64,000 nucleotides of DNA from Halopseudomonas phragmitis (GTDB taxonomy: Bacteria > Pseudomonadota > Gammaproteobacteria > Pseudomonadales > Pseudomonadaceae), in contig NZ_CP020100.1 of the NCBI RefSeq assembly GCF_002056295.1, positions 62,001-126,000 on the forward strand. Reading direction: 5' to 3'. Under the pieces are notes generated by a model, which ran no database searches, was not told the DNA's origin, and saw nothing but the letters and a program-made list of their open reading frames with translations. Position numbers and translations under genes: made by a program. Shown piece by piece: positions 1 through 64,000 of the stretch (its first letter is position 1; each line of letters begins with the position of its first letter).

Positions 1-25
1 GGTTTTTATGCCGAGACAAAGGCCC

Positions 26-49
26 TGCCGGCCAGATCACTGACCGGCA
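26..49 (-). terminator. possible terminator hairpin after the ABC operon
   Basis: A 9-bp stem (TGCCGGTCA pairing with TGGCCGGCA, one G-U-type mismatch, 6-nt loop) lies 12 bp beyond the stop codon of the last gene of the leftmost minus-strand operon. The T-run that follows in the reading direction is poor, so it may be a weak terminator or only a 3' stabilising hairpin. Confidence 0.35.
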
Positions 50-61
50 CAAGCCCCTCCA

Positions 62-1051
62 TTACTCGTCAACAGCAGTGCGAATGATATCGGCTTGGCG
101 CTTGTTGAGGTTTTCCATCTGCCCGATACCGATCTGAAACGCCCAGCGCGAATCGGCATTGACCCGGATCTGTTCGGACTCAGACGGCTCCTGTGCAAAG
201 CTCTCGATCACCACCCAGTAGCGGCCGGCGAGCTCATACAGCGCTGCTTGCAGCTCGGTACCAGCCCAGGTGGTGACGGTCATGCGCAGTTTTGGCTGAT
301 CCAGCTCCAGGCTATCACGCAGAGCCACACTCTGAGCGCGCAGATCGAGCAGGGCCAGAACCATGCTGTTGATCCAGCGCTCATTACCCTGCTGCTGCTC
401 TGGAGCCAGGCCAGCGATGCGGAAGTTGTAATCGCCCTCGCCGGCCTTTTCGAGCGCCAGCACATCACCATCGGCATGGGCCCAGCGGGCACTGGCCGCA
501 AGCTCCATCGGCAACTCGACCACCTTCAGATCAAGCCAATCATGGCTGCTCAGCGACATGCCCAGCGGCCGGCTGAGCAACCAGACCTGATCCTGCCCGG
601 CAAAACGCATCAACTGACCACTGCCGGCGGCTTCACCAAAGATCAGCCCCAACTGGTTGTCACCAGCGCCCAGCACGACTTTCAGGCTGTTATCACCACT
701 GGCCTGATCATCCAACCCGAGCCGGGCATGGTGCTCCGGGTTGGCGGTCTTGGCTTCAAGAATCCGCGCACCACGCAAAGCGGTCAGCAGTGCCGCCAAG
801 CGCTCGCGCAGCACCGGAAACTGATCATGGACCGGCACGCCCCAGCCGTTCTGGTCGCGACGCAGCTCAACCACCTGATCAGCTCGTGCCAGGCTGATCC
901 ATTCAGCCTGCCCCAACAACGCCAATTGCGCCTCATCGAGCATGGGCCGGCTTTCCAGATCGGCCACCCGGTCACTGCTACGCATTTGCAGGGTCAACGC
1001 CACCAGCACCAGACTGACGATGGCGGTGACGATTATCAGCTTGTTACGCAT
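62..1051 (-). CDS. DUF4340 domain protein of a Gld-like ABC system
   Basis: A 329-residue protein with an N-terminal hydrophobic segment at about residues 5-20 (signal anchor), followed by a soluble beta-rich region of DUF4340 type, probably periplasmic. It is the last gene of a minus-strand operon behind a GldG-like protein, an ABC permease and an ABC ATPase, starting 13 bp after gldG stops. DUF4340 proteins commonly accompany such transporters as an accessory subunit, but neither substrate nor biochemical role is known. The ATG has a purine-rich GGGAGGG about 5 nt upstream. The family call rests on overall character and context rather than on a catalytic motif. Confidence 0.85.
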   Translation of the reverse strand: MRNKLIIVTAIVSLVLVALTLQMRSSDRVADLESRPMLDEAQLALLGQAEWISLARADQVVELRRDQNGWGVPVHDQFPVLRERLAALLTALRGARILEAKTANPEHHARLGLDDQASGDNSLKVVLGAGDNQLGLIFGEAAGSGQLMRFAGQDQVWLLSRPLGMSLSSHDWLDLKVVELPMELAASARWAHADGDVLALEKAGEGDYNFRIAGLAPEQQQGNERWINSMVLALLDLRAQSVALRDSLELDQPKLRMTVTTWAGTELQAALYELAGRYWVVIESFAQEPSESEQIRVNADSRWAFQIGIGQMENLNKRQADIIRTAVDE

Positions 1052-1064
1052 ATCCGCCCTCCCC

Positions 1065-2906
1065 TCAGGCCTTGCGCCGCCAGCGACCGATCAGCCACCA
1101 GCCCAGCATGCCGAGGCTGAGCAACAGCGGCACCAGACCGATGTTGATGACCTTCAGCCAATTGCCCAGGCGCTCGATGTCGGCGTTGAGCTGGAAACGG
1201 ACATCACGCAGTTGCTTACGGATTTCCAGTTTGTCGTCGAGAAAACGCTGGATAGCCTCCTGCTGCTCACTGCTCAGCTCAGTCAACTGAGTGGGATCCT
1301 GATTCTGCTGCAGCTCGGCCAGACGCCGCTCGGTCTCGGCCAGTTGCTGCTGCAAGCGCTGCTCGCTGGCGCGGAACCGCCGCTCAGCCTTGCGCTGCAG
1401 ATCCTGTACCACAGTGAACGGACGGCTGAAGTCGCCGCGTGAGCGCACGCTGATCAGCGCCTCGGAACCGGACAGGTTGTCCAGCGCGTTGATCAGGAAG
1501 CCACCATTGTCGGCCCAGGGCTGTGGAATACGCTGACCAAAGAAGTCCTGCACCTGCACCCACATCCGATCGCTGAGCAGATCAGTATCGGCCACCAGCA
1601 ACACATTGATGTTGTCAGCCTCAGTCAGCACCGGTTCACGCCCTTCCAGCCCTTGCGGGTAGGCAGTGCTGGCCGGCCCTTGCAGGCGAGCGGCAAAGTG
1701 ATAGATTTGCTCATCGGCCTGGAAACCATTGAGCAGCGCTTCCGGGTCCTGCAGGGTGGCAAAGCGGCTACTGTCGACCAACGCACTGCTCGCGGTACTT
1801 GAGAGCAGCGGCATGAACCGGGTACTGGCACCCTCGATCGGCTTCAGCGCACCACCGGTGGCAATGGTCAGCAACTGCAGTGGAGCGGTCACGGTGTCTT
1901 CGCTATCACGCTGGGCCTGTTCCAGCTCCAGCCAGCCAATATGCCGAGCCGGCAATTGGCCCTGGCCGCGGCTGACCGACATGCCCAGGCGGGTGTCGAC
2001 CACCACCTTCTCCAGATCGTAGTCCACCCCCCAGGCCGCCAGCAGCGGGCCCAGGTCAGAAGCACGGCCGTCGGCCATACCTTCGATCATGGCATCAGTG
2101 CTGATGTCCATTTCCGCATAGGGATCGATAAAGCTCAGCAAACGGCCACCACGCAGCACGAACTGGTCCACCGCAAACAGTGCCGACTCGGTCAGCGACT
2201 TGGGGTGAATCAGCAGCAGCACCTCAATGTCCTCGGGTATCTCATCCAGATCAGGTTCCAGGCTCTGAATGGTGAACAACTGGCGAATCTGCTCCAGCAC
2301 GGTCCACGGTGGCATGGGCTGGCCGCTCATTGGGTTCATCCCACCACCAATCGGCAGACCGCTGATCAGGCCGATTTGCGGTTTCTCTGGCTGCGACAGA
2401 CTGTTAACCAGACGGCTCAGCTCGTACTCGAGCAGGCCTTCCTGTTCCAGGGTGAAGAACGGAATGATTTCACGCTGGGCCAGGCTGTTGGTACCGGCCA
2501 GACCGAAGTACAGCTTGTCACCAGTCTGACTCAGCGGAATCGCCTGCAAACCGAATTCGGCCGCGCGGTCCTCAGCCTCCGAGAACGGTTGCGGATCAAT
2601 GATCTGCAAGCGCAGCTTGCCGCCGGCTACCCGCTCATATTCCTTGAGCATCTCCTCAACCCGGCGTGCGTAGTTGCGCAGCATCACCATGTCCTTACTG
2701 GCACGGTCGGAGAAGAAGAAGTACAGGGTGATCGGCTCGTCAATATCACGCAGGATCTGCCGGGTTCCATCGGAGATGGTGTAGAGCTTCTGCTCGGTCA
2801 AGTCGAGCCGGGCACCGGTCAGCAACACGCTGGAGGCCATATTGAAGGCAAGGAAGGCCAGCAGCAGTACCAGCAGGCCGGTACCGGAATACATCAGTCG
2901 TTTCAT
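1065..2906 (-). CDS. gldG: GldG-family ABC transporter auxiliary protein
   Basis: A 613-residue protein with one N-terminal membrane segment (about residues 8-30), a large extracytoplasmic region, a Glu/Gln/Arg-rich coiled coil at about 515-580, and a C-terminal membrane helix (about 588-607) ending in a basic tail WRRKA. This is the usual build of GldG-like ABC-associated proteins; the early motif LTEQKLYTIS is typical. GldG was named in Flavobacterium gliding motility, but proteobacterial homologues occur in non-gliding species and work with a GldF-type permease. GGAG lies 6 nt before the ATG, supporting this start. The export substrate cannot be predicted from sequence. Confidence 0.85.
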   Translation of the reverse strand: MKRLMYSGTGLLVLLLAFLAFNMASSVLLTGARLDLTEQKLYTISDGTRQILRDIDEPITLYFFFSDRASKDMVMLRNYARRVEEMLKEYERVAGGKLRLQIIDPQPFSEAEDRAAEFGLQAIPLSQTGDKLYFGLAGTNSLAQREIIPFFTLEQEGLLEYELSRLVNSLSQPEKPQIGLISGLPIGGGMNPMSGQPMPPWTVLEQIRQLFTIQSLEPDLDEIPEDIEVLLLIHPKSLTESALFAVDQFVLRGGRLLSFIDPYAEMDISTDAMIEGMADGRASDLGPLLAAWGVDYDLEKVVVDTRLGMSVSRGQGQLPARHIGWLELEQAQRDSEDTVTAPLQLLTIATGGALKPIEGASTRFMPLLSSTASSALVDSSRFATLQDPEALLNGFQADEQIYHFAARLQGPASTAYPQGLEGREPVLTEADNINVLLVADTDLLSDRMWVQVQDFFGQRIPQPWADNGGFLINALDNLSGSEALISVRSRGDFSRPFTVVQDLQRKAERRFRASEQRLQQQLAETERRLAELQQNQDPTQLTELSSEQQEAIQRFLDDKLEIRKQLRDVRFQLNADIERLGNWLKVINIGLVPLLLSLGMLGWWLIGRWRRKA

Positions 2907-2922
2907 GTCGATCTCCTTTGCC

Positions 2923-3657
2923 TCAGTCGGCCTTTTTCAGGTCGATGACGATTGCCGTGGCCAGCAGCCAGACGGCCATCAACGAGATGAAATACAGCAG
3001 GTCACGCAGATCCAGAACGCCCTTGCTGATGGCATCGAAGCGAATCAGGAAGCTGAGTGAGGCAATGGCGTCCAGCAGCCACTGGGGAGCCCAGCCGCTG
3101 AACAGATCAAGCAGTAGCGGAAAGCCACTGACGATAAAGATAAAGCACACCACTACGCTGACGATGAAGGCGATCACCTGGTTCTTGGTCAGCGCCGAGA
3201 TGCACGAACCAATCGCCAGATAGCCTCCCGCCAACAACCAGCTACCCAGATAACCGGTAAAGATCGCACCATTATCCGGCGAGCCCAGATAGTTGACGGT
3301 AATGATGATCGGGAACGTCAGCAGCAGAGCGATGCCGATGAATACCCAGGCCGCGAGGAACTTGCCCAGCACCATGTCGGCGCGTGACACCGGCAGGGTC
3401 ATCAGTAGCTCGATGGTGCCTGACTTGCGCTCCTCGGCCCACAGGCGCATGGCCACGGCCGGTACCAGAAACAGATACAGCCAGGGATGGAAGTTGAAGA
3501 ACGGCACCAGATCGGCCTGACCGCTTTCATAAAAGCCGCCGAGATAAAATGTGAATACCGCCGACAGTACCAGGAAGATGACAATAAAGATGAACGCCAG
3601 CGGGGTGGCGAAGTAGCTGCCCAGCTCGCGCTTGAAGATCACGCTCAGGTTATTCAT
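2923..3657 (-). CDS. ABC-2 type permease (GldF-like)
   Basis: A 244-residue integral membrane protein with about six hydrophobic segments (first at residues 20-40, last at 220-238) and the ABC-2 permease signature region LWAEERKSGTIELLMTLPVS at about residues 72-92. It supplies the membrane channel for the ATPase encoded immediately upstream; the two genes overlap by 4 bp (ATGA), indicating translational coupling. Order and spacing with gldG and the DUF4340 gene define one operon. Transport is probably export or lipid/surface related, which is inference from the family only. Confidence 0.9.
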   Translation of the reverse strand: MNNLSVIFKRELGSYFATPLAFIFIVIFLVLSAVFTFYLGGFYESGQADLVPFFNFHPWLYLFLVPAVAMRLWAEERKSGTIELLMTLPVSRADMVLGKFLAAWVFIGIALLLTFPIIITVNYLGSPDNGAIFTGYLGSWLLAGGYLAIGSCISALTKNQVIAFIVSVVVCFIFIVSGFPLLLDLFSGWAPQWLLDAIASLSFLIRFDAISKGVLDLRDLLYFISLMAVWLLATAIVIDLKKAD

Positions 3658-4583
3658 GCGGCCTCCCCCGCGGTCAGACGGCGGAACACTTCATCCAGAC
3701 GGCCCCGCTCGACCGACAGTTCCTTGACCGGCCAGTTGTGGCTTCGCGCCAATTCACCTACAGCCGGGAAAATAACCTCACCAGGCTTGGCCAGCACGGT
3801 CAGTAGTTGCCCTTCACGCTGCTGCTCGATCTCGACCACCCCGGGCAGACTCAGCAATGGCTGGGTATCCACCGGTTGCTGTAGCTCCAGGGTCACCGCC
3901 TGGTGATAACGTGAACGGGCTTCGAGTTCATCCGGCGTGCCGTTGGCCAGCAACTTGCCACGACCAATGATCACCGCCCGGGAACATACCGCACTGACCT
4001 CTTCGAGGATATGGGTGGAAATCACCACGATCTTGTTGCTGCCCTCGGCCAGTTGCTGAATCAGTCGGCGTACCTGATGTTTCTGATTTGGATCCAGACC
4101 ATCAGTAGGCTCGTCAAGAATCAACACCTTGGGATCATGAAGAATCGCCTGGGCCAGACCAACCCGGCGCTTGAAGCCCTTGGACAGGGTTTCGATGCTC
4201 TGGTTGAGCACACCAGCAAGCTCTACCTGCTCTACCGCATGTGCCACGCGCTGCTGTTTCTCAGCACCCTTGAAGCCGCGGACCTCGGCAATGAATTCAA
4301 GAAAGCGTTTGACCCGCATGTCGCCGTAACAGGGCGCGCCTTCAGGCAAATAGCCCATCTCACGCTGAGCCTGCAGGGTCTGGGTCTGGATATCGTACCC
4401 ACATACCGTGGCGCTGCCGCCGTCCGGAGTGAGAAATCCGGTGAGCATTTTCATAGTGGTGGATTTTCCTGCACCGTTCGGGCCGAGAAATCCGAGCACT
4501 TCTCCCGGCTTGACGTCGAAGGACAGGTTGTCCACTACAACGTGCTCGCCGAAGCGTTTGGTCAGGCTGTTTATGCTTATCAT
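3654..4583 (-). CDS. ABC transporter ATP-binding protein (GldA-like)
   Basis: A 309-residue cytoplasmic ATPase. Walker A GPNGAGKST lies near residue 35, the signature LSKGFKRRVGLAQ near 135, and Walker B VLILDEPTDGLDP near 155; the roughly 80-residue C-terminal extension is usual for ABC-2 partners. The reading frame stays open a further 66 codons upstream, but that extension has no family character. The ATG at 4583 begins MISINSLTKRF, the normal family N-terminus, and has a GGGGGAACAGAGG purine stretch before it. It is the first gene of the four-gene exporter operon. Confidence 0.92.
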   Translation of the reverse strand: MISINSLTKRFGEHVVVDNLSFDVKPGEVLGFLGPNGAGKSTTMKMLTGFLTPDGGSATVCGYDIQTQTLQAQREMGYLPEGAPCYGDMRVKRFLEFIAEVRGFKGAEKQQRVAHAVEQVELAGVLNQSIETLSKGFKRRVGLAQAILHDPKVLILDEPTDGLDPNQKHQVRRLIQQLAEGSNKIVVISTHILEEVSAVCSRAVIIGRGKLLANGTPDELEARSRYHQAVTLELQQPVDTQPLLSLPGVVEIEQQREGQLLTVLAKPGEVIFPAVGELARSHNWPVKELSVERGRLDEVFRRLTAGEAA

Positions 4584-4985
4584 GGCCTCTGTTCCCCCAA
4601 TATTTGTGCGACCACCCCCGCGGTCGCTTGGTGCGCCGACTGGGTGCGGATACTGGAGGGAATAGACCGCAACAGGGCCTGCAGGTTCGTCGCACGGCCA
4701 CAGTTCGCAGGCAGCTTGTGGCTCCGAATCGTAGAAGCGACGCCGCAGGCGTCCCTGAAGTCTGTCCCGTATCGTGCACACGGCCAGTCAACGCGGGCTA
4801 CGCAGCACACTACCCGGAGATACGCGCGGCGACGCCCAAGGTGGTGACTATATGGGCCCAGTGCCGGTCATTTCAAGCGCTGTCGCGCCAGCAATACGCC
4901 AGCCAAGCTGTAACAAGAGATTAAAACCGCTAAAATTCGCCCTGCACCCATGAACGACAGCTGCGCTGTCCTGCACACTGAGAAC
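4584..4985. other. intergenic region between divergent ABC operon and plsB
   Basis: About 400 bp without a convincing gene. It must carry the outward promoters for the minus-strand ABC operon and for plsB. A weak plsB promoter may be CTGTAA (4909) - 17 bp - TAAAAT (near 4931), giving a leader of roughly 40 nt to the ATG at 4986. One REP-like hairpin is listed separately. No riboswitch or RNA gene is evident. Confidence 0.4.
4731..4754 (+). repeat. REP-like palindrome with GTAG head
   Basis: GTAG followed by GAAGC and a perfect 6-bp hairpin GACGCC-GCA-GGCGTC. A GTAG tetranucleotide next to a short GC-rich hairpin is the layout of REP sequences recognised by RAYT transposases. Only one copy was noticed here and no RAYT gene is present, so this is tentative. 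Confidence 0.3.
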
Positions 4986-7463
4986 ATGATGTCCGCCGTC
5001 TATTCATCCCTGTTCGGCCGTTTGCGCTTCGGCCTGCTCCGTCGTTTGCTGTATCTCTGGGCCCGCTCCGAGGTTATCGGCAATTCTGCGACCAATCCCG
5101 GATTGGATTCCGGGCGCCCGATCATCTATGTCCTGCCCTACCGCGCGCTGTCCGACCTGCTGGTACTGGATCGCGAGTGCAGCCGTGCGGGCCTGCCCCG
5201 GCCTGTGCGAGCGCCCGATGCCAGCCTGGACGAAAAGGAAGCCCACCTGTTTCTCAGCCGCGAACAGGTGTGGCTCGGCCGCCCCGATCCGCGCGGCCAG
5301 TCACCACGCCTGCTCAGAGTGCTGGATGCAGTCGAACAGCAGCGCGTAGAAGACGTGCAACTGGTGCCGGTCAGCGTGTTCTGGGGCCAGTCCCCGGATG
5401 TCGAATCCTCGGCCATCAAGTTGCTGTTCGCCTACAACTGGGCGGTCGGTGGGCGCTTGCGCAAGTTTTTGGCCATCCTGTTACACGGGCGCAAGATTCG
5501 CGTGCGGTTCGGCCCGCCGCTGTCACTGCGCCAGCTGGTGGCTGAGAACCTCGGCCATGCCCGCAACGTGCGCAAGGTCAATCGCCTGCTGCGGGTTCAC
5601 TTCCAGCAACAACGCCGGGCCGTGGTCGGACCCGACCTGTCGCACCGCCGGACCCTGCTCAAGGGCCTCCTACACGCACCGCTGGTCCGCGAAGCGATTA
5701 CCCGCGAGGCCGAGGAAAAGGGCATTGATGAAGCCAAGGCTCAGCAGCAGGCTGCCCGCTACGCCAACGAAATCGCCTCGGACTTCACCTACACCATCAT
5801 CCGCTTTCTGGAGGTGGTGTTGAGCTGGTTCTGGAACAAGCTCTACGATGGCATCCGCATCAACCATATCGAGCGGGTCCAGGAGATAGCCCAGGGCAAC
5901 GAGATCATTTATGTGCCCTGCCACCGCAGCCATATCGACTACCTGTTGTTGTCCTATATCCTGTTTCGCAACAGCCTGACGCCACCGCATATCGCCGCCG
6001 GCATCAACCTCGACATGCCAATCATCGGCGGCATTCTGCGCCGCGGTGGAGCCTTTTTCATGCGCCGCAGCTTCCGCGGCAACCAGCTCTACACGGCGGT
6101 ATTCAACGAATACCTGCACACCCTGTTCAGCCGCGGCTTCCCGACCGAGTACTTCATCGAAGGCGGGCGTTCACGGACCGGCCGGACGTTGAACCCGAAA
6201 ACCGGGATGCTGGCAATCACGCTGCGCAGCTTCCTGCGTTCCTCGCGCCGACCAATCATGTTCGTACCGGTCTACATCGGCTATGAACGGGTACTCGAAG
6301 GCCGTACCTATCTGGGCGAGTTGCGTGGCCAGGCCAAGAAGAAAGAGTCGTTTTTCGACATTTTCCGGGTGCTGTCGGCGCTCAAACTGCCATTCGGCCA
6401 GGTCGCGGTCAATTTCGGCGAGCCCGTGCCGCTGGCCAGGTTTCTCGACCAGCAGCAACCCGGCTGGCGCGAGCAGACCCATGGCCCGGACTACCGCCCA
6501 GATTGGCTGAACCCGACCACCCAGCAACTGGCACTGACCCTGACCCGCGCGATCAATGCCGCCGCCGACGTCAACCCAGTCAATCTGGTGGCCCTGGTGA
6601 TGCTCGCCACCCGCAAGCTGGCACTGGATGAAACCTCGCTGGTGCGCGCCCTGGATGCCTATCTGACGTTACTGCGCCAGGTCCCTTACAGCACCAGCGT
6701 GAGCCTGCCGGAACTCGACGGCCAGACACTGATACGTCATGTCGAGGCCATGCAACTGATCGGTCGACAATCCGACGCCCTGGGTGAGATCCTCTATTTG
6801 GACGAACCTCAGGCGGTATTGATGACCTACTACCGCAATAATGTGCTGCACCTGGTCGCCCTGCCGGCGCTGATCGCCGGGCTATTCCTCAACAACGCCC
6901 GGCTAGGACGCGAACAGATCACCCGGCTGGTCAGCGCCATCTACCCGTACCTGCAGGCCGAGTTTTTCATCCATTGGGATGAAGCCGAGCTGCCGCAGGT
7001 GATTCAGCACTGGATTGATGGCCTGATCAGCCACGGCCTGCTGCGCGAGGAAGATGGTCAGATCGTGCGCCCCGACCCCAGTTCAGGCGAATTCGTGATG
7101 CTCACCCTGCTGGCCCGCAGCCTGCTGCAGACCCTGGAGCGCTTCTACATGGTTGCCGCCCTGCTGCTTGACCATCCCAACGGCAGCCTGGACGCAGAGC
7201 AACTGGAAAGCCTCTGTTCGGTCATGGCCCAACGCCTGTCGATTCTGCACGGGCTCAACGCGCCGGAGTTCTTCGACAAGACCCTGTTCCGCCAATTCAT
7301 CCAACGCCTGACTGAGCTGGATGTGCTGTACAGCGACGAAACCGGCAAGCTGCGTTACCTGCCAGAACTGGAGGATATTGCCGAGAACACCGCCAAACGG
7401 GTATTGAGCGCCGAGATTCGTCTATCCATTCGGCAGGTAGCGCGCAGCTCCAAGCCGGCTTGA
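4986..7463 (+). CDS. plsB: glycerol-3-phosphate 1-O-acyltransferase PlsB
   Basis: An inner-membrane enzyme that acylates sn-glycerol 3-phosphate at position 1 using acyl-ACP or acyl-CoA, the first step of phospholipid synthesis. The catalytic HX4D motif is seen as [10 protein letters not shown] near residue 311, close to the E. coli position, and the acyltransferase blocks [11 protein letters not shown] and VPVYIGYE follow. An in-frame ATG exists at 4950, but it has no ribosome-binding site. Starting at 4986 (MMSAVYSS) gives 825 residues and an N-terminal region about as long as that of E. coli PlsB. It is single-gene, convergent with rsmJ with a 14-bp gap. Confidence 0.95.
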
Positions 7464-7477
7464 GGCCTTATCTAGGG

Positions 7478-8266
7478 TCAGACCAGACGCTGCTTGCCGT
7501 AGATATCGTAACGACTGGACTGCCCGCTCAGTTGTGCACTGGGGGGCGGCCCTTCAATCGCCGGGGCCTTGCGCGGACGCTTGACTGCTACCCGGTGACT
7601 GGCCAGCGCCAGGGCCGCGCTCAGCAGTGCCGGGGCATCCACATCATCGCCCGCCAACGGCCGGAACAGGCGCATCTCCTTCTTCACCAGCGCCGACTTG
7701 TCGCGGTGCGGAAACATCGGATCCAGGTGAACCACCTGCGGCACCTCATCAACCCATGCCGTCATCAAGGCAATGGCATCCCCTTCGATCAGCCGCATCC
7801 GGGCAACGATCTGCGCCACCTCGCCACCGGCTTGCCGGGCTCGCTCCAGGCCATCAGCCAACAGCGCGGCGATAATCGGCTGCCGCTCGATCAGCATCAC
7901 CTGACACCCCAGCGCAGCCAGGACAAAGGCATCGCGCCCGAGTCCGGCAGTGGCATCGACAATCGTGGGGCGAATCGAACCCTTGAGCCCAGCCGCCTTG
8001 GCCACCATCTGCCCGGTTCCGCCGCCAAACTGACGACGATGGGCCAGAGCGCCCTCGACAAAGTCCACCCGGACCGCCCCCGGCGCACCCGGCGCAGTAT
8101 CACGCAGGCTCAGACCATCCTCACCCAGGCACAGCAGCAGCCCTTGGGCAACATCCGCTGCCGCCCGACACTCCAGCCCCAGGCGCTGGGCCAAGGCTTC
8201 GGCGGCTGGACGCTGGGCTGCCAATTGCCAGCCAACAGCAATACGGTATTCAGTTGTTTCAGTCAT
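7478..8266 (-). CDS. rsmJ: 16S rRNA (guanine1516-N2)-methyltransferase RsmJ
   Basis: A 262-residue SAM-dependent methyltransferase acting on G1516 of 16S rRNA in the small subunit. The SAM-binding motif is [15 protein letters not shown] (about residues 110-125), and the catalytic-region motif [19 protein letters not shown] is diagnostic of RsmJ (YhiQ). The frame is open for 93 codons further upstream, but those codons run through the neighbouring gene's 3' part and are not family-like; the ATG at 8266 ([11 protein letters not shown]) is the better start. The gene lies 7 bp after the DUF72 gene on the same strand. Confidence 0.92.
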
Positions 8267-8273
8267 GGTGTTC

Positions 8274-9164
8274 CTAAAAAAGCGCATCCTGCACAGGCTT
8301 CTCGGCCAGCTCAAGCTCGCCCGGCCAGGCCGGCATTGGCAGCAGATCGGGGACTCGCTCAGCCAGACGAGCATGGAACTGGCGCGCCAGTTGCGGCGCC
8401 AGCCGGTTATCCGGGGTGTGCATAAACAGCATCGGTACCCGGCCCTGCTCCAGCCATTGCACGCACTTGGCCAGCCAAGGCTCAAGAAACGCCAGGTTCG
8501 CGGCATTATCCATACCACCGATAAAACGTACTGCTGGCTGCTCACTCAAGGCCAGAGCATGTACCGGCAGGCGCGGCTTGCGTTCCTTGGCTTCACGGGT
8601 GGCCGGATCGTCAGCCGTACTGGCAAAGACCGCCCGGCTGTCGAAGATCAGCCGCTCGATGCCACGCTTGTGCAACTGCCGGTTGAGCTGACGTTCGGTC
8701 TCGTCCTTGCGAAAGAAGTCGGCATGCCGCACTTCCACCGCGTAACGCCAGGCGCTGGGCAAGGCGTCGAGAAACACCAGCAACTCGGCCAGCGCCGCCG
8801 GCCCAAAGCGCGCCGGCAACTGCAGCCAGATCGGTCCCAGACGCTGCTGCAACGGCGCCAGACGCTGAAAAAAACGCTGCAGTTCGCTGGCGTTCGGGTC
8901 CAGCCGGGCGCCGTGACTGATCTCGCGCGGCAGCTTGGCGCAAAACCGGAAGTCGTCCGGCAGTAGTTCAGCCCAGCGCGCTACCGTAGTCTCGCCCGGC
9001 AAGGCGTAAAAGGTAGTATTGCCTTCGACCGCACCAAACACCTGGGCATATTGCTGCAACCGCTGATCGGCATCAGCGTCGCTGCGATACAGACTCCCCA
9101 GCCAGCCGGGCTCAGCCCATAGCGGGCAGCCCAGCACAATACGTGGTGGCGGACAAAGACTCAC
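8274..9164 (-). CDS. DUF72 domain protein (YecE-like)
   Basis: A 296-residue protein of the DUF72 family, a TIM-barrel-like fold. Recognisable features are the N-terminal [46 protein letters not shown] in order (about residues 50-85), and [11 protein letters not shown] (about 140-150). The function is unknown; members occur widely, and a link to Fe-S or nucleic-acid chemistry has not been established. It starts with GTG 3 bp after the upstream small gene stops, so the two are probably co-transcribed. A later start cannot be excluded. Confidence 0.85.
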
Positions 9165-9167
9165 GAC

Positions 9168-9482
9168 TCAGGCGTAGGTATCGATACCGAAGATACCCGA
9201 CTCCTCGGCGTCGACCGGCAGACTGGCAGTGAACTGATAGCTGGCCAGGGCCTGATTGGCCTTGCCGAACGCCGGCTCAGCGCTGTCACGACGCGCCGGA
9301 ATGTATTCGGCATTGGCACTGGACGCATTGACCGGACGACTGGCTAGCGCCTTGACCGGCTCAACCGGTGCCGCCGGGGCCGTTTGCCCGGCGCGCGCCG
9401 ACTCGCTGTTGGCCTGGGGGGCCACAGGGCGATTGATGCGCTCCGGGAGCGCATTGAAGGGCGAGAAACCGTCCAGGCGCAT
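9168..9482 (-). CDS. small conserved hypothetical protein
   Basis: A 104-residue protein beginning MRLDGFSPFNALPERI, with a low-complexity Ala/Pro/Ser-rich middle (about residues 20-65) and an acidic C-terminus ending IFGIDTYA. There is no signal peptide or membrane segment. The ATG at 9482 is preferred over a TTG five codons upstream because GGAT lies about 10 nt before it. It sits between tsaB and the DUF72 gene. I recognise no domain; similar short proteins with conserved ends and a variable middle exist in pseudomonads, but no function is known to me. Confidence 0.6.
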   Translation of the reverse strand: MRLDGFSPFNALPERINRPVAPQANSESARAGQTAPAAPVEPVKALASRPVNASSANAEYIPARRDSAEPAFGKANQALASYQFTASLPVDAEESGIFGIDTYA

Positions 9483-9567
9483 GGAAGAATAATCCAATTG
9501 ATATTGAAACTAGGGTATCCGCCCTGACCGCACGCTGCAAGAGCCCCGGACGGCGGCATGAGCAGCG

Positions 9568-10239
9568 CTAGCGCTGCTTGGGCGTTGCTACCTGATCACG
9601 CAGATACACCGGCTGGGCATCGGCGGCATCCAGCCAATGACCTGCCTGCCAGTCAGGCATGGCCAGATCGAGCAGGTCTTGCGCATCGGGCAACATCTGC
9701 GGCCACTGACGTTCGGCCTGGACCGCCAGACGCTCGGCATACTGCCAGCCAGTACCAGCCCCACCCTGCAGCACCAATTCGGCGGGTGGGCTGACCTGCT
9801 CCGGCGCACAAACCCGCTCCTCCCCCTGCAAGCGCATAACGCCCTGCTCAAGCCGATAGCAGCCCCAGTACACCTCATCCATGCGCGCATCAATTGCGGC
9901 AGCGACCTGTTCAACTCCGTGCTCACGGTATGCCCGCTGTGCCAAAGCGGCCAGATTGGACACACCAATCACCGGCTTGCCGATGGCGAAAGCCAGGCCC
10001 TGCACCATGCCGGTGGCAATCCTCACCCCGGTAAAGGCACCCGGCCCGCGGCCGAACACCAGACAGTCGACCGCGGACATGCCTATCCCGGCCTCGGCCA
10101 GCAACTCCTCGATCATCGGCAGCAGGCGCTGGGCATGCAAACGGGGAATGATCTCGAAGCGGTGGTAGCGCTGGCCGTTATGCAGCAGCGCAGCCGAGCA
10201 GGCTTCGGTGGCGGTATCGATGGCAAGCAAGGTAGTCAT
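9568..10239 (-). CDS. tsaB: tRNA threonylcarbamoyladenosine biosynthesis protein TsaB
   Basis: A 223-residue ASKHA-fold protein that dimerises with TsaD in the complex making t6A at position 37 of ANN-decoding tRNAs. The N-terminal LAIDTATEACSAAL and the motif FGRGPGAFTGVRIATGMVQGLAF (positions about 65-90, read in two parts) are diagnostic. TsaB lacks the metal-binding His pair of TsaD, as expected. The ATG at 10239 (MTTLLAID) is chosen; 13 upstream in-frame codons run towards the adk terminator. It is separated from adk by a strong terminator and so has its own promoter. Confidence 0.93.
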   Translation of the reverse strand: MTTLLAIDTATEACSAALLHNGQRYHRFEIIPRLHAQRLLPMIEELLAEAGIGMSAVDCLVFGRGPGAFTGVRIATGMVQGLAFAIGKPVIGVSNLAALAQRAYREHGVEQVAAAIDARMDEVYWGCYRLEQGVMRLQGEERVCAPEQVSPPAELVLQGGAGTGWQYAERLAVQAERQWPQMLPDAQDLLDLAMPDWQAGHWLDAADAQPVYLRDQVATPKQR

Positions 10240-10284
10240 GGGTAGTCCGTGTGACGAGTCAGGCGCGATTGTAGCCAAAACGAA

Positions 10285-10316
10285 AAACCCGCGCGACCGT
10301 GAGGTGGCGCGGGTTT
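10285..10316 (-). terminator. rho-independent terminator of adk
   Basis: A perfect 10-bp stem, AAACCCGCGC (10285-10294) with GCGCGGGTTT (10307-10316), 12-nt loop, is followed on the minus strand by TTTCGTTTTGG. It starts 22 bp after the adk stop codon and lies before tsaB. Confidence 0.85.
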
Positions 10317-10337
10317 ATGAACTGCCGGTGCGGGCGA

Positions 10338-11168
<831 letters not shown>

Positions 11169-11260
11169 TCAACATACACGCACAATCGGGCATGCACAAG
11201 CTGGACCATGGTCGCAATCGGATAAAACCCTGAAATGATTATCCGCTTGTGACCACTCGG

Positions 11261-13900
11261 TCAGCCGGTATTGCGCATCCCTGCCGCGATACCGGCAACC
11301 GTCACCAGCAGCGCCCGCTCCAGCGCCGGATCGATGTTTTGACCTTGGGCCCGGGTCCGTGCCATCAACTCAGCCTGAAGCAGGTGCAAGGGATCGGTAT
11401 ACGGGTTACGCACCGCCACCGACTCGCCAAGCACGGGATTGTGGGCCAGCAACCGGTCACTTTCGCGCAGATTGAGAATTACCGTTACAGCCTGCTCCAA
11501 TGCCCTGCGCAAACGCTCGCCAAGCGGCCAGAGTGCCGGCTCGGCCAAACGCTCTTCGTAAAAGCGGGCGATGCCGGCATCAGCCTTGGACAGGACCATT
11601 TCCAGCATTTCCACCCGGGCCAGAAAGAACGGCCAGTGCGACATCATGTCGCGCAGTTGTTGCTGACGACCTGCCGCCAGGGCTTCAGCCAATGCCTGAC
11701 CGGCGCCAAGCCAGGCCGGCAACATCAACCGGGTCTGGGTCCAGGCAAAAATCCACGGAATCGCACGCAGGGTTTCGATCCCCCCCTGGCTCCGCCGCTT
11801 GGCTGGCCGACTCCCCAGCGGCAGTCGCGCCAGCTCCTGCTCCGGGGTCGCCTGGCGGAAGTATTCGACGAATTGCGGTTCCTCACGGACCACTCCCCGA
11901 TATATTGCCACCGAACGATCGGCCAACTGCTGCATCAACTCGCGCCAAGCCGGCTCCGGGGCGGGTGGCGGCAGCAGGGTCGCTTCCAGCACGGCGCTGG
12001 TGTACAGCCTCAGACTCTGCACCGCGATGCCCGGCAGACCAAACTTGAAGCGGATCATCTCCCCCTGTTCGGTAACCCGGAACTGCCCATTCACCGAACC
12101 TGGCGGCTGCGAAAGAATCGCCATGTGCGCCGGCGCGCCACCACGACCCACGGTACCACCACGACCATGGAACAGGCGCAGACGTACGCCATGCTGACGG
12201 GCGACTTGCACCAGCGCCTCCTGAGCCCGGTACTGGGCCCAGCCAGCGGCCAGAGTGCCGGCATCCTTGGCCGAGTCGGAATAGCCGATCATGACTTCCT
12301 GCTCGTCACCCACCAGCGCTCGATAACCCGGCAGGCCCAACAACTGATCGATTACAGCCGCCCCCTGATCCAGATCGGCCAGCGTCTCGAACAACGGTAC
12401 CACCCGCATCGGCCAGCTCAGGCCGGCCTCCTTGAGCAGCAACTTAACCGCCAGCACATCGGAAGCACTACCCGCCATGGAGATCACATAGGAGCCCAGC
12501 AGTTCACGCGGTTGGGTGGCAACCACCCGACAGGTTGCCAGCACTTCGGCCACCTCCGCGCTCGGTTGCCAGTGCGGCGGCAGCAGCGGCCGCTTGCTGG
12601 CCAGTTCTGTCAACAGGAACTGGCAGCGCTGCGACTCATCCCAGTCAGCATAACGCCCCAGCTCCAGGTATTCGGTCAAGGCGCTGAGGACATCGGCATG
12701 CCGCGCCGCGTCCTGACGGATATCCAGGCGTACCAGACCAAGCCCGAAGGCATTGACCCGACGCAGGGTATCCAGCAAGGGGCCGTTGGCGATCAGCTCC
12801 ATGCCCTGCTCCAGCAGCGACTGATAACAGCATTCCAGTGGCTCTCGCAGCTCATCGATACTGTGCAGACAGTCGGCCGGTTCGGCCAGCTCGGTACTTA
12901 GCGCCGCCTCTGCCCAGGAGCGGGTCGACTGCAGGCGGCTGCGCAATTGTTTCATCAGCGCCCGATAGGGCTCATCGACATCGCCTACCCGTTGGCGCAG
13001 CTCAGCGCTGGCAGCCTGCATCGAGAGCTGGTTGCTGAGCAGCTCGATATCGCGCAGATACAGATCAGCAGCCATCCAGCGGCCCAGCAGCAACACTTCG
13101 CGGGTTACCGGTGCGGTGACATTGGGGTTGCCGTCACGATCCCCGCCCATCCATGAGGCCACGCGCAAAGGTGCGCTACGCAGCCCAAGCCCCGGCCCAG
13201 CAACAGCAGCCAGTTCGTCATCGAGTCGGCGCAAGAACTGCGGCAGTGCCTGCCACAACGAATGCTCGATCACGGCAAAGCCCCATTTGGCTTCATCCAC
13301 CGGGGTCGGTCGGTTGCGGCGGATTTCATCGGTATGCCAGGCCTCGCTGATCAGACGGGCCAGATCCTCACGCACGGCGGCCCGTTCTCCGGCACTCAGG
13401 TCATCGTGATCACGGCGGGCCAGCGCCAGCGCAATGGCATCATATTTCTGGATCAGGGTACGTCGGGCAACTTCGGTGGGGTGTGCGGTCAGTACCAGCT
13501 CAATATCCAGCCGTTCGACTTCGGCACTGAGCTGTTCGCCTGACAGGCCTTGGGTACGCAGGCGCTCGAACAGCTCGGTAAGGCAGCGCTCCTCGAAGCC
13601 AACGGGCTCATCCTCGCGGCGCCGGCGAATCCGGTGATACTGTTCGGCGATATTGGCCAGATTGAGAAATTGGTTGAAAGCCCGGCACACCGGCAGCAGC
13701 AGATCGTCCGGCAGGTCATGCAATTCGCTGAGCAAGGCCTCATGAGCTGCCTGATCAGTCTGGCGACCCTGCTTGGCTCCCAGGCGGATACGCTCGATCC
13801 GGGCCAGAAAATCATCCCCCAGATGCGTCTTGATGGTTTGCCCCAACAGCTCGCCCAGATCATGCACATCTTCGCGCAGCCGCACATCGATTTCCGCCAT
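11261..13900 (-). CDS. ppc: phosphoenolpyruvate carboxylase
   Basis: An 879-residue anaplerotic enzyme that carboxylates PEP to oxaloacetate. The catalytic His region [10 protein letters not shown] (about residue 140), the glycine-rich [12 protein letters not shown] (about 580) and the invariant C-terminal NTG (residues 877-879) are all present, so the gene is complete. The ATG at 13900 ([11 protein letters not shown]) matches the family N-terminus; eight upstream codons are dropped. The 275-bp gap to adk holds the adk promoter and a weak 7-bp hairpin (11219-11245) without a clear T-run. Confidence 0.97.
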
Positions 13901-14067
13901 GCCATCCTCCTCTGACCTCACCATGTCCGGTCAGCATGTCGTTTTGCAACCAGGCTGACAAGCCCTGCTTTGGGCGGCAAGCGGCCTACAACTGATCTAT
14001 GCTGAAAGTGTCGCCACAAGCGACTTGTCACTGGTTGTGCCCGGCACTCCGGGCGATAGGGGGAAAC

Positions 14068-14412
14068 ATGAAGATCCGTGAGCTCACCCAGCACTGGGAA
14101 CGCATCGCCAAAGGCCGCGTCACCAGCAACACTTACCAGGTCAATCTGCCGTTGGAGGATGCCGCGCGGCTTGCCGCATTGCATGAGATGTATCCCAAGC
14201 GCCGGATTGAGGATCTGATCACTGACCTGCTGGGCTCCGCTCTGGAAGAGCTGGAAGCCGGCCTGCCCTACCAGCCGGGCACCAAGGTCATCGCGCTGGA
14301 TGAGCTGGGCGATCCGTTATATGACGATGTCGGCCCAACCCCCCGTTACCTGGCCCTGAGCCGCAAGCATCTGCAGCAATTGGTCAGTCAGGAAAAAGAG
14401 CCGCAGCACTAG
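14068..14412 (+). CDS. small conserved pseudomonad hypothetical protein
   Basis: A 114-residue soluble, acidic protein starting MKIRELTQHWE, with a helical segment AARLAALHEMYPKRRIEDLITDLLGSALEELE resembling a ribbon-helix-helix-like or helical dimerisation unit (about residues 28-60) and a conserved-looking tail TPRYLALSRKHL. Similar pseudomonad proteins are sometimes labelled pilus-related, but nothing in the sequence supports that: no signal peptide, no membrane segment. GGGGGAAAC directly precedes the ATG at 14068, which I prefer to an upstream ATG 23 codons earlier. It converges on mazG with a 5-bp gap. Confidence 0.75.
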   Translation: MKIRELTQHWERIAKGRVTSNTYQVNLPLEDAARLAALHEMYPKRRIEDLITDLLGSALEELEAGLPYQPGTKVIALDELGDPLYDDVGPTPRYLALSRKHLQQLVSQEKEPQH

Positions 14413-14417
14413 GAGCG

Positions 14418-15236
14418 TCAAAGCCCCTGGCGCTTGGCTTCATCCCACAGGGCGTCGAGTTCCTGCAGTGAGCACTGCTCGACGCCACGCCCACCTTCGC
14501 TCAGCTGTTGCTCGATAAAGCGGAACCGCCGCTCGAATTTGTCATTGCCGGCCCGCAGCGCCGTTTCGGCATCGACCTTGAGATGGCGCGCCAGATTGAC
14601 CGTGCAGAACAACAGATCGCCGACTTCCTCGGCCACCGCGACCTGGTCGCCCTGAGCGATGGCCTGACGGATTTCGTCCAGCTCCTCAGCCAGCTTGTCG
14701 ATCACCGGCAAAGTGTCCGGCCAGTCGAACCCGGCCCGGGCGGCGCGCCCCTGCAGTTTCTGTGCCCGGCTCAGCGCCGGCAGGGCTTTAGGGATGTCAT
14801 CGAGCAGCGACAATTGCTCCGGCGCGTCGGCCCGATCAGCGCGCTCCTCGGCCTTGATCTCCTCCCAGCGGCGCTTGATCTGCTCCTGGGGCAGGCTCAG
14901 GGTGCCCGGCGGCGTGCGCAGATTACCGTCAGGGAAGACATGCGGGTGGCGACGGACCAGCTTGCGGGTAATCCCATCCACCACCTCATCCCAGCCAAAG
15001 TGGCCGGCCTCACGACCGAGCTGGGCATAGTAGACCACCTGAAACAACAGATCGCCCAACTCGCCGGCCAGTTGCCGGTAGTCGCCTTCGGCGATGGCAT
15101 CGGCCACCTCATAGGCTTCTTCCAAAGTATGCGGCACGATGGTCTCGAACGACTGCTCCAGATCCCAAGGGCAACCATATTGCGGATCACGCAAGCGCGC
15201 CATCAGGTATAGCAGATCGTCCAGCCGGTAACTCAT
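14418..15236 (-). CDS. mazG: nucleoside triphosphate pyrophosphohydrolase MazG
   Basis: A 272-residue all-alpha enzyme hydrolysing NTPs/dNTPs to monophosphates, with two MazG repeats. The first has EEAYEVADAI (about residues 38-47) and GDLLFQVVYYA, the second EELDEIRQAI and EVGDLLFCTVNLA (about 188-220); these acidic residues bind Mg2+. Its ATG overlaps the relA stop by 4 bp (ATGA), so the two are translationally coupled. In E. coli MazG lowers (p)ppGpp, so pairing with relA makes physiological sense as opposing activities in one operon. Confidence 0.95.
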   Translation of the reverse strand: MSYRLDDLLYLMARLRDPQYGCPWDLEQSFETIVPHTLEEAYEVADAIAEGDYRQLAGELGDLLFQVVYYAQLGREAGHFGWDEVVDGITRKLVRRHPHVFPDGNLRTPPGTLSLPQEQIKRRWEEIKAEERADRADAPEQLSLLDDIPKALPALSRAQKLQGRAARAGFDWPDTLPVIDKLAEELDEIRQAIAQGDQVAVAEEVGDLLFCTVNLARHLKVDAETALRAGNDKFERRFRFIEQQLSEGGRGVEQCSLQELDALWDEAKRQGL

Positions 15237-17479
15237 CCGCGGGCCTCCTGACGGTTGCGGCGAGCCTCCAGCACGTTCGGCAATTGGCTGATCCGGGCCA
15301 GCAGACGCCCCAGCAGGCTCAGGTTCGGCACTTCGACGGTCAGCAGCATGGCGGCGTAGTTGTCGTCCTTGTTGGTCCGGGTGTTGACCTCAAGCACATT
15401 GACCTTTTCATTGGCTAGCAACTGCGATACGTCACGCAACAGACCCGAGCGATCATAAGCACGAATATAGATTTCCACCGGATAGGTCTGTACCGGCTCA
15501 CCACCCCAACTGACTTCGATCAGCCGCTCGGAATCGCGGTCCTGCAACTGCACGGCGTTGGCACAGTCAGCCCGGTGTACGGTTACACCACGGCCCAGGG
15601 TGATATAGCCGATGATCGGATCACCCGGCACCGGCTGGCAGCACCCGGCCAGTTGGGTCATCAGGTTGCCGACGCCCTGAATATAGACATCGCCACGCCG
15701 GCCAGGGCGGCTCGGTCGCCGGGGAATAAGCTCCAGCTGTTCGCTGTGCCGGTCCGGCTCGACCAGTTGCTGGGCGACATTGACCACATGAGCCAGACGC
15801 TGATCGCCCGAGCCTACGGCGGCGAACAGATCCTCCTGACTCTTGATCCCGAGCCGGTCAATCAGTTGCGCATAATCGGCCCCGTTCAGCGCCAGCCGGG
15901 TCAATTCACGCTCGAGCATCAGCTTGCCGGCCTGAACGTTCTGCTCCCGCGCCTGTTGCTTGAACCAGTGCTGAATCTTGGCCCGTGCCCGCGAGGTATT
16001 GACGTAACCGAGGTTGGTGTTGAGCCAGTCCCGGCTTGGGCCGTTGTGCTTGCCGGTGATGATTTCGACCTGCTCGCCGGTCTGCAGAATGTAGTTGAGC
16101 GGGACAATCCGCCCATTGACCTTGGCACCCCGGCAGCGGTGACCAATCTCGGTATGAATGCGATAGGCGAAATCCAGCGGGGTCGCGCCCTTGGGCACAT
16201 CCACCGCATGGCCATCGGGGGTGAACAGATAGATGCGATCGGGCTCGAAGTCGACCCTCAACTGTTCGGCCAGACCACCAATATCGCCCATTTCCTCGTG
16301 CCATTCGAGCACCTGGCGCAACCAGGCGATCTTGTCTTCGTAGGCGTTGGAGGCGCTGTTGACGTCGGTACCCTTGTAGCGCCAGTGGGCGCAAACCCCC
16401 AGTTCGGCTTCCTCGTGCATGGCCTGAGTCCGGATTTGGACTTCCAGCACTTTGCCCTCCGGGCCGATCACCGCAGTATGCAGCGAGCGGTAGCCATTTT
16501 CCTTGGGATTGGCGATATAGTCGTCGAACTCGTTGGGAATGTGCCGCCACAGGCTATGCACGATACCCAGCGCGGTATAGCAGTCACGCACCAGCGGCAC
16601 CAGAACCCGAACCGCCCGCACGTCATAGATCTGACTGAAATCGATCCCCTTGCGCTGCATCTTGCGCCAGATCGAATAAATGTGTTTGGCCCGACCGGTG
16701 ATCTCGGCGTGGATACCCGCCTCTTCCAGCTCGCTGCGCAGCTGGTTCATGACACTGTCGATGTACTCCTGACGATCCAGTCGGCGCTCGTCCAGCAGCT
16801 TGGCGATCTGCTTGTATTGCACCGGCTCGAGGTAGCGGAACGACAGATCTTCCAACTCCCACTTGATGTGACCGATGCCCAGCCGGTGGGCCAGCGGGGC
16901 ATAGATGTCGAACACCTCGCGGGCGACCCGATAGCGTTTCTCCTCGGGCGCATCCTTGACCGCCCGGATCGCACAGGTACGCTCGGCCAGCTTGATCAGC
17001 GCCACCCGTACGTCATCGACCATGGTCACCAGCATCTTGCGCAGATTCTCGATCTGCGCCTGAGGGCTGAACGCCTTGGTCTTGGCTGGGTTTTGCGAGA
17101 CGCTGATGGCCGCCATCCGCTGCACCCCATCCACCAGCCGGGCGACTACCTCACCAAACCGGTGCTCGACCTCGGCCAGGTCAGTCTTGCGCTCACGCAC
17201 CGCCCGGTAGACCACGGCGGCCACCAGTGAATCCTGGTCCAGTTTGAGATCGGCCAGAATCTCGGCCATTTCCAGGCCGATCCGGTAACTGCTGGTGCCT
17301 TCGGACCAGATGTTCTCTGCGGCGATCGCCGCCTGCTCGAGATCTTCCGCCCACTCACAGGCTTCACGCAGCACCGCCGGTGACTGCAACGGCACGCGGT
17401 GCTGAATACGCTCCAGCCAGGCATCCAGATTGACGCTGCCGTCACGATTGATCGGGTGTTCCGCTCTGACTTGTACCAT
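15233..17479 (-). CDS. relA: (p)ppGpp synthetase I RelA
   Basis: A 748-residue ribosome-associated stringent-response enzyme. Order: a degenerate HD-hydrolase domain (about 20-200) lacking the HDxxED hydrolase motif, so synthesis only; the synthetase domain (about 240-400) with GYRSLHTAVIGPEGK and EVQIRTQAMHEEAELG; TGS (about 415-475); a zinc-finger/helical region; and a C-terminal ACT domain (about 670-748). The ATG at 17479 (MVQVRAEHP) is the usual start. It is followed in a coupled manner by mazG and preceded 30 bp upstream by rlmD. Confidence 0.96.
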   Translation of the reverse strand: MVQVRAEHPINRDGSVNLDAWLERIQHRVPLQSPAVLREACEWAEDLEQAAIAAENIWSEGTSSYRIGLEMAEILADLKLDQDSLVAAVVYRAVRERKTDLAEVEHRFGEVVARLVDGVQRMAAISVSQNPAKTKAFSPQAQIENLRKMLVTMVDDVRVALIKLAERTCAIRAVKDAPEEKRYRVAREVFDIYAPLAHRLGIGHIKWELEDLSFRYLEPVQYKQIAKLLDERRLDRQEYIDSVMNQLRSELEEAGIHAEITGRAKHIYSIWRKMQRKGIDFSQIYDVRAVRVLVPLVRDCYTALGIVHSLWRHIPNEFDDYIANPKENGYRSLHTAVIGPEGKVLEVQIRTQAMHEEAELGVCAHWRYKGTDVNSASNAYEDKIAWLRQVLEWHEEMGDIGGLAEQLRVDFEPDRIYLFTPDGHAVDVPKGATPLDFAYRIHTEIGHRCRGAKVNGRIVPLNYILQTGEQVEIITGKHNGPSRDWLNTNLGYVNTSRARAKIQHWFKQQAREQNVQAGKLMLERELTRLALNGADYAQLIDRLGIKSQEDLFAAVGSGDQRLAHVVNVAQQLVEPDRHSEQLELIPRRPSRPGRRGDVYIQGVGNLMTQLAGCCQPVPGDPIIGYITLGRGVTVHRADCANAVQLQDRDSERLIEVSWGGEPVQTYPVEIYIRAYDRSGLLRDVSQLLANEKVNVLEVNTRTNKDDNYAAMLLTVEVPNLSLLGRLLARISQLPNVLEARRNRQEARG

Positions 17480-17509
17480 TACCTCGATTCCTCGCCGCTC
17501 TGGCGACAC

Positions 17510-18868
17510 TCACTTGTGGTGTCGAAACAGAGCCATGGCTTCCACATGGGCAGTATGCGGGAACATATCCATGATCCCGATCCGCTCCAGTCGATATCCC
17601 GCTTCGGCCAGCAGTCCCGCATCACGCGCCAGGGTCGCCGGATTGCAGGAAACATACAACACCCGACCAACCCCCAGCGCCGCCAACCCCCGGACCACCT
17701 GTTGCGCCCCGTCACGCGGCGGATCCAGCAAAGCCGCGTCCCAAACCTGTCCGGACAATATCTCCGTCACCGGCTTCGACAAGTCCGCCTGGGAAAAGTG
17801 CAGGCCCTGCAGCGCATTTTTGCCGGCGTTGGCCGCAGCCCGGGCCACCATCGCCTCACTGCCTTCGATGGCGCTGACCTGCGCACCCTGGCGCGCCAGG
17901 GCCAGGGCAAAATTACCTACCCCGCAAAACAGATCCAGGATCCGCTCACCCGGTTGTGGTGCCAGCCAGTCCAGCGCCTGGTTGACCATCCGCTGGTTGA
18001 TCTCGGCATTGACCTGAGTGAAGTCACCCGGAGCGAACTCAAAGCATAGCTGCTGATCGGCCAGACGGTAGGCCGGCATTGCCTGCTCGGCATCGGCCGT
18101 CACGCACCGCGCCGCCTGCCCCTCTTCACCCTGTAGCCAGCAGTGTGCCTGGTGCGCCCGGGCCAGCACGCCAAGCGCCTCGACATCAGCCGCCGGCAAC
18201 GCGCGGACATGCCGCACCAACAATGCCGGCCGCTCACCACCGATCAGCTCGACATGCCCCAACGCCTGAGGTGCCTGCAAACGCCCCAGCACTGCCGGCA
18301 GTGCCTTGAGCAAGGCTTCAAGCGCAGGCACCAGAATGGGGCATTGATTCACTTCGACCAGCTCGCTGCTGCCACGCTGGCGATAACCTACCTGCAAACG
18401 CTGCTGCTCCGGCTGCCAGCGAACGGCGATACGGGTACGCTGCCGGTAGCCGTATTCCGGCCCCAGCAGCGGTGCTGCCCAGTGCTCTGGTTGTATACCG
18501 GCAAAATGTTGCAATTGCTGGGCCAGGGCCTGCTGTTTAATCCTGAGCTGAGTCGCATGTGGCATGTGTTGGAGATTGCAGCCACCGCACAGATCGGCAT
18601 GCACGCAGACCGGAACCTGGCGTTCGGAATCCCCACCGAGCACCCGTTCCAGGCGCGCCTCGATCAGCTTGCTGCGGGCCTGAACAACCCGTGCGCGGAC
18701 GGTTTCTCCAGGCAGACCGCCCTCAACGAACACCGTGCGCCCCTGCCATTGACCGATGCCACGGCCATCATGGGTCAGGCGCTCCAGTCCAAGCTCCAGC
18801 CGTTGGCCAATGGCCGCTGGCGCCTGCGCCTGCGGCGTACGCCGCGCCCGCCCTCGAAATCTGTTCAT
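17510..18868 (-). CDS. rlmD: 23S rRNA (uracil1939-C5)-methyltransferase RlmD
   Basis: A 452-residue enzyme making m5U1939 in 23S rRNA. Domains: basic N-terminus, TRAM domain (about 20-80), an Fe-S cluster with cysteines in CVHADLCGGC (about 87-96) plus a fourth Cys near 170, SAM motif LDLFCGVGNF (about 300) and catalytic Cys in YVSCNPATLARD (about 408). It lies between cysM (2 bp after cysM stops) and relA, on the same strand; the four genes cysM-rlmD-relA-mazG look like one transcript. Confidence 0.95.
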   Translation of the reverse strand: MNRFRGRARRTPQAQAPAAIGQRLELGLERLTHDGRGIGQWQGRTVFVEGGLPGETVRARVVQARSKLIEARLERVLGGDSERQVPVCVHADLCGGCNLQHMPHATQLRIKQQALAQQLQHFAGIQPEHWAAPLLGPEYGYRQRTRIAVRWQPEQQRLQVGYRQRGSSELVEVNQCPILVPALEALLKALPAVLGRLQAPQALGHVELIGGERPALLVRHVRALPAADVEALGVLARAHQAHCWLQGEEGQAARCVTADAEQAMPAYRLADQQLCFEFAPGDFTQVNAEINQRMVNQALDWLAPQPGERILDLFCGVGNFALALARQGAQVSAIEGSEAMVARAAANAGKNALQGLHFSQADLSKPVTEILSGQVWDAALLDPPRDGAQQVVRGLAALGVGRVLYVSCNPATLARDAGLLAEAGYRLERIGIMDMFPHTAHVEAMALFRHHK

Positions 18869-18870
18869 GG

Positions 18871-19767
18871 TCAGTTGTCGTATACCCCGGTGGACAAGTA
18901 GCGGTCACCCCGGTCGCAAATGATTGCCACAATCACCGCATTCTCGACCTCAGCACTGATACGCAAGGCCCCGGCCACCGCGCCGCCAGAGGAAACACCA
19001 CAGAAGATGCCCTCTTCACGAGCCAGACGACGCATGGTTCGCTCGGCCTCCTCCTGGCCCATGTCAATCACCTGATCGACCCGGCTGGCATCGAAGATGC
19101 TCGGCAGATAGGCCTCTGGCCAGCGCCGGATACCAGGAATCGAGGCGCCTTCCATCGGCTGCAGGCCGACGATCCGGATCGCCGGGTTCTGTTCCTTGAG
19201 ATAGCGGGACGTGCCCATGATGGTGCCGGTGGTGCCCATCGAGCTGACGAAATGGGTAATGCTGCCTTGGGTATCGCGCCAGATCTCCGGACCGGTACCA
19301 GTGTAGTGAGCCTCAGGATTGTCCTGATTGCCAAACTGGTCGAGCACCTTGCCCTTGCCTTCGCTTTGCATCTGCAACGCCAGATCACGGGCACCTTCCA
19401 TGCTTGCCTCGCGGCTGACCAAAATCAGTTCGGCACCATAGGCGGTCATCGCCGCCTTGCGCTCGGCACTCATGTTGTCGGGCATGATCAGGACCATCCG
19501 ATAACCTTTGATCGCCGCCACCATGGCCAGCGCGATACCGGTATTGCCTGAGGTCGCCTCGATCAGTGTGTCGCCCGGTTTGATCGCCCCGCTCAGCTCA
19601 GCGCGCTCAATCATTGACAGTGCCGGACGATCCTTGACCGACCCCGCCGGATTGTTGCCTTCGAGCTTGACCAGTACGGTATTGCTGGTTTGGCCAGGCA
19701 AACGTTGCAGGCGAACCAGAGGGGTGTTGCCAATGCAGTCGGCAATGGTGGGATACTCGATATTCAT
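18871..19767 (-). CDS. cysM: cysteine synthase B (O-acetylserine sulfhydrylase B)
   Basis: A 298-residue PLP enzyme making cysteine from O-acetylserine and sulfide or thiosulfate. The Schiff-base lysine is in NPAGSVKDRPA (about residues 35-45), the substrate loop in EATSGNTGIAL (about 68) and the phosphate cradle in SSMGTTGTIMG (about 172). Two adjacent ATGs exist; the second (19767), giving MNIEYPTIADC, matches the family N-terminus and has AGGTGA 6 nt upstream. It is the first gene of the minus-strand operon and divergent from gacS, with a 238-bp shared upstream region. Confidence 0.95.
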   Translation of the reverse strand: MNIEYPTIADCIGNTPLVRLQRLPGQTSNTVLVKLEGNNPAGSVKDRPALSMIERAELSGAIKPGDTLIEATSGNTGIALAMVAAIKGYRMVLIMPDNMSAERKAAMTAYGAELILVSREASMEGARDLALQMQSEGKGKVLDQFGNQDNPEAHYTGTGPEIWRDTQGSITHFVSSMGTTGTIMGTSRYLKEQNPAIRIVGLQPMEGASIPGIRRWPEAYLPSIFDASRVDQVIDMGQEEAERTMRRLAREEGIFCGVSSGGAVAGALRISAEVENAVIVAIICDRGDRYLSTGVYDN

Positions 19768-20005
19768 CATTCACCTACATACTCAATTACGTCAGTTTGC
19801 CGCCCTCCAGGCCCATTGACAGGACGCTACTCTGAGGTTCGGCTCTGGCTTGAGGCTGTGCTTTTTTGTCAGTACGCCTATGATACCGACAAACGGGTCT
19901 CAGGACCCAGGTGAAACACAAATCGGACACAGAAAATCCTGGTAGGCCGGTGAACCATGTTTCCCTGAATATTCTGACCCACCAACAACCTGCACGAGAG
20001 GTCCC

Positions 20006-22795
20006 ATGAGCGAGATTGGCATCAAGGCCCGCATCCTGTTGATGACCCTGGTCCCGGCCGGGCTTCTGGCAGTGACTCTGGGTGGCTGGTTTGCCTGGCA
20101 ACAGTCGAACCAGTTGGAACGCCAGCTGCTCGAACGCGGACTGATGACCGTCGAGTACCTGCAACGCCCCAGCACCGTGGCCCTGATCCACCAACAGCCC
20201 GAAGAACTGAGTACTCTGCTGAACAACGCCCTCAATCACAGCGATGTCAGAGCCGTCAGCCTGCTCAGCCCCGACCAGCAATTGCTGACCCATGCCGGCC
20301 CACGGATGATCCCCGGCGCACGCACCCTGGCGACCGACGGGCTGGGCGCCGGCACTGGCCTGCAAGTCCGTGCTAGCAGGGCCAGCAGCCGTTTCACCCT
20401 GCCGCTGCTGGCCACCACCGAACTGATTGCACAATTTCCCGATGCCCTGCTGGAAGCCGATCAGTTGCTTGGCTGGCTGGAGGTCGAACTGAGCCACAGC
20501 AGCACCCAGATCCGCCGCTACCAGGGGCTGCTGAGCGCCAGCGCCCTGATTATCATCGGTCTGCTGATTACCGGCGGGGTAGTCAGCACCATGGGCCGAC
20601 GCATCACCGATCCGGTCGGCCAGATCAACGACACCATTGACCGGATCAGCGAAGGCCAACTGGATGTACGCCTGGGCGCTACCGGCAGCCGCGAACTGGA
20701 TGATCTGGCCAATGGCATCAACACCATGGCCCGCACCCTGCAGAGCGCCCAAGGCGAACTGCAGCAGAACATCGACCAAGCCACCGAAGACTTAAGGCAA
20801 ACCCTGGAAACCATCGAAATCCAGAACATCGAGTTGGACATGGCGCGCAAGACTGCTCAAGAAGCCAGCCGGATCAAATCTGAATTCCTGGCCAACATGA
20901 GCCATGAATTGCGCACCCCACTCAACGGCATCCTCGGCTTCAGCAATCTGCTGCAGCGTACCGAACTGAGTCCACGCCAACAGGAATACCTGGATACCAT
21001 TGGCAAGTCGGCCGACAACCTGTTGGCGATCATCAACGAGATCCTCGACTTCTCCAAGATCGAAGCCGGCAAGCTGATTCTCGACAACCTGCCATTCAAC
21101 CTGCGCGACCTGATTCAGGACACCCTGACCATGCTCGCCCCGGCCGCCCATATCAAGGGCCTGGAGTTGGTCAACATCATCTACCGCGACACGCCGTTGG
21201 GGCTGAGCGGCGACCCGCTGCGGCTCAAGCAGATCCTCGCCAACCTGATCAGCAATGCAATCAAGTTCACCCATCAGGGCTCGGTTTGCGTGCGCACCAT
21301 GCTCGAGCAGGAAGACGAGACCCACGCCCTGCTGAGAATCAGCGTGACCGACACCGGCGTTGGCCTGACCAGCGCCGAGCAGAAGTCGCTGTTCCAGGCC
21401 TTCAGTCAGGCCGACAACACCCTGACCAGGCAATCCGGCGGTACCGGTCTGGGGCTGGTGATCGCCAAACGCCTGGTCGAGCAGATGCACGGCGAAATCG
21501 GCCTGCACAGCAAGCCCGGCGAAGGCTCGGAATTCTGGCTGACGCTACGCCTGAACAAATCCAGTCAGGCCGCCGACGACTTACCCGATACACCGCTGGC
21601 GGGCCTCAGTGCCGCACTGATCGAGCCTCAACTGTTAAGCCGTCAGGCGCTGCTGCACGGCCTTGAGGACCTGGGCCTGAACGTTTGCCTGTATGACAGC
21701 CCGCAAGCCCTGGAACAGCAGCTTCAGAGCGGAGCCGAGCCACCGGCTTTGGTGTTGTTAAGCTCGCAGCAACCCAACTGTGGTCCCGGCGAGCCGCTAA
21801 ATCTGGCCCGTGAATGGGCCAAACAGCATGACAGCAAGTACATTCTGCTGACCGAAACCAGCGAGCACCTGCCCGAACTTGATCAATTGGTCGGCTCGCA
21901 ATGCCAGGTCCTTTCCAAACCGGTCTGCCAACGCAAACTGTTCCGCGCCGCCCTGCTGCTGCTACGCCCGCAACCCCAGAACGACCCCGCCGTCAACCAA
22001 CCACGCCAGGAGAGCCTGCTCAAGGTTTTGTGTGTCGACGACAACCCGGCAAACCTGCGCCTGGTCGAAACCTTCCTCAGCGAAATGGGAGCCCAGGTCA
22101 TCACCGCCAGCAGCGGCGAAGAAGCCCTGAGCATTACCGGTGAGCAGCGTATTGATCTGATATTCATGGACGTTCAGATGCCTGGCATGGACGGCCGCCA
22201 GACCACTGCCGAACTGCGTCTGCGCGAAGAGATTGCCGGTTGCGATGCGGTCCCGATAGTTGCCCTGACCGCCCATGCCCTGGCCGAGGAGCGGCGACAA
22301 CTGCTCAAATGTGGCATGAACGACTATCTGAGCAAGCCGATCAGCCCGGAACAGCTGCGCTACTGCGTGCACCGCTGGACCGGCATCATTCTTGACCCGC
22401 TACCCGAAGCACCAGCACGTGATGATGAGCCGCAACCCGAGGCCAGCACCCTGGATGAAGCGCTGCCAGTGCTGGACAACGCCGAAGGCTTGCGCCTGGC
22501 CGCCGGCAAGCTAGATTTGGCCGAAGACATGTTGCACATGCTGATCGGCAGCCTGGCGGATGAACGCCGGCGTATCGAACAGGCACTGCAGCAGGAACAG
22601 CCAGACGCCCTGCTCGAACATGTTCACCGCCTGCATGGCGCTACCCGCTATTGCGGCGTGCCACAATTGCGTAATTGTTGCCAGGCGGCTGAGAATCGAC
22701 TGAAACAGGGGCAGAACTGCCAGGCCGAGATCCACCAACTGCTACAGGCCATCGAGCGACTGCAGGCCTGTCAGGCCGACCTGGAGCAGCGCTGA
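20006..22795 (+). CDS. gacS: hybrid sensor histidine kinase GacS/BarA
   Basis: A 929-residue inner-membrane tripartite kinase that phosphorylates GacA and so drives small RNAs that titrate RsmA/CsrA. Order: TM1 (about 10-32), periplasmic loop, TM2 (about 175-197), HAMP, coiled coil, HisKA with MSHELRTPLNGIL (about 297), HATPase with GTGLGLVIAK (about 487), a degenerate receiver-like segment (about 530-660) lacking a phospho-acceptor Asp, a true receiver with FMDVQMPGMDG (about 720), and C-terminal HPt with HRLHGATRYCG (about 875). GAGAGGTCCC precedes the ATG. The stop codon lies 5 bp before a repeat element. Confidence 0.95.
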   Translation: MSEIGIKARILLMTLVPAGLLAVTLGGWFAWQQSNQLERQLLERGLMTVEYLQRPSTVALIHQQPEELSTLLNNALNHSDVRAVSLLSPDQQLLTHAGPRMIPGARTLATDGLGAGTGLQVRASRASSRFTLPLLATTELIAQFPDALLEADQLLGWLEVELSHSSTQIRRYQGLLSASALIIIGLLITGGVVSTMGRRITDPVGQINDTIDRISEGQLDVRLGATGSRELDDLANGINTMARTLQSAQGELQQNIDQATEDLRQTLETIEIQNIELDMARKTAQEASRIKSEFLANMSHELRTPLNGILGFSNLLQRTELSPRQQEYLDTIGKSADNLLAIINEILDFSKIEAGKLILDNLPFNLRDLIQDTLTMLAPAAHIKGLELVNIIYRDTPLGLSGDPLRLKQILANLISNAIKFTHQGSVCVRTMLEQEDETHALLRISVTDTGVGLTSAEQKSLFQAFSQADNTLTRQSGGTGLGLVIAKRLVEQMHGEIGLHSKPGEGSEFWLTLRLNKSSQAADDLPDTPLAGLSAALIEPQLLSRQALLHGLEDLGLNVCLYDSPQALEQQLQSGAEPPALVLLSSQQPNCGPGEPLNLAREWAKQHDSKYILLTETSEHLPELDQLVGSQCQVLSKPVCQRKLFRAALLLLRPQPQNDPAVNQPRQESLLKVLCVDDNPANLRLVETFLSEMGAQVITASSGEEALSITGEQRIDLIFMDVQMPGMDGRQTTAELRLREEIAGCDAVPIVALTAHALAEERRQLLKCGMNDYLSKPISPEQLRYCVHRWTGIILDPLPEAPARDDEPQPEASTLDEALPVLDNAEGLRLAAGKLDLAEDMLHMLIGSLADERRRIEQALQQEQPDALLEHVHRLHGATRYCGVPQLRNCCQAAENRLKQGQNCQAEIHQLLQAIERLQACQADLEQR

Positions 22796-22800
22796 CCCTA

Positions 22801-22975
22801 GGGAAACACTGATTAAATCAGTTTCGGTGTTGGCCCAATTGTCGCTGACCTGTTCTGGACACGCCGTGAACCCATCCCTGGGGGCTTGACGATGCCCATC
22901 CAGGGCATCGACAGTCCAGAACAGGTCAGCGCCAACCGGGCTGCTGGGCTTGCGTGCAATTAATCAATGTTTCCC
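22801..22975. repeat. MITE-like nested palindromic element, copy A
   Basis: A 175-bp element with terminal inverted repeats GGGAAACACTGATTAA and TTAATCAATGTTTCCC (one mismatch), flanked by TA on both sides. Inside is a long stem (CGCTGACCTGTTCTGGAC with its complement) enclosing two small hairpins: CCCATCCCTGGG, and GATGCCC/GGGCATC with loop ATCCA. It fills the gap between the convergent gacS and acpS; its last base is the G of the acpS TAG stop. Related to the copies at 36567, 42092 and 45085. Confidence 0.85.
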
Positions 22976-23355
22976 TAGCCGGCGGACCACAGCGCAAAAG
23001 CCAGCGCCTGCTCGCGCTCATCACTGAGCGACAGCAGCATGCGTCCGCCGCCGCCCTGCTGTAGCCGGGCCAGCGCCGTGCCGCTCAGCACCACCAGAGG
23101 CGCGCCGTTGGCATCACTGTCGATCTGGATATGCTGCCAGGACATGCCCTTGGCCAGCCCGGTTCCCAAGGCCTTGAGGATCGCTTCCTTGGCAGCGAAG
23201 CGCTTGGCCAGAAACCGCAGCGGCTGGTGATGCGTGGCGTAGCGCTGGAACTCGGCAGGGGTCAGAATGCGCCGGGCAAAGCGCTCACCCTGGCGCGCCA
23301 CCACCGCCTCGATCCGCGCCACCAGCACCAGATCAGTGCCAATCCCGATGATCAT
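22975..23355 (-). CDS. acpS: holo-[acyl-carrier-protein] synthase
   Basis: A 126-residue phosphopantetheinyl transferase converting apo-ACP to holo-ACP for fatty acid synthesis. The N-terminal [15 protein letters not shown] binds Mg2+ via Asp, and [15 protein letters not shown] (about residues 52-66) is the family signature. The ATG overlaps the pdxJ stop by 4 bp (ATGA). It is the last gene of the long algU-to-acpS run. Its TAG stop straddles the edge of repeat copy A: T and A from the flanking dinucleotide, G from the element. Length is normal, so the insertion did not truncate it noticeably. Confidence 0.95.
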
Positions 23356-24095
23356 CGGCCAGCCGCAGCACTCAGGATCAGCGCCCGCATTTCCCGTACC
23401 GCCTCAGCCAGACCACTGAACAGCGCCCGGGCAATGATTGCATGCCCGATATTCAGCTCATTGATTCCGGGGATAGCCGCAATCGGCTCGACATTGTGAT
23501 AGTGCAGCCCATGCCCGGCATTGACCACCAGACCCAGCTTGCGGGCATAGATCACCCCTTCACGGATGCGCGCCAGCGCCTCGGCCTGCTCAGCCCCCTG
23601 GGTGTCGGCATAGTGGCCGGTATGCAGCTCGATCACAGGCGCCCCAGCCTGCTTGGCCGCCTCAATCTGGCGTGGATCAGCATCGATGAACAGCGACACT
23701 TCGGCGCCCTGGGCAGCCAGTTGCTCGACCGCTTCCTGCACCCGGGCCTGATTGCCCAGTACATCCAACCCACCCTCGGTGGTCAGTTCTTCGCGCCGCT
23801 CGGGCACCAGACACACGTGTTCAGGAGCAATCTCCCGGGCAAACACCAGCATCTCGTCGGTAACCGCTATTTCCAGATTCATCCTGGTCTGCATTACTTC
23901 CTTGAGCAGACGCACATCGCGCTCCTGAATATGCCGGCGATCCTCGCGCAGGTGCACGGTAATACCATCGGCGCCAGCCTGCTCGGCCTCGATTGCCGCC
24001 TGGACCGGGTCGGGGTAACGGGTACCACGCGCCTGACGCAGAGTGGCGATATGGTCGATGTTCACCCCCAACAGCACACGTTGTGGATCAGTCAC
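23352..24095 (-). CDS. pdxJ: pyridoxine 5'-phosphate synthase PdxJ
   Basis: A 247-residue TIM-barrel enzyme condensing 1-deoxyxylulose 5-phosphate and 3-amino-2-oxopropyl phosphate into pyridoxine 5'-phosphate. Motifs are [21 protein letters not shown] (split across residues 9-29) and [16 protein letters not shown] (about 43-58). The start is a GTG at 24095 with AAGGAG 7 nt upstream, much better than an ATG 19 codons earlier that lies inside recO. It overlaps the recO 3' end by 8 bp and acpS by 4 bp. Confidence 0.95.
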
Positions 24096-24798
24096 GGGAA
24101 GACTCCTTGTTGGAAACGGAAAACAGTTGTCGGCTGAGCAGCGGTCGTTCACCCAGATGAACGCCCAGAGCCTGGCGCATCAAACGCTTGGCGGTGCGCA
24201 GAGTCTCGGCGTCACGCCAGTCATCGGCGGCCATGGCCAGCAGCGCCGCCCCCGGCAGTGCCGATGGCGGGACCGGACCCGAGAGCCGTACCAGGCCTTG
24301 CTCGAACTGCCAGTGATAATAACCCTGCGCGTCAACCCTAGTGCCCTCGGCATCCTCGACAAGACTGAAACCATAGCCCAGAACCGCCAGCAGTTGCCAT
24401 TCGAAACGGCGCAGCAACGGCTCGACCGGCTCGGCCTCGGCCAGCGCCTGCAGGCTGTTCTGATAGGCGGCGAACAACAGAGTCTGGGGATCACCGGGAG
24501 TCAGCAGCCGTACCAGCAACTCGTTCAGGTACAAACCACTGAACAGTGCATCGCCCTGAAGCAGGCGATAATGCCCGGCGATCTCGGCCTGCTGCAGGGT
24601 TTTCAGTTCACCGCGCCCGCCCAGGCCGACCAGTAGCGGCACGAACGGTTGAGCAGCATTGCCCTTGCGCGCACTACGCGCGCCACGCCAGACGACTCGC
24701 TGCACCCCCTGATGCAGGGTCAGCAAATCGACCAACGCACTGCTGTCGCGATAGGGCCTGCTGTGCAGGACATAGGCGGGGGTCAGCATAAGGTGCAT
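24088..24798 (-). CDS. recO: DNA repair protein RecO
   Basis: A 236-residue protein of the RecFOR pathway that loads RecA on SSB-coated gaps. An N-terminal OB fold (about residues 1-80, beginning [21 protein letters not shown]) is followed by a helical domain. The bacterial zinc-finger cysteines are absent, as in E. coli RecO. It is placed between era (11 bp upstream) and pdxJ, the standard proteobacterial order. The exact start is uncertain, since a second ATG lies three codons in. Confidence 0.93.
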
Positions 24799-24809
24799 GG
24801 GGCACCCGA

Positions 24810-25706
24810 TCAGTCGAAGCGGTAACCCAGCGAGTTGAGTGCCCGCTCATCATCAGACCAGCCGCGGCGCACCTTGACCCAGAGATTGAGCATAACCTTG
24901 CTGCCGAACAGCTTTTGCATGTCCAGCCGAGCTTCCTGGCCAATCTTCTTCAGTCGTTCCCCACCATCGCCGATGATGATTTTCTTCTGACCATCGCGCT
25001 CGACCAGAATCAACGCGTGAATATGCAGGATCTTGCCTTCTTGCTTGAACTGTTCGACCTCGACCGTAACCTGGTAGGGCACCTCGGCACCGAGTTGACG
25101 CATGACTTTCTCGCGCACCAGTTCGGCCGCCAGAAAACGCGAACTGCGGTCGGTCAACTGGTCATCAGGGTAGAAGTGTTCACTCTCAGGCAAACGTTCG
25201 GCAATCAGTTGCTCGAGATGCCCGATATTGCGCCCGTGCAGCGCCGATACCGGTACCACCTCTGCCTCGGGCAACTGCTCGGTCAACCACTCCAGATGCG
25301 GCAGCAGCGTATTTTTGTCATCCAGCCGATCAACCTTGTTGACCACTATCAGCACCGGGCAGCGCACCTGTTGAATCCGCTCCAACACCATCTGGTCTTC
25401 ATCGGTCCAGCGCAGCCGATCAACCACGAACAGCACCACATCAACATCACGCAGTGCCTGGCTGGCACTCTTGTTCATGTAGCGATTGAGTGCCTTTTCG
25501 TTTTCCTTGTGCAGACCGGGGGTATCGACATAGATCGCCTGTACCGGGCCTTCGGTCTTGATCCCCAGCAGCGTATGTCGGGTGGTCTGCGGCTTGCGCG
25601 AGGTGATCGCCAGCTTCTGCCCTAGGATGTGATTGAGCAGTGTCGACTTGCCTACATTTGGCCGGCCAACAATGGCCACATAGCCACAACGGTTTGCGTC
25701 AGTCAT
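24810..25706 (-). CDS. era: GTPase Era
   Basis: A 298-residue essential GTPase that binds the 3' end of 16S rRNA during 30S maturation. G1 [12 protein letters not shown] (about residues 14-25), G3 DTPG (about 62), G4 NKVD (about 125) and a C-terminal KH domain (about 205-285, with [22 protein letters not shown] in order) are all present. The start overlaps rnc by 8 bp, linking Era synthesis to RNase III, which cuts the rRNA precursor Era acts on. Confidence 0.97.
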
Positions 25707-26388
25707 CGATTTTCTCCACCCCCAGGGCTAGCAAAGCTTCCTGGGCGGCTTGCTGTTCGGCCAGCCGGCGACTGCTGCCAACCCCGAAAGTACGTTCTGA
25801 TAGCAAGGCAATCTGGCAGTCGACCTTAAAGGTCCGGCAGTGCGCCTCACCGCTACTTTCGATTACCTCGTAACGCGGCAGTTCGCACTGACGCGACTGC
25901 AGGTACTCCTGCAGGCGGGTTTTCGGGTCCTTGTTGTTGTCGATCAGGGTCAGCTCGGCAATGTGTTCCTGCAACCAGTGCAGAATACGCTCGCGCGCGG
26001 TCTCCATCCCGCTATCCAGATAGATGGCTCCGATGATCGCTTCGGTAGCGTCGGCCAGTATCGATTCACGGCGAAAACCACCACTCTTGAGCTCGCCCGA
26101 GCCCAGGCGCAGGTATTCACCCAGCTCGAAGCCCTTGGCCAGCTCAGCCAGGGTCACACCCTTGACCAACCGGGCCCGCAACCTCGACAACTGACCCTCA
26201 CGGGCTTGGGGGAAACGTTGGAACAGCGCCTCGGCGGCGACAAAATTGAGCACCGAGTCACCAAGAAACTCCAGGCGCTCGTTGTTGCGCCCACCGTGAC
26301 TACGGTGGGTCAGGGCCAGAACCAGCAGTTCCTGGTCCTTGAAACTGTACCCTATCTTACGTTCAAGTCGGTCTAGCTTGTTGCTCAC
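25699..26388 (-). CDS. rnc: ribonuclease III
   Basis: A 229-residue double-strand-specific endoribonuclease processing rRNA precursors and some mRNAs. The catalytic signature [19 protein letters not shown] lies at about residues 38-56, a second acidic cluster [15 protein letters not shown] near 115, and a dsRNA-binding domain at about 155-225. It starts with GTG overlapping the stop of the upstream DUF4845 gene by 4 bp (GTGA). In E. coli RNase III autoregulates by cutting its own leader; no such leader hairpin was looked for successfully here. Confidence 0.96.
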
Positions 26389-26762
26389 TTTAAGGGTCTG
26401 ACAATATGGGTTTCATCAAAATGGACCAGCAGGTCCACGGTCTTGAGCAGCGGTGAACGTACCTCGTACTTGATCACGACGGTATAGGCGTCGGTCCCGC
26501 TGGCCGTCACATTGACCGCATCATCCATGCGGATATCGCGAATACTGTTGATCTGCATGCCGCGACTGATGTGGCTATGCATGTCACGCAACGAATTGAT
26601 GCTCAACGAAGGGTCGTCATTCACCGAAGTCACTATCTTGCGCAGGGCGAAATGGTCCATATAGATGGGGATCAGTTTGGCCGCGATTACCAGACCGAAA
26701 ACGATCAGAGCAATGACTGCCAGCCAACCAAAGAATGACATGCCTTTCTGCGAGTGGCGCAT
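26385..26762 (-). CDS. DUF4845 membrane protein
   Basis: A 125-residue protein starting [24 protein letters not shown]: a short basic N-terminus, one membrane helix (about residues 10-32) and a periplasmic or extracytoplasmic domain. The N-terminus resembles a type IV prepilin-like leader, but there is no G/E cleavage context. This small protein is regularly found between lepB and rnc in pseudomonads and relatives; function unknown. The ATG at 26762 is chosen over an upstream ATG (26 codons earlier) that is unlike the family. Confidence 0.85.
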
Positions 26763-26858
26763 GATGACCTCGTTACGTCCGATGTTGATGTTGTTATCAG
26801 CCTGCCATGGCCATGTAAGCCAGGCAGGCATTCCTTGCAAGGCTGACCGGATCGAAGC

Positions 26859-27737
26859 TCAGTTGATCAGGGCAACGCTGGAAAAACTCGGCAGGTTGCG
26901 CAACTTCGGCTCGGGCCAGTGCATCCAGACCGCGAAGGCCTTGCCTACAATATAGTTGTCGGGAACCATACCCCACAACTCTCGAGGCATATCCGAAGCA
27001 CTCCAGTAACGACTGTCGTTGGAATTGTCACGGTTGTCACCCACCATGAAATAATGCCCCTCAGGCACTACCCACTCGCGTGCGGGCGGCGCCTGCGACA
27101 GACGTTTGTGGCGAATCAGGTGAGTTGTCTCGCCCAACTGCTCCTGGAATACATCGGCTTCGGCAATGGCCTGCAACGGATGTCCGGCCGGCACTTCGTC
27201 ATCGGGCTCGACTCGCAGCAACTCGCGACTGACCGGCTCGCCGTTGACGAACAACTGCTTGTCGGCGTAAGCCACGTGATCGCCAGGCAAACCGACCACC
27301 CGCTTGATGTAGTTGACCCTGGGGTCATTCGGGTAGCGGAACACCATGACATCCCCGCGCTGCGGGTCCCCGATCGGAATCACCTTGGTATCGAGTACCG
27401 GCAGGCGAATACCGTAGGAAAATTTGTTTACCAGGATGAAATCACCAACCTCCAGAGTCGGCTTCATCGAACCGGATGGAATCTGGAACGGCTCGACCAG
27501 AAAAGAGCGCAGCACCAATACCACCGCCAGGACCGGAAAGAACGACTTGGAGTACTCGATCAGCAGTGGCTCCTTGCCCAGCCGCTCTATGGTTTGCGGA
27601 TCGGCAACGTCCACTTCTCTCTGATAGCGCTCCTGCGCACGACGCCGGCCGGGAGCCAGCAGGAGCCGGTCCAGCAGTGCCAGCAATCCCGTGCCGGCAA
27701 CCGCAATGACCAGTATCAGCGGAAAATTGAAATGCAT
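26859..27737 (-). CDS. lepB: signal peptidase I
   Basis: A 292-residue inner-membrane serine protease removing signal peptides from exported proteins. TM1 is at about residues 4-22, TM2 at about 60-78. The nucleophile is in PSGSMKPTLEVGDFILVNKF (about residue 92), the general-base lysine in YIKRVVGLPGD (about 148), and box E is GDNRDNSNDSRYW (about 257). It follows lepA by 20 bp in the conserved lepA-lepB order. Confidence 0.96.
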   Translation of the reverse strand: MHFNFPLILVIAVAGTGLLALLDRLLLAPGRRRAQERYQREVDVADPQTIERLGKEPLLIEYSKSFFPVLAVVLVLRSFLVEPFQIPSGSMKPTLEVGDFILVNKFSYGIRLPVLDTKVIPIGDPQRGDVMVFRYPNDPRVNYIKRVVGLPGDHVAYADKQLFVNGEPVSRELLRVEPDDEVPAGHPLQAIAEADVFQEQLGETTHLIRHKRLSQAPPAREWVVPEGHYFMVGDNRDNSNDSRYWSASDMPRELWGMVPDNYIVGKAFAVWMHWPEPKLRNLPSFSSVALIN

Positions 27738-27757
27738 ATCTGTCCCTGGTTATTGAC

Positions 27758-29557
27758 TTAGCTGTCTACTTTCAACACCGCCAGGAACGCGTCCTGGGGA
27801 ATTTCCACGCTACCTACCTGCTTCATACGTTTCTTACCGGCCTTCTGCTTTTCCAGCAGCTTCTTCTTACGGCTGGCGTCACCGCCGTAACACTTGGCCA
27901 GAACGTTCTTGCGCAGTGCCTTGACTGTCGAGCGGGCAACAATCTGCCCACCGATGGCAGCCTGAATGGCGACATCGAACATCTGCCGCGGAATCAGTTC
28001 CTTCATCTTTTCGACCAATTGCCGGCCTTTGTAGGCAGCATTGTCCCGGTGCACGATCAGCGCCAGAGCATCGACCTTTTCACCATTGATCAGTACATCC
28101 AGACGCACCAGTTTGGCAGCCTGGAAGCGCTCGAAGCTGTAATCGAGCGATGCATAGCCACGGCTGACCGACTTCAACCGATCGAAGAAGTCCAGCACCA
28201 CCTCGTTCATCGGCAGGTCATAGGTGACCTGCACCTGAGTGCCGAGGAACACCATGTCATGCTGCACGCCACGCTTCTCGATACACAAGGTAATCACGCT
28301 GCCCAGGTGATCCTGTGGCACCAGAATATTGGCTCGCACGATCGGCTCACGCATTTCCTCGATCATCGACGGATCAGGCAGATGCGACGGGTTGTCGACG
28401 TAGATCACCTCACCGCCTTTCTTCACCACCTCGAAGACTACGGTTGGCGCCGTGGTGATCAGATCCAGGTCGTACTCGCGCTCCAGACGCTCCTGAATGA
28501 TCTCCATGTGCAGCATGCCAAGGAAACCGATACGGAAACCAAAGCCCAGCGCATCGGAGCTTTCCGGCTCGAACTGCAGCGCCGCATCGTTCAGGGTCAG
28601 CTTCTGCAGTGCTTCGCGGAAATCCTCGAAGTCATCCGAACTGACCGGGAACAGACCAGCATAGACCTGCGGCTTGACCCGCTGAAAACCTGGCAGCGGA
28701 TCGACGTCCGGGGTATTCGACAGAGTCAGGGTGTCGCCCACCGGAGCGCCGTGAATATCCTTGATACCGGCGATGATGAAACCCACCTCGCCAGCCTTGA
28801 GATCAGCGGTTTCAGTATGTTTGGGGTTGAATACACCAACGCTGTCGACCTGATGCACCTTGCCGGTCGATTTGACCAGAACCTTGTCGCCCTTCTTGAT
28901 CCGGCCATGCTTAACCCGTACCAGCGACACGACCCCGAGGTAGTTGTCGAACCAGGAATCAATGATCAGTGCCTGCAGTGGCGCCTCAATCTCACCTTCC
29001 GGGCTGGGAATAGCCTGAATCAGGCGCTCCAGCACATCCTCGACGCCCAGACCGCTCTTGGCCGAACAGGCCACGGCGTCGGTTGCATCGATTCCGATCA
29101 CGCTTTCGATTTCCGCCTTGACCCGCTCCGGCTCAGCCTGGGGCAGGTCGATCTTGTTCAGAACCGGCATCACCTCGAGTCCCTGCTCGATGGCGGTGTA
29201 GCAGTTGGCGACCGACTGCGCCTCCACACCCTGGGCGGCATCCACCACCAGCAGAGCGCCTTCACAGGCCGCCAGCGAGCGGCTGACTTCGTAGTGGAAG
29301 TCAACGTGGCCGGGGGTGTCAATGAAGTTGAGTTGGTAGGTCTTGCCGTCACGCGCGGTGTAATACAGGGTCACGCTGTGAGCCTTGATGGTAATCCCGC
29401 GCTCACGTTCAAGATCCATGGAGTCGAGCACCTGCTCGGCCATTTCCCGCTCGGTCAGGCCACCACAGATCTGGATGAAACGGTCAGCCAGGGTCGATTT
29501 GCCGTGGTCGATGTGGGCAATGATCGAAAAGTTACGAATAAGACTCAGGTCACTCAC
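27758..29557 (-). CDS. lepA: elongation factor 4 (LepA)
   Basis: A 599-residue ribosome-associated translational GTPase. G1 [13 protein letters not shown] (about residue 12), G3 DTPGHVDF (about 78) and G4 NKIDLP (about 131) are visible, and the unique C-terminal domain ends in a basic region [21 protein letters not shown] place the start at the GTG at 29557 ([12 protein letters not shown]), matching the usual family N-terminus; an ATG four codons upstream and another further up are possible. It lies 169 bp after mucD. Confidence 0.95.
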
Positions 29558-29726
29558 GGCGCGGTTCATCCAGACTAGATTGCCAGGCATGGCAGTGGGC
29601 GGGGCAGGCTCCCCAAAACAGCCCGCGAGTGTACCTGATTACGCCGTAAGGCGCTATCGCAAGCCCGACCACGGAGCCATATCCGGCGACGGATACAGCA
29701 CCACTGGTCGGCTTGTGGATGACGGC

Positions 29727-31160
29727 CTATTCGGCCAATCTGAAGGTAATGTAACTGGCCCGTCCTTGACGGATTACCCGCATGGAAATCGAGCGATTAT
29801 TCGGCAGCTCCTTGGCCGTCTGCTCAAAGGCGCTCACCGAATCGATCACCTTGTTGTCAAGATTGGTAATGATATCGCCAGGACGCAGCCCAACCATGGC
29901 GCCCGGGCCTGGCCGCACTTCACGCACCGCCACGCCAGCACGCACATCCAGGCTCTGCTTTTGCTCATCACTCAACTCGACCACGGTCACGCCCAGACGG
30001 TTGTCGGCTGCAGCCGGAGCGCCGGGAGCCGGCCCACCCGAGGCGGCAATGCTATCATCGTCCGGCAACGCGCCAACGGTCAGCTTGATGGTCCGGCGCT
30101 TCTTGTCACGCATCACCACCACATTGGCCTCGGTACCCGGCCGGACCCGGCCCACCGCATGCGGCAGATCGGAGGACATGACGATATCCTGGCCGTTGAA
30201 CTGCAGGATCACATCACCAGCCTGCAAACCGCCCCGATCAGCCGGGCCATCGGGCTGGGTCTGGGCAATCAGTGCTCCAGCCGGACGCGGCAGACCAAAG
30301 GACTCGGCCAGATCCTTATTGACCTCCTGAATCACTACTCCCAACCAGCCGCGCTGAACGCTGCCGTCACGCTTGAGCTGCTCGACCACATCCATGGCGA
30401 CATCCATCGGAATCGCAAAGGATAGCCCCATGAAACCACCGGAACGGGTGAAAATCTGCGAATTGATGCCGATCACCTCGCCATCGAGATTGAACAGTGG
30501 GCCACCCGAGTTACCCGGATTGATCGCCACATCGGTCTGAATGAAAGGCACATAGCTTTCGTTCGGCAGACTGCGGCCCTTGGCACTGACGATACCGGCG
30601 GTCACCGAATAGTCGAAGCCGAACGGCGAACCGATTGCCAATACCCACTCACCAGCTTTCAGATCTGCCGACTTGCCGATCTTGACCACTGGCAAGTCGC
30701 CGCCGGCATCGATTTTCAACAGCGCCAGATCAGAGCGCGGATCAGCCCCGACCAGTTCGGCCTGCAGCTCACGACGATCAGACAAGCGCACGAAGATCTC
30801 GTCGGCGTCGGCGATCACATGATTATTGGTGAGGACATAACCGTCCCGAGAGATGATGAAGCCTGAACCCAGCGACTGCGGCTGGCGCTGTCGGGGTGCC
30901 TGCTGAGGTGTCTGCGGGAAACCCCGCTCGAAAAACTCGCGAAACAGTGGGGGCAGGCCTTCCAGGTCAGGCATACCGGGCACCATGCGCGAAGCCCGGT
31001 CAGGAATATTCTGACGCGTACTGATATTGACCACCGCTGGCGCGGCATCTTCAACCAGCTCAGTAAAATCCGGCAGGCCTCGGGCAGCCATGGCAGCAGA
31101 CTGCCAACCCAGCACCAATATCCCAAAGGCAACCACTACCCAGCGTTGCACAGACAGCAT
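29727..31160 (-). CDS. mucD: periplasmic serine protease MucD (DegP/HtrA family)
   Basis: A 477-residue HtrA-type protease/chaperone that removes misfolded envelope proteins and, in P. aeruginosa, dampens AlgU activity. A signal peptide (about 1-25, ending SAAMAARG) is followed by the protease domain with His in LTNNHVIADADE, Asp in SDLALLKI and Ser in NPGNSGGPLFNLDGEVIG, then two PDZ domains (about 275-365 and 385-475). It follows mucC by 44 bp. A Ser/Ala/Gly/Pro-rich linker separates the PDZ domains. Confidence 0.95.
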   Translation of the reverse strand: MLSVQRWVVVAFGILVLGWQSAAMAARGLPDFTELVEDAAPAVVNISTRQNIPDRASRMVPGMPDLEGLPPLFREFFERGFPQTPQQAPRQRQPQSLGSGFIISRDGYVLTNNHVIADADEIFVRLSDRRELQAELVGADPRSDLALLKIDAGGDLPVVKIGKSADLKAGEWVLAIGSPFGFDYSVTAGIVSAKGRSLPNESYVPFIQTDVAINPGNSGGPLFNLDGEVIGINSQIFTRSGGFMGLSFAIPMDVAMDVVEQLKRDGSVQRGWLGVVIQEVNKDLAESFGLPRPAGALIAQTQPDGPADRGGLQAGDVILQFNGQDIVMSSDLPHAVGRVRPGTEANVVVMRDKKRRTIKLTVGALPDDDSIAASGGPAPGAPAAADNRLGVTVVELSDEQKQSLDVRAGVAVREVRPGPGAMVGLRPGDIITNLDNKVIDSVSAFEQTAKELPNNRSISMRVIRQGRASYITFRLAE

Positions 31161-31204
31161 AGACCCTCATCTCCTTTGTTCATCAAGGTTCATCAAGCCT
31201 TGTT

Positions 31205-31684
31205 TCAGGCGCCCTGCTCACCAAGCCCCTGAACCACACCTGACGGCTGCGACCCAAGCACCCTCAGCACCCGAGGCTGCAAAGCCGGATCATGGCGACT
31301 GCGCCGATCATGCCAGCGCACCAGCAGCAAACCCAGAACCAGCCCCGTCACCGCCGCCGCAATAATCGCCGGTTCTTGCCAGCCCAAGGCCTGGGCCAGC
31401 AGCGCCAGGATAAAGAGCCCGGCCAGCGGTACGGCGTAAACCCAGAGCGAGCTTTTCACCAGAGCATCCTCTGGCACCCCGATCAGAACCTGATCACCCA
31501 CTCTGGGAGAACCATCACACAACGCCCGGACAAAGCCATGCCGGGCTCCCGACCCCAGCTTCTGCAACAAAGCCTGACCGCATCCGGCGCGCGCCTGACA
31601 ACTCCCACAGGTACTGCGCCGCACAGTTTCAACCCAAACTGCTCCATGCTCGACACTCAGTACCCGCCCCTGCTCCTCAATCAT
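31205..31684 (-). CDS. mucC: RseC/MucC family integral membrane protein
   Basis: A 159-residue protein with an N-terminal cytoplasmic part holding four cysteines in CGSCQARAGCGQ (about residues 22-33; the fourth is farther on), then two membrane helices (about 80-98 and 104-122) and a basic tail. RseC-family proteins help reduce SoxR in E. coli and modulate sigma-E/AlgU signalling; in pseudomonads the gene is called mucC. The ATG overlaps the mucB stop (ATGA). Confidence 0.9.
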   Translation of the reverse strand: MIEEQGRVLSVEHGAVWVETVRRSTCGSCQARAGCGQALLQKLGSGARHGFVRALCDGSPRVGDQVLIGVPEDALVKSSLWVYAVPLAGLFILALLAQALGWQEPAIIAAAVTGLVLGLLLVRWHDRRSRHDPALQPRVLRVLGSQPSGVVQGLGEQGA

Positions 31685-32637
31685 GGCCTGTGCCGCTCCA
31701 CCGAATCACCCAGCGAGGCAGCGATCCGCTCAGCCGCCGCCGGCGGTATTTCACCCACCACAGTGGCCAGATAGCTGCCGTCGGCCAGCAGCAAGCGTCG
31801 ACTGACCGCGACTGTTGGCCCCAACTGGGCGCGCAGATCATCAGCCAGCCCATCTTCACCAAGGGGCTCAACAAACAGAGTAAAACGCGCTAAACCGTCG
31901 GTATAAACATTAGCGCTCAGGAAGCGTTCGCCATCATCGACCAGCCGTACATCACGGTGTCCCAAGGCAAAGCCCGGCGGCAACCAACCAGGCTGAAGGC
32001 TTGGTCCGGCACTGGTCGGCACCGATTCCTGCGGCTTGAGCGGCAGACAGCTGGGGCCTGCACGCACCGCAGCCGCATCGGTACGACCAAAACTGATGGA
32101 CGTGAACTGGAAGCGCTCAAGCAAGGCGCTGCGATCACTGATCAACAACGATTTGAGCAACAGCCCGGTGTCATTATCCAGATACAACTCGTAGGCGTAG
32201 CGAAATGCATCCCGGGGCTGTACGGCAATAACGGTTACCGGCCGCGAGGCGACCCGCGTAGTGCCCAACACCTGAAGCACATACCAGTTGTGCAGCAACG
32301 CTGGCTGCTCGGCGACCTGGCCAGCATCTTTCCAGGTGATGCCCGGTGTCAATGAGCTGGCACACAACAACTGGCCGTTGCGCCGCACCCATTCATTAGG
32401 AGGACCATCGGTCTGAACCAAACGCTCGGTGGTGGTATCACCGTCGACCTGTCGCCAAATCTGGTGAGTGGAAAAACTGCCGGTGCGCTCATAGACAAAC
32501 GCACCCTGATAATTTTGCTGGTTAGCCGCTTCGGCCATTCGTGCCAACCAGTTTCGCGCCTCGTCAGCCTGCACACCTGGCGCTGCCAGCAGCACCGCCA
32601 GACAAGCACCTCGCAGCGTGCGACCCAGTATTACCAC
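31681..32637 (-). CDS. mucB: sigma factor regulatory protein MucB (RseB)
   Basis: A 318-residue periplasmic protein with a signal peptide (about 1-24, likely cut after GVQA) and the two-domain MucB/RseB fold (about 25-210 and 225-315). It binds the periplasmic part of MucA and shields it from AlgW/DegS-type cleavage until mislocalised lipids or outer-membrane proteins release it. It starts with GTG overlapping the mucA stop by one base (TAGTG), an arrangement consistent with coupling that keeps MucA and MucB stoichiometric. Confidence 0.93.
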   Translation of the reverse strand: MVILGRTLRGACLAVLLAAPGVQADEARNWLARMAEAANQQNYQGAFVYERTGSFSTHQIWRQVDGDTTTERLVQTDGPPNEWVRRNGQLLCASSLTPGITWKDAGQVAEQPALLHNWYVLQVLGTTRVASRPVTVIAVQPRDAFRYAYELYLDNDTGLLLKSLLISDRSALLERFQFTSISFGRTDAAAVRAGPSCLPLKPQESVPTSAGPSLQPGWLPPGFALGHRDVRLVDDGERFLSANVYTDGLARFTLFVEPLGEDGLADDLRAQLGPTVAVSRRLLLADGSYLATVVGEIPPAAAERIAASLGDSVERHRP

Positions 32638-33242
32638 TAATTACCTTCCAGGCTCGCAGCGCGAGCATAAGGCAACAGGTGCGGTGTGGTGAACTGGGCG
32701 CTGTGCTCGGCATGTTCACGCAGATAGTTGCCAATACGCTGCTCGTGCCAAGCCGACGGAGCCTGCGGGTCGGCGTTGACGCCAGAGGAGCGGGAGAAGC
32801 CAGCCAGAACCGCGCCACCAGGCTGACGACCCGACAACGGTGCCGGCGCCATGTTCGGCGCATTGCGTTCGGCGACGATTACCGGCTCACCCGGGGTTAC
32901 ATCCTGATTGACCATGCGCACCCCGATCAGCACCGCCAGGGTTACCGAGGCAGCCACTGCCACCTGCCCCATGCGCGGCCACCAAGCGGCACGCCGAGGC
33001 TCAGGCTGACTGGCGACCGGAGTCGGCTCATCGGCCAAGGCAGCGGCAATCCCCGCAGACAGGTCAACCTGCCCCTGCCAGGGTTCCTTGTGCATCACCG
33101 CCCGAGCCAACTGGTAGCGCGCCCACGTGTCACGCAAGGCTTGATCCTGCTCACAGGCCTGCAGCACCCGTCGCACTTCCACCTCATCGGCATGATCATC
33201 CATGAGCGCGGAGAGAGACTCCTGCAAGGATTCGCTTCTCAT
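32637..33242 (-). CDS. mucA: anti-sigma factor MucA
   Basis: A 200-residue inner-membrane anti-sigma factor. The cytoplasmic N-terminal domain (about 1-80, starting MRSESLQESLSALMDDHADE) binds AlgU; a single membrane helix lies at about 97-115 (VAVAASVTLAVLIGV); the periplasmic tail binds MucB. The length is close to that of P. aeruginosa MucA, and no mucA22-type truncation is seen, so the strain should control AlgU normally. The ATG at 33242 replaces an upstream in-frame start 16 codons earlier. Confidence 0.93.
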   Translation of the reverse strand: MRSESLQESLSALMDDHADEVEVRRVLQACEQDQALRDTWARYQLARAVMHKEPWQGQVDLSAGIAAALADEPTPVASQPEPRRAAWWPRMGQVAVAASVTLAVLIGVRMVNQDVTPGEPVIVAERNAPNMAPAPLSGRQPGGAVLAGFSRSSGVNADPQAPSAWHEQRIGNYLREHAEHSAQFTTPHLLPYARAASLEGN

Positions 33243-33302
33243 TGCTGTACCTCTGCTATAGGCCCCGAAGGGCTCGCTGCATGATGCCATTCAATCCACT
33301 GC

Positions 33303-33878
33303 TCAGGCTTCGAGCAAGGGCTTGAGGGCTTTATCTATTGCCTCGCGCGCCCGGAAAATACGCGATCTTACGGTACCAACCGGGCAGTCCATCACAGCGG
33401 CAATGTCTTCATAACTCAAACCTTCAAATTCACGCAAGGTCAGAGCGGTTCGCAAATCGTCCGGCAACTGGCGCAAGGTGTTGTTAACCACCTGCTCAAT
33501 CTCGTCACGCAGCAGATCGCGTTCCGGCGAATGAATATCCTTGAGGGCACTATCCCCCTCATAATATTCCGCCTCGTCGGCGGCGATATCAGAATCTGGC
33601 GGACGCCGACCACGGGCGACCAGGTAGTTCTTGGCGGTATTGATCGCAATGCGATAGAGCCAGGTATAAAAGGCACTGTCACCGCGAAAGTTCGCCAGCG
33701 CCCGATAGGCTTTGATAAAAGCCTCCTGGGCCACATCCTGCGCCTCATGGGCGTCATGTACAAAGCGCGTCACCAGCGCCAGAATCTTGTGCTGATACTT
33801 GAGTACCAGCAGATCGAAAGCTCGCTTATCACCGCGCTGTACACGTTCGACCAACTGCTGGTCGCTAGGTTCGGTCAT
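33303..33878 (-). CDS. algU: ECF sigma factor AlgU (RpoE/SigE)
   Basis: A 191-residue extracytoplasmic-function sigma factor governing envelope stress and, in P. aeruginosa, alginate synthesis. Region 2 spans about 20-95 (AQDVAQEAFIKAYRALANF, FYTWLYRIAINTAKNYL), and region 4 about 130-185 with the helix-turn-helix LSYEDIAAVMDCPVGTVRSRIFRAREAI. It heads the algU-mucA-mucB-mucC-mucD operon. Two AlgU-type promoters sit upstream, so it is very likely autoregulated. Confidence 0.97.
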   Translation of the reverse strand: MTEPSDQQLVERVQRGDKRAFDLLVLKYQHKILALVTRFVHDAHEAQDVAQEAFIKAYRALANFRGDSAFYTWLYRIAINTAKNYLVARGRRPPDSDIAADEAEYYEGDSALKDIHSPERDLLRDEIEQVVNNTLRQLPDDLRTALTLREFEGLSYEDIAAVMDCPVGTVRSRIFRAREAIDKALKPLLEA

Positions 33879-33922
33879 GCTGACGCCCCATGGCTGTCAG
33901 TCGTTCGACCCGCCTTGATGTG

Positions 33923-33949
33923 GTAGACCCGCAATGTAACCAAAAGTTC
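33923..33949 (-). promoter_or_regulatory. AlgU-type promoter, proximal, of algU
   Basis: On the minus strand GAACTT (33944-33949) is followed after 16 bp by TCTAC (33923-33927), close to the AlgU/sigma-E consensus GAACTT-N16-TCTGA. It lies about 45 bp upstream of the algU start codon. Confidence 0.7.
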
Positions 33950-33971
33950 TCCCCTCACTCAGGTTCAGGCA

Positions 33972-33998
33972 TAGGAGCCCGGAGCACAGCAAAAGTTC
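33972..33998 (-). promoter_or_regulatory. AlgU-type promoter, distal, of algU
   Basis: A second GAACTT (33993-33998, minus strand) with a 16-bp spacer before TCCTA (33972-33976). The -35 is perfect and the -10 weaker than the proximal one. The two -35 boxes are 49 bp apart. Multiple promoters before algU are known in P. aeruginosa. Confidence 0.6.
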
Positions 33999-34188
33999 CA
34001 TACGGCCATCATGCCGCTGCCTGCATAATAGCAAGCCCGGCGCGGCAGCAGAAACAACGATGCGCCCACACATGCATCCAGACGGTATTGCAGCCCGCAC
34101 GCCTTCTATATACTACTGAGTCGGCCTACACCAAACCGCCCATGGCAGCCGGTCTCCAGCCACGATTTCAACGGACGCACCTCAATCT

Positions 34189-35802
34189 ATGAACCTCAGG
34201 CATGAATACGATGTACTGGTAATCGGCAGCGGTGCTGCTGGCCTGACCCTGGCCCTGCACCTGGCGGCAGACCTTCGCGTGGCTGTCCTGAGCAAGGGCC
34301 AGTTGTCCGAAGGCTCAACCTTCTGGGCCCAGGGCGGGGTGGCCGCGGTACTTGACGACCACGACACCGTCGACGCTCATGTCCAGGATACCCTGATCGC
34401 TGGCGGCGGCCTGTGTCATGAAGATGCGGTACGCCACATCGTCGGCCATAGCCGCGATGCTATCGGCTGGCTGATCGAACAGGGTGTGCCCTTTACCCGT
34501 GAACGACGTGAAGATGGAAGCGAAAGTGACGACTTCCACCTGACCCGCGAGGGCGGCCACAGCCACAGACGCATCATTCATGCCGCCGACGCTACCGGTG
34601 CAGCGATTTTCAATACATTACTGCAACAGGCCCAGGCCCATAGCAACATCGAACTGCTTGAAGATCGGGTAGCGGTCGACCTGATCACCAGCCAGAAGCT
34701 TGGCCGCAGTGGCAAACGCTGCCTTGGCGCCTACATTCTCAACCGTCAGAACGGTCACGTGGAAACCTTTAGCGCACGCTTCACGGTGCTGGCCACAGGC
34801 GGCGCCAGCAAGGTATACCTGTACACCAGCAACCCTGACAGCGCCTCAGGCGACGGCATCGCCATGGCCTGGCGTGCCGGCTGCCGGGTTGCCAACATGG
34901 AATTCAACCAGTTCCACCCAACCTGTCTGTACCACCCCAAAGCCAAGAGCTTCCTGATCACCGAAGCCCTGCGCGGCGAAGGCGCACTACTCAAACTGCC
35001 CAACGGCCAGCGCTTCATGCCGCGCTTCGACGCCCGCGCCGAACTGGCCCCGCGCGACATTGTCGCCCGCGCCATCGACCATGAAATGAAACGCCTGGGG
35101 CTTGACTGCGTGTACCTGGACATCAGCCACAAGCCGGCCGAGTTCATCCGCAGTCACTTCCCGACCGTGTACGAACGCTGCCTGACTTTCGGTATCGACA
35201 TCACCCGCGAACCGATCCCGGTAGTACCGGCAGCGCATTACACCTGCGGCGGGATTGTCGTCGACCAGAACGGGCGTACCGATCTGGACAGCCTGTATGC
35301 GATCGGCGAGACCAGCTTCACCGGCCTGCACGGCGCCAACCGTATGGCCAGCAATTCGCTGCTCGAATGTATCGTCTACGGCCGCACCGCCAGCCAGGAC
35401 ATTCTCAGCCGCCTGGGCCAGACCCAGCTAGCCAGCGACCTGCCGCGCTGGGATGAAAGCCAGGTCACCGACTCCGACGAAGACGTGATCATTTCGCACA
35501 ACTGGGACGAGTTGCGGCGGTTCATGTGGGATTACGTGGGGATCGTGCGTACCACCAAGCGGTTACAGCGCGCCAAGCACCGGGTCGACATGCTGCGCGC
35601 CGAAATCCACGAGTTCTACAGCAACTATCGGGTCAGCCGCGACCTGCTGGAACTGCGCAACCTGGCATTAGTAGCCGACCTGATCATCCGTTCGGCAATG
35701 CTGCGCAAGGAAAGTCGCGGCTTGCATTACACCCTTGACTACCCGGCCCAGCTCGAGCAGGCCGAGGACACTATTCTGCAGCCGCCCAGCGCTGACGACT
35801 GA
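34189..35802 (+). CDS. nadB: L-aspartate oxidase
   Basis: A 537-residue flavoprotein oxidising L-aspartate to iminoaspartate, the first step of de novo NAD synthesis with NadA. The FAD-binding [13 protein letters not shown] is at about residues 11-23; [13 protein letters not shown] (about 43), the active-site region with HPTCLY (about 242) and [17 protein letters not shown] (about 380) are diagnostic. The start lacks an evident Shine-Dalgarno sequence. Its 3' end overlaps the convergent ygfX gene by 32 bp. Adjacency to algU is typical of pseudomonads. Confidence 0.96.
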
Positions 35803-36223
35803 AACGCAGGCGCAGACGCAAACGCCGCAAGGCATCCTCGGACGCCGCGTCGGCCGGCAAAATCACAGAGACCGGGCGCCAGCGCCCGGGCTCACGCAGC
35901 CGCACCACGGTCAGGAAGGCACTGACATAGGTATCGGCCTGCAGACTCACATCAGCTTCGGAACCATCGCGCCGCAACACATGCCAGCCCTGGCTGTCGA
36001 ACCGCAGCCCGGTTACCGACTGGGCATGCCGCAGGCTGACCTGCCGGGGCCACAGCCACAGGCAGTAACCCAGCACCAGGATGATGCCCAGCAGCACACC
36101 CAGCCCAGGCAAGGCGCTGCGATACAGCGCCAGGCAGGCCAGCAGGCTCACGACCAATACCAGCCCCCCCAGCACACGCGAAGGCTGGCGTCGCAGCAGT
36201 AGATATTCAGTCGGGCTGTACAC
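35771..36223 (-). CDS. ygfX: YgfX-family membrane protein
   Basis: A 150-residue inner-membrane protein with two adjacent membrane helices (about residues 18-35 and 42-60) and a basic C-terminal soluble part. YgfX (CptA) was described in E. coli as the partner of YgfY/SdhE and proposed to affect cell division as a toxin, a role that is debated. It starts with GTG, overlaps the sdhE 3' end by 17 bp and converges on nadB with a 32-bp antisense overlap. Confidence 0.85.
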
Positions 36224-36461
36224 GGTCCAGAATAATCCTCACGATGCGCTTGAGCTCCGGATCTTCCGGTTCGCCACGTTGCATGAACCAGCCGAACATG
36301 TCCTGATCCTCGCACTCAAGCAATTTGTGGTAGCGTGCCTTGTCCGCCTCATCCAGCCCCGGGTAGGCCTCCTGCAGAAAGGGAACCAGCAGCACATCCA
36401 GCTCCAGCATGCCGCGCCGGCTGTGCCAGTACAAACGTTTCATTTCTATATCGGCCGACAT
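36207..36461 (-). CDS. sdhE: FAD assembly factor SdhE
   Basis: An 84-residue cytosolic helical protein that promotes covalent attachment of FAD to succinate dehydrogenase SdhA (and fumarate reductase). The signature [14 protein letters not shown] is at about residues 13-26. Of several in-frame starts, the ATG at 36461 is chosen because GGAG lies exactly 6 nt before it. It pairs with ygfX as in E. coli. Its promoter region is next to repeat copy B. Confidence 0.93.
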
Positions 36462-36566
36462 CAACATCTCCACACCGGGTTGAAAGCTATGCATTAAACA
36501 TCATTATAACCTCAACACCGGAACTGGGCCGCACTGACAAGCCACCAACCCTGCCTTATGATGTTA

Positions 36567-36741
36567 GGGAAACACTGATTAAATCAGTTTTGGAGCTGGC
36601 CCAATTGGCGCTGACCTGTTCTGGACACGCTGTAAATACATCCCTGTACGCTCTTAGATGCCATCCCTGGCATCTAACGGTCCAGAACAGGTCAGCGCCA
36701 ACCGGGCTACTGAGCTTACGTGCAATTAATCAGTGTTTCCT
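36567..36741. repeat. MITE-like nested palindromic element, copy B
   Basis: 175 bp, termini GGGAAACACTGATTAA and TTAATCAGTGTTTCCT, flanked by TA (36565-36566 and 36742-36743). The inner stem GCGCTGACCTGTTCTGGAC pairs with its complement and encloses hairpins TACATCCCTGTA and AGATGCCATCCCTGGCATCT. It lies between the divergent sdhE and ygfZ start regions, so it may affect expression of either. Confidence 0.87.
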
Positions 36742-36759
36742 TAGGACCAACCACAAGCA

Positions 36760-37788
36760 ATGACTGACATGACCGCCATTATTGAGCCCCTGCACTCCCG
36801 CTTCGCCACCTGCGAACCCGATCATGAGCCCGCCACGGCTCTGACCCTGCTCAGTCACGAGGCCATCCTGGCGATCTCCGGCCCCGATGCCGAGCGCTTC
36901 CTGCAGGGTCAGATCACCTGCGACATCAGTCGCCTGCCAGTTCCCGGCAGTACGCCGGGCGCGCGCTGCAACCCCAAAGGGCGGATGCAGTCGAGCTTTC
37001 GGCTGCTGCGCAGTGAACCCGAGCATTACCTCTTGGCGCTGGAACAGTCACTGCTAACACCACAACTGGCCGACCTGAACAAATACGCCGTCTTTTTCCG
37101 CAAGGCCCGCCTGGAAGACGCCAGCCAGCACTGGTGCCGACTCGGACTCTGGGGTGAACAGGCCGGCCGGGCTCTGGAGCAGGCAGGACTGGCCGTACCC
37201 GAGACCACTGACATCCCGAGCCAAACCGCCCAAGGACTGGTAATTCGCCTCAGTGACGGCGCCTACGAGCTATGGCTACCGGCCGACAAGGCCCCAGCCG
37301 TACTTGAGCAGTTGTGCCAACAGGCCACTGCCGCTCACCTCAACCAATGGCTGCTGCGCCAGATCCGTGCCGGGATCGGCCAGGTCATGGGGCCAACCCA
37401 GGAGAGCTTCATTCCGCAGATGCTGAACCTGCAACTACAGGGCGGCGTCAGCTTCAGAAAAGGCTGTTACACCGGCCAGGAAATCGTCGCCCGCATGCAG
37501 TATCTGGGCAAACTCAAACGCCGGATGTTTCGCCTGCTACTGGCCGGAACCGCGATACCACCGCCAGGTACACTGATCGTCGAGCGCGACAGCGGCAAGC
37601 CGATCGGTGAACTGGTTATCGCCGCACGTACCACCCAGCGAGTGGAAATGCTGGCCGTGCTGCAAAAGGATGCGGCACAATATGCCACTTTGAGTCTGGC
37701 CGATGCCGACGGGCCGCTGCTGACCCTGGCCGACCTGCCCTACGACCATGAACTGGCAGCCACCGAAACCGACAACGCCTCCGAATAA
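36760..37788 (+). CDS. ygfZ: folate-binding protein YgfZ
   Basis: A 342-residue aminomethyltransferase-like (GcvT-fold) protein that uses tetrahydrofolate to support assembly or repair of Fe-S clusters, including in MiaB. The family signature KGCYTGQEIVARMQYLG is at about residues 229-245, with the conserved Cys. FLQGQITCDIS (about 47) is also typical. The start is uncertain: a second ATG lies three codons in. The ATG is 18 bp beyond repeat copy B. Confidence 0.93.
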   Translation: MTDMTAIIEPLHSRFATCEPDHEPATALTLLSHEAILAISGPDAERFLQGQITCDISRLPVPGSTPGARCNPKGRMQSSFRLLRSEPEHYLLALEQSLLTPQLADLNKYAVFFRKARLEDASQHWCRLGLWGEQAGRALEQAGLAVPETTDIPSQTAQGLVIRLSDGAYELWLPADKAPAVLEQLCQQATAAHLNQWLLRQIRAGIGQVMGPTQESFIPQMLNLQLQGGVSFRKGCYTGQEIVARMQYLGKLKRRMFRLLLAGTAIPPPGTLIVERDSGKPIGELVIAARTTQRVEMLAVLQKDAAQYATLSLADADGPLLTLADLPYDHELAATETDNASE

Positions 37789-37798
37789 GGGAAACTGC

Positions 37799-38626
37799 AT
37801 GACCGATCTGGCCCAACGCGTTCAAGACGAACTGATCGACGCCATCAACAAGGACCAGTTGACGCTTCCCACTTTGCCGGAAATCGCCCTGCGAGTTCGC
37901 GAAGCCGCCGAAGACCCGAATGTCAGCATCCCCTTTCTGGTCAAGGAAATCAGCAACGACGCTGCACTCAGTGCGCGCCTGATCAAGGTAGTCAACAGCC
38001 CGCTACTGCGCAGTCGGAGCGAAATTACCGACCTGTCGATGGCCGTCAACCGCCTAGGCATCACCTATACAGCCAACCTGGCCACCGGCCTGGCCATGCA
38101 GCAGATGTTCCAGGCCACCTCGGACGTGATCGACCGCAAAATGCGTGAAGTCTGGGCACGCAGCACCGAAGTCGCCGGCATCAGCCACGTGCTGTGCCGC
38201 CACTACACCCGGCTCAAGCCCGACCAGGCGACCTTGGCCGGCCTGGTCCACCAGATCGGTGTTTTGCCGGTCCTCAGTTATGCCGAGGAAAACAGCCAAC
38301 TGCTGCGCGATTCGATCAGCCTGAATCTGGTCATTGAACGCATCCATCCGGTCCTGGGTGACAAGATTCTCGAGGCCTGGGACTTCCCCGCACCGCTATT
38401 GAAGGTACCCAGCCAGCACCTGGACTTCACCCGCAACTCGGCCACAGCCGACTATGCAGATATCGTCCAGGTCGCCATGCTCCATGGACTGGCCGGCAGC
38501 GAACATCCATTCGCCCAGATGAACTGGAATCAGATTCCCTCCTTCGCCAAGCTGGGTATCAACCCGCTCGGCGAGGAAGAAGACCTGTCAGCAGAGATGG
38601 AAGCAGCTACGCACCTGCTCGGCTGA
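37799..38626 (+). CDS. HDOD domain protein
   Basis: A 275-residue cytoplasmic protein made almost entirely of one HDOD domain (about residues 20-215), with TLPTLPEIALRVREAAEDPNVS at its start (in two parts) and SARLIKVVNSPLLRS. HDOD domains are HD-like but lack the metal-binding catalytic residues; they act in signalling, often with c-di-GMP or chemotaxis proteins. It starts 10 bp after ygfZ stops with a GGGAAACTGC leader, so both are probably co-transcribed. Partner unknown. Confidence 0.88.
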   Translation: MTDLAQRVQDELIDAINKDQLTLPTLPEIALRVREAAEDPNVSIPFLVKEISNDAALSARLIKVVNSPLLRSRSEITDLSMAVNRLGITYTANLATGLAMQQMFQATSDVIDRKMREVWARSTEVAGISHVLCRHYTRLKPDQATLAGLVHQIGVLPVLSYAEENSQLLRDSISLNLVIERIHPVLGDKILEAWDFPAPLLKVPSQHLDFTRNSATADYADIVQVAMLHGLAGSEHPFAQMNWNQIPSFAKLGINPLGEEEDLSAEMEAATHLLG

Positions 38627-38637
38627 ACGACCCTTAC

Positions 38638-38678
38638 CCATTGCGAGGACTGCTGCGTCGCCACGCTCCTCGCAATGG
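38638..38678. terminator. palindromic hairpin between convergent genes
   Basis: A perfect 12-bp stem CCATTGCGAGGA / TCCTCGCAATGG with a 17-nt GC-rich loop sits between the stops of the HDOD gene (plus) and the enoyl-CoA hydratase gene (minus). TTTT follows 4 nt later on the plus strand only. The CATTGCGAGGA arm resembles dispersed palindromic repeats known in several proteobacteria; one copy was seen here. It could act as a bidirectional terminator. Confidence 0.55.
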
Positions 38679-38696
38679 CCGATTTTCAGCCTGCAG

Positions 38697-39512
38697 TTAG
38701 CGGTTACGCCATTGCGGCGGCCGCTTCTCCAGAAACGCATTGACACCCTCAAGGGTGTCCTGCAGCTCGAACAGATCAACAAAGCGCTCGCGCTCGTCGG
38801 CCAGCAGGCTGTTCAACGGCTGACTTCGGGCACCCTGGATCAATTGCTTGCAGGCCTTGACCGCACGCGGCGACTGACGCCCAACCTGAGCGGCCAGATG
38901 TAGCGCCGCCGGCACGGCCTGCCCTTCCTCGACCACCTCCTCGACCAGACCAATGCGCTCGGCCTTGACCCCATCGATCCGCTCACCACACAGAATCATC
39001 CGCTTGGCCCAGCCCTCGCCCACCAGCCAGGCCAGTGCCTGGGTCCCACCGGCACACGGCAGCAGCCCGACACTGGCCTCCGGCAAAGCCAGTTGCACCT
39101 GACGCTCGGCAATACGGATATCGCAGGCCAGAGCGCACTCCAACCCACCACCCATGGCATAGCCATTGATCGCGGCAATCGACACTCCAGAAAAGTCCCG
39201 TAGCGCCTCAAAGGCCAGGCCAAACCAGCGTGCCATTTGCCGGGCCTGAGCCCGATCACCCTCAGCAAACAGCTTCAGGTCGGCACCGGCCGAGAAAAAC
39301 CGTTCGCCACGTCCCGTGATCACCAAAGCATAGATCTCCGGATCGCTGTCCAGATGCTTCACCAGTTCATACAGGCCGTGCAGGGTATCTTCATCCCAGG
39401 TATTGGCCGGCGGGTTGTCGATGGTCACCAGCGCGGTATGGCCCACCTTCTGGACCACCAGCATCTTGGTCTTGGGTACCAGCGCGGTATAGGGTTGCAG
39501 AGCATGTTCCAT
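38697..39512 (-). CDS. enoyl-CoA hydratase/isomerase family protein
   Basis: A 271-residue crotonase-fold enzyme. NPPANTWDEDTL (about residue 34), the oxyanion-hole region GYAMGGGLECALACD (about 118-132) and PEASVGLLPCAGGTQ (about 143-157) carry the two acidic residues expected of a hydratase. The ATG at 39512 has GGAG 7 nt upstream and replaces an earlier in-frame start. It is separated from ung by 72 bp. Its position near ung recalls P. aeruginosa PA0745 (DspI, needed for the dispersion signal cis-2-decenoic acid), but orthology is only suggested. Confidence 0.88.
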   Translation of the reverse strand: MEHALQPYTALVPKTKMLVVQKVGHTALVTIDNPPANTWDEDTLHGLYELVKHLDSDPEIYALVITGRGERFFSAGADLKLFAEGDRAQARQMARWFGLAFEALRDFSGVSIAAINGYAMGGGLECALACDIRIAERQVQLALPEASVGLLPCAGGTQALAWLVGEGWAKRMILCGERIDGVKAERIGLVEEVVEEGQAVPAALHLAAQVGRQSPRAVKACKQLIQGARSQPLNSLLADERERFVDLFELQDTLEGVNAFLEKRPPQWRNR

Positions 39513-39584
39513 GGTGGTTCTCCAGGCAGGTTCAAACTGCCTCAAGGATAAGCCATAACCCACCGGGCCACACAACCTTCGGGA

Positions 39585-40268
39585 TCAGGGCAGACGCCAA
39601 TCGATCGGCGTCAGGCCATGCTCTTGCAGATAACGGTTGGCGGCCGAGAAATGTCCGTTACCGAGAAAACCGCGATGGGCCGACAGCGGCGAAGGGTGTG
39701 GCGAGGCCAGCACGCAATGGCGGTCAGAGTCGATATGCGCACCTTTTTTCTGTGCGTAGCTGCCCCAGAGCATGAACACCAGATGCTCACGTTGCTCGTT
39801 CAGCACTTCAATGATCCGCGAGGTAAAACGCTCCCAGCCCCGATTGGCATGCGACCCGGCATTGGCCTGCTGCACGCTCAACACCGCATTGAGCAATAGC
39901 ACGCCCTGATCAGCCCAGCTTTGCAGGCAACCATGGTCAGGAATGGGGTAGCCAAGGTCACGCTGGATTTCCTTGAAGATATTCTGCAGCGACGGCGGTG
40001 CCGGCACACCCGGCGGCACCGAAAAGCTCAAACCGTGTGCCTGCCCCGGACCGTGATAGGGGTCCTGACCGATGATCACCACTTTGACCTGCTCCAGCGG
40101 CGTGCTGTTAAGGGCATTGAACATCAGCGGCCCAGGCGGAAAGATCACCTTGCCAGCACTTTTCTCGGCCTGCAGGAAACTACGCAACTGCTGCATGTAA
40201 GGCTGTTCGAACTGGTCTGCCAGAACCTGCTTCCAGCCCTCGTCCAGTTGCACAGTACGCTCAGTCAT
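39585..40268 (-). CDS. ung: uracil-DNA glycosylase
   Basis: A 227-residue family 1 enzyme that excises uracil from DNA in base-excision repair. The water-activating motif [18 protein letters not shown] (about residues 65-82) and the leucine-loop motif [14 protein letters not shown] (about 190-203) are intact. The ATG at 40268 ([12 protein letters not shown]) overlaps the upstream small membrane gene by 8 bp; the long upstream in-frame extension runs antisense-like through that gene and is not real. Confidence 0.97.
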
Positions 40269-40599
40269 CCGCGCCTCCCAGCACTGGCACCGACTGCGCT
40301 TCACAGCGCACCACCCGCTGACGACCATCGACCAGCACCCCGGACAGAGCATTGTGCCGCCGCGAATGCAGCACCAGCACTCCATCCACACACTCGGCCA
40401 AGTAATCGGCCGGGGTGCCACGCAACTGCCCCTGGGCATCGGCTACGGTAACCAGATCGAAACTGGCCAGCTCACGCCCCTGATCATCCTGAGTCAGGTT
40501 CAGATAGCCATACAGGTGCAACACCGTCACAGTGGCGATGACCGTGGCAAACGCGGTCAAAATCATGGGTATCTTGTTGGCTTCCTGAATCCAGGCCAT
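40261..40599 (-). CDS. small single-pass membrane protein, function unknown
   Basis: A 112-residue protein beginning [14 protein letters not shown], with one membrane helix (about residues 10-30) and a soluble domain of about 80 residues containing [22 protein letters not shown]. It overlaps the start of ung by 8 bp and begins 12 bp after the QEGLA-family gene stops, so the three are probably one transcript. Homologues seem restricted to pseudomonads from memory; no domain name is known to me. Confidence 0.7.
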
Positions 40600-40610
40600 G
40601 CGAAACTCCG

Positions 40611-41894
40611 TTACAGAATATTGGCGTAATCGGCCTCGATCCGCTCGAGGCTGAGGTTGGTAAGAAATCCGGAAAAGCACATCCAGGCGCTCAGCGCATT
40701 GAGATCGGCAAACGGCTCGGGCAAGTAGCGCGGCGGCACCACCAGACCTTCGTCCACCAGTTGCCCCAGGGTGCGCATATCCTCCAGCGTGGTCTTGCCA
40801 CAGAACAGCAACGGAATCTGCTGCAGTTTGCCTTTGCGCACCGCCAACTGGATGTAGTTATAGGTCAGGATAAAACCCTTGAGGTAGGCCAGATCCTTGG
40901 TGAATGGCAAACCAGCGCTGCTGGAGCCACGGAACACACGGCTGGCGTTGGCATAACTGTCCTCGCGGCTGTAACCCTCGCCACGATAGAACTCGAACAC
41001 TTCAAGGAAATTGGCCCCGGACTCGGCCAATTGGATTGCCCGGGTACGGTTGGTCAGCTTGCGCAGCCGGGCTGGATAGGAGGCAAAGGTAATCACCTCC
41101 ATCAAAATCGCCAGGCCTTCCTGGGTCACGGTCGAGGACGGCGGCCCCTTGGCCAGAAAGGTACAGATCGGCTGGTGCTGACCATTCAGACTGGTCGCCA
41201 CATGCACCATGCCTTCATGCACTGCCAGAATTTTCAGGTCGCGCTGATTGAACATGGCATCGCTGCGAATCTTGATGTAATCGGCGCCAGCGGCCGCATC
41301 GGCAACGATGCCGTCGGACTCGAAGACCCGCACCGCCTGATCATCGGGAAACGCCTGATTCATCCTGTCCTGCAGAATCGCCACCGCTTCTGGCGCTGCA
41401 ATGGTCTTGGGCTCTCGGCCCAGGTCGTTACCGATATTGCTCAAGGACTCACTAAGCATGATGCCCAGGTCGGTAATGGTCGGGTCGCCAGCGTGGAACG
41501 CGTCCGAAGCCGAGCCATAGAGCTCTTGGGAGATTCGCCCGAACTCCGGCGTACCGCGCCCTTCCAGCATGCGGATGACCATGCGATATTCGCGGCACAT
41601 GCGGCGCATGATCTGGCCGACCGGGCTGAAGGTGCCTAGCTGGCGGGTAATGTCGCGCTCAATATCCTGGAACAGTTGCAGACGCTCGGCCGGATCGAAG
41701 CTCAGCGGGCGCTGGGCATAGTAATCGGCATCCACTGGCGGCAGGCTCTTGCAGCGTTTGCGAAAAAACTCCTCGCGCACACTATCATCCCACTTGATCG
41801 CATCCAGCACCCGAATCGGCGCCTGCGCCTCCACCAGCCGATCGGACAGGCTGCGGATCACCAGTTGGTATTGCTCGCTCTGTTTGACTGCCAT
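40611..41894 (-). CDS. QEGLA-family protein with HExxxH motif (MATCAP/DUF1704)
   Basis: A 427-residue protein of the family formerly DUF1704, annotated as flavohemoglobin expression-modulating QEGLA-motif protein. HEGMVH (HExxxH) is at about residue 228 and TQEGLAILMEV at about 262, giving the His-Glu-His plus distal Glu set of a zinc metallopeptidase; related eukaryotic proteins are tubulin tyrosine carboxypeptidases. The bacterial substrate is unknown. The ATG at 41894 (MAVKQSEQYQL) is chosen over one 25 codons upstream. It heads a likely operon with the small membrane gene and ung. Confidence 0.87.
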   Translation of the reverse strand: MAVKQSEQYQLVIRSLSDRLVEAQAPIRVLDAIKWDDSVREEFFRKRCKSLPPVDADYYAQRPLSFDPAERLQLFQDIERDITRQLGTFSPVGQIMRRMCREYRMVIRMLEGRGTPEFGRISQELYGSASDAFHAGDPTITDLGIMLSESLSNIGNDLGREPKTIAAPEAVAILQDRMNQAFPDDQAVRVFESDGIVADAAAGADYIKIRSDAMFNQRDLKILAVHEGMVHVATSLNGQHQPICTFLAKGPPSSTVTQEGLAILMEVITFASYPARLRKLTNRTRAIQLAESGANFLEVFEFYRGEGYSREDSYANASRVFRGSSSAGLPFTKDLAYLKGFILTYNYIQLAVRKGKLQQIPLLFCGKTTLEDMRTLGQLVDEGLVVPPRYLPEPFADLNALSAWMCFSGFLTNLSLERIEADYANIL

Positions 41895-41953
41895 GACCGA
41901 AATCTCTGAATGACGAGCGTTGACATTACGGGGCTTGTTTGTTGGGTGCAATG

Positions 41954-42061
41954 CCCTGCCGAAGGCCACTCATTGTGGACACGCCACAAGTACATCCCTG
42001 TAGGCTCGGCGATAGCCATCCCTGGCTATCGACGGTCCACAATGAGTGACCTTCGACAGCG
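41954..42061 (+). repeat. nested palindromic element, copy D (inner module only)
   Basis: Arms of about 27 bp (CGAAGGCCACTCATTGTGGAC on the left against its near-complement, 2 mismatches) enclose hairpins TACATCCCTGTA and CGATAGCCA/TGGCTATCG with loop TCCC. The core ACACGC...CATCCCTG...GCTC...GGTCC matches copies A-C, but the arms are different sequences. The GGGAAAC-type outer termini of the other copies were not found here. Confidence 0.8.
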
Positions 42062-42091
42062 CAAGGAGCGTTGGCTCCGTCTGGCCGTCTG

Positions 42092-42264
42092 GGGAAACCC
42101 TGAGCCCCATCAATGTATCCAAGCGCGCCTGGGGACGGCCTATGGCGGACCGTCGATGGCCAGGGATGGCCATCGTCGAGCCCCAGGGATGGCTTGTAGC
42201 GTGTCCGCCATAGGCCGTCCCCAGGCGCGCCAGCAGCACATCACTCCAGGGCTCAAGGTTTCCC
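42092..42264 (-). repeat. MITE-like nested palindromic element, copy E
   Basis: 173 bp with termini GGGAAACCCTGAGCCC and GGGCTCAAGGTTTCCC and TG on both flanks (42090-42091, 42265-42266). The inner stem is a perfect 28-bp inverted repeat (42123-42150 with 42203-42230, arm including GGGGACGGCCTATGGCGGAC). The core lies in reverse orientation to copies A-D and carries CCATCCCTGG and CGATGGCCA/TGGCCATCG hairpins. It sits 23 bp beyond the lysS stop and may also act as a transcription barrier. Confidence 0.85.
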
Positions 42265-42287
42265 TGCACTGACCAACGGAAAAACGA

Positions 42288-43793
42288 TCAGTGATGCTCC
42301 GGACGCATATGCGGGAACAGGATCACGTCGCGGATCGATGGCGAGTCGGTCAGCAGCATCACCAGGCGGTCGATACCGATGCCCTCGCCGGCGGTCGGCG
42401 GCATGCCGTATTCCAGCGCACGCACGAAGTCGGCATCAAAATGCATGGCCTCATCGTCACCGGCGTCCTTGTCGGCCACCTGGGCATGGAAACGCTCGGC
42501 CTGATCCTCGGCGTCGTTCAGCTCGGAATAGGCATTGGCGATTTCACGGCCACCGATGAACAGCTCGAAGCGATCGGTCACGCTCGGATCGTCATCGCTG
42601 CGGCGCGCCAGCGGCGAGACCTCGAACGGATAGCGGGTAATAAAGGTCGGCTGCTCCAGCTTGTGCTCGACCAGTTCCTCGAACACCATGGTCTGCAACT
42701 TGCCCAGTCCTTCAAAGCCCTTGACGTCGGCACCGGCCTTTTTCGCTATCGCCCGGCACTGCCCCAGGTCACGCAGGTCCTCGGCGCTGATCTCGGGATT
42801 GAAGTGCAGAATCGAGTCGAACACCGACATCCGCGCGAACGGCTTGCCGAAATCGAACACCTTGCCCTGGTAGGGCACCTCGGTAGTACCCAGCACCGCC
42901 ATGGCCAGCTCGCGGAACAGTTCCTCGGTCAGGTCCATGTTGTCCTCATAGTCGGCGTAGGCCTGGTAGAACTCGAGCATGGTGAACTCGGGGTTGTGCC
43001 GGGTCGATACGCCTTCGTTACGGAAATTGCGGTTGATCTCGAACACCCGCTCGAAGCCACCTACCACCAGCCGCTTCAGATACAGCTCCGGGGCGATGCG
43101 CAGGAACATCGGCAGATCCAGCGCATTGTGATGGGTTTCGAACGGTTTGGCTGCGGCACCGCCGGGGATGGTCTGCAGCATGGGCGTTTCGACTTCGAGG
43201 AAGTTGCGCTCGGCGAGGAACTTGCGGATGTGGCCGATCACCTGCGAACGTACCTGGAAGGTGTGGCGGGTGTCCTCGTTGACGATCAGGTCAACATAAC
43301 GCTGCCGGTAGCGCTGCTCGGTGTCGGTCAGACCGTGGAACTTGTCCGGTAGTGGCCGCAGCGACTTGGTCAGCAGTTGTACGGCGGTCATATGCACATA
43401 CAGGTCGCCCTTGCCGGAACGCGCCAGGGTGCCTTCGGCAGCGATGATATCGCCCATGTCCCAGGTCTTGATCGCTTCCAGGGTTTCGGCCGGCAGGCCC
43501 TTGCGGTCAACATACACCTGAATCCGCCCACTCATGTCCTGAATGACCATGAAAGCGCCACGGTTGAGCATGATGCGCCCAGCCACCTTGACCGGAATCG
43601 CCGCGCCTTCCAATTGCTCCTTGCTGTGCTCGGCATAGGCCTTCTGCAGATCACCGGCGTAGCTGTCACGGCGGAAGCGGTTGGGGAAAGCGTTGCCCTT
43701 GGCCCGTTCGGCGGCAAGCTTTTCCTTGCGCAGGGCAATCAGGCGGTTTTCTTCCTCGTGATGGGCTTGCTGGTCATGCTGCTGATCGGTCAT
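42288..43793 (-). CDS. lysS: lysyl-tRNA synthetase, class II
   Basis: A 501-residue enzyme charging tRNA-Lys. An N-terminal OB anticodon-binding domain (about residues 60-165) is followed by the class II core with motif 1 near 200, motif 2 [20 protein letters not shown] (about 258-277, with the ATP-binding Arg) and motif 3 [13 protein letters not shown] (about 475). The ATG at 43793 ([18 protein letters not shown]) is used. It follows prfB by 49 bp, the same prfB-lysS order as in E. coli. Confidence 0.97.
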
Positions 43794-43842
43794 GTCGGGT
43801 CTTCCTGGGTAAAACACGTAATAGAGTTGGCCTGGCGGGAGC

Positions 43843-44938
43843 TTAGAGCCCCTGCTTCAGGCTGGCCTCGATATATTCATCGAGATCGCCATCGAGCACC
43901 TTGTCGCAGTCGCTGCGCTCGATACCAGTGCGCAGATCCTTGATCCGCGACTGGTCCAGCACGTAGGAGCGGATCTGATGGCCCCAGCCGATATCCGACT
44001 TGCTGTCTTCCAGCGCCTGGGCGGCGGCGTTGCGTTTCTGCATTTCAAGCTCATAGAGCTTGGCACGCAGCATCTTCATTGCAGTATCACGGTTGGCGTG
44101 CTGCGAACGCTGGTTCTGGCAACTGACCACGGTATTGGTCGGCACGTGGGTGATCCGGATTGCCGAGTCGGTAGTGTTAACATGCTGACCACCGGCACCG
44201 GAGGAGCGGTAGGTGTCTACCCGCAGATCGGCCGGGTTGATGTCGATTTCGATGTTGTCATCGATTTCCGGCGAGGCGAATACCGCGCAGAACGAAGTAT
44301 GCCGACGGTTGCCGGAGTCAAACGGGCTCTTGCGCACCAGCCGGTGCACACCAATCTCGGTACGCAGCCAGCCAAAGGCATATTCACCACGCACATGCAC
44401 GGTGGCACTCTTGATCCCGGCGACTTCACCTTCGGACAATTCGACAATTTCCGCCTCGAAGCCGTGCTTGTCGGCCCAGCGCAGATACATGCGCAGCAGC
44501 ATGTTGGCCCAGTCCTGGGCCTCGGTACCGCCAGAGCCGGCCTGGATATCCAGGTAGCAGTTGTTGGCGTCCATCTCGCCGCTGAACATGCGCCGGAATT
44601 CGAGTTTTTCCAGACTGTCCTGCAAGCGCTGCAGCTCGCTGACGATGTCGGCCACGGCGGCCTCGTCGTTTTCTTCAGCGGCCATTTCCAGCAGTTCGGA
44701 GGCATCCGTCAGGCCAGCGTGCATATCGTCCAGCGTTTCGACGATCTGCGCCAGTTGAGCCCGTTCACGGCCCAGGTTCTGAGCCCGCTCCGGATCATTC
44801 CAGACGTTTGGATCTTCGAGCTCACGCTCGACTTCGGTCAGACGATCACGTTTGTGATCGTAGTCAAAGATACCCCCTGATGGTCTCGGAACGACCACGC
44901 AGATCTTTGATGTTGTTCAGAATCGGATTGATTTCCAT
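43843..44938 (-). CDS. prfB: peptide chain release factor 2 (programmed frameshift)
   Basis: RF2 recognises UGA and UAA. The protein is made from two frames: codons 1-24 start at the ATG at 44938 ([16 protein letters not shown]) and end at CTT; an in-frame TGA follows, and a +1 shift continues at 44865 for 340 more codons, about 364 residues in total. The codon-recognition SPF is in RKSPFDSG and the catalytic GGQ in [14 protein letters not shown]. The long downstream frame alone, which opens at 44898, misses the true N-terminus. lysS follows 49 bp downstream. Confidence 0.97.
44863..44878 (-). promoter_or_regulatory. prfB: prfB +1 programmed frameshift site
   Basis: Read on the minus strand: AGGGGG TAT CTT TGA C. 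The Shine-Dalgarno-like AGGGGG three nucleotides before the slippery CTT, and the poorly recognised TGA-C context, are the classical autoregulatory element: low RF2 favours shifting and thus more RF2. Confidence 0.95.
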
Positions 44939-45084
44939 AGGTCAGGCAGCCCGCTTGGGAAAAAGCCGGCATTGTAGCGGAAATCGGCCGCCCCGTGCAG
45001 TTTCTCCACGACCGAAGGCGGTTGACCGCAGCGCCACCAGCCTTGACCCAGATCAGAGAAGTTCCAGCCAGAGCGCCTACACTA

Positions 45085-45258
45085 AGGAAACACTGATTAA
45101 ATCATTTCGGTACTGGCCCAATTGTCGCTGACCTGTTCTGGACACGCTGTAAATACATCCCTGTACGCTCTTAGATGCCATCCCTGGCATCTAACGGTCC
45201 AGAACAGGTCAGCGACAACCGGGCTACTGAGCTTGTGTGGAACTAATCAGTGTTTCCC
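45085..45258. repeat. MITE-like nested palindromic element, copy C
   Basis: 174 bp, termini AGGAAACACTGATTAA and CTAATCAGTGTTTCCC, flanked by TA (45083-45084, 45259-45260). The inner stem and core are nearly identical to copy B, including TACATCCCTGTA and AGATGCCATCCCTGGCATCT. It lies between divergent prfB and the phosphoketolase-like gene, its right end 38 bp before that gene's start codon, so it probably carries or displaces the promoter. Confidence 0.87.
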
Positions 45259-45296
45259 TAGTACACACTGTTTGCCATGAACAACGGAGCCATACC

Positions 45297-47705
45297 GTGA
45301 GCCAGCTGCTTCCCGATCAAGCCACCCTTGACCAGCATGCCAATGACCACCCCAGCTTTGCCCAATGGCGCGCCGGTTACGGGGTAATAGAACACAGCCT
45401 GACGACCCAGGCCGCCGCCTTCCGGCTCGCCCATCAACTGGTCCAGTTGCACTGTCAGCCCAATCTGGATGCGGTCTACCAGCAACTCAGGGCCCTTGAT
45501 CTGTTGACCAGTGCCGGCCTTTGGCTGGTGGTCCACATGACCTACGCCAAACGTTGCCATACCGACGGCAGCCCGCTGCCGGCCGAAGATTTCAAATCCC
45601 GGCCAGAAGGCCATACCGGCGGGGCCCTGAACATGGTGCCGGGCTACGCCGCCTACCTGGCGCTGAACAACCTCACCGGCCAGACCCGCAGTTGGCTGAT
45701 GGGTCAGGGTCACTGCGTGGCGGCCATCGATGCACTCAACGTACTGACCGGCAACCTGCATCCGGAACAGGCCGAACGCTACCAGGGTGATCAGGGTCTT
45801 CATCTCTTGTTGCGCGACTTCTATGGCTATACCCAGTTACCCGACGGTCGCCCGGCCGCACCTCTCGGCAGTCACGTCAATCCTTACACCGCCGGAGGCA
45901 TCAGCGAAGGTGGCTACCTGGGCTTTGCCGAACTGCAGTATGCGCACATGCCACTACCCGGAGAAACCTTGGTGGCATTTCTCTCTGACGGCGCTGCCGA
46001 AGAGCAACGTGGCAGTGATTGGATACCCCGCTGGTGGCGTTTCGAAGATTGCGGCACGGCCTTGCCGATCATGATCGCCAATGGCCGGCGCATCGAACAA
46101 CGCACCGAGCTGGGTACGCTGTCCGGTCTGGAAGGCTTCGCCGAGCACCTGACTCGCTGCGGCTTCGATCCGATCCGGTTTGACGGGCGCGACCCGGCGG
46201 CCTTTGTCTGCGTACTGTTCGAGATGGAGCAACGCCTGGGCCGACGGGTGCATGAATATCAGCATGGCCTGCTGCATTACCCGCTGCCGATCCCCTACGG
46301 CATTGCCGAAACCACCAAGGGCTTCGGCTTTTATGGCGCGGGCGAGAATGCGGCTCACAACCTGCCATTGCCGGGCAACCCGCGCCATGACGAGGCTTCG
46401 CGCGAGCTGTTCAACCAGCATGCCGCCAAGCTTTGGGTCGAGCCCGAACAGTTAGCCCAGGCTTGCCAGCAGTTGAGCCGGCATACCGAGCAACAGCGCC
46501 CGCTGGAGCGCGACCACCCGCTGACGCAACGCCACCCGGCCCAACCGCTGATCCCGGAAATTGAATGGAGCAGCGATGAGCGCTCGGCGATGCAGGCAGT
46601 CGATCGCTTCTTCGTTGCGCTGGTGCAGGCCAACCCCGAGCTGCGAGCCCGGGTCGGCAACCCGGACGAGTTGGCCAGCAACCGTCTGGGCGGCGTGCTT
46701 GAATCGCTCAAGCATCGAGTCAGCGAGCCGGAAAGCGCTCTGGAGGACATCCACGGTCAGGTGATCACTGCCCTTAATGAGGAAGCCATTGTATCGGCCT
46801 GCCTGGCCAACAAGGGTGGCCTGAATCTGGTGGCCAGCTACGAAGCCTTCTGCGTCAAGATGCTCGGTGCGGTCCGCCAGGAACTGATCTTCGCCCGACA
46901 CCAAAAGGAAGTCGGCCGGCCGGCCGGCTGGCTTGGTTTTCCACTGATCGCCACTTCGCATACCTGGGAAAACGGCAAGAACGAGCAGTCACATCAGGAC
47001 ACCACCTTCTGCGAAGCCCTGCTGGGTGAAATGCACGATGTGATGCAGGTCGTGTTCCCGGCCGACTACAACAGCACCCTGGCGCTATTGCCGCAGCTAT
47101 ATCTGCAGCGCGGCCGACTGAGCTGTCTGGTGGTAGCCAAGCGTGACCGCCCCAGCCTGCTGACACCGCCACAGGCCCGCCAGCTGGCCCGTGATGGCGC
47201 CTTGCTGCTGGCTGAGCACCAGGCCAACGGCGAACCGCTGCTGCTGATCGCCAACGGCGCTTATCAACTGGCGGAGATGCAACGCGCCGCACAACGTCTG
47301 AGCGAACATGGCCAGTCCTGGCAACTGATCTATCTGCAGGCCCCCGGCCATTTCCGCATCCCGCGTGACACCCACGAGGCCAGCGCCTGCGCCAGCCCGG
47401 AGCTGCGCGAAAAGCTGTTCCCGGCCGAGATCAGCCGCCGGGTTATGCTCTGCCATATGCGCCCGGAAGTGATGCGCGGGCACCTGGCCAACCTGTTGCC
47501 GCACTTTGAACGTAGCAGGGTGCTGGGCTATATCAATCGCGGCGGCACTCTGGACGAAGCCGGCATGCTGTTCGCCAACCGCTCAACCTGGGCCCACGTA
47601 GTCGCCGCCTGTGCTGAAGTCTGCGCGGTCCCGGTACAGCACTGGCTGGATGAAGAGGAGCTGCTGGCAGTTCAGGGCTTGGGCAACCCGCATATCCTGC
47701 GTTAA
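45297..47705 (+). CDS. divergent phosphoketolase-family (TPP) enzyme
   Basis: An 802-residue thiamine-diphosphate enzyme with the layout of Xfp phosphoketolase: the TPP pyrophosphate-binding segment FLSDGAAEEQRGSDW...IMIANG (about 222-262; SDG instead of the usual GDG), SHTWENGKNEQSHQDTTF in order (about 560-577) and a C-terminal transketolase-like domain. Classical members cleave xylulose 5-phosphate to acetyl-phosphate and glyceraldehyde 3-phosphate; relatives like this are sometimes labelled xylulose-5-phosphate epimerase, without proof I know of. The start is a GTG with ACGGAG 7 nt upstream, overlapping the stop of a 7-codon mini-ORF (45277-45300). Confidence 0.82.
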   Translation: MSQLLPDQATLDQHANDHPSFAQWRAGYGVIEHSLTTQAAAFRLAHQLVQLHCQPNLDAVYQQLRALDLLTSAGLWLVVHMTYAKRCHTDGSPLPAEDFKSRPEGHTGGALNMVPGYAAYLALNNLTGQTRSWLMGQGHCVAAIDALNVLTGNLHPEQAERYQGDQGLHLLLRDFYGYTQLPDGRPAAPLGSHVNPYTAGGISEGGYLGFAELQYAHMPLPGETLVAFLSDGAAEEQRGSDWIPRWWRFEDCGTALPIMIANGRRIEQRTELGTLSGLEGFAEHLTRCGFDPIRFDGRDPAAFVCVLFEMEQRLGRRVHEYQHGLLHYPLPIPYGIAETTKGFGFYGAGENAAHNLPLPGNPRHDEASRELFNQHAAKLWVEPEQLAQACQQLSRHTEQQRPLERDHPLTQRHPAQPLIPEIEWSSDERSAMQAVDRFFVALVQANPELRARVGNPDELASNRLGGVLESLKHRVSEPESALEDIHGQVITALNEEAIVSACLANKGGLNLVASYEAFCVKMLGAVRQELIFARHQKEVGRPAGWLGFPLIATSHTWENGKNEQSHQDTTFCEALLGEMHDVMQVVFPADYNSTLALLPQLYLQRGRLSCLVVAKRDRPSLLTPPQARQLARDGALLLAEHQANGEPLLLIANGAYQLAEMQRAAQRLSEHGQSWQLIYLQAPGHFRIPRDTHEASACASPELREKLFPAEISRRVMLCHMRPEVMRGHLANLLPHFERSRVLGYINRGGTLDEAGMLFANRSTWAHVVAACAEVCAVPVQHWLDEEELLAVQGLGNPHILR

Positions 47706-47719
47706 CGTCGCTACCTGAT

Positions 47720-47745
47720 CGACCCTGATCAGTTGATCAGGGTCG
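47720..47745. terminator. palindrome at convergent gene ends
   Basis: A perfect 12-bp inverted repeat CGACCCTGATCA / TGATCAGGGTCG with a 2-bp spacer spans the 3' end of the minus-strand GGDEF-EAL gene and lies 15 bp after the plus-strand phosphoketolase stop. There is no T-run on either side, so it may work as a bidirectional stop or as an mRNA-end stabiliser. Confidence 0.5.
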
Positions 47746-49984
47746 GGCGCAGCCGGTCGACGCCTGCCACGGACCCGGCCAGACTGGCCAGCACCGGCTC
47801 AAGCTGTCGGGCAGACTGCGGTCGGCTGAACCAGTAGCCTTGAACGAAGTGACACCCTTCCTGATCGAGAAACGCCATCTGCTCGGCGGTTTCGATCCCC
47901 TCGGCAATCACATCCATCTCCAGACCCCGCCCCAATCCGATGATTGCCCGACTGATAGCCTTGAGCCGTTCGTTATCCGGTTCCATGGACACGAAGCTCT
48001 TGTCGACCTTGATGATATGTAACGGATAACGGTGCAGATAGCCCAGCGAAGAAAAGCCGGTGCCAAAATCATCAAGGGCAATACGTACCCCCATGCTCTC
48101 CAGTTCACGCAGCGTCGCCAGGGTCTGTGGACCATCCTGCATCAACAGGCTTTCGGTAATTTCCAGCACCAAACTGCTGGCCGGCAGGCCGGTCTCGGCC
48201 AGGATCAGAGCCACCCGTTCGGCGAACCCTTGCTCGAGCAATTGGCGGCTGGACAGGTTGACCGAGCAGCGCAGCCCAGGGTATCCGTGGGTCTGCCAGG
48301 TTTGCACCTGGGTGCAGGCCTGACGCAGCACCCACTCGCCAACCTTGACGATGTCACCGGTCTCTTCCAGCACAGGAATGAACTCATCCGGCGCCACCAG
48401 CACCTCGCCCTGCCACCAGCGCAGCAAGGCTTCTACCCCGATCACCCGCGAACGTCCAGCGGTAACCTTGACGATGGGCTGATAGAACAGTTCGAACTGG
48501 CCCCGTCCCAGCGCCTCGCTCAGCGCGGTTTCCAGATTCAAGCGTTGATGCACTTCCTGTTGCAGCGTCTCGTTGAACAGCGCCAGTTGCGACTTGCCGA
48601 ACGCCTTGGCTCGATACAATGCCAGGTCAGCCTCGCGCAGGGCATCCTGCTGCTGATCCTGGCCTTTGAGCGGAGCCACCCCGATACTGGCGCTGATATT
48701 CAGCCGCCGACCACCAGCGATCAGCGGATAATGCAGGCTGCTCATGATCCGCTTGGCCACGTGCTCGGCATCCGCCGCCCGGGCCATGTCATCCAGCAGC
48801 ACCACAAACTCGTCTCCGCCAAAGCGGCACAGGTGATCACCTGGGCGGATACAGCGCTCGATCCGGTTCGCCACCTGTACCAGCACCTGATCGCCTATCT
48901 GGTGCCCCAGGCTGTCATTGATCAGCTTGAAACGGTCCAGGTCAATGAACAGTACGGCGGCATAACGGGCACCGGGCTTGGCCTGGCGCTGCAAAGCCTG
49001 CAACAGCAGTTCATTCATGCGCTGCCGATTGGGCAAGCCAGTCAAAGGGTCATGCAAAGTGGCATGGGCCAGTTCCTGCTCAGTGCTCTTACGCAGGGTT
49101 ATATCCGACTGCGAGCCGGCCAGCAGGCGTTCGCCATGCTGATCCACCGACAGCAACCCGCGGATCAGGACCCAGACTAGGCGGTCCCAGCGATCACGGA
49201 CCTGACATTCAATATGCAGGAACGGTTGGCGCCCTTCCAGATGCTCGGTCACTGCCGCGGCAAAAGCCTGTCGATGGTTTTCCGGCATGCGCTCGGACCA
49301 GGCATGCAGGGTAGCCGGTGCGGTAACGGCATCCAGCCCCAGCATCTGCAGCCAGCGCTCGGATAATTGCAGGCGATCATCATCTACATGCCATTCCCAA
49401 AGCCCGTCGTTGGCCCCTCGCACAGCTCGCGCATAACGCGCTTCACTGTCTTCCAGCGCCAGTCGGCTGGCGGCTGCATAGGTATCGACCGCCAGGGTCA
49501 TGTCGAAGAACACCGCCTTCATCAGCCCACGATACAGTCGCGCAGCCAGCTCAGGCTGATCCGGCCATTGGCCAAACAATGCCCGATGCATAAAGTTCAG
49601 ATAAAAATGATAGGCGCCCAGATACCACTTGGATTCGACCTGTTCACGCTCATGGGTCAACCCCACCAGAATGCGCAAACGGGCATACTGCAAGTCATAA
49701 GGGCCACGCAACAACTGTCCGTAATAACGCAGTTGATGCTCTTTCAGGCGCACCAGTAGTCCGGGCCTGGCAAACTGCGCAGCTGGCGAATCAAAGCCCT
49801 GAAGGTGCTCATGCAGGGCCTCAACACAACGCTGATGCATGGTATCGAGCTCGGCCAGATAAGGGGTCAGTTCGGCCTGATCACCCTCCTCCAGCATCAG
49901 CAAACGCATGCGTCGCTGCAGCTCAGCCGCGTTCAACCCGAGGCTGCGCTGCATTTCCTCCAGGCGTTTTTTCAGGTCAGGCAC
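47729..49984 (-). CDS. globin-coupled sensor with PAS, GGDEF and EAL domains
   Basis: A 751-residue cytosolic c-di-GMP enzyme. The N-terminal sensor globin (about 1-165) has the proximal His in [10 protein letters not shown] (His111) followed by KWYLGAY, typical of haem-binding globin-coupled sensors; then PAS (about 175-300), GGDEF (CRFGGDEF near 388, with inhibitory site RPGD five residues before) and EAL (EALLRW near 517). Both catalytic motifs look intact, so it could both make and degrade c-di-GMP depending on oxygen. A GTG at 49984 with GGGGGGAG 8 nt upstream is the best start; an ATG at 50026 lacks one. Confidence 0.92.
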
Positions 49985-50100
49985 TACCCAGGCTCCCCCC
50001 GCCAAGAGCATGCCCCCATGCTCCACTTAACGCTGTCGACTGACGTATTGCAGTCTCGACTTTGGCAAAGGGCTATCACACCCCATTCATATCGACTCCG

Positions 50101-52797
50101 TCAATCCCCCGTTCTAGGGTCTGGTCGACGAACGCGCTTCTCCAATTCCAGCACCAGCAACACCACAACCCCGGCCAGAGGTGCCAGGATCAATGGCCAC
50201 AGGCCCAGGCTTTCGGTTGCGAACAGCGCCTGCATCGGTGAACTATAAGTGAAGGCCAATTGCAACGCCGTGACCGCCAGCACCACAATCCATACCGTCG
50301 GCGTACCGAGCACTCCACGCAGTGTCAACGCCGGGCTGTCCAGATAACGCACAGCAAACAGATAGAACACCTCCATCGCCACCAGGGTGTTGACCGCCAG
50401 CGTGCGCGCCGCACCCTCACCCAGACCGGCATGCAACGCCCACTGGAAGGTGGCGAAGATCCCGCCAAGAAACAGCAGCGAGACCAGCACGATACGCCAG
50501 ACCAGGAAACTGTCGAGGAATGCAGCCCTGGCCGAGCGCGGCGGCTTGCGCATCACATCCGGTTCGGCAGGCTCAAAGGCCAGGCCCATGGCCAGGACCA
50601 CCGAACTGACCAGGTTGACCCAGAGAATCTGCAAGGCGGTGATCGGCAACGTCAGGCCAATCAACAACGCCACCACCAGGCTGGCCGCCTCACCGCCATT
50701 GATCGGCAACAGGAAACTGATGGCCTTTTTCAGGTTGGCGTAGACCGTCCGCCCTTCTCGCACCGCCGCGGCAATGCTGGCAAAATTATCGTCGAGCAGC
50801 ACAATATCGGATGCCTCACGGGCCGCTTCCGACCCCTTGACGCCCATAGCGATACCAACATCGGCGCGCTTGAGTGCTGGTGCATCGTTGACCCCATCCC
50901 CAGTCATCGCCACCACTCCGTGGGCTGACTGCAGGGCCTGAACCAGTCTCAGCTTGTGCTCCGGGCTGGTCCGGGCGAACACGTCGACCTCCTGAGCCAG
51001 AGCCAGCAATTGCTGATCGTCCAACCCATCCAGCTCCTGCCCGGTGGCAACCCGTTCGGTATTGCGCAACCCCAGACGCGCGGCAATCGCCCGGGCAGTC
51101 AGGGCATGGTCGCCAGTAATCATCTTGACCCGAACCCCGGCCTGATGACACTCGGCTATGGCTTCCATGGCTTCCTGGCGCGGCGGATCCATCAACCCAA
51201 CGATCCCGATCAACTGTACACCACTGGCCAAATCGTCACTGGCCAGCACCACCTGGCTGGCCGCTACCGGCTTGCGTGCCAAAGCCAGCACTCGCAGGCC
51301 CTGCTCCGCCAGTATCTCAACCTGCTGCAGCCATTGTTCAGGCCGCAGCGGCTGGACACCGCCCTGTTCGTCCAGTTGGCTATCGCACAACGTCAGCAAT
51401 CGCTCCGGAGCGCCCTTGAGCAGAATCACGCCATGACCCTGGTGGTCATGGTGCAAGGTGGCCATATAGCGCAGATCGGCATCGAAAGGTATTTCATCGA
51501 CCCGCGGCCACTGCCCGGAACAGGCCTTGGTATCCAGACCGGCCTTGGCCGCCAGCACCAGCAAGGCCCCTTCCATCGGATCCCCGAGCACTTGAATCTG
51601 GTCGCCCTTATGCTCCAGCTGCGCGTCATTGCACAGCACCGCCGCCTGAGCCAACGGCTCCAGCAATGGCGCCGGCGGTTCAGCGGCAACGTCGCCAATC
51701 CGGCCATCAACGATGTAACCGTCACCGCTGACCGGATATTCACGCCCAGCCAACACCACCGCCGCGACCATCATCTCATTGCGGGTCAATGTGCCGGTCT
51801 TGTCCGAGCAGATCACCGAAACCGCGCCCAGGGTTTCAATCACCGGCATGCGCCGCACTACCGCCTGGCGGGTGGCCATGCGTCGTACGCCAATCGCCAG
51901 GGTAATGGTCAGGATCGCCGGCAACCCCTCGGGAATGGCTGCCACGGTCAGCGCCACCACCGCCATGAACAGCTCGACCGGCGGCCGGCTACCGAACAGC
52001 CAGCCAGCGATAAACACCATGGCACCAGCCAGCACAATGACCAGCGACAGGTACTTGGCAAACCGGTTCATCTGCTCAAGCAGCGGTGTCTGCAGCACCG
52101 TGAGGGTATCCAGCAACCCGGAAATGCGGCCGATTTCGGTCGTTTCACCGGTGGCCACGACAATCCCCCTGGCCGTACCGGCCCGCACCAAAGTGCCGGA
52201 ATAGGCCATGCCCAGCCGATCCCCCAAGGGCGCATCTTCGGCCTGGGCTTCAACCGACTTGTCCACCGCCACCGACTCCCCGGTCAGCAGCGCCTCATCA
52301 ACCTTGAGCCCATGTACCTGATCCAGGCGTACATCAGCCGCCACCCGGTCACCGGCCTCAAGCAGCAACAGGTCACCCGGCACCAGTTCGGCGGCATCGA
52401 TTCGCTGACGTTCCCCCTTACGCCAGACCGTGGCCTTGGGCGCCAGCATGTGGCGAATGGCAGCCAATGCCTGCTCGGCCCGCCCTTCCTGGATAAACCC
52501 GACTACCGCCTGCAACACCACTACAGCCAGAATCACACTGGTATCCAGCCAGTGCCCGAGCACCGCAGTGACTGTCGCCGCCACCAGCAGAATGTAAATC
52601 AGCACATGTTGGAACTGGGCCAGCAAGCGCCGCCATAGTGGCCGTGGCTTGACCCCAGGCAGGCGATTCTCACCATACCGAGCGAGCCGTTCAGCCACCT
52701 CTGGCGGACTCAGACCCGACGATGTGCAGTTCAGCGTGTCATAGACCTGCTCAACCGGCTGGGCATGCCATGGCCGGGAGCTTTGCGGTTGATCCAT
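50101..52797 (-). CDS. P-type cation-transporting ATPase (P2 type, CtpF-like)
   Basis: An 898-residue inner-membrane pump. An N-terminal cation-ATPase domain (about 10-75) is followed by TGES (about 180), PEGLPAI in TM4 (about 295), the phosphorylated Asp in SDKTGTLTRNEM (about 335), TGDGVNDAPAL (about 625) and about four C-terminal helices. TM6 reads NLVSSVVLAMGLAFEPAE: the Asp that binds Ca2+ in SERCA is replaced, as in mycobacterial CtpF, so the ion is uncertain (Ca2+, Mn2+, Na+ or other). The second of two adjacent ATGs is chosen because GGAG lies 7 nt before it. Confidence 0.92.
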   Translation of the reverse strand: MDQPQSSRPWHAQPVEQVYDTLNCTSSGLSPPEVAERLARYGENRLPGVKPRPLWRRLLAQFQHVLIYILLVAATVTAVLGHWLDTSVILAVVVLQAVVGFIQEGRAEQALAAIRHMLAPKATVWRKGERQRIDAAELVPGDLLLLEAGDRVAADVRLDQVHGLKVDEALLTGESVAVDKSVEAQAEDAPLGDRLGMAYSGTLVRAGTARGIVVATGETTEIGRISGLLDTLTVLQTPLLEQMNRFAKYLSLVIVLAGAMVFIAGWLFGSRPPVELFMAVVALTVAAIPEGLPAILTITLAIGVRRMATRQAVVRRMPVIETLGAVSVICSDKTGTLTRNEMMVAAVVLAGREYPVSGDGYIVDGRIGDVAAEPPAPLLEPLAQAAVLCNDAQLEHKGDQIQVLGDPMEGALLVLAAKAGLDTKACSGQWPRVDEIPFDADLRYMATLHHDHQGHGVILLKGAPERLLTLCDSQLDEQGGVQPLRPEQWLQQVEILAEQGLRVLALARKPVAASQVVLASDDLASGVQLIGIVGLMDPPRQEAMEAIAECHQAGVRVKMITGDHALTARAIAARLGLRNTERVATGQELDGLDDQQLLALAQEVDVFARTSPEHKLRLVQALQSAHGVVAMTGDGVNDAPALKRADVGIAMGVKGSEAAREASDIVLLDDNFASIAAAVREGRTVYANLKKAISFLLPINGGEAASLVVALLIGLTLPITALQILWVNLVSSVVLAMGLAFEPAEPDVMRKPPRSARAAFLDSFLVWRIVLVSLLFLGGIFATFQWALHAGLGEGAARTLAVNTLVAMEVFYLFAVRYLDSPALTLRGVLGTPTVWIVVLAVTALQLAFTYSSPMQALFATESLGLWPLILAPLAGVVVLLVLELEKRVRRPDPRTGD

Positions 52798-52882
52798 CAT
52801 CAGTCTCCATAAGTGCAAGCTAGCCTCAATTGCACCTCGACAGCCTTGTCGACGCATTGGCCCAAGTCAAGATTCCACCCGA

Positions 52883-54481
52883 TTATCCGATCATCAGTTG
52901 CGCCAGCTTTTCAGCGATCATCAAGGTTGGCGAGCAGGTATTGCCCGAGGTAATACTCGGCATGATCGACGCATCCGCCACCCGCAGCCCGCTCAAGCCA
53001 TGTACCCGAAGCTGATGATCGACCACCGCATCGGGACCACTGCCCATGGCACAGGTGCCGACCGGATGAAAAATCGTCGTACCGATCAGCGCGGCCGCCG
53101 CCGCCAGCTCCTCATCAGTCTGATAGGCCGGCCCCGGCTTGTACTCCTGTGGCTGGTATGGCTGCAGCGCCGGAGCTGCCACAATACGTCGGGCCAGGCG
53201 AATTGCCGCCACCGCAGTACGCAGATCCTCCGGATGACTCAGATAGTTGGGCTGGATCAGCGGTGCCTGGGCCGGGTCGTGACTGGCGATCCGCACATGC
53301 CCACGGCTGTGTGGATGCAGATCACACACCGAGGCAGTGAACGCCGGGAACCGGTGCAACGGCTCACCAAAACGCTCCAGCGATAACGGCTGCACATGAA
53401 ACTCCAGATTGGCCGCCGGCTGCTGCGGATCAGAACGGGCAAAGGCACCTAACTGACTCGGCGCCATGGCCAACGGGCCGCTACGCTTGAAGGCATAACG
53501 CAGTGCCATACTCAGCTTGCCATGCCAACTGGCGGCCAATTGATTGAGGGTCAGGGCATTGCTGACCTGATAGATCAGGCGCAATTGCAGGTGATCCTGC
53601 AGGTTTTCACCAACGCCCGGCAGGACATGATGCACCGGCACCCCGAGCGACTCAAGCAGCCCCCGAGGGCCAACCCCGGAGCGCTGCAACAGCGCTGGCG
53701 AACCTATGGCGCCGGCACAGAGAATGACTTCACCCCGACACTCCAGATCAAGCACCTGATCATGCCAGCGCACACTCAGGCCCTTGACCCGCCGCCCGCT
53801 GAAGTTCAGGTAAAGCGCCTCGGCTGCGGTCAGCACGGTCAGGTTGGCGCGTTTGCGGACCGGTTGCAGAAAGGCCTTGGCAGCATTCCAGCGCACGCCA
53901 CTGCGCTGATTGACCTGAAAATAGCCGCAACCCTCGTTATCGCCGCGGTTGAAGTCGTCTACCGGCGGGATGCCACACTGGGCGGCGGCCCGTTGAAAGT
54001 CATCGAGCAAGGTCCAGTGCAGCCGCTGATTTTCCACCCGCCATTCGCCGTCACCGCCATGCACCTCACTGGCCCCAGCAAAATGACTTTCACTGCGTTT
54101 GAATAGCGGTAGCACCTCCTGCCAGCTCCAGCCGGGGTTCCCGGCCGCTGCCCAGCTGTCATAGTCACGCGCCTGACCACGCATGTAGATCATGCCATTG
54201 ATCGACGAGCAGCCACCCAACACCCGACCGCGCGGATAGCCCAGACTACGACCGCCCAACCCCGGCTCAGGCTCGGTCTGATAGCACCAATCGGTGCGAG
54301 GGTTGCCGATGCAGTACAGGTAACCAACAGGGATATGAATCCAGGGATAGTCATCGCGGCCGCCAGCTTCCAGCAGCAGCACCCGCTTGTCTGCCTGGGC
54401 AGACAGACGGTTGGCCAGCAGGCAACCCGCCGGACCGGCCCCCACAATGATGTAATCGTAACTGCTCGCGCCAGGATTCAT
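52883..54481 (-). CDS. GMC-family FAD oxidoreductase (choline/alcohol dehydrogenase-like)
   Basis: A 532-residue flavoprotein. The ADP-binding VGAGPAGCLLANRLS (about residues 12-26), EAGGRD (about 37), GMC signature regions GGCSSINGMIYMRG (about 88) and GAIGSPALLQRSGVGP (about 257), and the C-terminal catalytic His in FHPVGTCAMG and Asn in TSGNTCSPTLMIAEKLA are present. Family members oxidise choline, aliphatic or polyethylene-glycol alcohols; the substrate cannot be told. No BetB/BetI genes are nearby, which argues against the choline-betaine operon. It stands alone, 82 bp from the P-type ATPase gene on the same strand. Confidence 0.9.
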   Translation of the reverse strand: MNPGASSYDYIIVGAGPAGCLLANRLSAQADKRVLLLEAGGRDDYPWIHIPVGYLYCIGNPRTDWCYQTEPEPGLGGRSLGYPRGRVLGGCSSINGMIYMRGQARDYDSWAAAGNPGWSWQEVLPLFKRSESHFAGASEVHGGDGEWRVENQRLHWTLLDDFQRAAAQCGIPPVDDFNRGDNEGCGYFQVNQRSGVRWNAAKAFLQPVRKRANLTVLTAAEALYLNFSGRRVKGLSVRWHDQVLDLECRGEVILCAGAIGSPALLQRSGVGPRGLLESLGVPVHHVLPGVGENLQDHLQLRLIYQVSNALTLNQLAASWHGKLSMALRYAFKRSGPLAMAPSQLGAFARSDPQQPAANLEFHVQPLSLERFGEPLHRFPAFTASVCDLHPHSRGHVRIASHDPAQAPLIQPNYLSHPEDLRTAVAAIRLARRIVAAPALQPYQPQEYKPGPAYQTDEELAAAAALIGTTIFHPVGTCAMGSGPDAVVDHQLRVHGLSGLRVADASIMPSITSGNTCSPTLMIAEKLAQLMIG

Positions 54482-54560
54482 GGTTCACCACGCGTATTGT
54501 TTTACTTTAAGCGTGGCACACATCCCCGGGGACGCAAATGACTTGGCGGGGTTGGACCGG

Positions 54561-54717
54561 GGGACCGCTGAAAAACGTAAGCGAGGCAGGCAAGACAAGG
54601 CAAAAACGGCCGAAAAAGCGCAATTTACGTGGTGTAAATGAGCATTTTGACCGGGCTCGCGATCGAGGCCGTTTTTAACGCCGTATTGCCAACGCAGCTA
54701 GTTTTTCGGCGGTTCCC
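54561..54717. repeat. MITE-like element F, unrelated to copies A-E
   Basis: 157 bp with imperfect terminal inverted repeats GGGACCGCTGAAAAAC and GTTTTTCGGCGGTTCCC. Inside, AAAAACGGCC pairs with GGCCGTTTTT, and ATTTAC-GTGGT-GTAAAT forms a small hairpin. No ORF. It ends exactly at recJ, whose TAG stop uses the terminal base of the element. From memory, similar sequences recur in pseudomonads; only one copy is in the window. Confidence 0.75.
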
Positions 54718-56432
54718 TAAAGTGGCTGCAGAAACCTGACTACCAGCTGCAAACTCTGACGCCCACGGTACTCGTTGATATCCAGGCTATAGGCCAGACG
54801 TACTCGCTGAATGCGCGGATTGGGCCAGACTTGAGGATCAATATTGAAGGCAATCGCATCCAGCACTTCGGTGCTGCCTGGCGGTTGCAGCACCATTTTC
54901 AGGTGGCGCTCGCCAACCAGCCGCTGCTGGATCAATTGAAATTCACCATGAAAGCCCGGCTCGGGAAAGTGCTGCCCCCAGGGGCCGGCTTCGCGCAGTT
55001 GCGCGGCCAGTTCGAGCCGGAATTCGCTGACCGTCAGTTCGCCGTCAGACAGCAGCCGGCCACTCAGGTCCTCGGCGCTGAGCTGACGCCGGACCTCGGC
55101 ATCGAAGGCCGCCCGAAACGTCTCGAAGTGGGCCCTGGGCAAGGACAACCCAGCCGCCATGGCATGGCCGCCGAACTTGCTGATCAGACCGGGGTTGTGC
55201 GCCGCCACCGCATCCAGCGCATCACGAATATGCAGCCCGGCTACCGAACGGGCCGAGCCCTTGATGTCATCATTACCGGCATCAGCAAAGGCAATCACCG
55301 GACGGTGATAACGGTCCTTGAGCCGTGAGGCAAGAATGCCGATCACGCCCTGGTGCCAGTCCGGGTCGAACAGGCACAGCCCAAATGGCAGTTGCTCGGC
55401 ATCCAGACTCATCGCCTCCAGAGTAGCCAGCGCCTGCTGCTGCATCTCACGCTCGATGCTTTTGCGTTCGCGGTTGAGGCTATCCAGTTCACGGGCCATT
55501 TCCCGGGCCTGGTCCTCGGACTCGGTCAACAGGCACTCAATGCCCAGGCTCATGTCGTCCAGACGTCCGGCGGCATTGAGCCGTGGCCCGAGAATGAAAC
55601 CAAGATCGCTGGAGCTCAGCCGCCCCATCGGCCGCCCAGCCACCTCCAGCAGCGCGCGGATACCTGGCCGACAGCGACCGGCGCGGATCCGCGCCAGCCC
55701 CTGATGTACCAGAATCCGGTTATTGGCATCCAGCGGCACCACATCAGCCACTGTGCCCAGTGCCACCAGATCAAGCAACTCGCCCAGATTCGGCTCGGGC
55801 CGCTCAGTGAACCAACCCGATTCGCGCAATGCCGCGCGCAATGCCAGCATCACATAGAAGATCACCCCGACCCCGGCAATTCCCTTGCTGGGGAATTCAC
55901 AACCTGGCTGATTGGGATTGACGATGGCGTCGGCTGCCGGCAGTTGTTCGGCCGGCAAGTGATGATCAGTGACCAGCACCCGCATTCCGGCGGCCCGTGC
56001 TGCCGCTACCCCGTCGATACTGGAGATGCCGTTGTCCACGGTCACCAGCACGTCGGGCTGATATTGCCGGGCCACGGCGACGATTTCCGGGGTCAGACCA
56101 TAGCCATACTCGAACCGGTTGGGCACCAGGTAATCGACCCGCGCCGCACCCAACGCCCGTAGCGCCAGTACCGCTACGCTGCTGGCGGTGGCGCCATCGG
56201 CATCGAAGTCGCCGACAATCAGCAGCGACTGACGCTGCTCCAGTGCCTGCTGCAACAGCGCCACCGCCGCCTCAATGCCCTTGAGCAGGGAATATGGCAA
56301 CAAGGCCTGCAAACGCCGATCGAGTTCGGCCGCGGAGCAGACACCACGGGCGGCATACAGACGGGTCAACAGCGGCGGCAGCTCACCCAGGTCAGGCAAC
56401 TGCTCGGGCAGCGGGCGGGACTCGATACGCAT
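54717..56432 (-). CDS. recJ: single-stranded-DNA-specific exonuclease RecJ
   Basis: A 571-residue 5'-3' exonuclease of the DHH family used in recombination, mismatch and base-excision repair. Metal-binding motifs: GDFDADGATASS (about residue 74), DNGISS (about 132), VTDHHLP (about 155), and the DHHA1 motif FGGHAMAAGLSL (about 420). Length matches other RecJ proteins, so the C-terminus is intact despite the adjacent MITE. The ATG at 56432 has GAGG 5 nt upstream, lying over the yaeQ stop; yaeQ ends 7 bp before it. Confidence 0.95.
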   Translation of the reverse strand: MRIESRPLPEQLPDLGELPPLLTRLYAARGVCSAAELDRRLQALLPYSLLKGIEAAVALLQQALEQRQSLLIVGDFDADGATASSVAVLALRALGAARVDYLVPNRFEYGYGLTPEIVAVARQYQPDVLVTVDNGISSIDGVAAARAAGMRVLVTDHHLPAEQLPAADAIVNPNQPGCEFPSKGIAGVGVIFYVMLALRAALRESGWFTERPEPNLGELLDLVALGTVADVVPLDANNRILVHQGLARIRAGRCRPGIRALLEVAGRPMGRLSSSDLGFILGPRLNAAGRLDDMSLGIECLLTESEDQAREMARELDSLNRERKSIEREMQQQALATLEAMSLDAEQLPFGLCLFDPDWHQGVIGILASRLKDRYHRPVIAFADAGNDDIKGSARSVAGLHIRDALDAVAAHNPGLISKFGGHAMAAGLSLPRAHFETFRAAFDAEVRRQLSAEDLSGRLLSDGELTVSEFRLELAAQLREAGPWGQHFPEPGFHGEFQLIQQRLVGERHLKMVLQPPGSTEVLDAIAFNIDPQVWPNPRIQRVRLAYSLDINEYRGRQSLQLVVRFLQPL

Positions 56433-56439
56433 CAGAACC

Positions 56440-56979
56440 TCAGCGCTCACCCTGCAACCATTCCAGACTCAGTTCATGCTGGGCCTGGGCATCGCTGACA
56501 TAGATAACGCCGTCACTGATCATCACCCCCCAGTCGATACTGCGTGGCAAGTCAGTGGCCAGCGCCTCCAGCGGCTCCTGCTCAACCACCGCGATGCTCA
56601 GATTCTTGAGCATCGCCGCCGCCGAACCCACTTTGCTGGCCCACACCCGGGTGTTGCCATAGGCTAACAATGACACCCTTTCGGCCCGCCGCGAACACCA
56701 GGTCAGACGGTCTGCATCCGGCAAACCCACTTCAATCCAGTGCATAACCCGACCATCCAGACTTTTTTCCCACAGAGCCGGCTCATCGGTATCCGACAAC
56801 CCGCGACCAAAACTCAGCGCTTCGTTGTACCAGAGGGCGTAGGCCAGAATCCGCACCGTCAGCCGCTGCTCGGTTTCGGAAGGATGGCGCGCCACGGTCA
56901 TGCGCAGATTTTCGTAGACCCCGCGATCGGTGTCACTGAGGTTGAGATTGATCTTATAAGGCGTGGCTTGCAGAGCCAT
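56440..56979 (-). CDS. yaeQ: YaeQ family protein
   Basis: A 179-residue cytosolic protein starting MALQATPYKINLNLSDTDR. The family hallmarks TVARHPSETEQRLTVRILAYAL (about residues 25-46), FGRGLSDTDEPALW (about 55-68) and EVGLPD are present. YaeQ has a compact fold distantly like PD-(D/E)XK nucleases; it was proposed to substitute for RfaH, and its real role is unclear. The start at 56979 is chosen; 46 upstream in-frame codons are not family-like. It sits directly before recJ and is probably co-transcribed. Confidence 0.9.
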   Translation of the reverse strand: MALQATPYKINLNLSDTDRGVYENLRMTVARHPSETEQRLTVRILAYALWYNEALSFGRGLSDTDEPALWEKSLDGRVMHWIEVGLPDADRLTWCSRRAERVSLLAYGNTRVWASKVGSAAAMLKNLSIAVVEQEPLEALATDLPRSIDWGVMISDGVIYVSDAQAQHELSLEWLQGER

Positions 56980-57064
56980 GAGATGCATATCCAGAACTGG
57001 GTGGGCGGCCAGTGTAGCGCAAAACCACCCCCGCAGTGAGGGTGGTATGACTAACGCAACGCGC

Positions 57065-60000
57065 TCAGCCGCGCTCTCGCTCGACAGGCTGGCCGAGGGC
57101 TCGCAACTGTTCGACAATGCTGACCAACTGCGCCACTACCCGATTGCCGACATCCTCGTCGCTGCCGCCCATGGCCTTGTTGCGCATGAAGTCGGCCTTG
57201 ATCCTGGCCCAGCGCTCAGCCTGCTCCGAAGTCAGGTTACCTCGCAGTTCAGCCAGTTTGAGCAGGTTCTCCTCCGCCCCAGTGGTCAGCAACTGAGCCT
57301 CCCCCTGATAATGATCGGCAATCAGTTGCAGCAGCTCCTGCTCATTCATCACCGGCGAAATCTTCTCCGCCAGCTTGTTCATGTTGCGGTAACTGCCCTG
57401 CAGGCGGAATGCCGGCTCGGTACGGTAGCGATCATCCTGGGCAGCACTGGCGATGTACTGCTGATTGACCCGGAACACCACATCACGCACCTGCATCATC
57501 CGCTCCAGGGTAGCCACGATCTCGTTGATCTCGGCGGTGCTGTAGCTGTGACTCAGTTCATTGCTGGAGAACGGCTTGCCTTCAGCCTTGGCAACAAACC
57601 GATAGACATCCTGCATGTCGCGAGTTGCCAACGGTGCCAGCACCGGGCTGGAGGTCAAACTGTTCTCGATGTAACTGAGTGCGAACACCTCCTGCATACC
57701 GCCCAGGGTGTCACCAAGGTTGTAGATGTCGGCGCGGTTGGCCAGCATGTCGGGAATCTTGAATACCTCACCGGATTCGGTATAGGGGTTACCGGCCATT
57801 ACCACACAGAACTTGCGCCCACGCATGTCATAGGTGCGCGTGCGTCCTTTCCATACCCCTTCGATACGCCGAGTGCCATCACACAGGGAAATGAATTTCT
57901 GCAGAAACTCCGGATGGGTATGCTGGATGTCGTCGACATAGAGCATGACGTTGTTGCCCATTTCCAACGCCAGGTTGAGTTTGACCAGTTCCTGCGCCGA
58001 GGTCGCATCCGGGGCCTGGGCCGGGTCCAGCGAACGCACTTCATGCCCCAGCGACGGTCCATTGATTTTCATGAATACCAGGCCCAGGCGATGGGCCACG
58101 TACTCCATCAAGGTGGTCTTGCCATAACCGGGCGGTGAAATCAGCATCAACAAGCCAGTCAGATCCGAACGCCGGTTCTCTCCGGCGGTGCCCATCTGCT
58201 TGGCCAGGTTGTCACCGATTACCCCAAGATAGACATCGTTGATCAGCTTGTTGCGTACAAAGGAACTAAGCGGTCTGGGCTTGAACTCGGACAGCCGCAA
58301 GTCATCGCGCTGCTGCTGGATCACCGCCTGACGCAGGCTCTGGTAGCGGCGCAAACCAGGCAGGAAACGCTCGCGGTGATAGCGCAGCCGAGCAAAGAAG
58401 TCGTCCACCGCCAGGTCCATACAGCCCTGACTGATACGCGGGTGCTCGCCCAGCAGTTGCTCAACCCGAAACTGCAGGTCAACCTCGGTTATCCGTGTAG
58501 TCAGCCCGTCAGCGAGCAGTGCCAGGGCGACGGCCTCCGGAATGTAGGCTGCCAGCCCCGCATACTCGGGGGCCTGACAGAGCCCGCGCAACCAGTTGTC
58601 CACCAGCCACCAGCGCGCCCCCGGCCGGCCATCCAGACGCGCCAGCGCCTGCTGATAGTCATCCCAGATGGCGGCTTGCTCAAGTCGTTGGCGCAAGCCT
58701 TCGAGCAGATGTTCGGCATACTTGCTGAACAGCCATTCGTGCGACTCGCCAGCCAGCACCAACACCAGATACTCGGCCGCCTCGCCGAGCCCTTGCTCGG
58801 CTGTCTCCAGCCCCTGCTCCTCGCACCACTGACGCAAGCTCTGGAGCACTTCCTGCTGCAGTTGCCGCAAACCGTCATCAGGGCCGAACAACTGACGGAT
58901 ATGCAGCGCGCTGCGAGCACGCTGCGGCCAGTGGGCAGAGGCCTCATCCTGGCTGCACTGGCTCCAGAAGAACACCGCCTGGCCCCGCGCCTGCGGCGAG
59001 AAGCGCAGCAAACCAGCGCTATCTCGCAGCGGCAACAACTGCGCCAGAATCAGTGCGGCATCATGATCGTGGATACCTTTCTCATAACCTTCGCGGTAGC
59101 GCGGGGTGGCGAAATCGCGCAAGGTCCGGACCAGTTGCTCGGGGTCCAGCAATTGCCCATGCAACAGTTCCAGGCTCAGACCGTGCTCACCCGCTTCGGC
59201 AGCCGCCAGCAGCTCACCGGCCAGGTATTCGGCGCGATACAGTTGTGCCGATTCAGACTCCAGCGCTACCTGCCAGAACTCACGCAACTGCTCGAGTTCG
59301 GGGTGGACCAACGGCTCCAGAAAGTCAGTGCCGGTCAGATGCAAATGCAGGTGATCGCCGCGCGGCATCAGCGTCAGATCGAGTTCCTGGGTATTGACGC
59401 TGAAGCGATGACGCGGCCCCAGGCGAATGATATTGCCGCCGTCCTCGAACAGCTCACTCTTGTCGCGCAGCCCCCGCACGGCCTGATCCCTGGCTTGCTT
59501 GAGCCGGGCTTCGACATCATCAGCCTTGACGTTATCCTGCAGCTCGCGCAAGCGCTCGGTCAGCTCACGCAACTTGAGAATCAGTGGATCGGAGGCAAAG
59601 AATGCGTTCAGCTCATCGGCCTGGGTAAAACGCGCGGTACGCCGGCCAAGGCTGTCGATAATCCGCAACGCCGCATCCAGCAAGCCCTGAGCCCGACGCT
59701 GGCGCTCATCGACCAGAGCCTGGCGATGGGTCTCGAAGGTTTCCAGCAACTCTTCACGCTTGGCCAGGATATCGCCGAGAAACTCCTCGTGATCACCAAA
59801 TCGGCTTTCCAGTTCCTCTAGCTGCACCAGCAAGCGCGACAGTTGCTCATCACAGCGCTCCGGGTCACGAGCCTGCCCCAGCGCACTGGTAATGCCCTGA
59901 CTGAACAGCCGGAACTGGGCCCCGAACTGTGCCACCTGCTCGGCTGAGCCCAGACTGCGACGCTGTTGATCCGCCCGCGCCCGGGCCTGATTGAGCCGGG

Positions 60001-62023
60001 CATAGACCTCAGAGATTGACTCGACGATCGCGGTACGCTGGGTGGCATCATCGATCTGCAGAGAGGCCATCAGCCCCGACAGCATGTCGAGATCGGTCGC
60101 CATCGTCTCGAATGCCTCGAGATGCTCGCGCAATTGCGCCACGCTGACAGCCTCACGGGCCTGCTGGTCGTGCTCCTGCAACGCCTCGGCATAGGGCTGC
60201 AGGGCGGCATCACTGGCAAGAAACGCAGCAGTGGCGGCGGCAACCCGCTCCTGGGATTCGAGCAGTTGCTGTTCCATCTCATCGATGCGGGCGACATCGA
60301 TATAGCGGTAGTCACGAATCGTCAGCAACTGACCACGCAAGGCATTGATGCCATTGAGCGCAGCGACGTAATCCTGCACCTGCTTCCAGTCATCGCTGCG
60401 CAGACTCTCATTGAGGGTCCGGAAACGCGTCTCGGCCTCAGCCATTGCCCGGGCCGACTGCTGACGAATGCTTTCAACCTTCTCGAACTCATCAAGTACC
60501 AGTTCACCGGTGGCGGCAATCTCGTGCAGTACCGATGCAAGACCCTGACAGTGTGGGTCATCCAGCCAGTGATAGGCATCGAACAGCCGCCGGGTATTGA
60601 TACACAGTTGCGTATAGCGCTGAATCGACACCTCAGAACTGTCGATCTCGCGGCTCAGGTTGAGCAGTTCGGAAATTCCGCGAACCAGCTCGGGGTTGCC
60701 GATACGGCCGAAGAAACCACTGCGTTGCGGCTGGCGAGCGGCGAACTCGTCGGAGCAGAACGGCGTTTGCCAGATCTGCATCGGATGGATACGGGTCGGC
60801 TCATCGCCCTCGGCAGCGAAGATGACCATGCGGCCATCCTCGAGCCGGGCATAGCCATGGCCAAAAATCGGGTTCTGCAGCTCACGACTGATCATGTTGT
60901 AGGTGAACAGCGCCGAGCGCCCTTGCTCGGGATGGTAGAAGATGTACTGCACATCCTCACCATTGGGTGAACGCACCGCCCGCTTGAAGCGCATGCCCTG
61001 CATCGATTGGTCGAAGGCCTTGTGTTCACCGTTCTGCAGATAGTAGCCGCCGGGAAAGATAATCCCGTGGTCTTCCGGCAGTTGCACACAGGCCAGACCA
61101 ATGGCGTCGATGCGCTCGACCTGTCGGGTCAGGGTATTGAAGACCAGATAGCGCCACTGCTCTTCGCGGTAGGGCAACACCTTGAGCAGAATCAGGCTGC
61201 CGAGCCTGGCGTATTCGATCTCCGCGTCATCCAGCGACTGGGTCTTGTCGAGCACCGCTTCGCGGTAGATGCCCAGACCATCTTCGGTATTATTCTCAAC
61301 CTTGATGGTCAGGTTGCCGCCGAGAGTTTCGATGAACACGCTATCGAGAATATTGACGTGCGGATGGCGGCCACTGACCACCATCTCACGGTCGGTCTTC
61401 TGCCACTCGAAATCGTAGCGTCCGGGCAGAGAAATATCCCGCTCACCACGGTTGTCGATATAGCGTACCTGCTTGCCATCAACCGATATCGACCAGCGGA
61501 ACACTCGCACGTCGCTGACCCGGTCACCGATCTGGAAGCACGCCAGCAACTTGCCGTCACGCACCAGCAATTGCAGCAGATGAGTGTTCTTGTAATAGGT
61601 ATAAAGTTCGTTGAAATCGTTGACGAACCCCGGCTCGGCCAGGAAGCTGCCAGCCAGAGCAACCTGCTCGGCCTCATAACCTTCATCCTGCGCACTCAGC
61701 CGATAGAGCGAGAAAACGTCCTCGACGCGGGTTTCCTTTTTCAGGCCGAGAAAGACGTTGTAACCGAACAGCAGGCAGTCGCCGACCTGTACGATATCGC
61801 GGGCAGTGCAGTTGTTTTCGGTACGGATCCTGACCCGCCCGATCACCTCCATGCGACTGCTGCCGAACTCCTCCTGGCGCTGCTGATTGAGACTGTCGGC
61901 AATCTGCCGTAGCTGGCGCCCCTGCTCCTGCAGACGTCGCTGCAGTACCTCGTAGGCCCCGCCTTCGGCCACCGCCTTGTCCAATACGTCCTGTGTCTGG
62001 CTGATCGCCTGCGCGTCCGACAT
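57065..62023 (-). CDS. giant AAA+ ATPase (annotated DNA repair ATPase), flotillin partner
   Basis: A 1652-residue protein. An N-terminal helical segment (about 1-55) precedes a beta-rich, propeller-like region (about 55-430), long coiled coils (about 500-850), an uncharacterised middle region and a C-terminal AAA+ module: Walker A SPPGYGKTTLME (about 1293), Walker B VMLYVDDIQ (about 1360), sensor-1 Asn in MAGNPYTESG (about 1415) and a possible Arg finger in MLANRAD. No membrane segment. The label DNA repair ATPase rests on weak similarity. AGGA lies before the ATG. It follows the flotillin-like gene by 77 bp, with a hairpin between. Confidence 0.8.
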   Translation of the reverse strand: MSDAQAISQTQDVLDKAVAEGGAYEVLQRRLQEQGRQLRQIADSLNQQRQEEFGSSRMEVIGRVRIRTENNCTARDIVQVGDCLLFGYNVFLGLKKETRVEDVFSLYRLSAQDEGYEAEQVALAGSFLAEPGFVNDFNELYTYYKNTHLLQLLVRDGKLLACFQIGDRVSDVRVFRWSISVDGKQVRYIDNRGERDISLPGRYDFEWQKTDREMVVSGRHPHVNILDSVFIETLGGNLTIKVENNTEDGLGIYREAVLDKTQSLDDAEIEYARLGSLILLKVLPYREEQWRYLVFNTLTRQVERIDAIGLACVQLPEDHGIIFPGGYYLQNGEHKAFDQSMQGMRFKRAVRSPNGEDVQYIFYHPEQGRSALFTYNMISRELQNPIFGHGYARLEDGRMVIFAAEGDEPTRIHPMQIWQTPFCSDEFAARQPQRSGFFGRIGNPELVRGISELLNLSREIDSSEVSIQRYTQLCINTRRLFDAYHWLDDPHCQGLASVLHEIAATGELVLDEFEKVESIRQQSARAMAEAETRFRTLNESLRSDDWKQVQDYVAALNGINALRGQLLTIRDYRYIDVARIDEMEQQLLESQERVAAATAAFLASDAALQPYAEALQEHDQQAREAVSVAQLREHLEAFETMATDLDMLSGLMASLQIDDATQRTAIVESISEVYARLNQARARADQQRRSLGSAEQVAQFGAQFRLFSQGITSALGQARDPERCDEQLSRLLVQLEELESRFGDHEEFLGDILAKREELLETFETHRQALVDERQRRAQGLLDAALRIIDSLGRRTARFTQADELNAFFASDPLILKLRELTERLRELQDNVKADDVEARLKQARDQAVRGLRDKSELFEDGGNIIRLGPRHRFSVNTQELDLTLMPRGDHLHLHLTGTDFLEPLVHPELEQLREFWQVALESESAQLYRAEYLAGELLAAAEAGEHGLSLELLHGQLLDPEQLVRTLRDFATPRYREGYEKGIHDHDAALILAQLLPLRDSAGLLRFSPQARGQAVFFWSQCSQDEASAHWPQRARSALHIRQLFGPDDGLRQLQQEVLQSLRQWCEEQGLETAEQGLGEAAEYLVLVLAGESHEWLFSKYAEHLLEGLRQRLEQAAIWDDYQQALARLDGRPGARWWLVDNWLRGLCQAPEYAGLAAYIPEAVALALLADGLTTRITEVDLQFRVEQLLGEHPRISQGCMDLAVDDFFARLRYHRERFLPGLRRYQSLRQAVIQQQRDDLRLSEFKPRPLSSFVRNKLINDVYLGVIGDNLAKQMGTAGENRRSDLTGLLMLISPPGYGKTTLMEYVAHRLGLVFMKINGPSLGHEVRSLDPAQAPDATSAQELVKLNLALEMGNNVMLYVDDIQHTHPEFLQKFISLCDGTRRIEGVWKGRTRTYDMRGRKFCVVMAGNPYTESGEVFKIPDMLANRADIYNLGDTLGGMQEVFALSYIENSLTSSPVLAPLATRDMQDVYRFVAKAEGKPFSSNELSHSYSTAEINEIVATLERMMQVRDVVFRVNQQYIASAAQDDRYRTEPAFRLQGSYRNMNKLAEKISPVMNEQELLQLIADHYQGEAQLLTTGAEENLLKLAELRGNLTSEQAERWARIKADFMRNKAMGGSDEDVGNRVVAQLVSIVEQLRALGQPVERERG

Positions 62024-62059
62024 CCTGTTTTTCCTGGCTCAGAAGTGTATGGGTGACAA

Positions 62060-62081
62060 GGCCCCGGCGTATGCCGGGGCC
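62060..62081 (-). terminator. intercistronic hairpin between flotillin-like and AAA+ genes
   Basis: A perfect 9-bp GC stem GGCCCCGGC / GCCGGGGCC with a 4-nt loop, 19 bp after the flotillin-like stop. It is followed on the minus strand by TTGTCACCC, not a proper T-run, so it is more likely a partial terminator or mRNA-processing element setting the ratio of the two proteins. Confidence 0.5.
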
Positions 62082-62100
62082 AGGAGCGACACGTCCGGGA

Positions 62101-64000
62101 TCAGATATCGCCGGAGTTGCCGGCAGCGGCGTGGCTGCCGTTGGCCACGGGAGTGCCGTTGGCCTGAGTTGTGGCCTTGCCGGCCAGCAATCGCTGCAAT
62201 ACGTCCTGTACCACCGGACTCTTGCCAACCACACCTTCGATCGCCTTGCCAACCGACAGAGACTTGGCAAACGAGTTGAAGAAGTCGCCTTCGCCGCCAA
62301 CGATCTCGATTTTTGCCTGACCCAGTGCGGTAGCCAGTACCTCGGCCTGATCCTTGGCAATATCCTTGTTCGCGGCAATGGCGGCCATCGATTCCTCGAA
62401 GCCCTTCTCCAGTTGCATGCGGAACTCTTCGTGCTGACGGGCAGTGTCGCTGAGCGCGTCCAGGGCACCGAATTTCTTGCCCAGACCCTCGGCTTCGGCA
62501 TTGAAGCGCTCAAGCAGCACTTCGGCTTCGGCCAGACCCTGATCCTTGGTGGCGCGCGCCTTGGCTACACCGAGCTGCTCTTCGCCACGAGCCTGCGCAG
62601 TGAGCTTCTCTTCCAACACCTTGGCTTCGGTCAGGCCTTCCTTCTCGCGAGCCTGCGCCTGAGCTTCGGTCACCCGTGCCGCTGCCAGGCCTTTTTCTTC
62701 CTCGCCACGAGCCTCGGCGGCCATCTGTTCGGCCAGCACCTTGGCCTCGGCCAGACCTTCCTTCTCCATAGCCGCTGCGGTGATTTCCCGCACCTTGGCA
62801 GCAGCCAGGCCAGTGGCAGCCTGCTCGGCCTGAATACCTTCGGCCAGTTTCTTCTTGGCTTCGGCCTGCTTGGCCGCCGCTTCCAGCTCGGCCTGGGCCA
62901 TGTTGTTGATTTCCACTGCCTTGTGCCGCGAACGAGTCTCGTCGGCTTCGGCCTGCTTGACCTGACGCACCAGCTCCTGCTCGGCTTCGGCCTGGGCGTT
63001 GAGCACCACCACCTGCTTGAGGCGCTCGGCCTCGGAGACTTCGCGCACTTCCTTGATCCGCTCTTCTTCCTGGGCTACGGTCTTCTCGACCGCTACCCGC
63101 TCGCGGATCACTGCGGCAATCGCCTTGCGCTCTTCCTCCAGGGCCTTTTCCTTCTCGATGCGCTGCAGTTCGACTTCACGCTCACGTGCCACTACTTCCA
63201 GAGACCGGGCACGCTCAACCTTTTCAACCTCGATCACGACTGCACGCTGGCGATTCTGCTGAGCAACCTCGACTTCGCGCTGGTGGTTTTCGTTGCGAAT
63301 ATCCAGCTCCTGCTGAGTCTGGATGCGTGCCTGCTCGGCCTTGAGGCGCTCCTCCTCGCGGACCTTGAAGGTCTCTGCCTCTTCGCGGGCGCGAATGGTT
63401 TCAATCTCACGCTTCTGCCGCGCCTCGGCATCAGCCTGCTGACGCTCAAGCGACAGTGCCGCTTCGCGGGTCTCAACGTTCTTTTTCTGGATCGCCAGTT
63501 CCTCGTTGCGCTCCAGTTCATTAGTGATCACATTCTGGGCTGCCGTCAGTTCGGTAATCTTGCGAATACCCTCGGCGTCGAGAATGTTGTGCGGATCGAG
63601 CGAAGCCTTGGGGGTCTGCTCAAGATAGTCGATCGCCACGTCTTCGAGCACATAACCGTTAAGGTCGTTACCGATCACCTCGATAATCCGATCACGGAAG
63701 TTCTGCCGCTCCTCGAACAGGCTGACGAAGTCGAACTTCTTGCCCACAGTTTTCAGCGCTTCGGAAAATTTGGCATTGAACAGCTCGTTCACTGCGGCGC
63801 GATCAGAGGCACGTTCGACACCAATAGCCTTGGCCACCTTGAGCACATCTTGCTGGGTTTCGTTAACTCGCAGATAGAAGGCCACGGTAATGTCGGCGCG
63901 CAGGTTGTCCATACAGATCAGGCCGTCCTTGCCGCGCCGATCGACCTCGAGCGTCAGCAGCGAGATCTTCATGAACTCCTTTTTGTAGATCACCGGATAG
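62101..64000 (-). CDS. flotillin-like SPFH/coiled-coil protein, 5' end missing
   Basis: At least 632 residues; the frame stays open at the right edge, so the N-terminus (membrane anchor and start of the SPFH domain) is absent. Seen: the second half of an SPFH/band-7 domain (up to about 150, with CMDNLRADITVAFYLRV), then a very long charged coiled coil (about 150-520) with internal repeats of about 45 residues around GLAEAKVLAEQMAAEARGEE, and a flotillin-like C-terminus (about 540-600) rich in Ala/Gly. It resembles YqiK-type flotillins that form membrane microdomains. The downstream AAA+ gene is its likely partner. Confidence 0.85.
   Translation of the reverse strand, partial: YPVIYKKEFMKISLLTLEVDRRGKDGLICMDNLRADITVAFYLRVNETQQDVLKVAKAIGVERASDRAAVNELFNAKFSEALKTVGKKFDFVSLFEERQNFRDRIIEVIGNDLNGYVLEDVAIDYLEQTPKASLDPHNILDAEGIRKITELTAAQNVITNELERNEELAIQKKNVETREAALSLERQQADAEARQKREIETIRAREEAETFKVREEERLKAEQARIQTQQELDIRNENHQREVEVAQQNRQRAVVIEVEKVERARSLEVVAREREVELQRIEKEKALEEERKAIAAVIRERVAVEKTVAQEEERIKEVREVSEAERLKQVVVLNAQAEAEQELVRQVKQAEADETRSRHKAVEINNMAQAELEAAAKQAEAKKKLAEGIQAEQAATGLAAAKVREITAAAMEKEGLAEAKVLAEQMAAEARGEEEKGLAAARVTEAQAQAREKEGLTEAKVLEEKLTAQARGEEQLGVAKARATKDQGLAEAEVLLERFNAEAEGLGKKFGALDALSDTARQHEEFRMQLEKGFEESMAAIAANKDIAKDQAEVLATALGQAKIEIVGGEGDFFNSFAKSLSVGKAIEGVVGKSPVVQDVLQRLLAGKATTQANGTPVANGSHAAAGNSGDI

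Follow-up and report, generated by a model that had tools for sequence, protein, structure and literature searches.

A dispersed three-way-junction repeat of Gammaproteobacteria, structured on one strand, as a candidate CsrA/RsmA-type RNA element

The motif of the global regulator CsrA is given as (A/U)CANGGANG(U/A) (PMC6692469; PMC6849547) and its SELEX consensus as RUACARGGAUGU, the protein bridging sites 10-63 nt apart and best when they are separated by >18 nt (PMC7652899). Binding to CsrA has also been proposed for the TwoAYGGAY RNA (RF01731) (PMC4333381). Among dispersed DNA repeats, REP families are described as mostly dimers with 20-100 bp spacers (PMC3733652). Here we explored a repeat with features of both groups, first noticed as five palindromic copies in a 64-kb window (the whole stretch of DNA that was analysed) of Halopseudomonas phragmitis. 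We conclude with high confidence that its module family is real, widespread, structured and strand-specific. We favour its reading as a dispersed CsrA/RsmA-type RNA element of Gammaproteobacteria, to which we give slightly less than an even chance.

The original prediction described a family of nested palindromes of 173-175 bp. Covariance models (R1, built from 13 own-genome copies, and R2) found all five window copies, at 22843-22931, 36609-36697, 41963-42052, 42133-42220 and 45126-45214. A MITE of the predicted size does exist, but the conserved unit is an inner three-way junction module of ~89 nt, common to the five copies; the shared layout thus stood, except that one copy, at 42133-42220, has the opposite orientation to the rest. 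The features are listed below, "active strand" meaning the reverse complement of the strand first described; gene contexts, here and throughout, come from a greedy ORF heuristic, not annotation, applied to loci picked for holding an element.

22798..22978, no strand: copy A, a MITE with CTAG flanks (22798-22801 and 22975-22978) and TIR letters at 22802-22816 and 22960-22974, between a barA/gacS-like gene (end 22795) and acpS (end 22975)
22843..22931, minus strand (the proposed active strand): structured module of copy A, with CAGGGATG in one loop and CCTGGAT in the other
36564..36744, no strand: copy B, a MITE with a TTAG target duplication (36564-36567, 36741-36744), directly upstream of ygfZ (36760)
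36609..36697, minus strand: structured module of copy B, with CAGGGATG in both loops
41963..42052, minus strand: module of copy D, without recognisable MITE ends, with CAGGGATG in both loops; 24 of its 27 stem pairs are Watson-Crick and two of the three exceptions are U.G on the active strand
42133..42220, plus strand: module of copy E, inverted relative to D, with 26 Watson-Crick stem pairs and CAGGGATG in both loops, lying within 42092-42264, whose ends are diverged and TIR-like
41954..42264, no strand: D and E together, an inverted module pair, the commonest multi-copy arrangement of the family
45082..45261, no strand: copy C, a MITE flanked by CTAA and CTAG, between prfB and a divergent phosphoketolase-like gene
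45126..45214, minus strand: structured module of copy C, with CAGGGATG in both loops

Copies A, B and C are MITEs of ~174 bp with ends GGAAACACTGATTAA and target duplications of the YTAR type, which is the target rule of IS5. Identical 4-bp YTAR flanks, as expected of IS5-type MITEs, were found in 7 of 20 copies inspected, three of the seven being non-palindromic. The 78 TIR-like sites of the own genome included no TIR pair 1-2 kb apart, sought as a parent transposase gene. Shorter relatives, 71-79 bp long, arose by deletions that removed the hairpin at varying points, and at least seven own-genome MITE copies carry an insert of ~80 bp in hairpin 1. The module also occurs without MITE ends (copy D) or inside diverged ones (copy E).

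The covariance-model search of the genome and its relatives, proposed with the original prediction, showed that the repeat family is larger than the five copies first noticed. R1 (E < 1e-12) found 37 copies in the own 4.04-Mb genome, together with one weak site; the same palindromes also gave echoes on the reverse strand. The element was present in 28 of 37 genomes of the genus (own included), in 5 of 21 from the rest of the order and in 64 of 369 from the class Gammaproteobacteria (57 of 272 genera), while in a phylum sample all 29 positives among 398 genomes fell within the class; the class and phylum scans scored 11 candidates per genome, so that their copy numbers are floors. A pattern scan of named genomes gave at least 120 stretches, with R1 finding 117 matches in 80 of these loci; among the matches listed were Rheinheimera, Xanthomonas, Stenotrophomonas, Marinobacter, Microbulbifer, Arenimonas, Alteromonas, Oceanisphaera, Methylomicrobium, Sodalis, Yersinia similis, H. 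bauzanensis, H. yangmingensis and others. A blastn search of plasmid and phage collections with one 89-nt composite query, which could miss divergent copies, found none, and the 37 own-genome positions had no replication-strand bias (19 vs 18, counted by hand with coordinate 1 assumed as origin). The genes beside copies of unrelated genera formed generic clusters only, the largest ABC-transporter-like (80 loci, judged by eye), and a shared neighbouring gene was rejected.

The first suggestion, that selection maintains a folded structure of three stems in RNA or in single-stranded DNA (ssDNA), was supported at several levels. Folded as ssDNA, the five window stretches with copies had z values of -8.6 to -11.0 against dinucleotide shuffles, none of 200 shuffles doing as well in each case. 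In 13 distinct own-genome copies, 95.1% of pair cells were paired (shuffles 80.7%) and two-sided changes filled 51 cells, against 13.0 in shuffles. An alignment of 51 distinct modules (A5), 41 of them drawn from loci of the class-wide pattern scan, had two-sided changes in 18 of 18 arm pairs, a covariation score of 0.698 (shuffles 0.202, sd 0.010; at most 0.187 with the partner slid) and 89.2% of pair cells paired (shuffles 62.0%). Hairpin 2 was paired at 72.8% in this alignment, a low figure that reflects its variable length and slippage of the alignment in this part. Compensation was also seen in place: at the hemE/gltD locus, orthologous copies from four members of the genus (L374, L375, L378, L379) have retained their flanks, and arm letters have changed in pairs, in one case with two G.U replacing G-C across three of the four, and at trpA/aroE of a close species pair the 22-bp flanks are identical and the arms quite different yet still complementary. 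Independent evidence of covariation comes from the modules at 41963 and 42133 and from the wider set; the copies at 22801, 36567 and 45085 share their arms because all three stem recently from a single MITE, and cannot be counted as such evidence. Nor is structure selected instead of sequence, as had been proposed: since loops and linkers are strongly conserved across modules, selection acts on sequence as well as on the fold.

Covariation is by itself no proof of selection, because template switching can also perfect DNA palindromes, and the repeats might be functionless palindromes spread by the MITE and kept perfect by template-switch correction. Paired changes would also be expected from quasi-palindrome correction, and instability of the hairpin in DNA is evident from the deletion derivatives. 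Either strand of a palindromic repeat in DNA may form the fold, and a G.U pair on one strand is an A.C mismatch on the other; the ratio of G.U to A.C therefore reveals the selected strand. On the active strand we counted 157 G.U vs 35 A.C in a first set (73 loci vs 13), or 70:14 in the genus and order and 87:21 in other genera, and 72 vs 14 in held-out arms (37 vs 4 per locus); modules with fewer than 13 of 18 arm positions paired were left out of these counts (22 of 216 in the first set and 17 in the held-out set). The bias had the same sign in all four gene settings (25:7, 9:4, 5:2 and 4:2). In inverted pairs, which place opposite strands at one locus, each member was biased on its own strand (56:6 and 47:4), so that a local strand-biased mutation process is no explanation. 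Consistently, the P3 pairs 49-68 and 51-66 are G-C or G.U and make sense on the active strand only. A check in the counter-direction found that the loop-closing pair of R1 in hairpins 1 and 2 shows G.U on the strand first described; those positions lie outside the stem and hold the last letter of the loop, which varies.

The simplest reading of these counts is selection on a single-stranded nucleic acid of the active strand, and the wobble bias argues against template switching as the whole explanation. Functionless palindromes predict no constant strand bias of mismatches, yet both oppositely oriented copies of a pair show one, and the apex letters are kept across many genera; we disfavour this explanation and consider it very improbable. 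The structured strand is thus the reverse complement of the one originally described, and its loops are CANGGANG. The wobble bias alone fits RNA and ssDNA alike; that the selected molecule is RNA rather than ssDNA we hold with moderate confidence. More generally, the wobble-strand test offers a way to identify the selected strand of palindromic repeats.

Copies fell into 223 groups, 165 single and 58 multi-copy. Inverted pairs with active strands pointing outward made up 44 of the 58, with 4 of the other type (44 vs 4, p 1.5e-9). Singles sit near gene 3' ends; the active strand was antisense in 45 co-directional singles and sense in 18 (p 0.0009), and the gene facing its 3' end was antisense in 78 of 110 singles. 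In our reading, active-strand copies are avoided inside mRNAs. Equally, the opposite strand might work in mRNA 3' ends, as a terminator or decay barrier like REPs after genes: in 78 of 110 singles the upstream gene is sense with that strand, the element lying a median of 52 bp past the stop, and the Rfam family Ysr224 is annotated on that strand. This is contradicted by the wobble result, wobble pairs being depleted on the strand first described; T-runs after it are not enriched (21 vs 22 of 122), and two window copies, B and C, are located upstream of genes. A 3'-end structure of this kind is accordingly improbable in our judgement, though less so than functionless palindromes.

The active strand has the consensus [arm]-GACCGU-[hairpin 2, CANGGAUG]-CGAGCC-[hairpin 1, CANGGAUG]-UUYACGGCGUGUC-[arm]. 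It carries CANGGANG twice in 154 of 216 modules and once in the other 62, while the opposite strand has none in 206 of 216. RNA folds gave two hairpin loops in 201 of 216 modules and GGA in both loops in 170, as in members of the Csr/Rsm group, and the distance from GGA to GGA was 19-21 nt in 239 of 282 modules. Window copy A carries a single CANGGANG, a point against the CsrA/RsmA reading. In at least 120 pattern-scan loci the letters of hairpin 1 are circular, having been fixed by the search pattern, whereas hairpin 2 lay outside the pattern and its letters are non-circular: it keeps C A N G G A N G (C in 50, A in 45, G in 51, G in 48, A in 49 and G in 50 of 51). One locus (L102) has a wholly different hairpin 2 stem, yet retains AGGGAC, flanked by G and C, as its loop. 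The loop motif and the 19-21 nt spacing match the published CsrA/RsmA rules, including the bridging distance. Among near-complete genomes, CsrA was found in 53 of 54 that carry the element and in 227 of 260 that do not (p 0.015); keeping incomplete genomes weakened the contrast (59 of 64 vs 254 of 305, p 0.084), both being counted by eye and ignoring phylogeny; the association is no stronger than that of Y1 transposases, and one near-complete genome with six elements (G253) had no CsrA match. The conserved linkers CGAGCC and UUYACGGCGU are features for which CsrA would have no need. Further points against this reading are the mostly antisense position of the active strand, the lack of a promoter signal on its side and the annotation of Ysr224 on the opposite strand. 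Overall, we put binding of CsrA/RsmA by the active strand at about even.

The main rival to a CsrA/RsmA-type element is a REP/REPIN-like mobile DNA, in which the active strand would be recognised as ssDNA by a nuclease or transposase, with G.T tolerated in the hairpin, the GGA loops as recognition letters and inverted pairs as the mobile unit, like REP dimers. That a single type of inverted pair makes up 44 of the 58 multi-copy groups recalls the prevailing spaced dimers of REP families, presence within the genus is patchy, and the trpA/aroE pair occurs in close species where most others have a gap of 14-148 bp. Genomes with the element more often had Y1_Tnp (53 of 64 vs 188 of 305 without, p 0.0013, counted by eye and ignoring phylogeny), but 11 of the 64 had no Y1_Tnp match, nine of them near-complete. 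RAYT genes are flanked by REPs, and linkage to them was rejected, since only one of 30 stretches around Y1_Tnp genes held the element. Furthermore, no transposase-like gene recurs beside copies (80 loci, many genera), resident orthologous copies go on gaining compensatory changes, and the GTAG tag is absent and the CGTC before hairpin 2 not constant (alignment A5). We regard a REP-like origin of these features as rather unlikely, though the strongest of the rivals.

The long variable stem of the active strand closes a three-way junction bearing two hairpins with CANGGANG loops. If the element is of the CsrA/RsmA type, the loop spacing of ~20 nt would let a single CsrA/RsmA dimer hold both. Crude consensus scores showed no promoter-like signal or T-run excess on the active side of 122 single-copy loci, and an sRNA with its own promoter was rejected. 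Because no own promoter was seen, transcription of the active strand would start from neighbouring genes; the resulting RNA might bind CsrA/RsmA and either titrate the protein or mark the end of the transcript on which it lies. The module was spread through this genome by a MITE with IS5-like ends, and the frequent inverted pairs would provide one active copy whichever direction the locus is read. More speculatively, and with well under an even chance, the copies may be transposon-spread, ready-made CsrA/RsmA dimer sites across Gammaproteobacteria, tens per genome, acting as a distributed sponge and as cis-handles on transcripts, with a copy number that is exchanged by horizontal transfer and contributes to the level of Csr/Rsm activity. 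Should the active strand bind CsrA/RsmA, this global regulator would gain tens of mobile sites beyond its few dedicated sponge RNAs, and the variation in site number between species would offer a transposition route to rewired post-transcriptional control.

A literature search, with subscription papers mostly beyond its reach, found no paper describing this repeat family. REP/REPIN of the GTAG and CGTC families are, like the module, dispersed, intergenic and often inverted dimers, but each is described as one tagged hairpin of 20-40 bp (PMC3733652), whereas the module is branched and 89 nt long. Coxiella QMITE1/2 offer a likeness as sRNAs arising from MITEs, in a paper whose available text mentions no CsrA-type structure and contains neither "CsrA" nor "GGA" (PMC5896051). 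Alteromonas Aln1a-c are CsrA-type sRNAs with A(N)GGA motifs, set apart from the module, by description only, in having one locus and their own promoters (PMC5864184). TwoAYGGAY also has two hairpins, with AYGGAY loops vs AKGGAU in the module, and its model gave no match in two stretches even at permissive E-values. The Csr/Rsm RNAs (CsrB/C, RsmX/Y/Z/W) share paired hairpins with ANGGA loops; unlike them, the module occurs in tens of dispersed copies, shows no promoter signal and places its two hairpins, with conserved linkers, in a fixed three-way junction, and the RsmW model reached 17.5 bits in the window vs a threshold of 52.

No Rfam family matched the window at its gathering score, in line with the first impression that the layout belonged to no named family. 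That impression, and with it the absence of any described relative, does not extend to the Yersinia similis and Sodalis members, whose modules are covered by RF02770 (Ysr224) at 126.5 and 82.9 bits (gathering 70), on the strand opposite to the active one; the match to an already described family, named beforehand as refuting the prediction, is thereby partly given. These two (L207 and L203) were the only ones above gathering among 18 loci, the other 16 having no match though all hold the element; a match of 14.8 bits in the window is below threshold and probably real. Ysr224, whose source study is reportedly a 2011 Yersinia sRNA survey, differs from the module family as one sRNA annotated on the opposite strand, and in its Rfam structure line the long arms for the most part do not pair with one another. 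Since it matches the Y. similis and Sodalis copies, a family member has already been recorded as a transcript. Even without CsrA binding, the module thus represents a widespread structured repeat family of Gammaproteobacteria that Rfam holds only as one Yersinia sRNA.

In the organism's own genome, hairpin 1 of the MITE copies at loci L017/L027, L020, L021, L022, L023/L026, L025/L029 and L030 was split by a segment of ~80 bp, which carried inverted repeats of its own and through which one GGA loop was lost. Hairpin 2 was altered in the copy at locus L398 (1184-1320), with an insert of ~48 nt at its loop. In short MITE relatives (L136, L146, L148, L152 and L153), the central hairpin was gone and the end points varied, as expected for palindrome deletion.

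Copies of the element were also found in arrays (coordinates within each locus):
L170, 3116-3741: 4 copies, all on the same strand, period ~180 bp, Saccharophagus MAG
L261, 2495-3350: 6 copies, alternating, Xanthomonas
L186, 822-1518: 4 copies, alternating, Xanthomonas

The element was absent from 9 of the 37 genus genomes (G002, G006, G010, G013, G017, G022, G032, G033 and G034). A Y1_Tnp (Y1 transposase domain) gene of differing match type was also present in several of these nine, which perhaps form one clade. The search for CsrA gave no match in G253, a near-complete genome with at least 6 elements; this genome either has an assembly gap or is a useful test case.

Within the window, copy A lies immediately after a barA/gacS-like sensor kinase gene (20006-22978, gene and copy together), an adjacency that may be coincidental; elsewhere, homologues of this gene control the Csr/Rsm RNAs.
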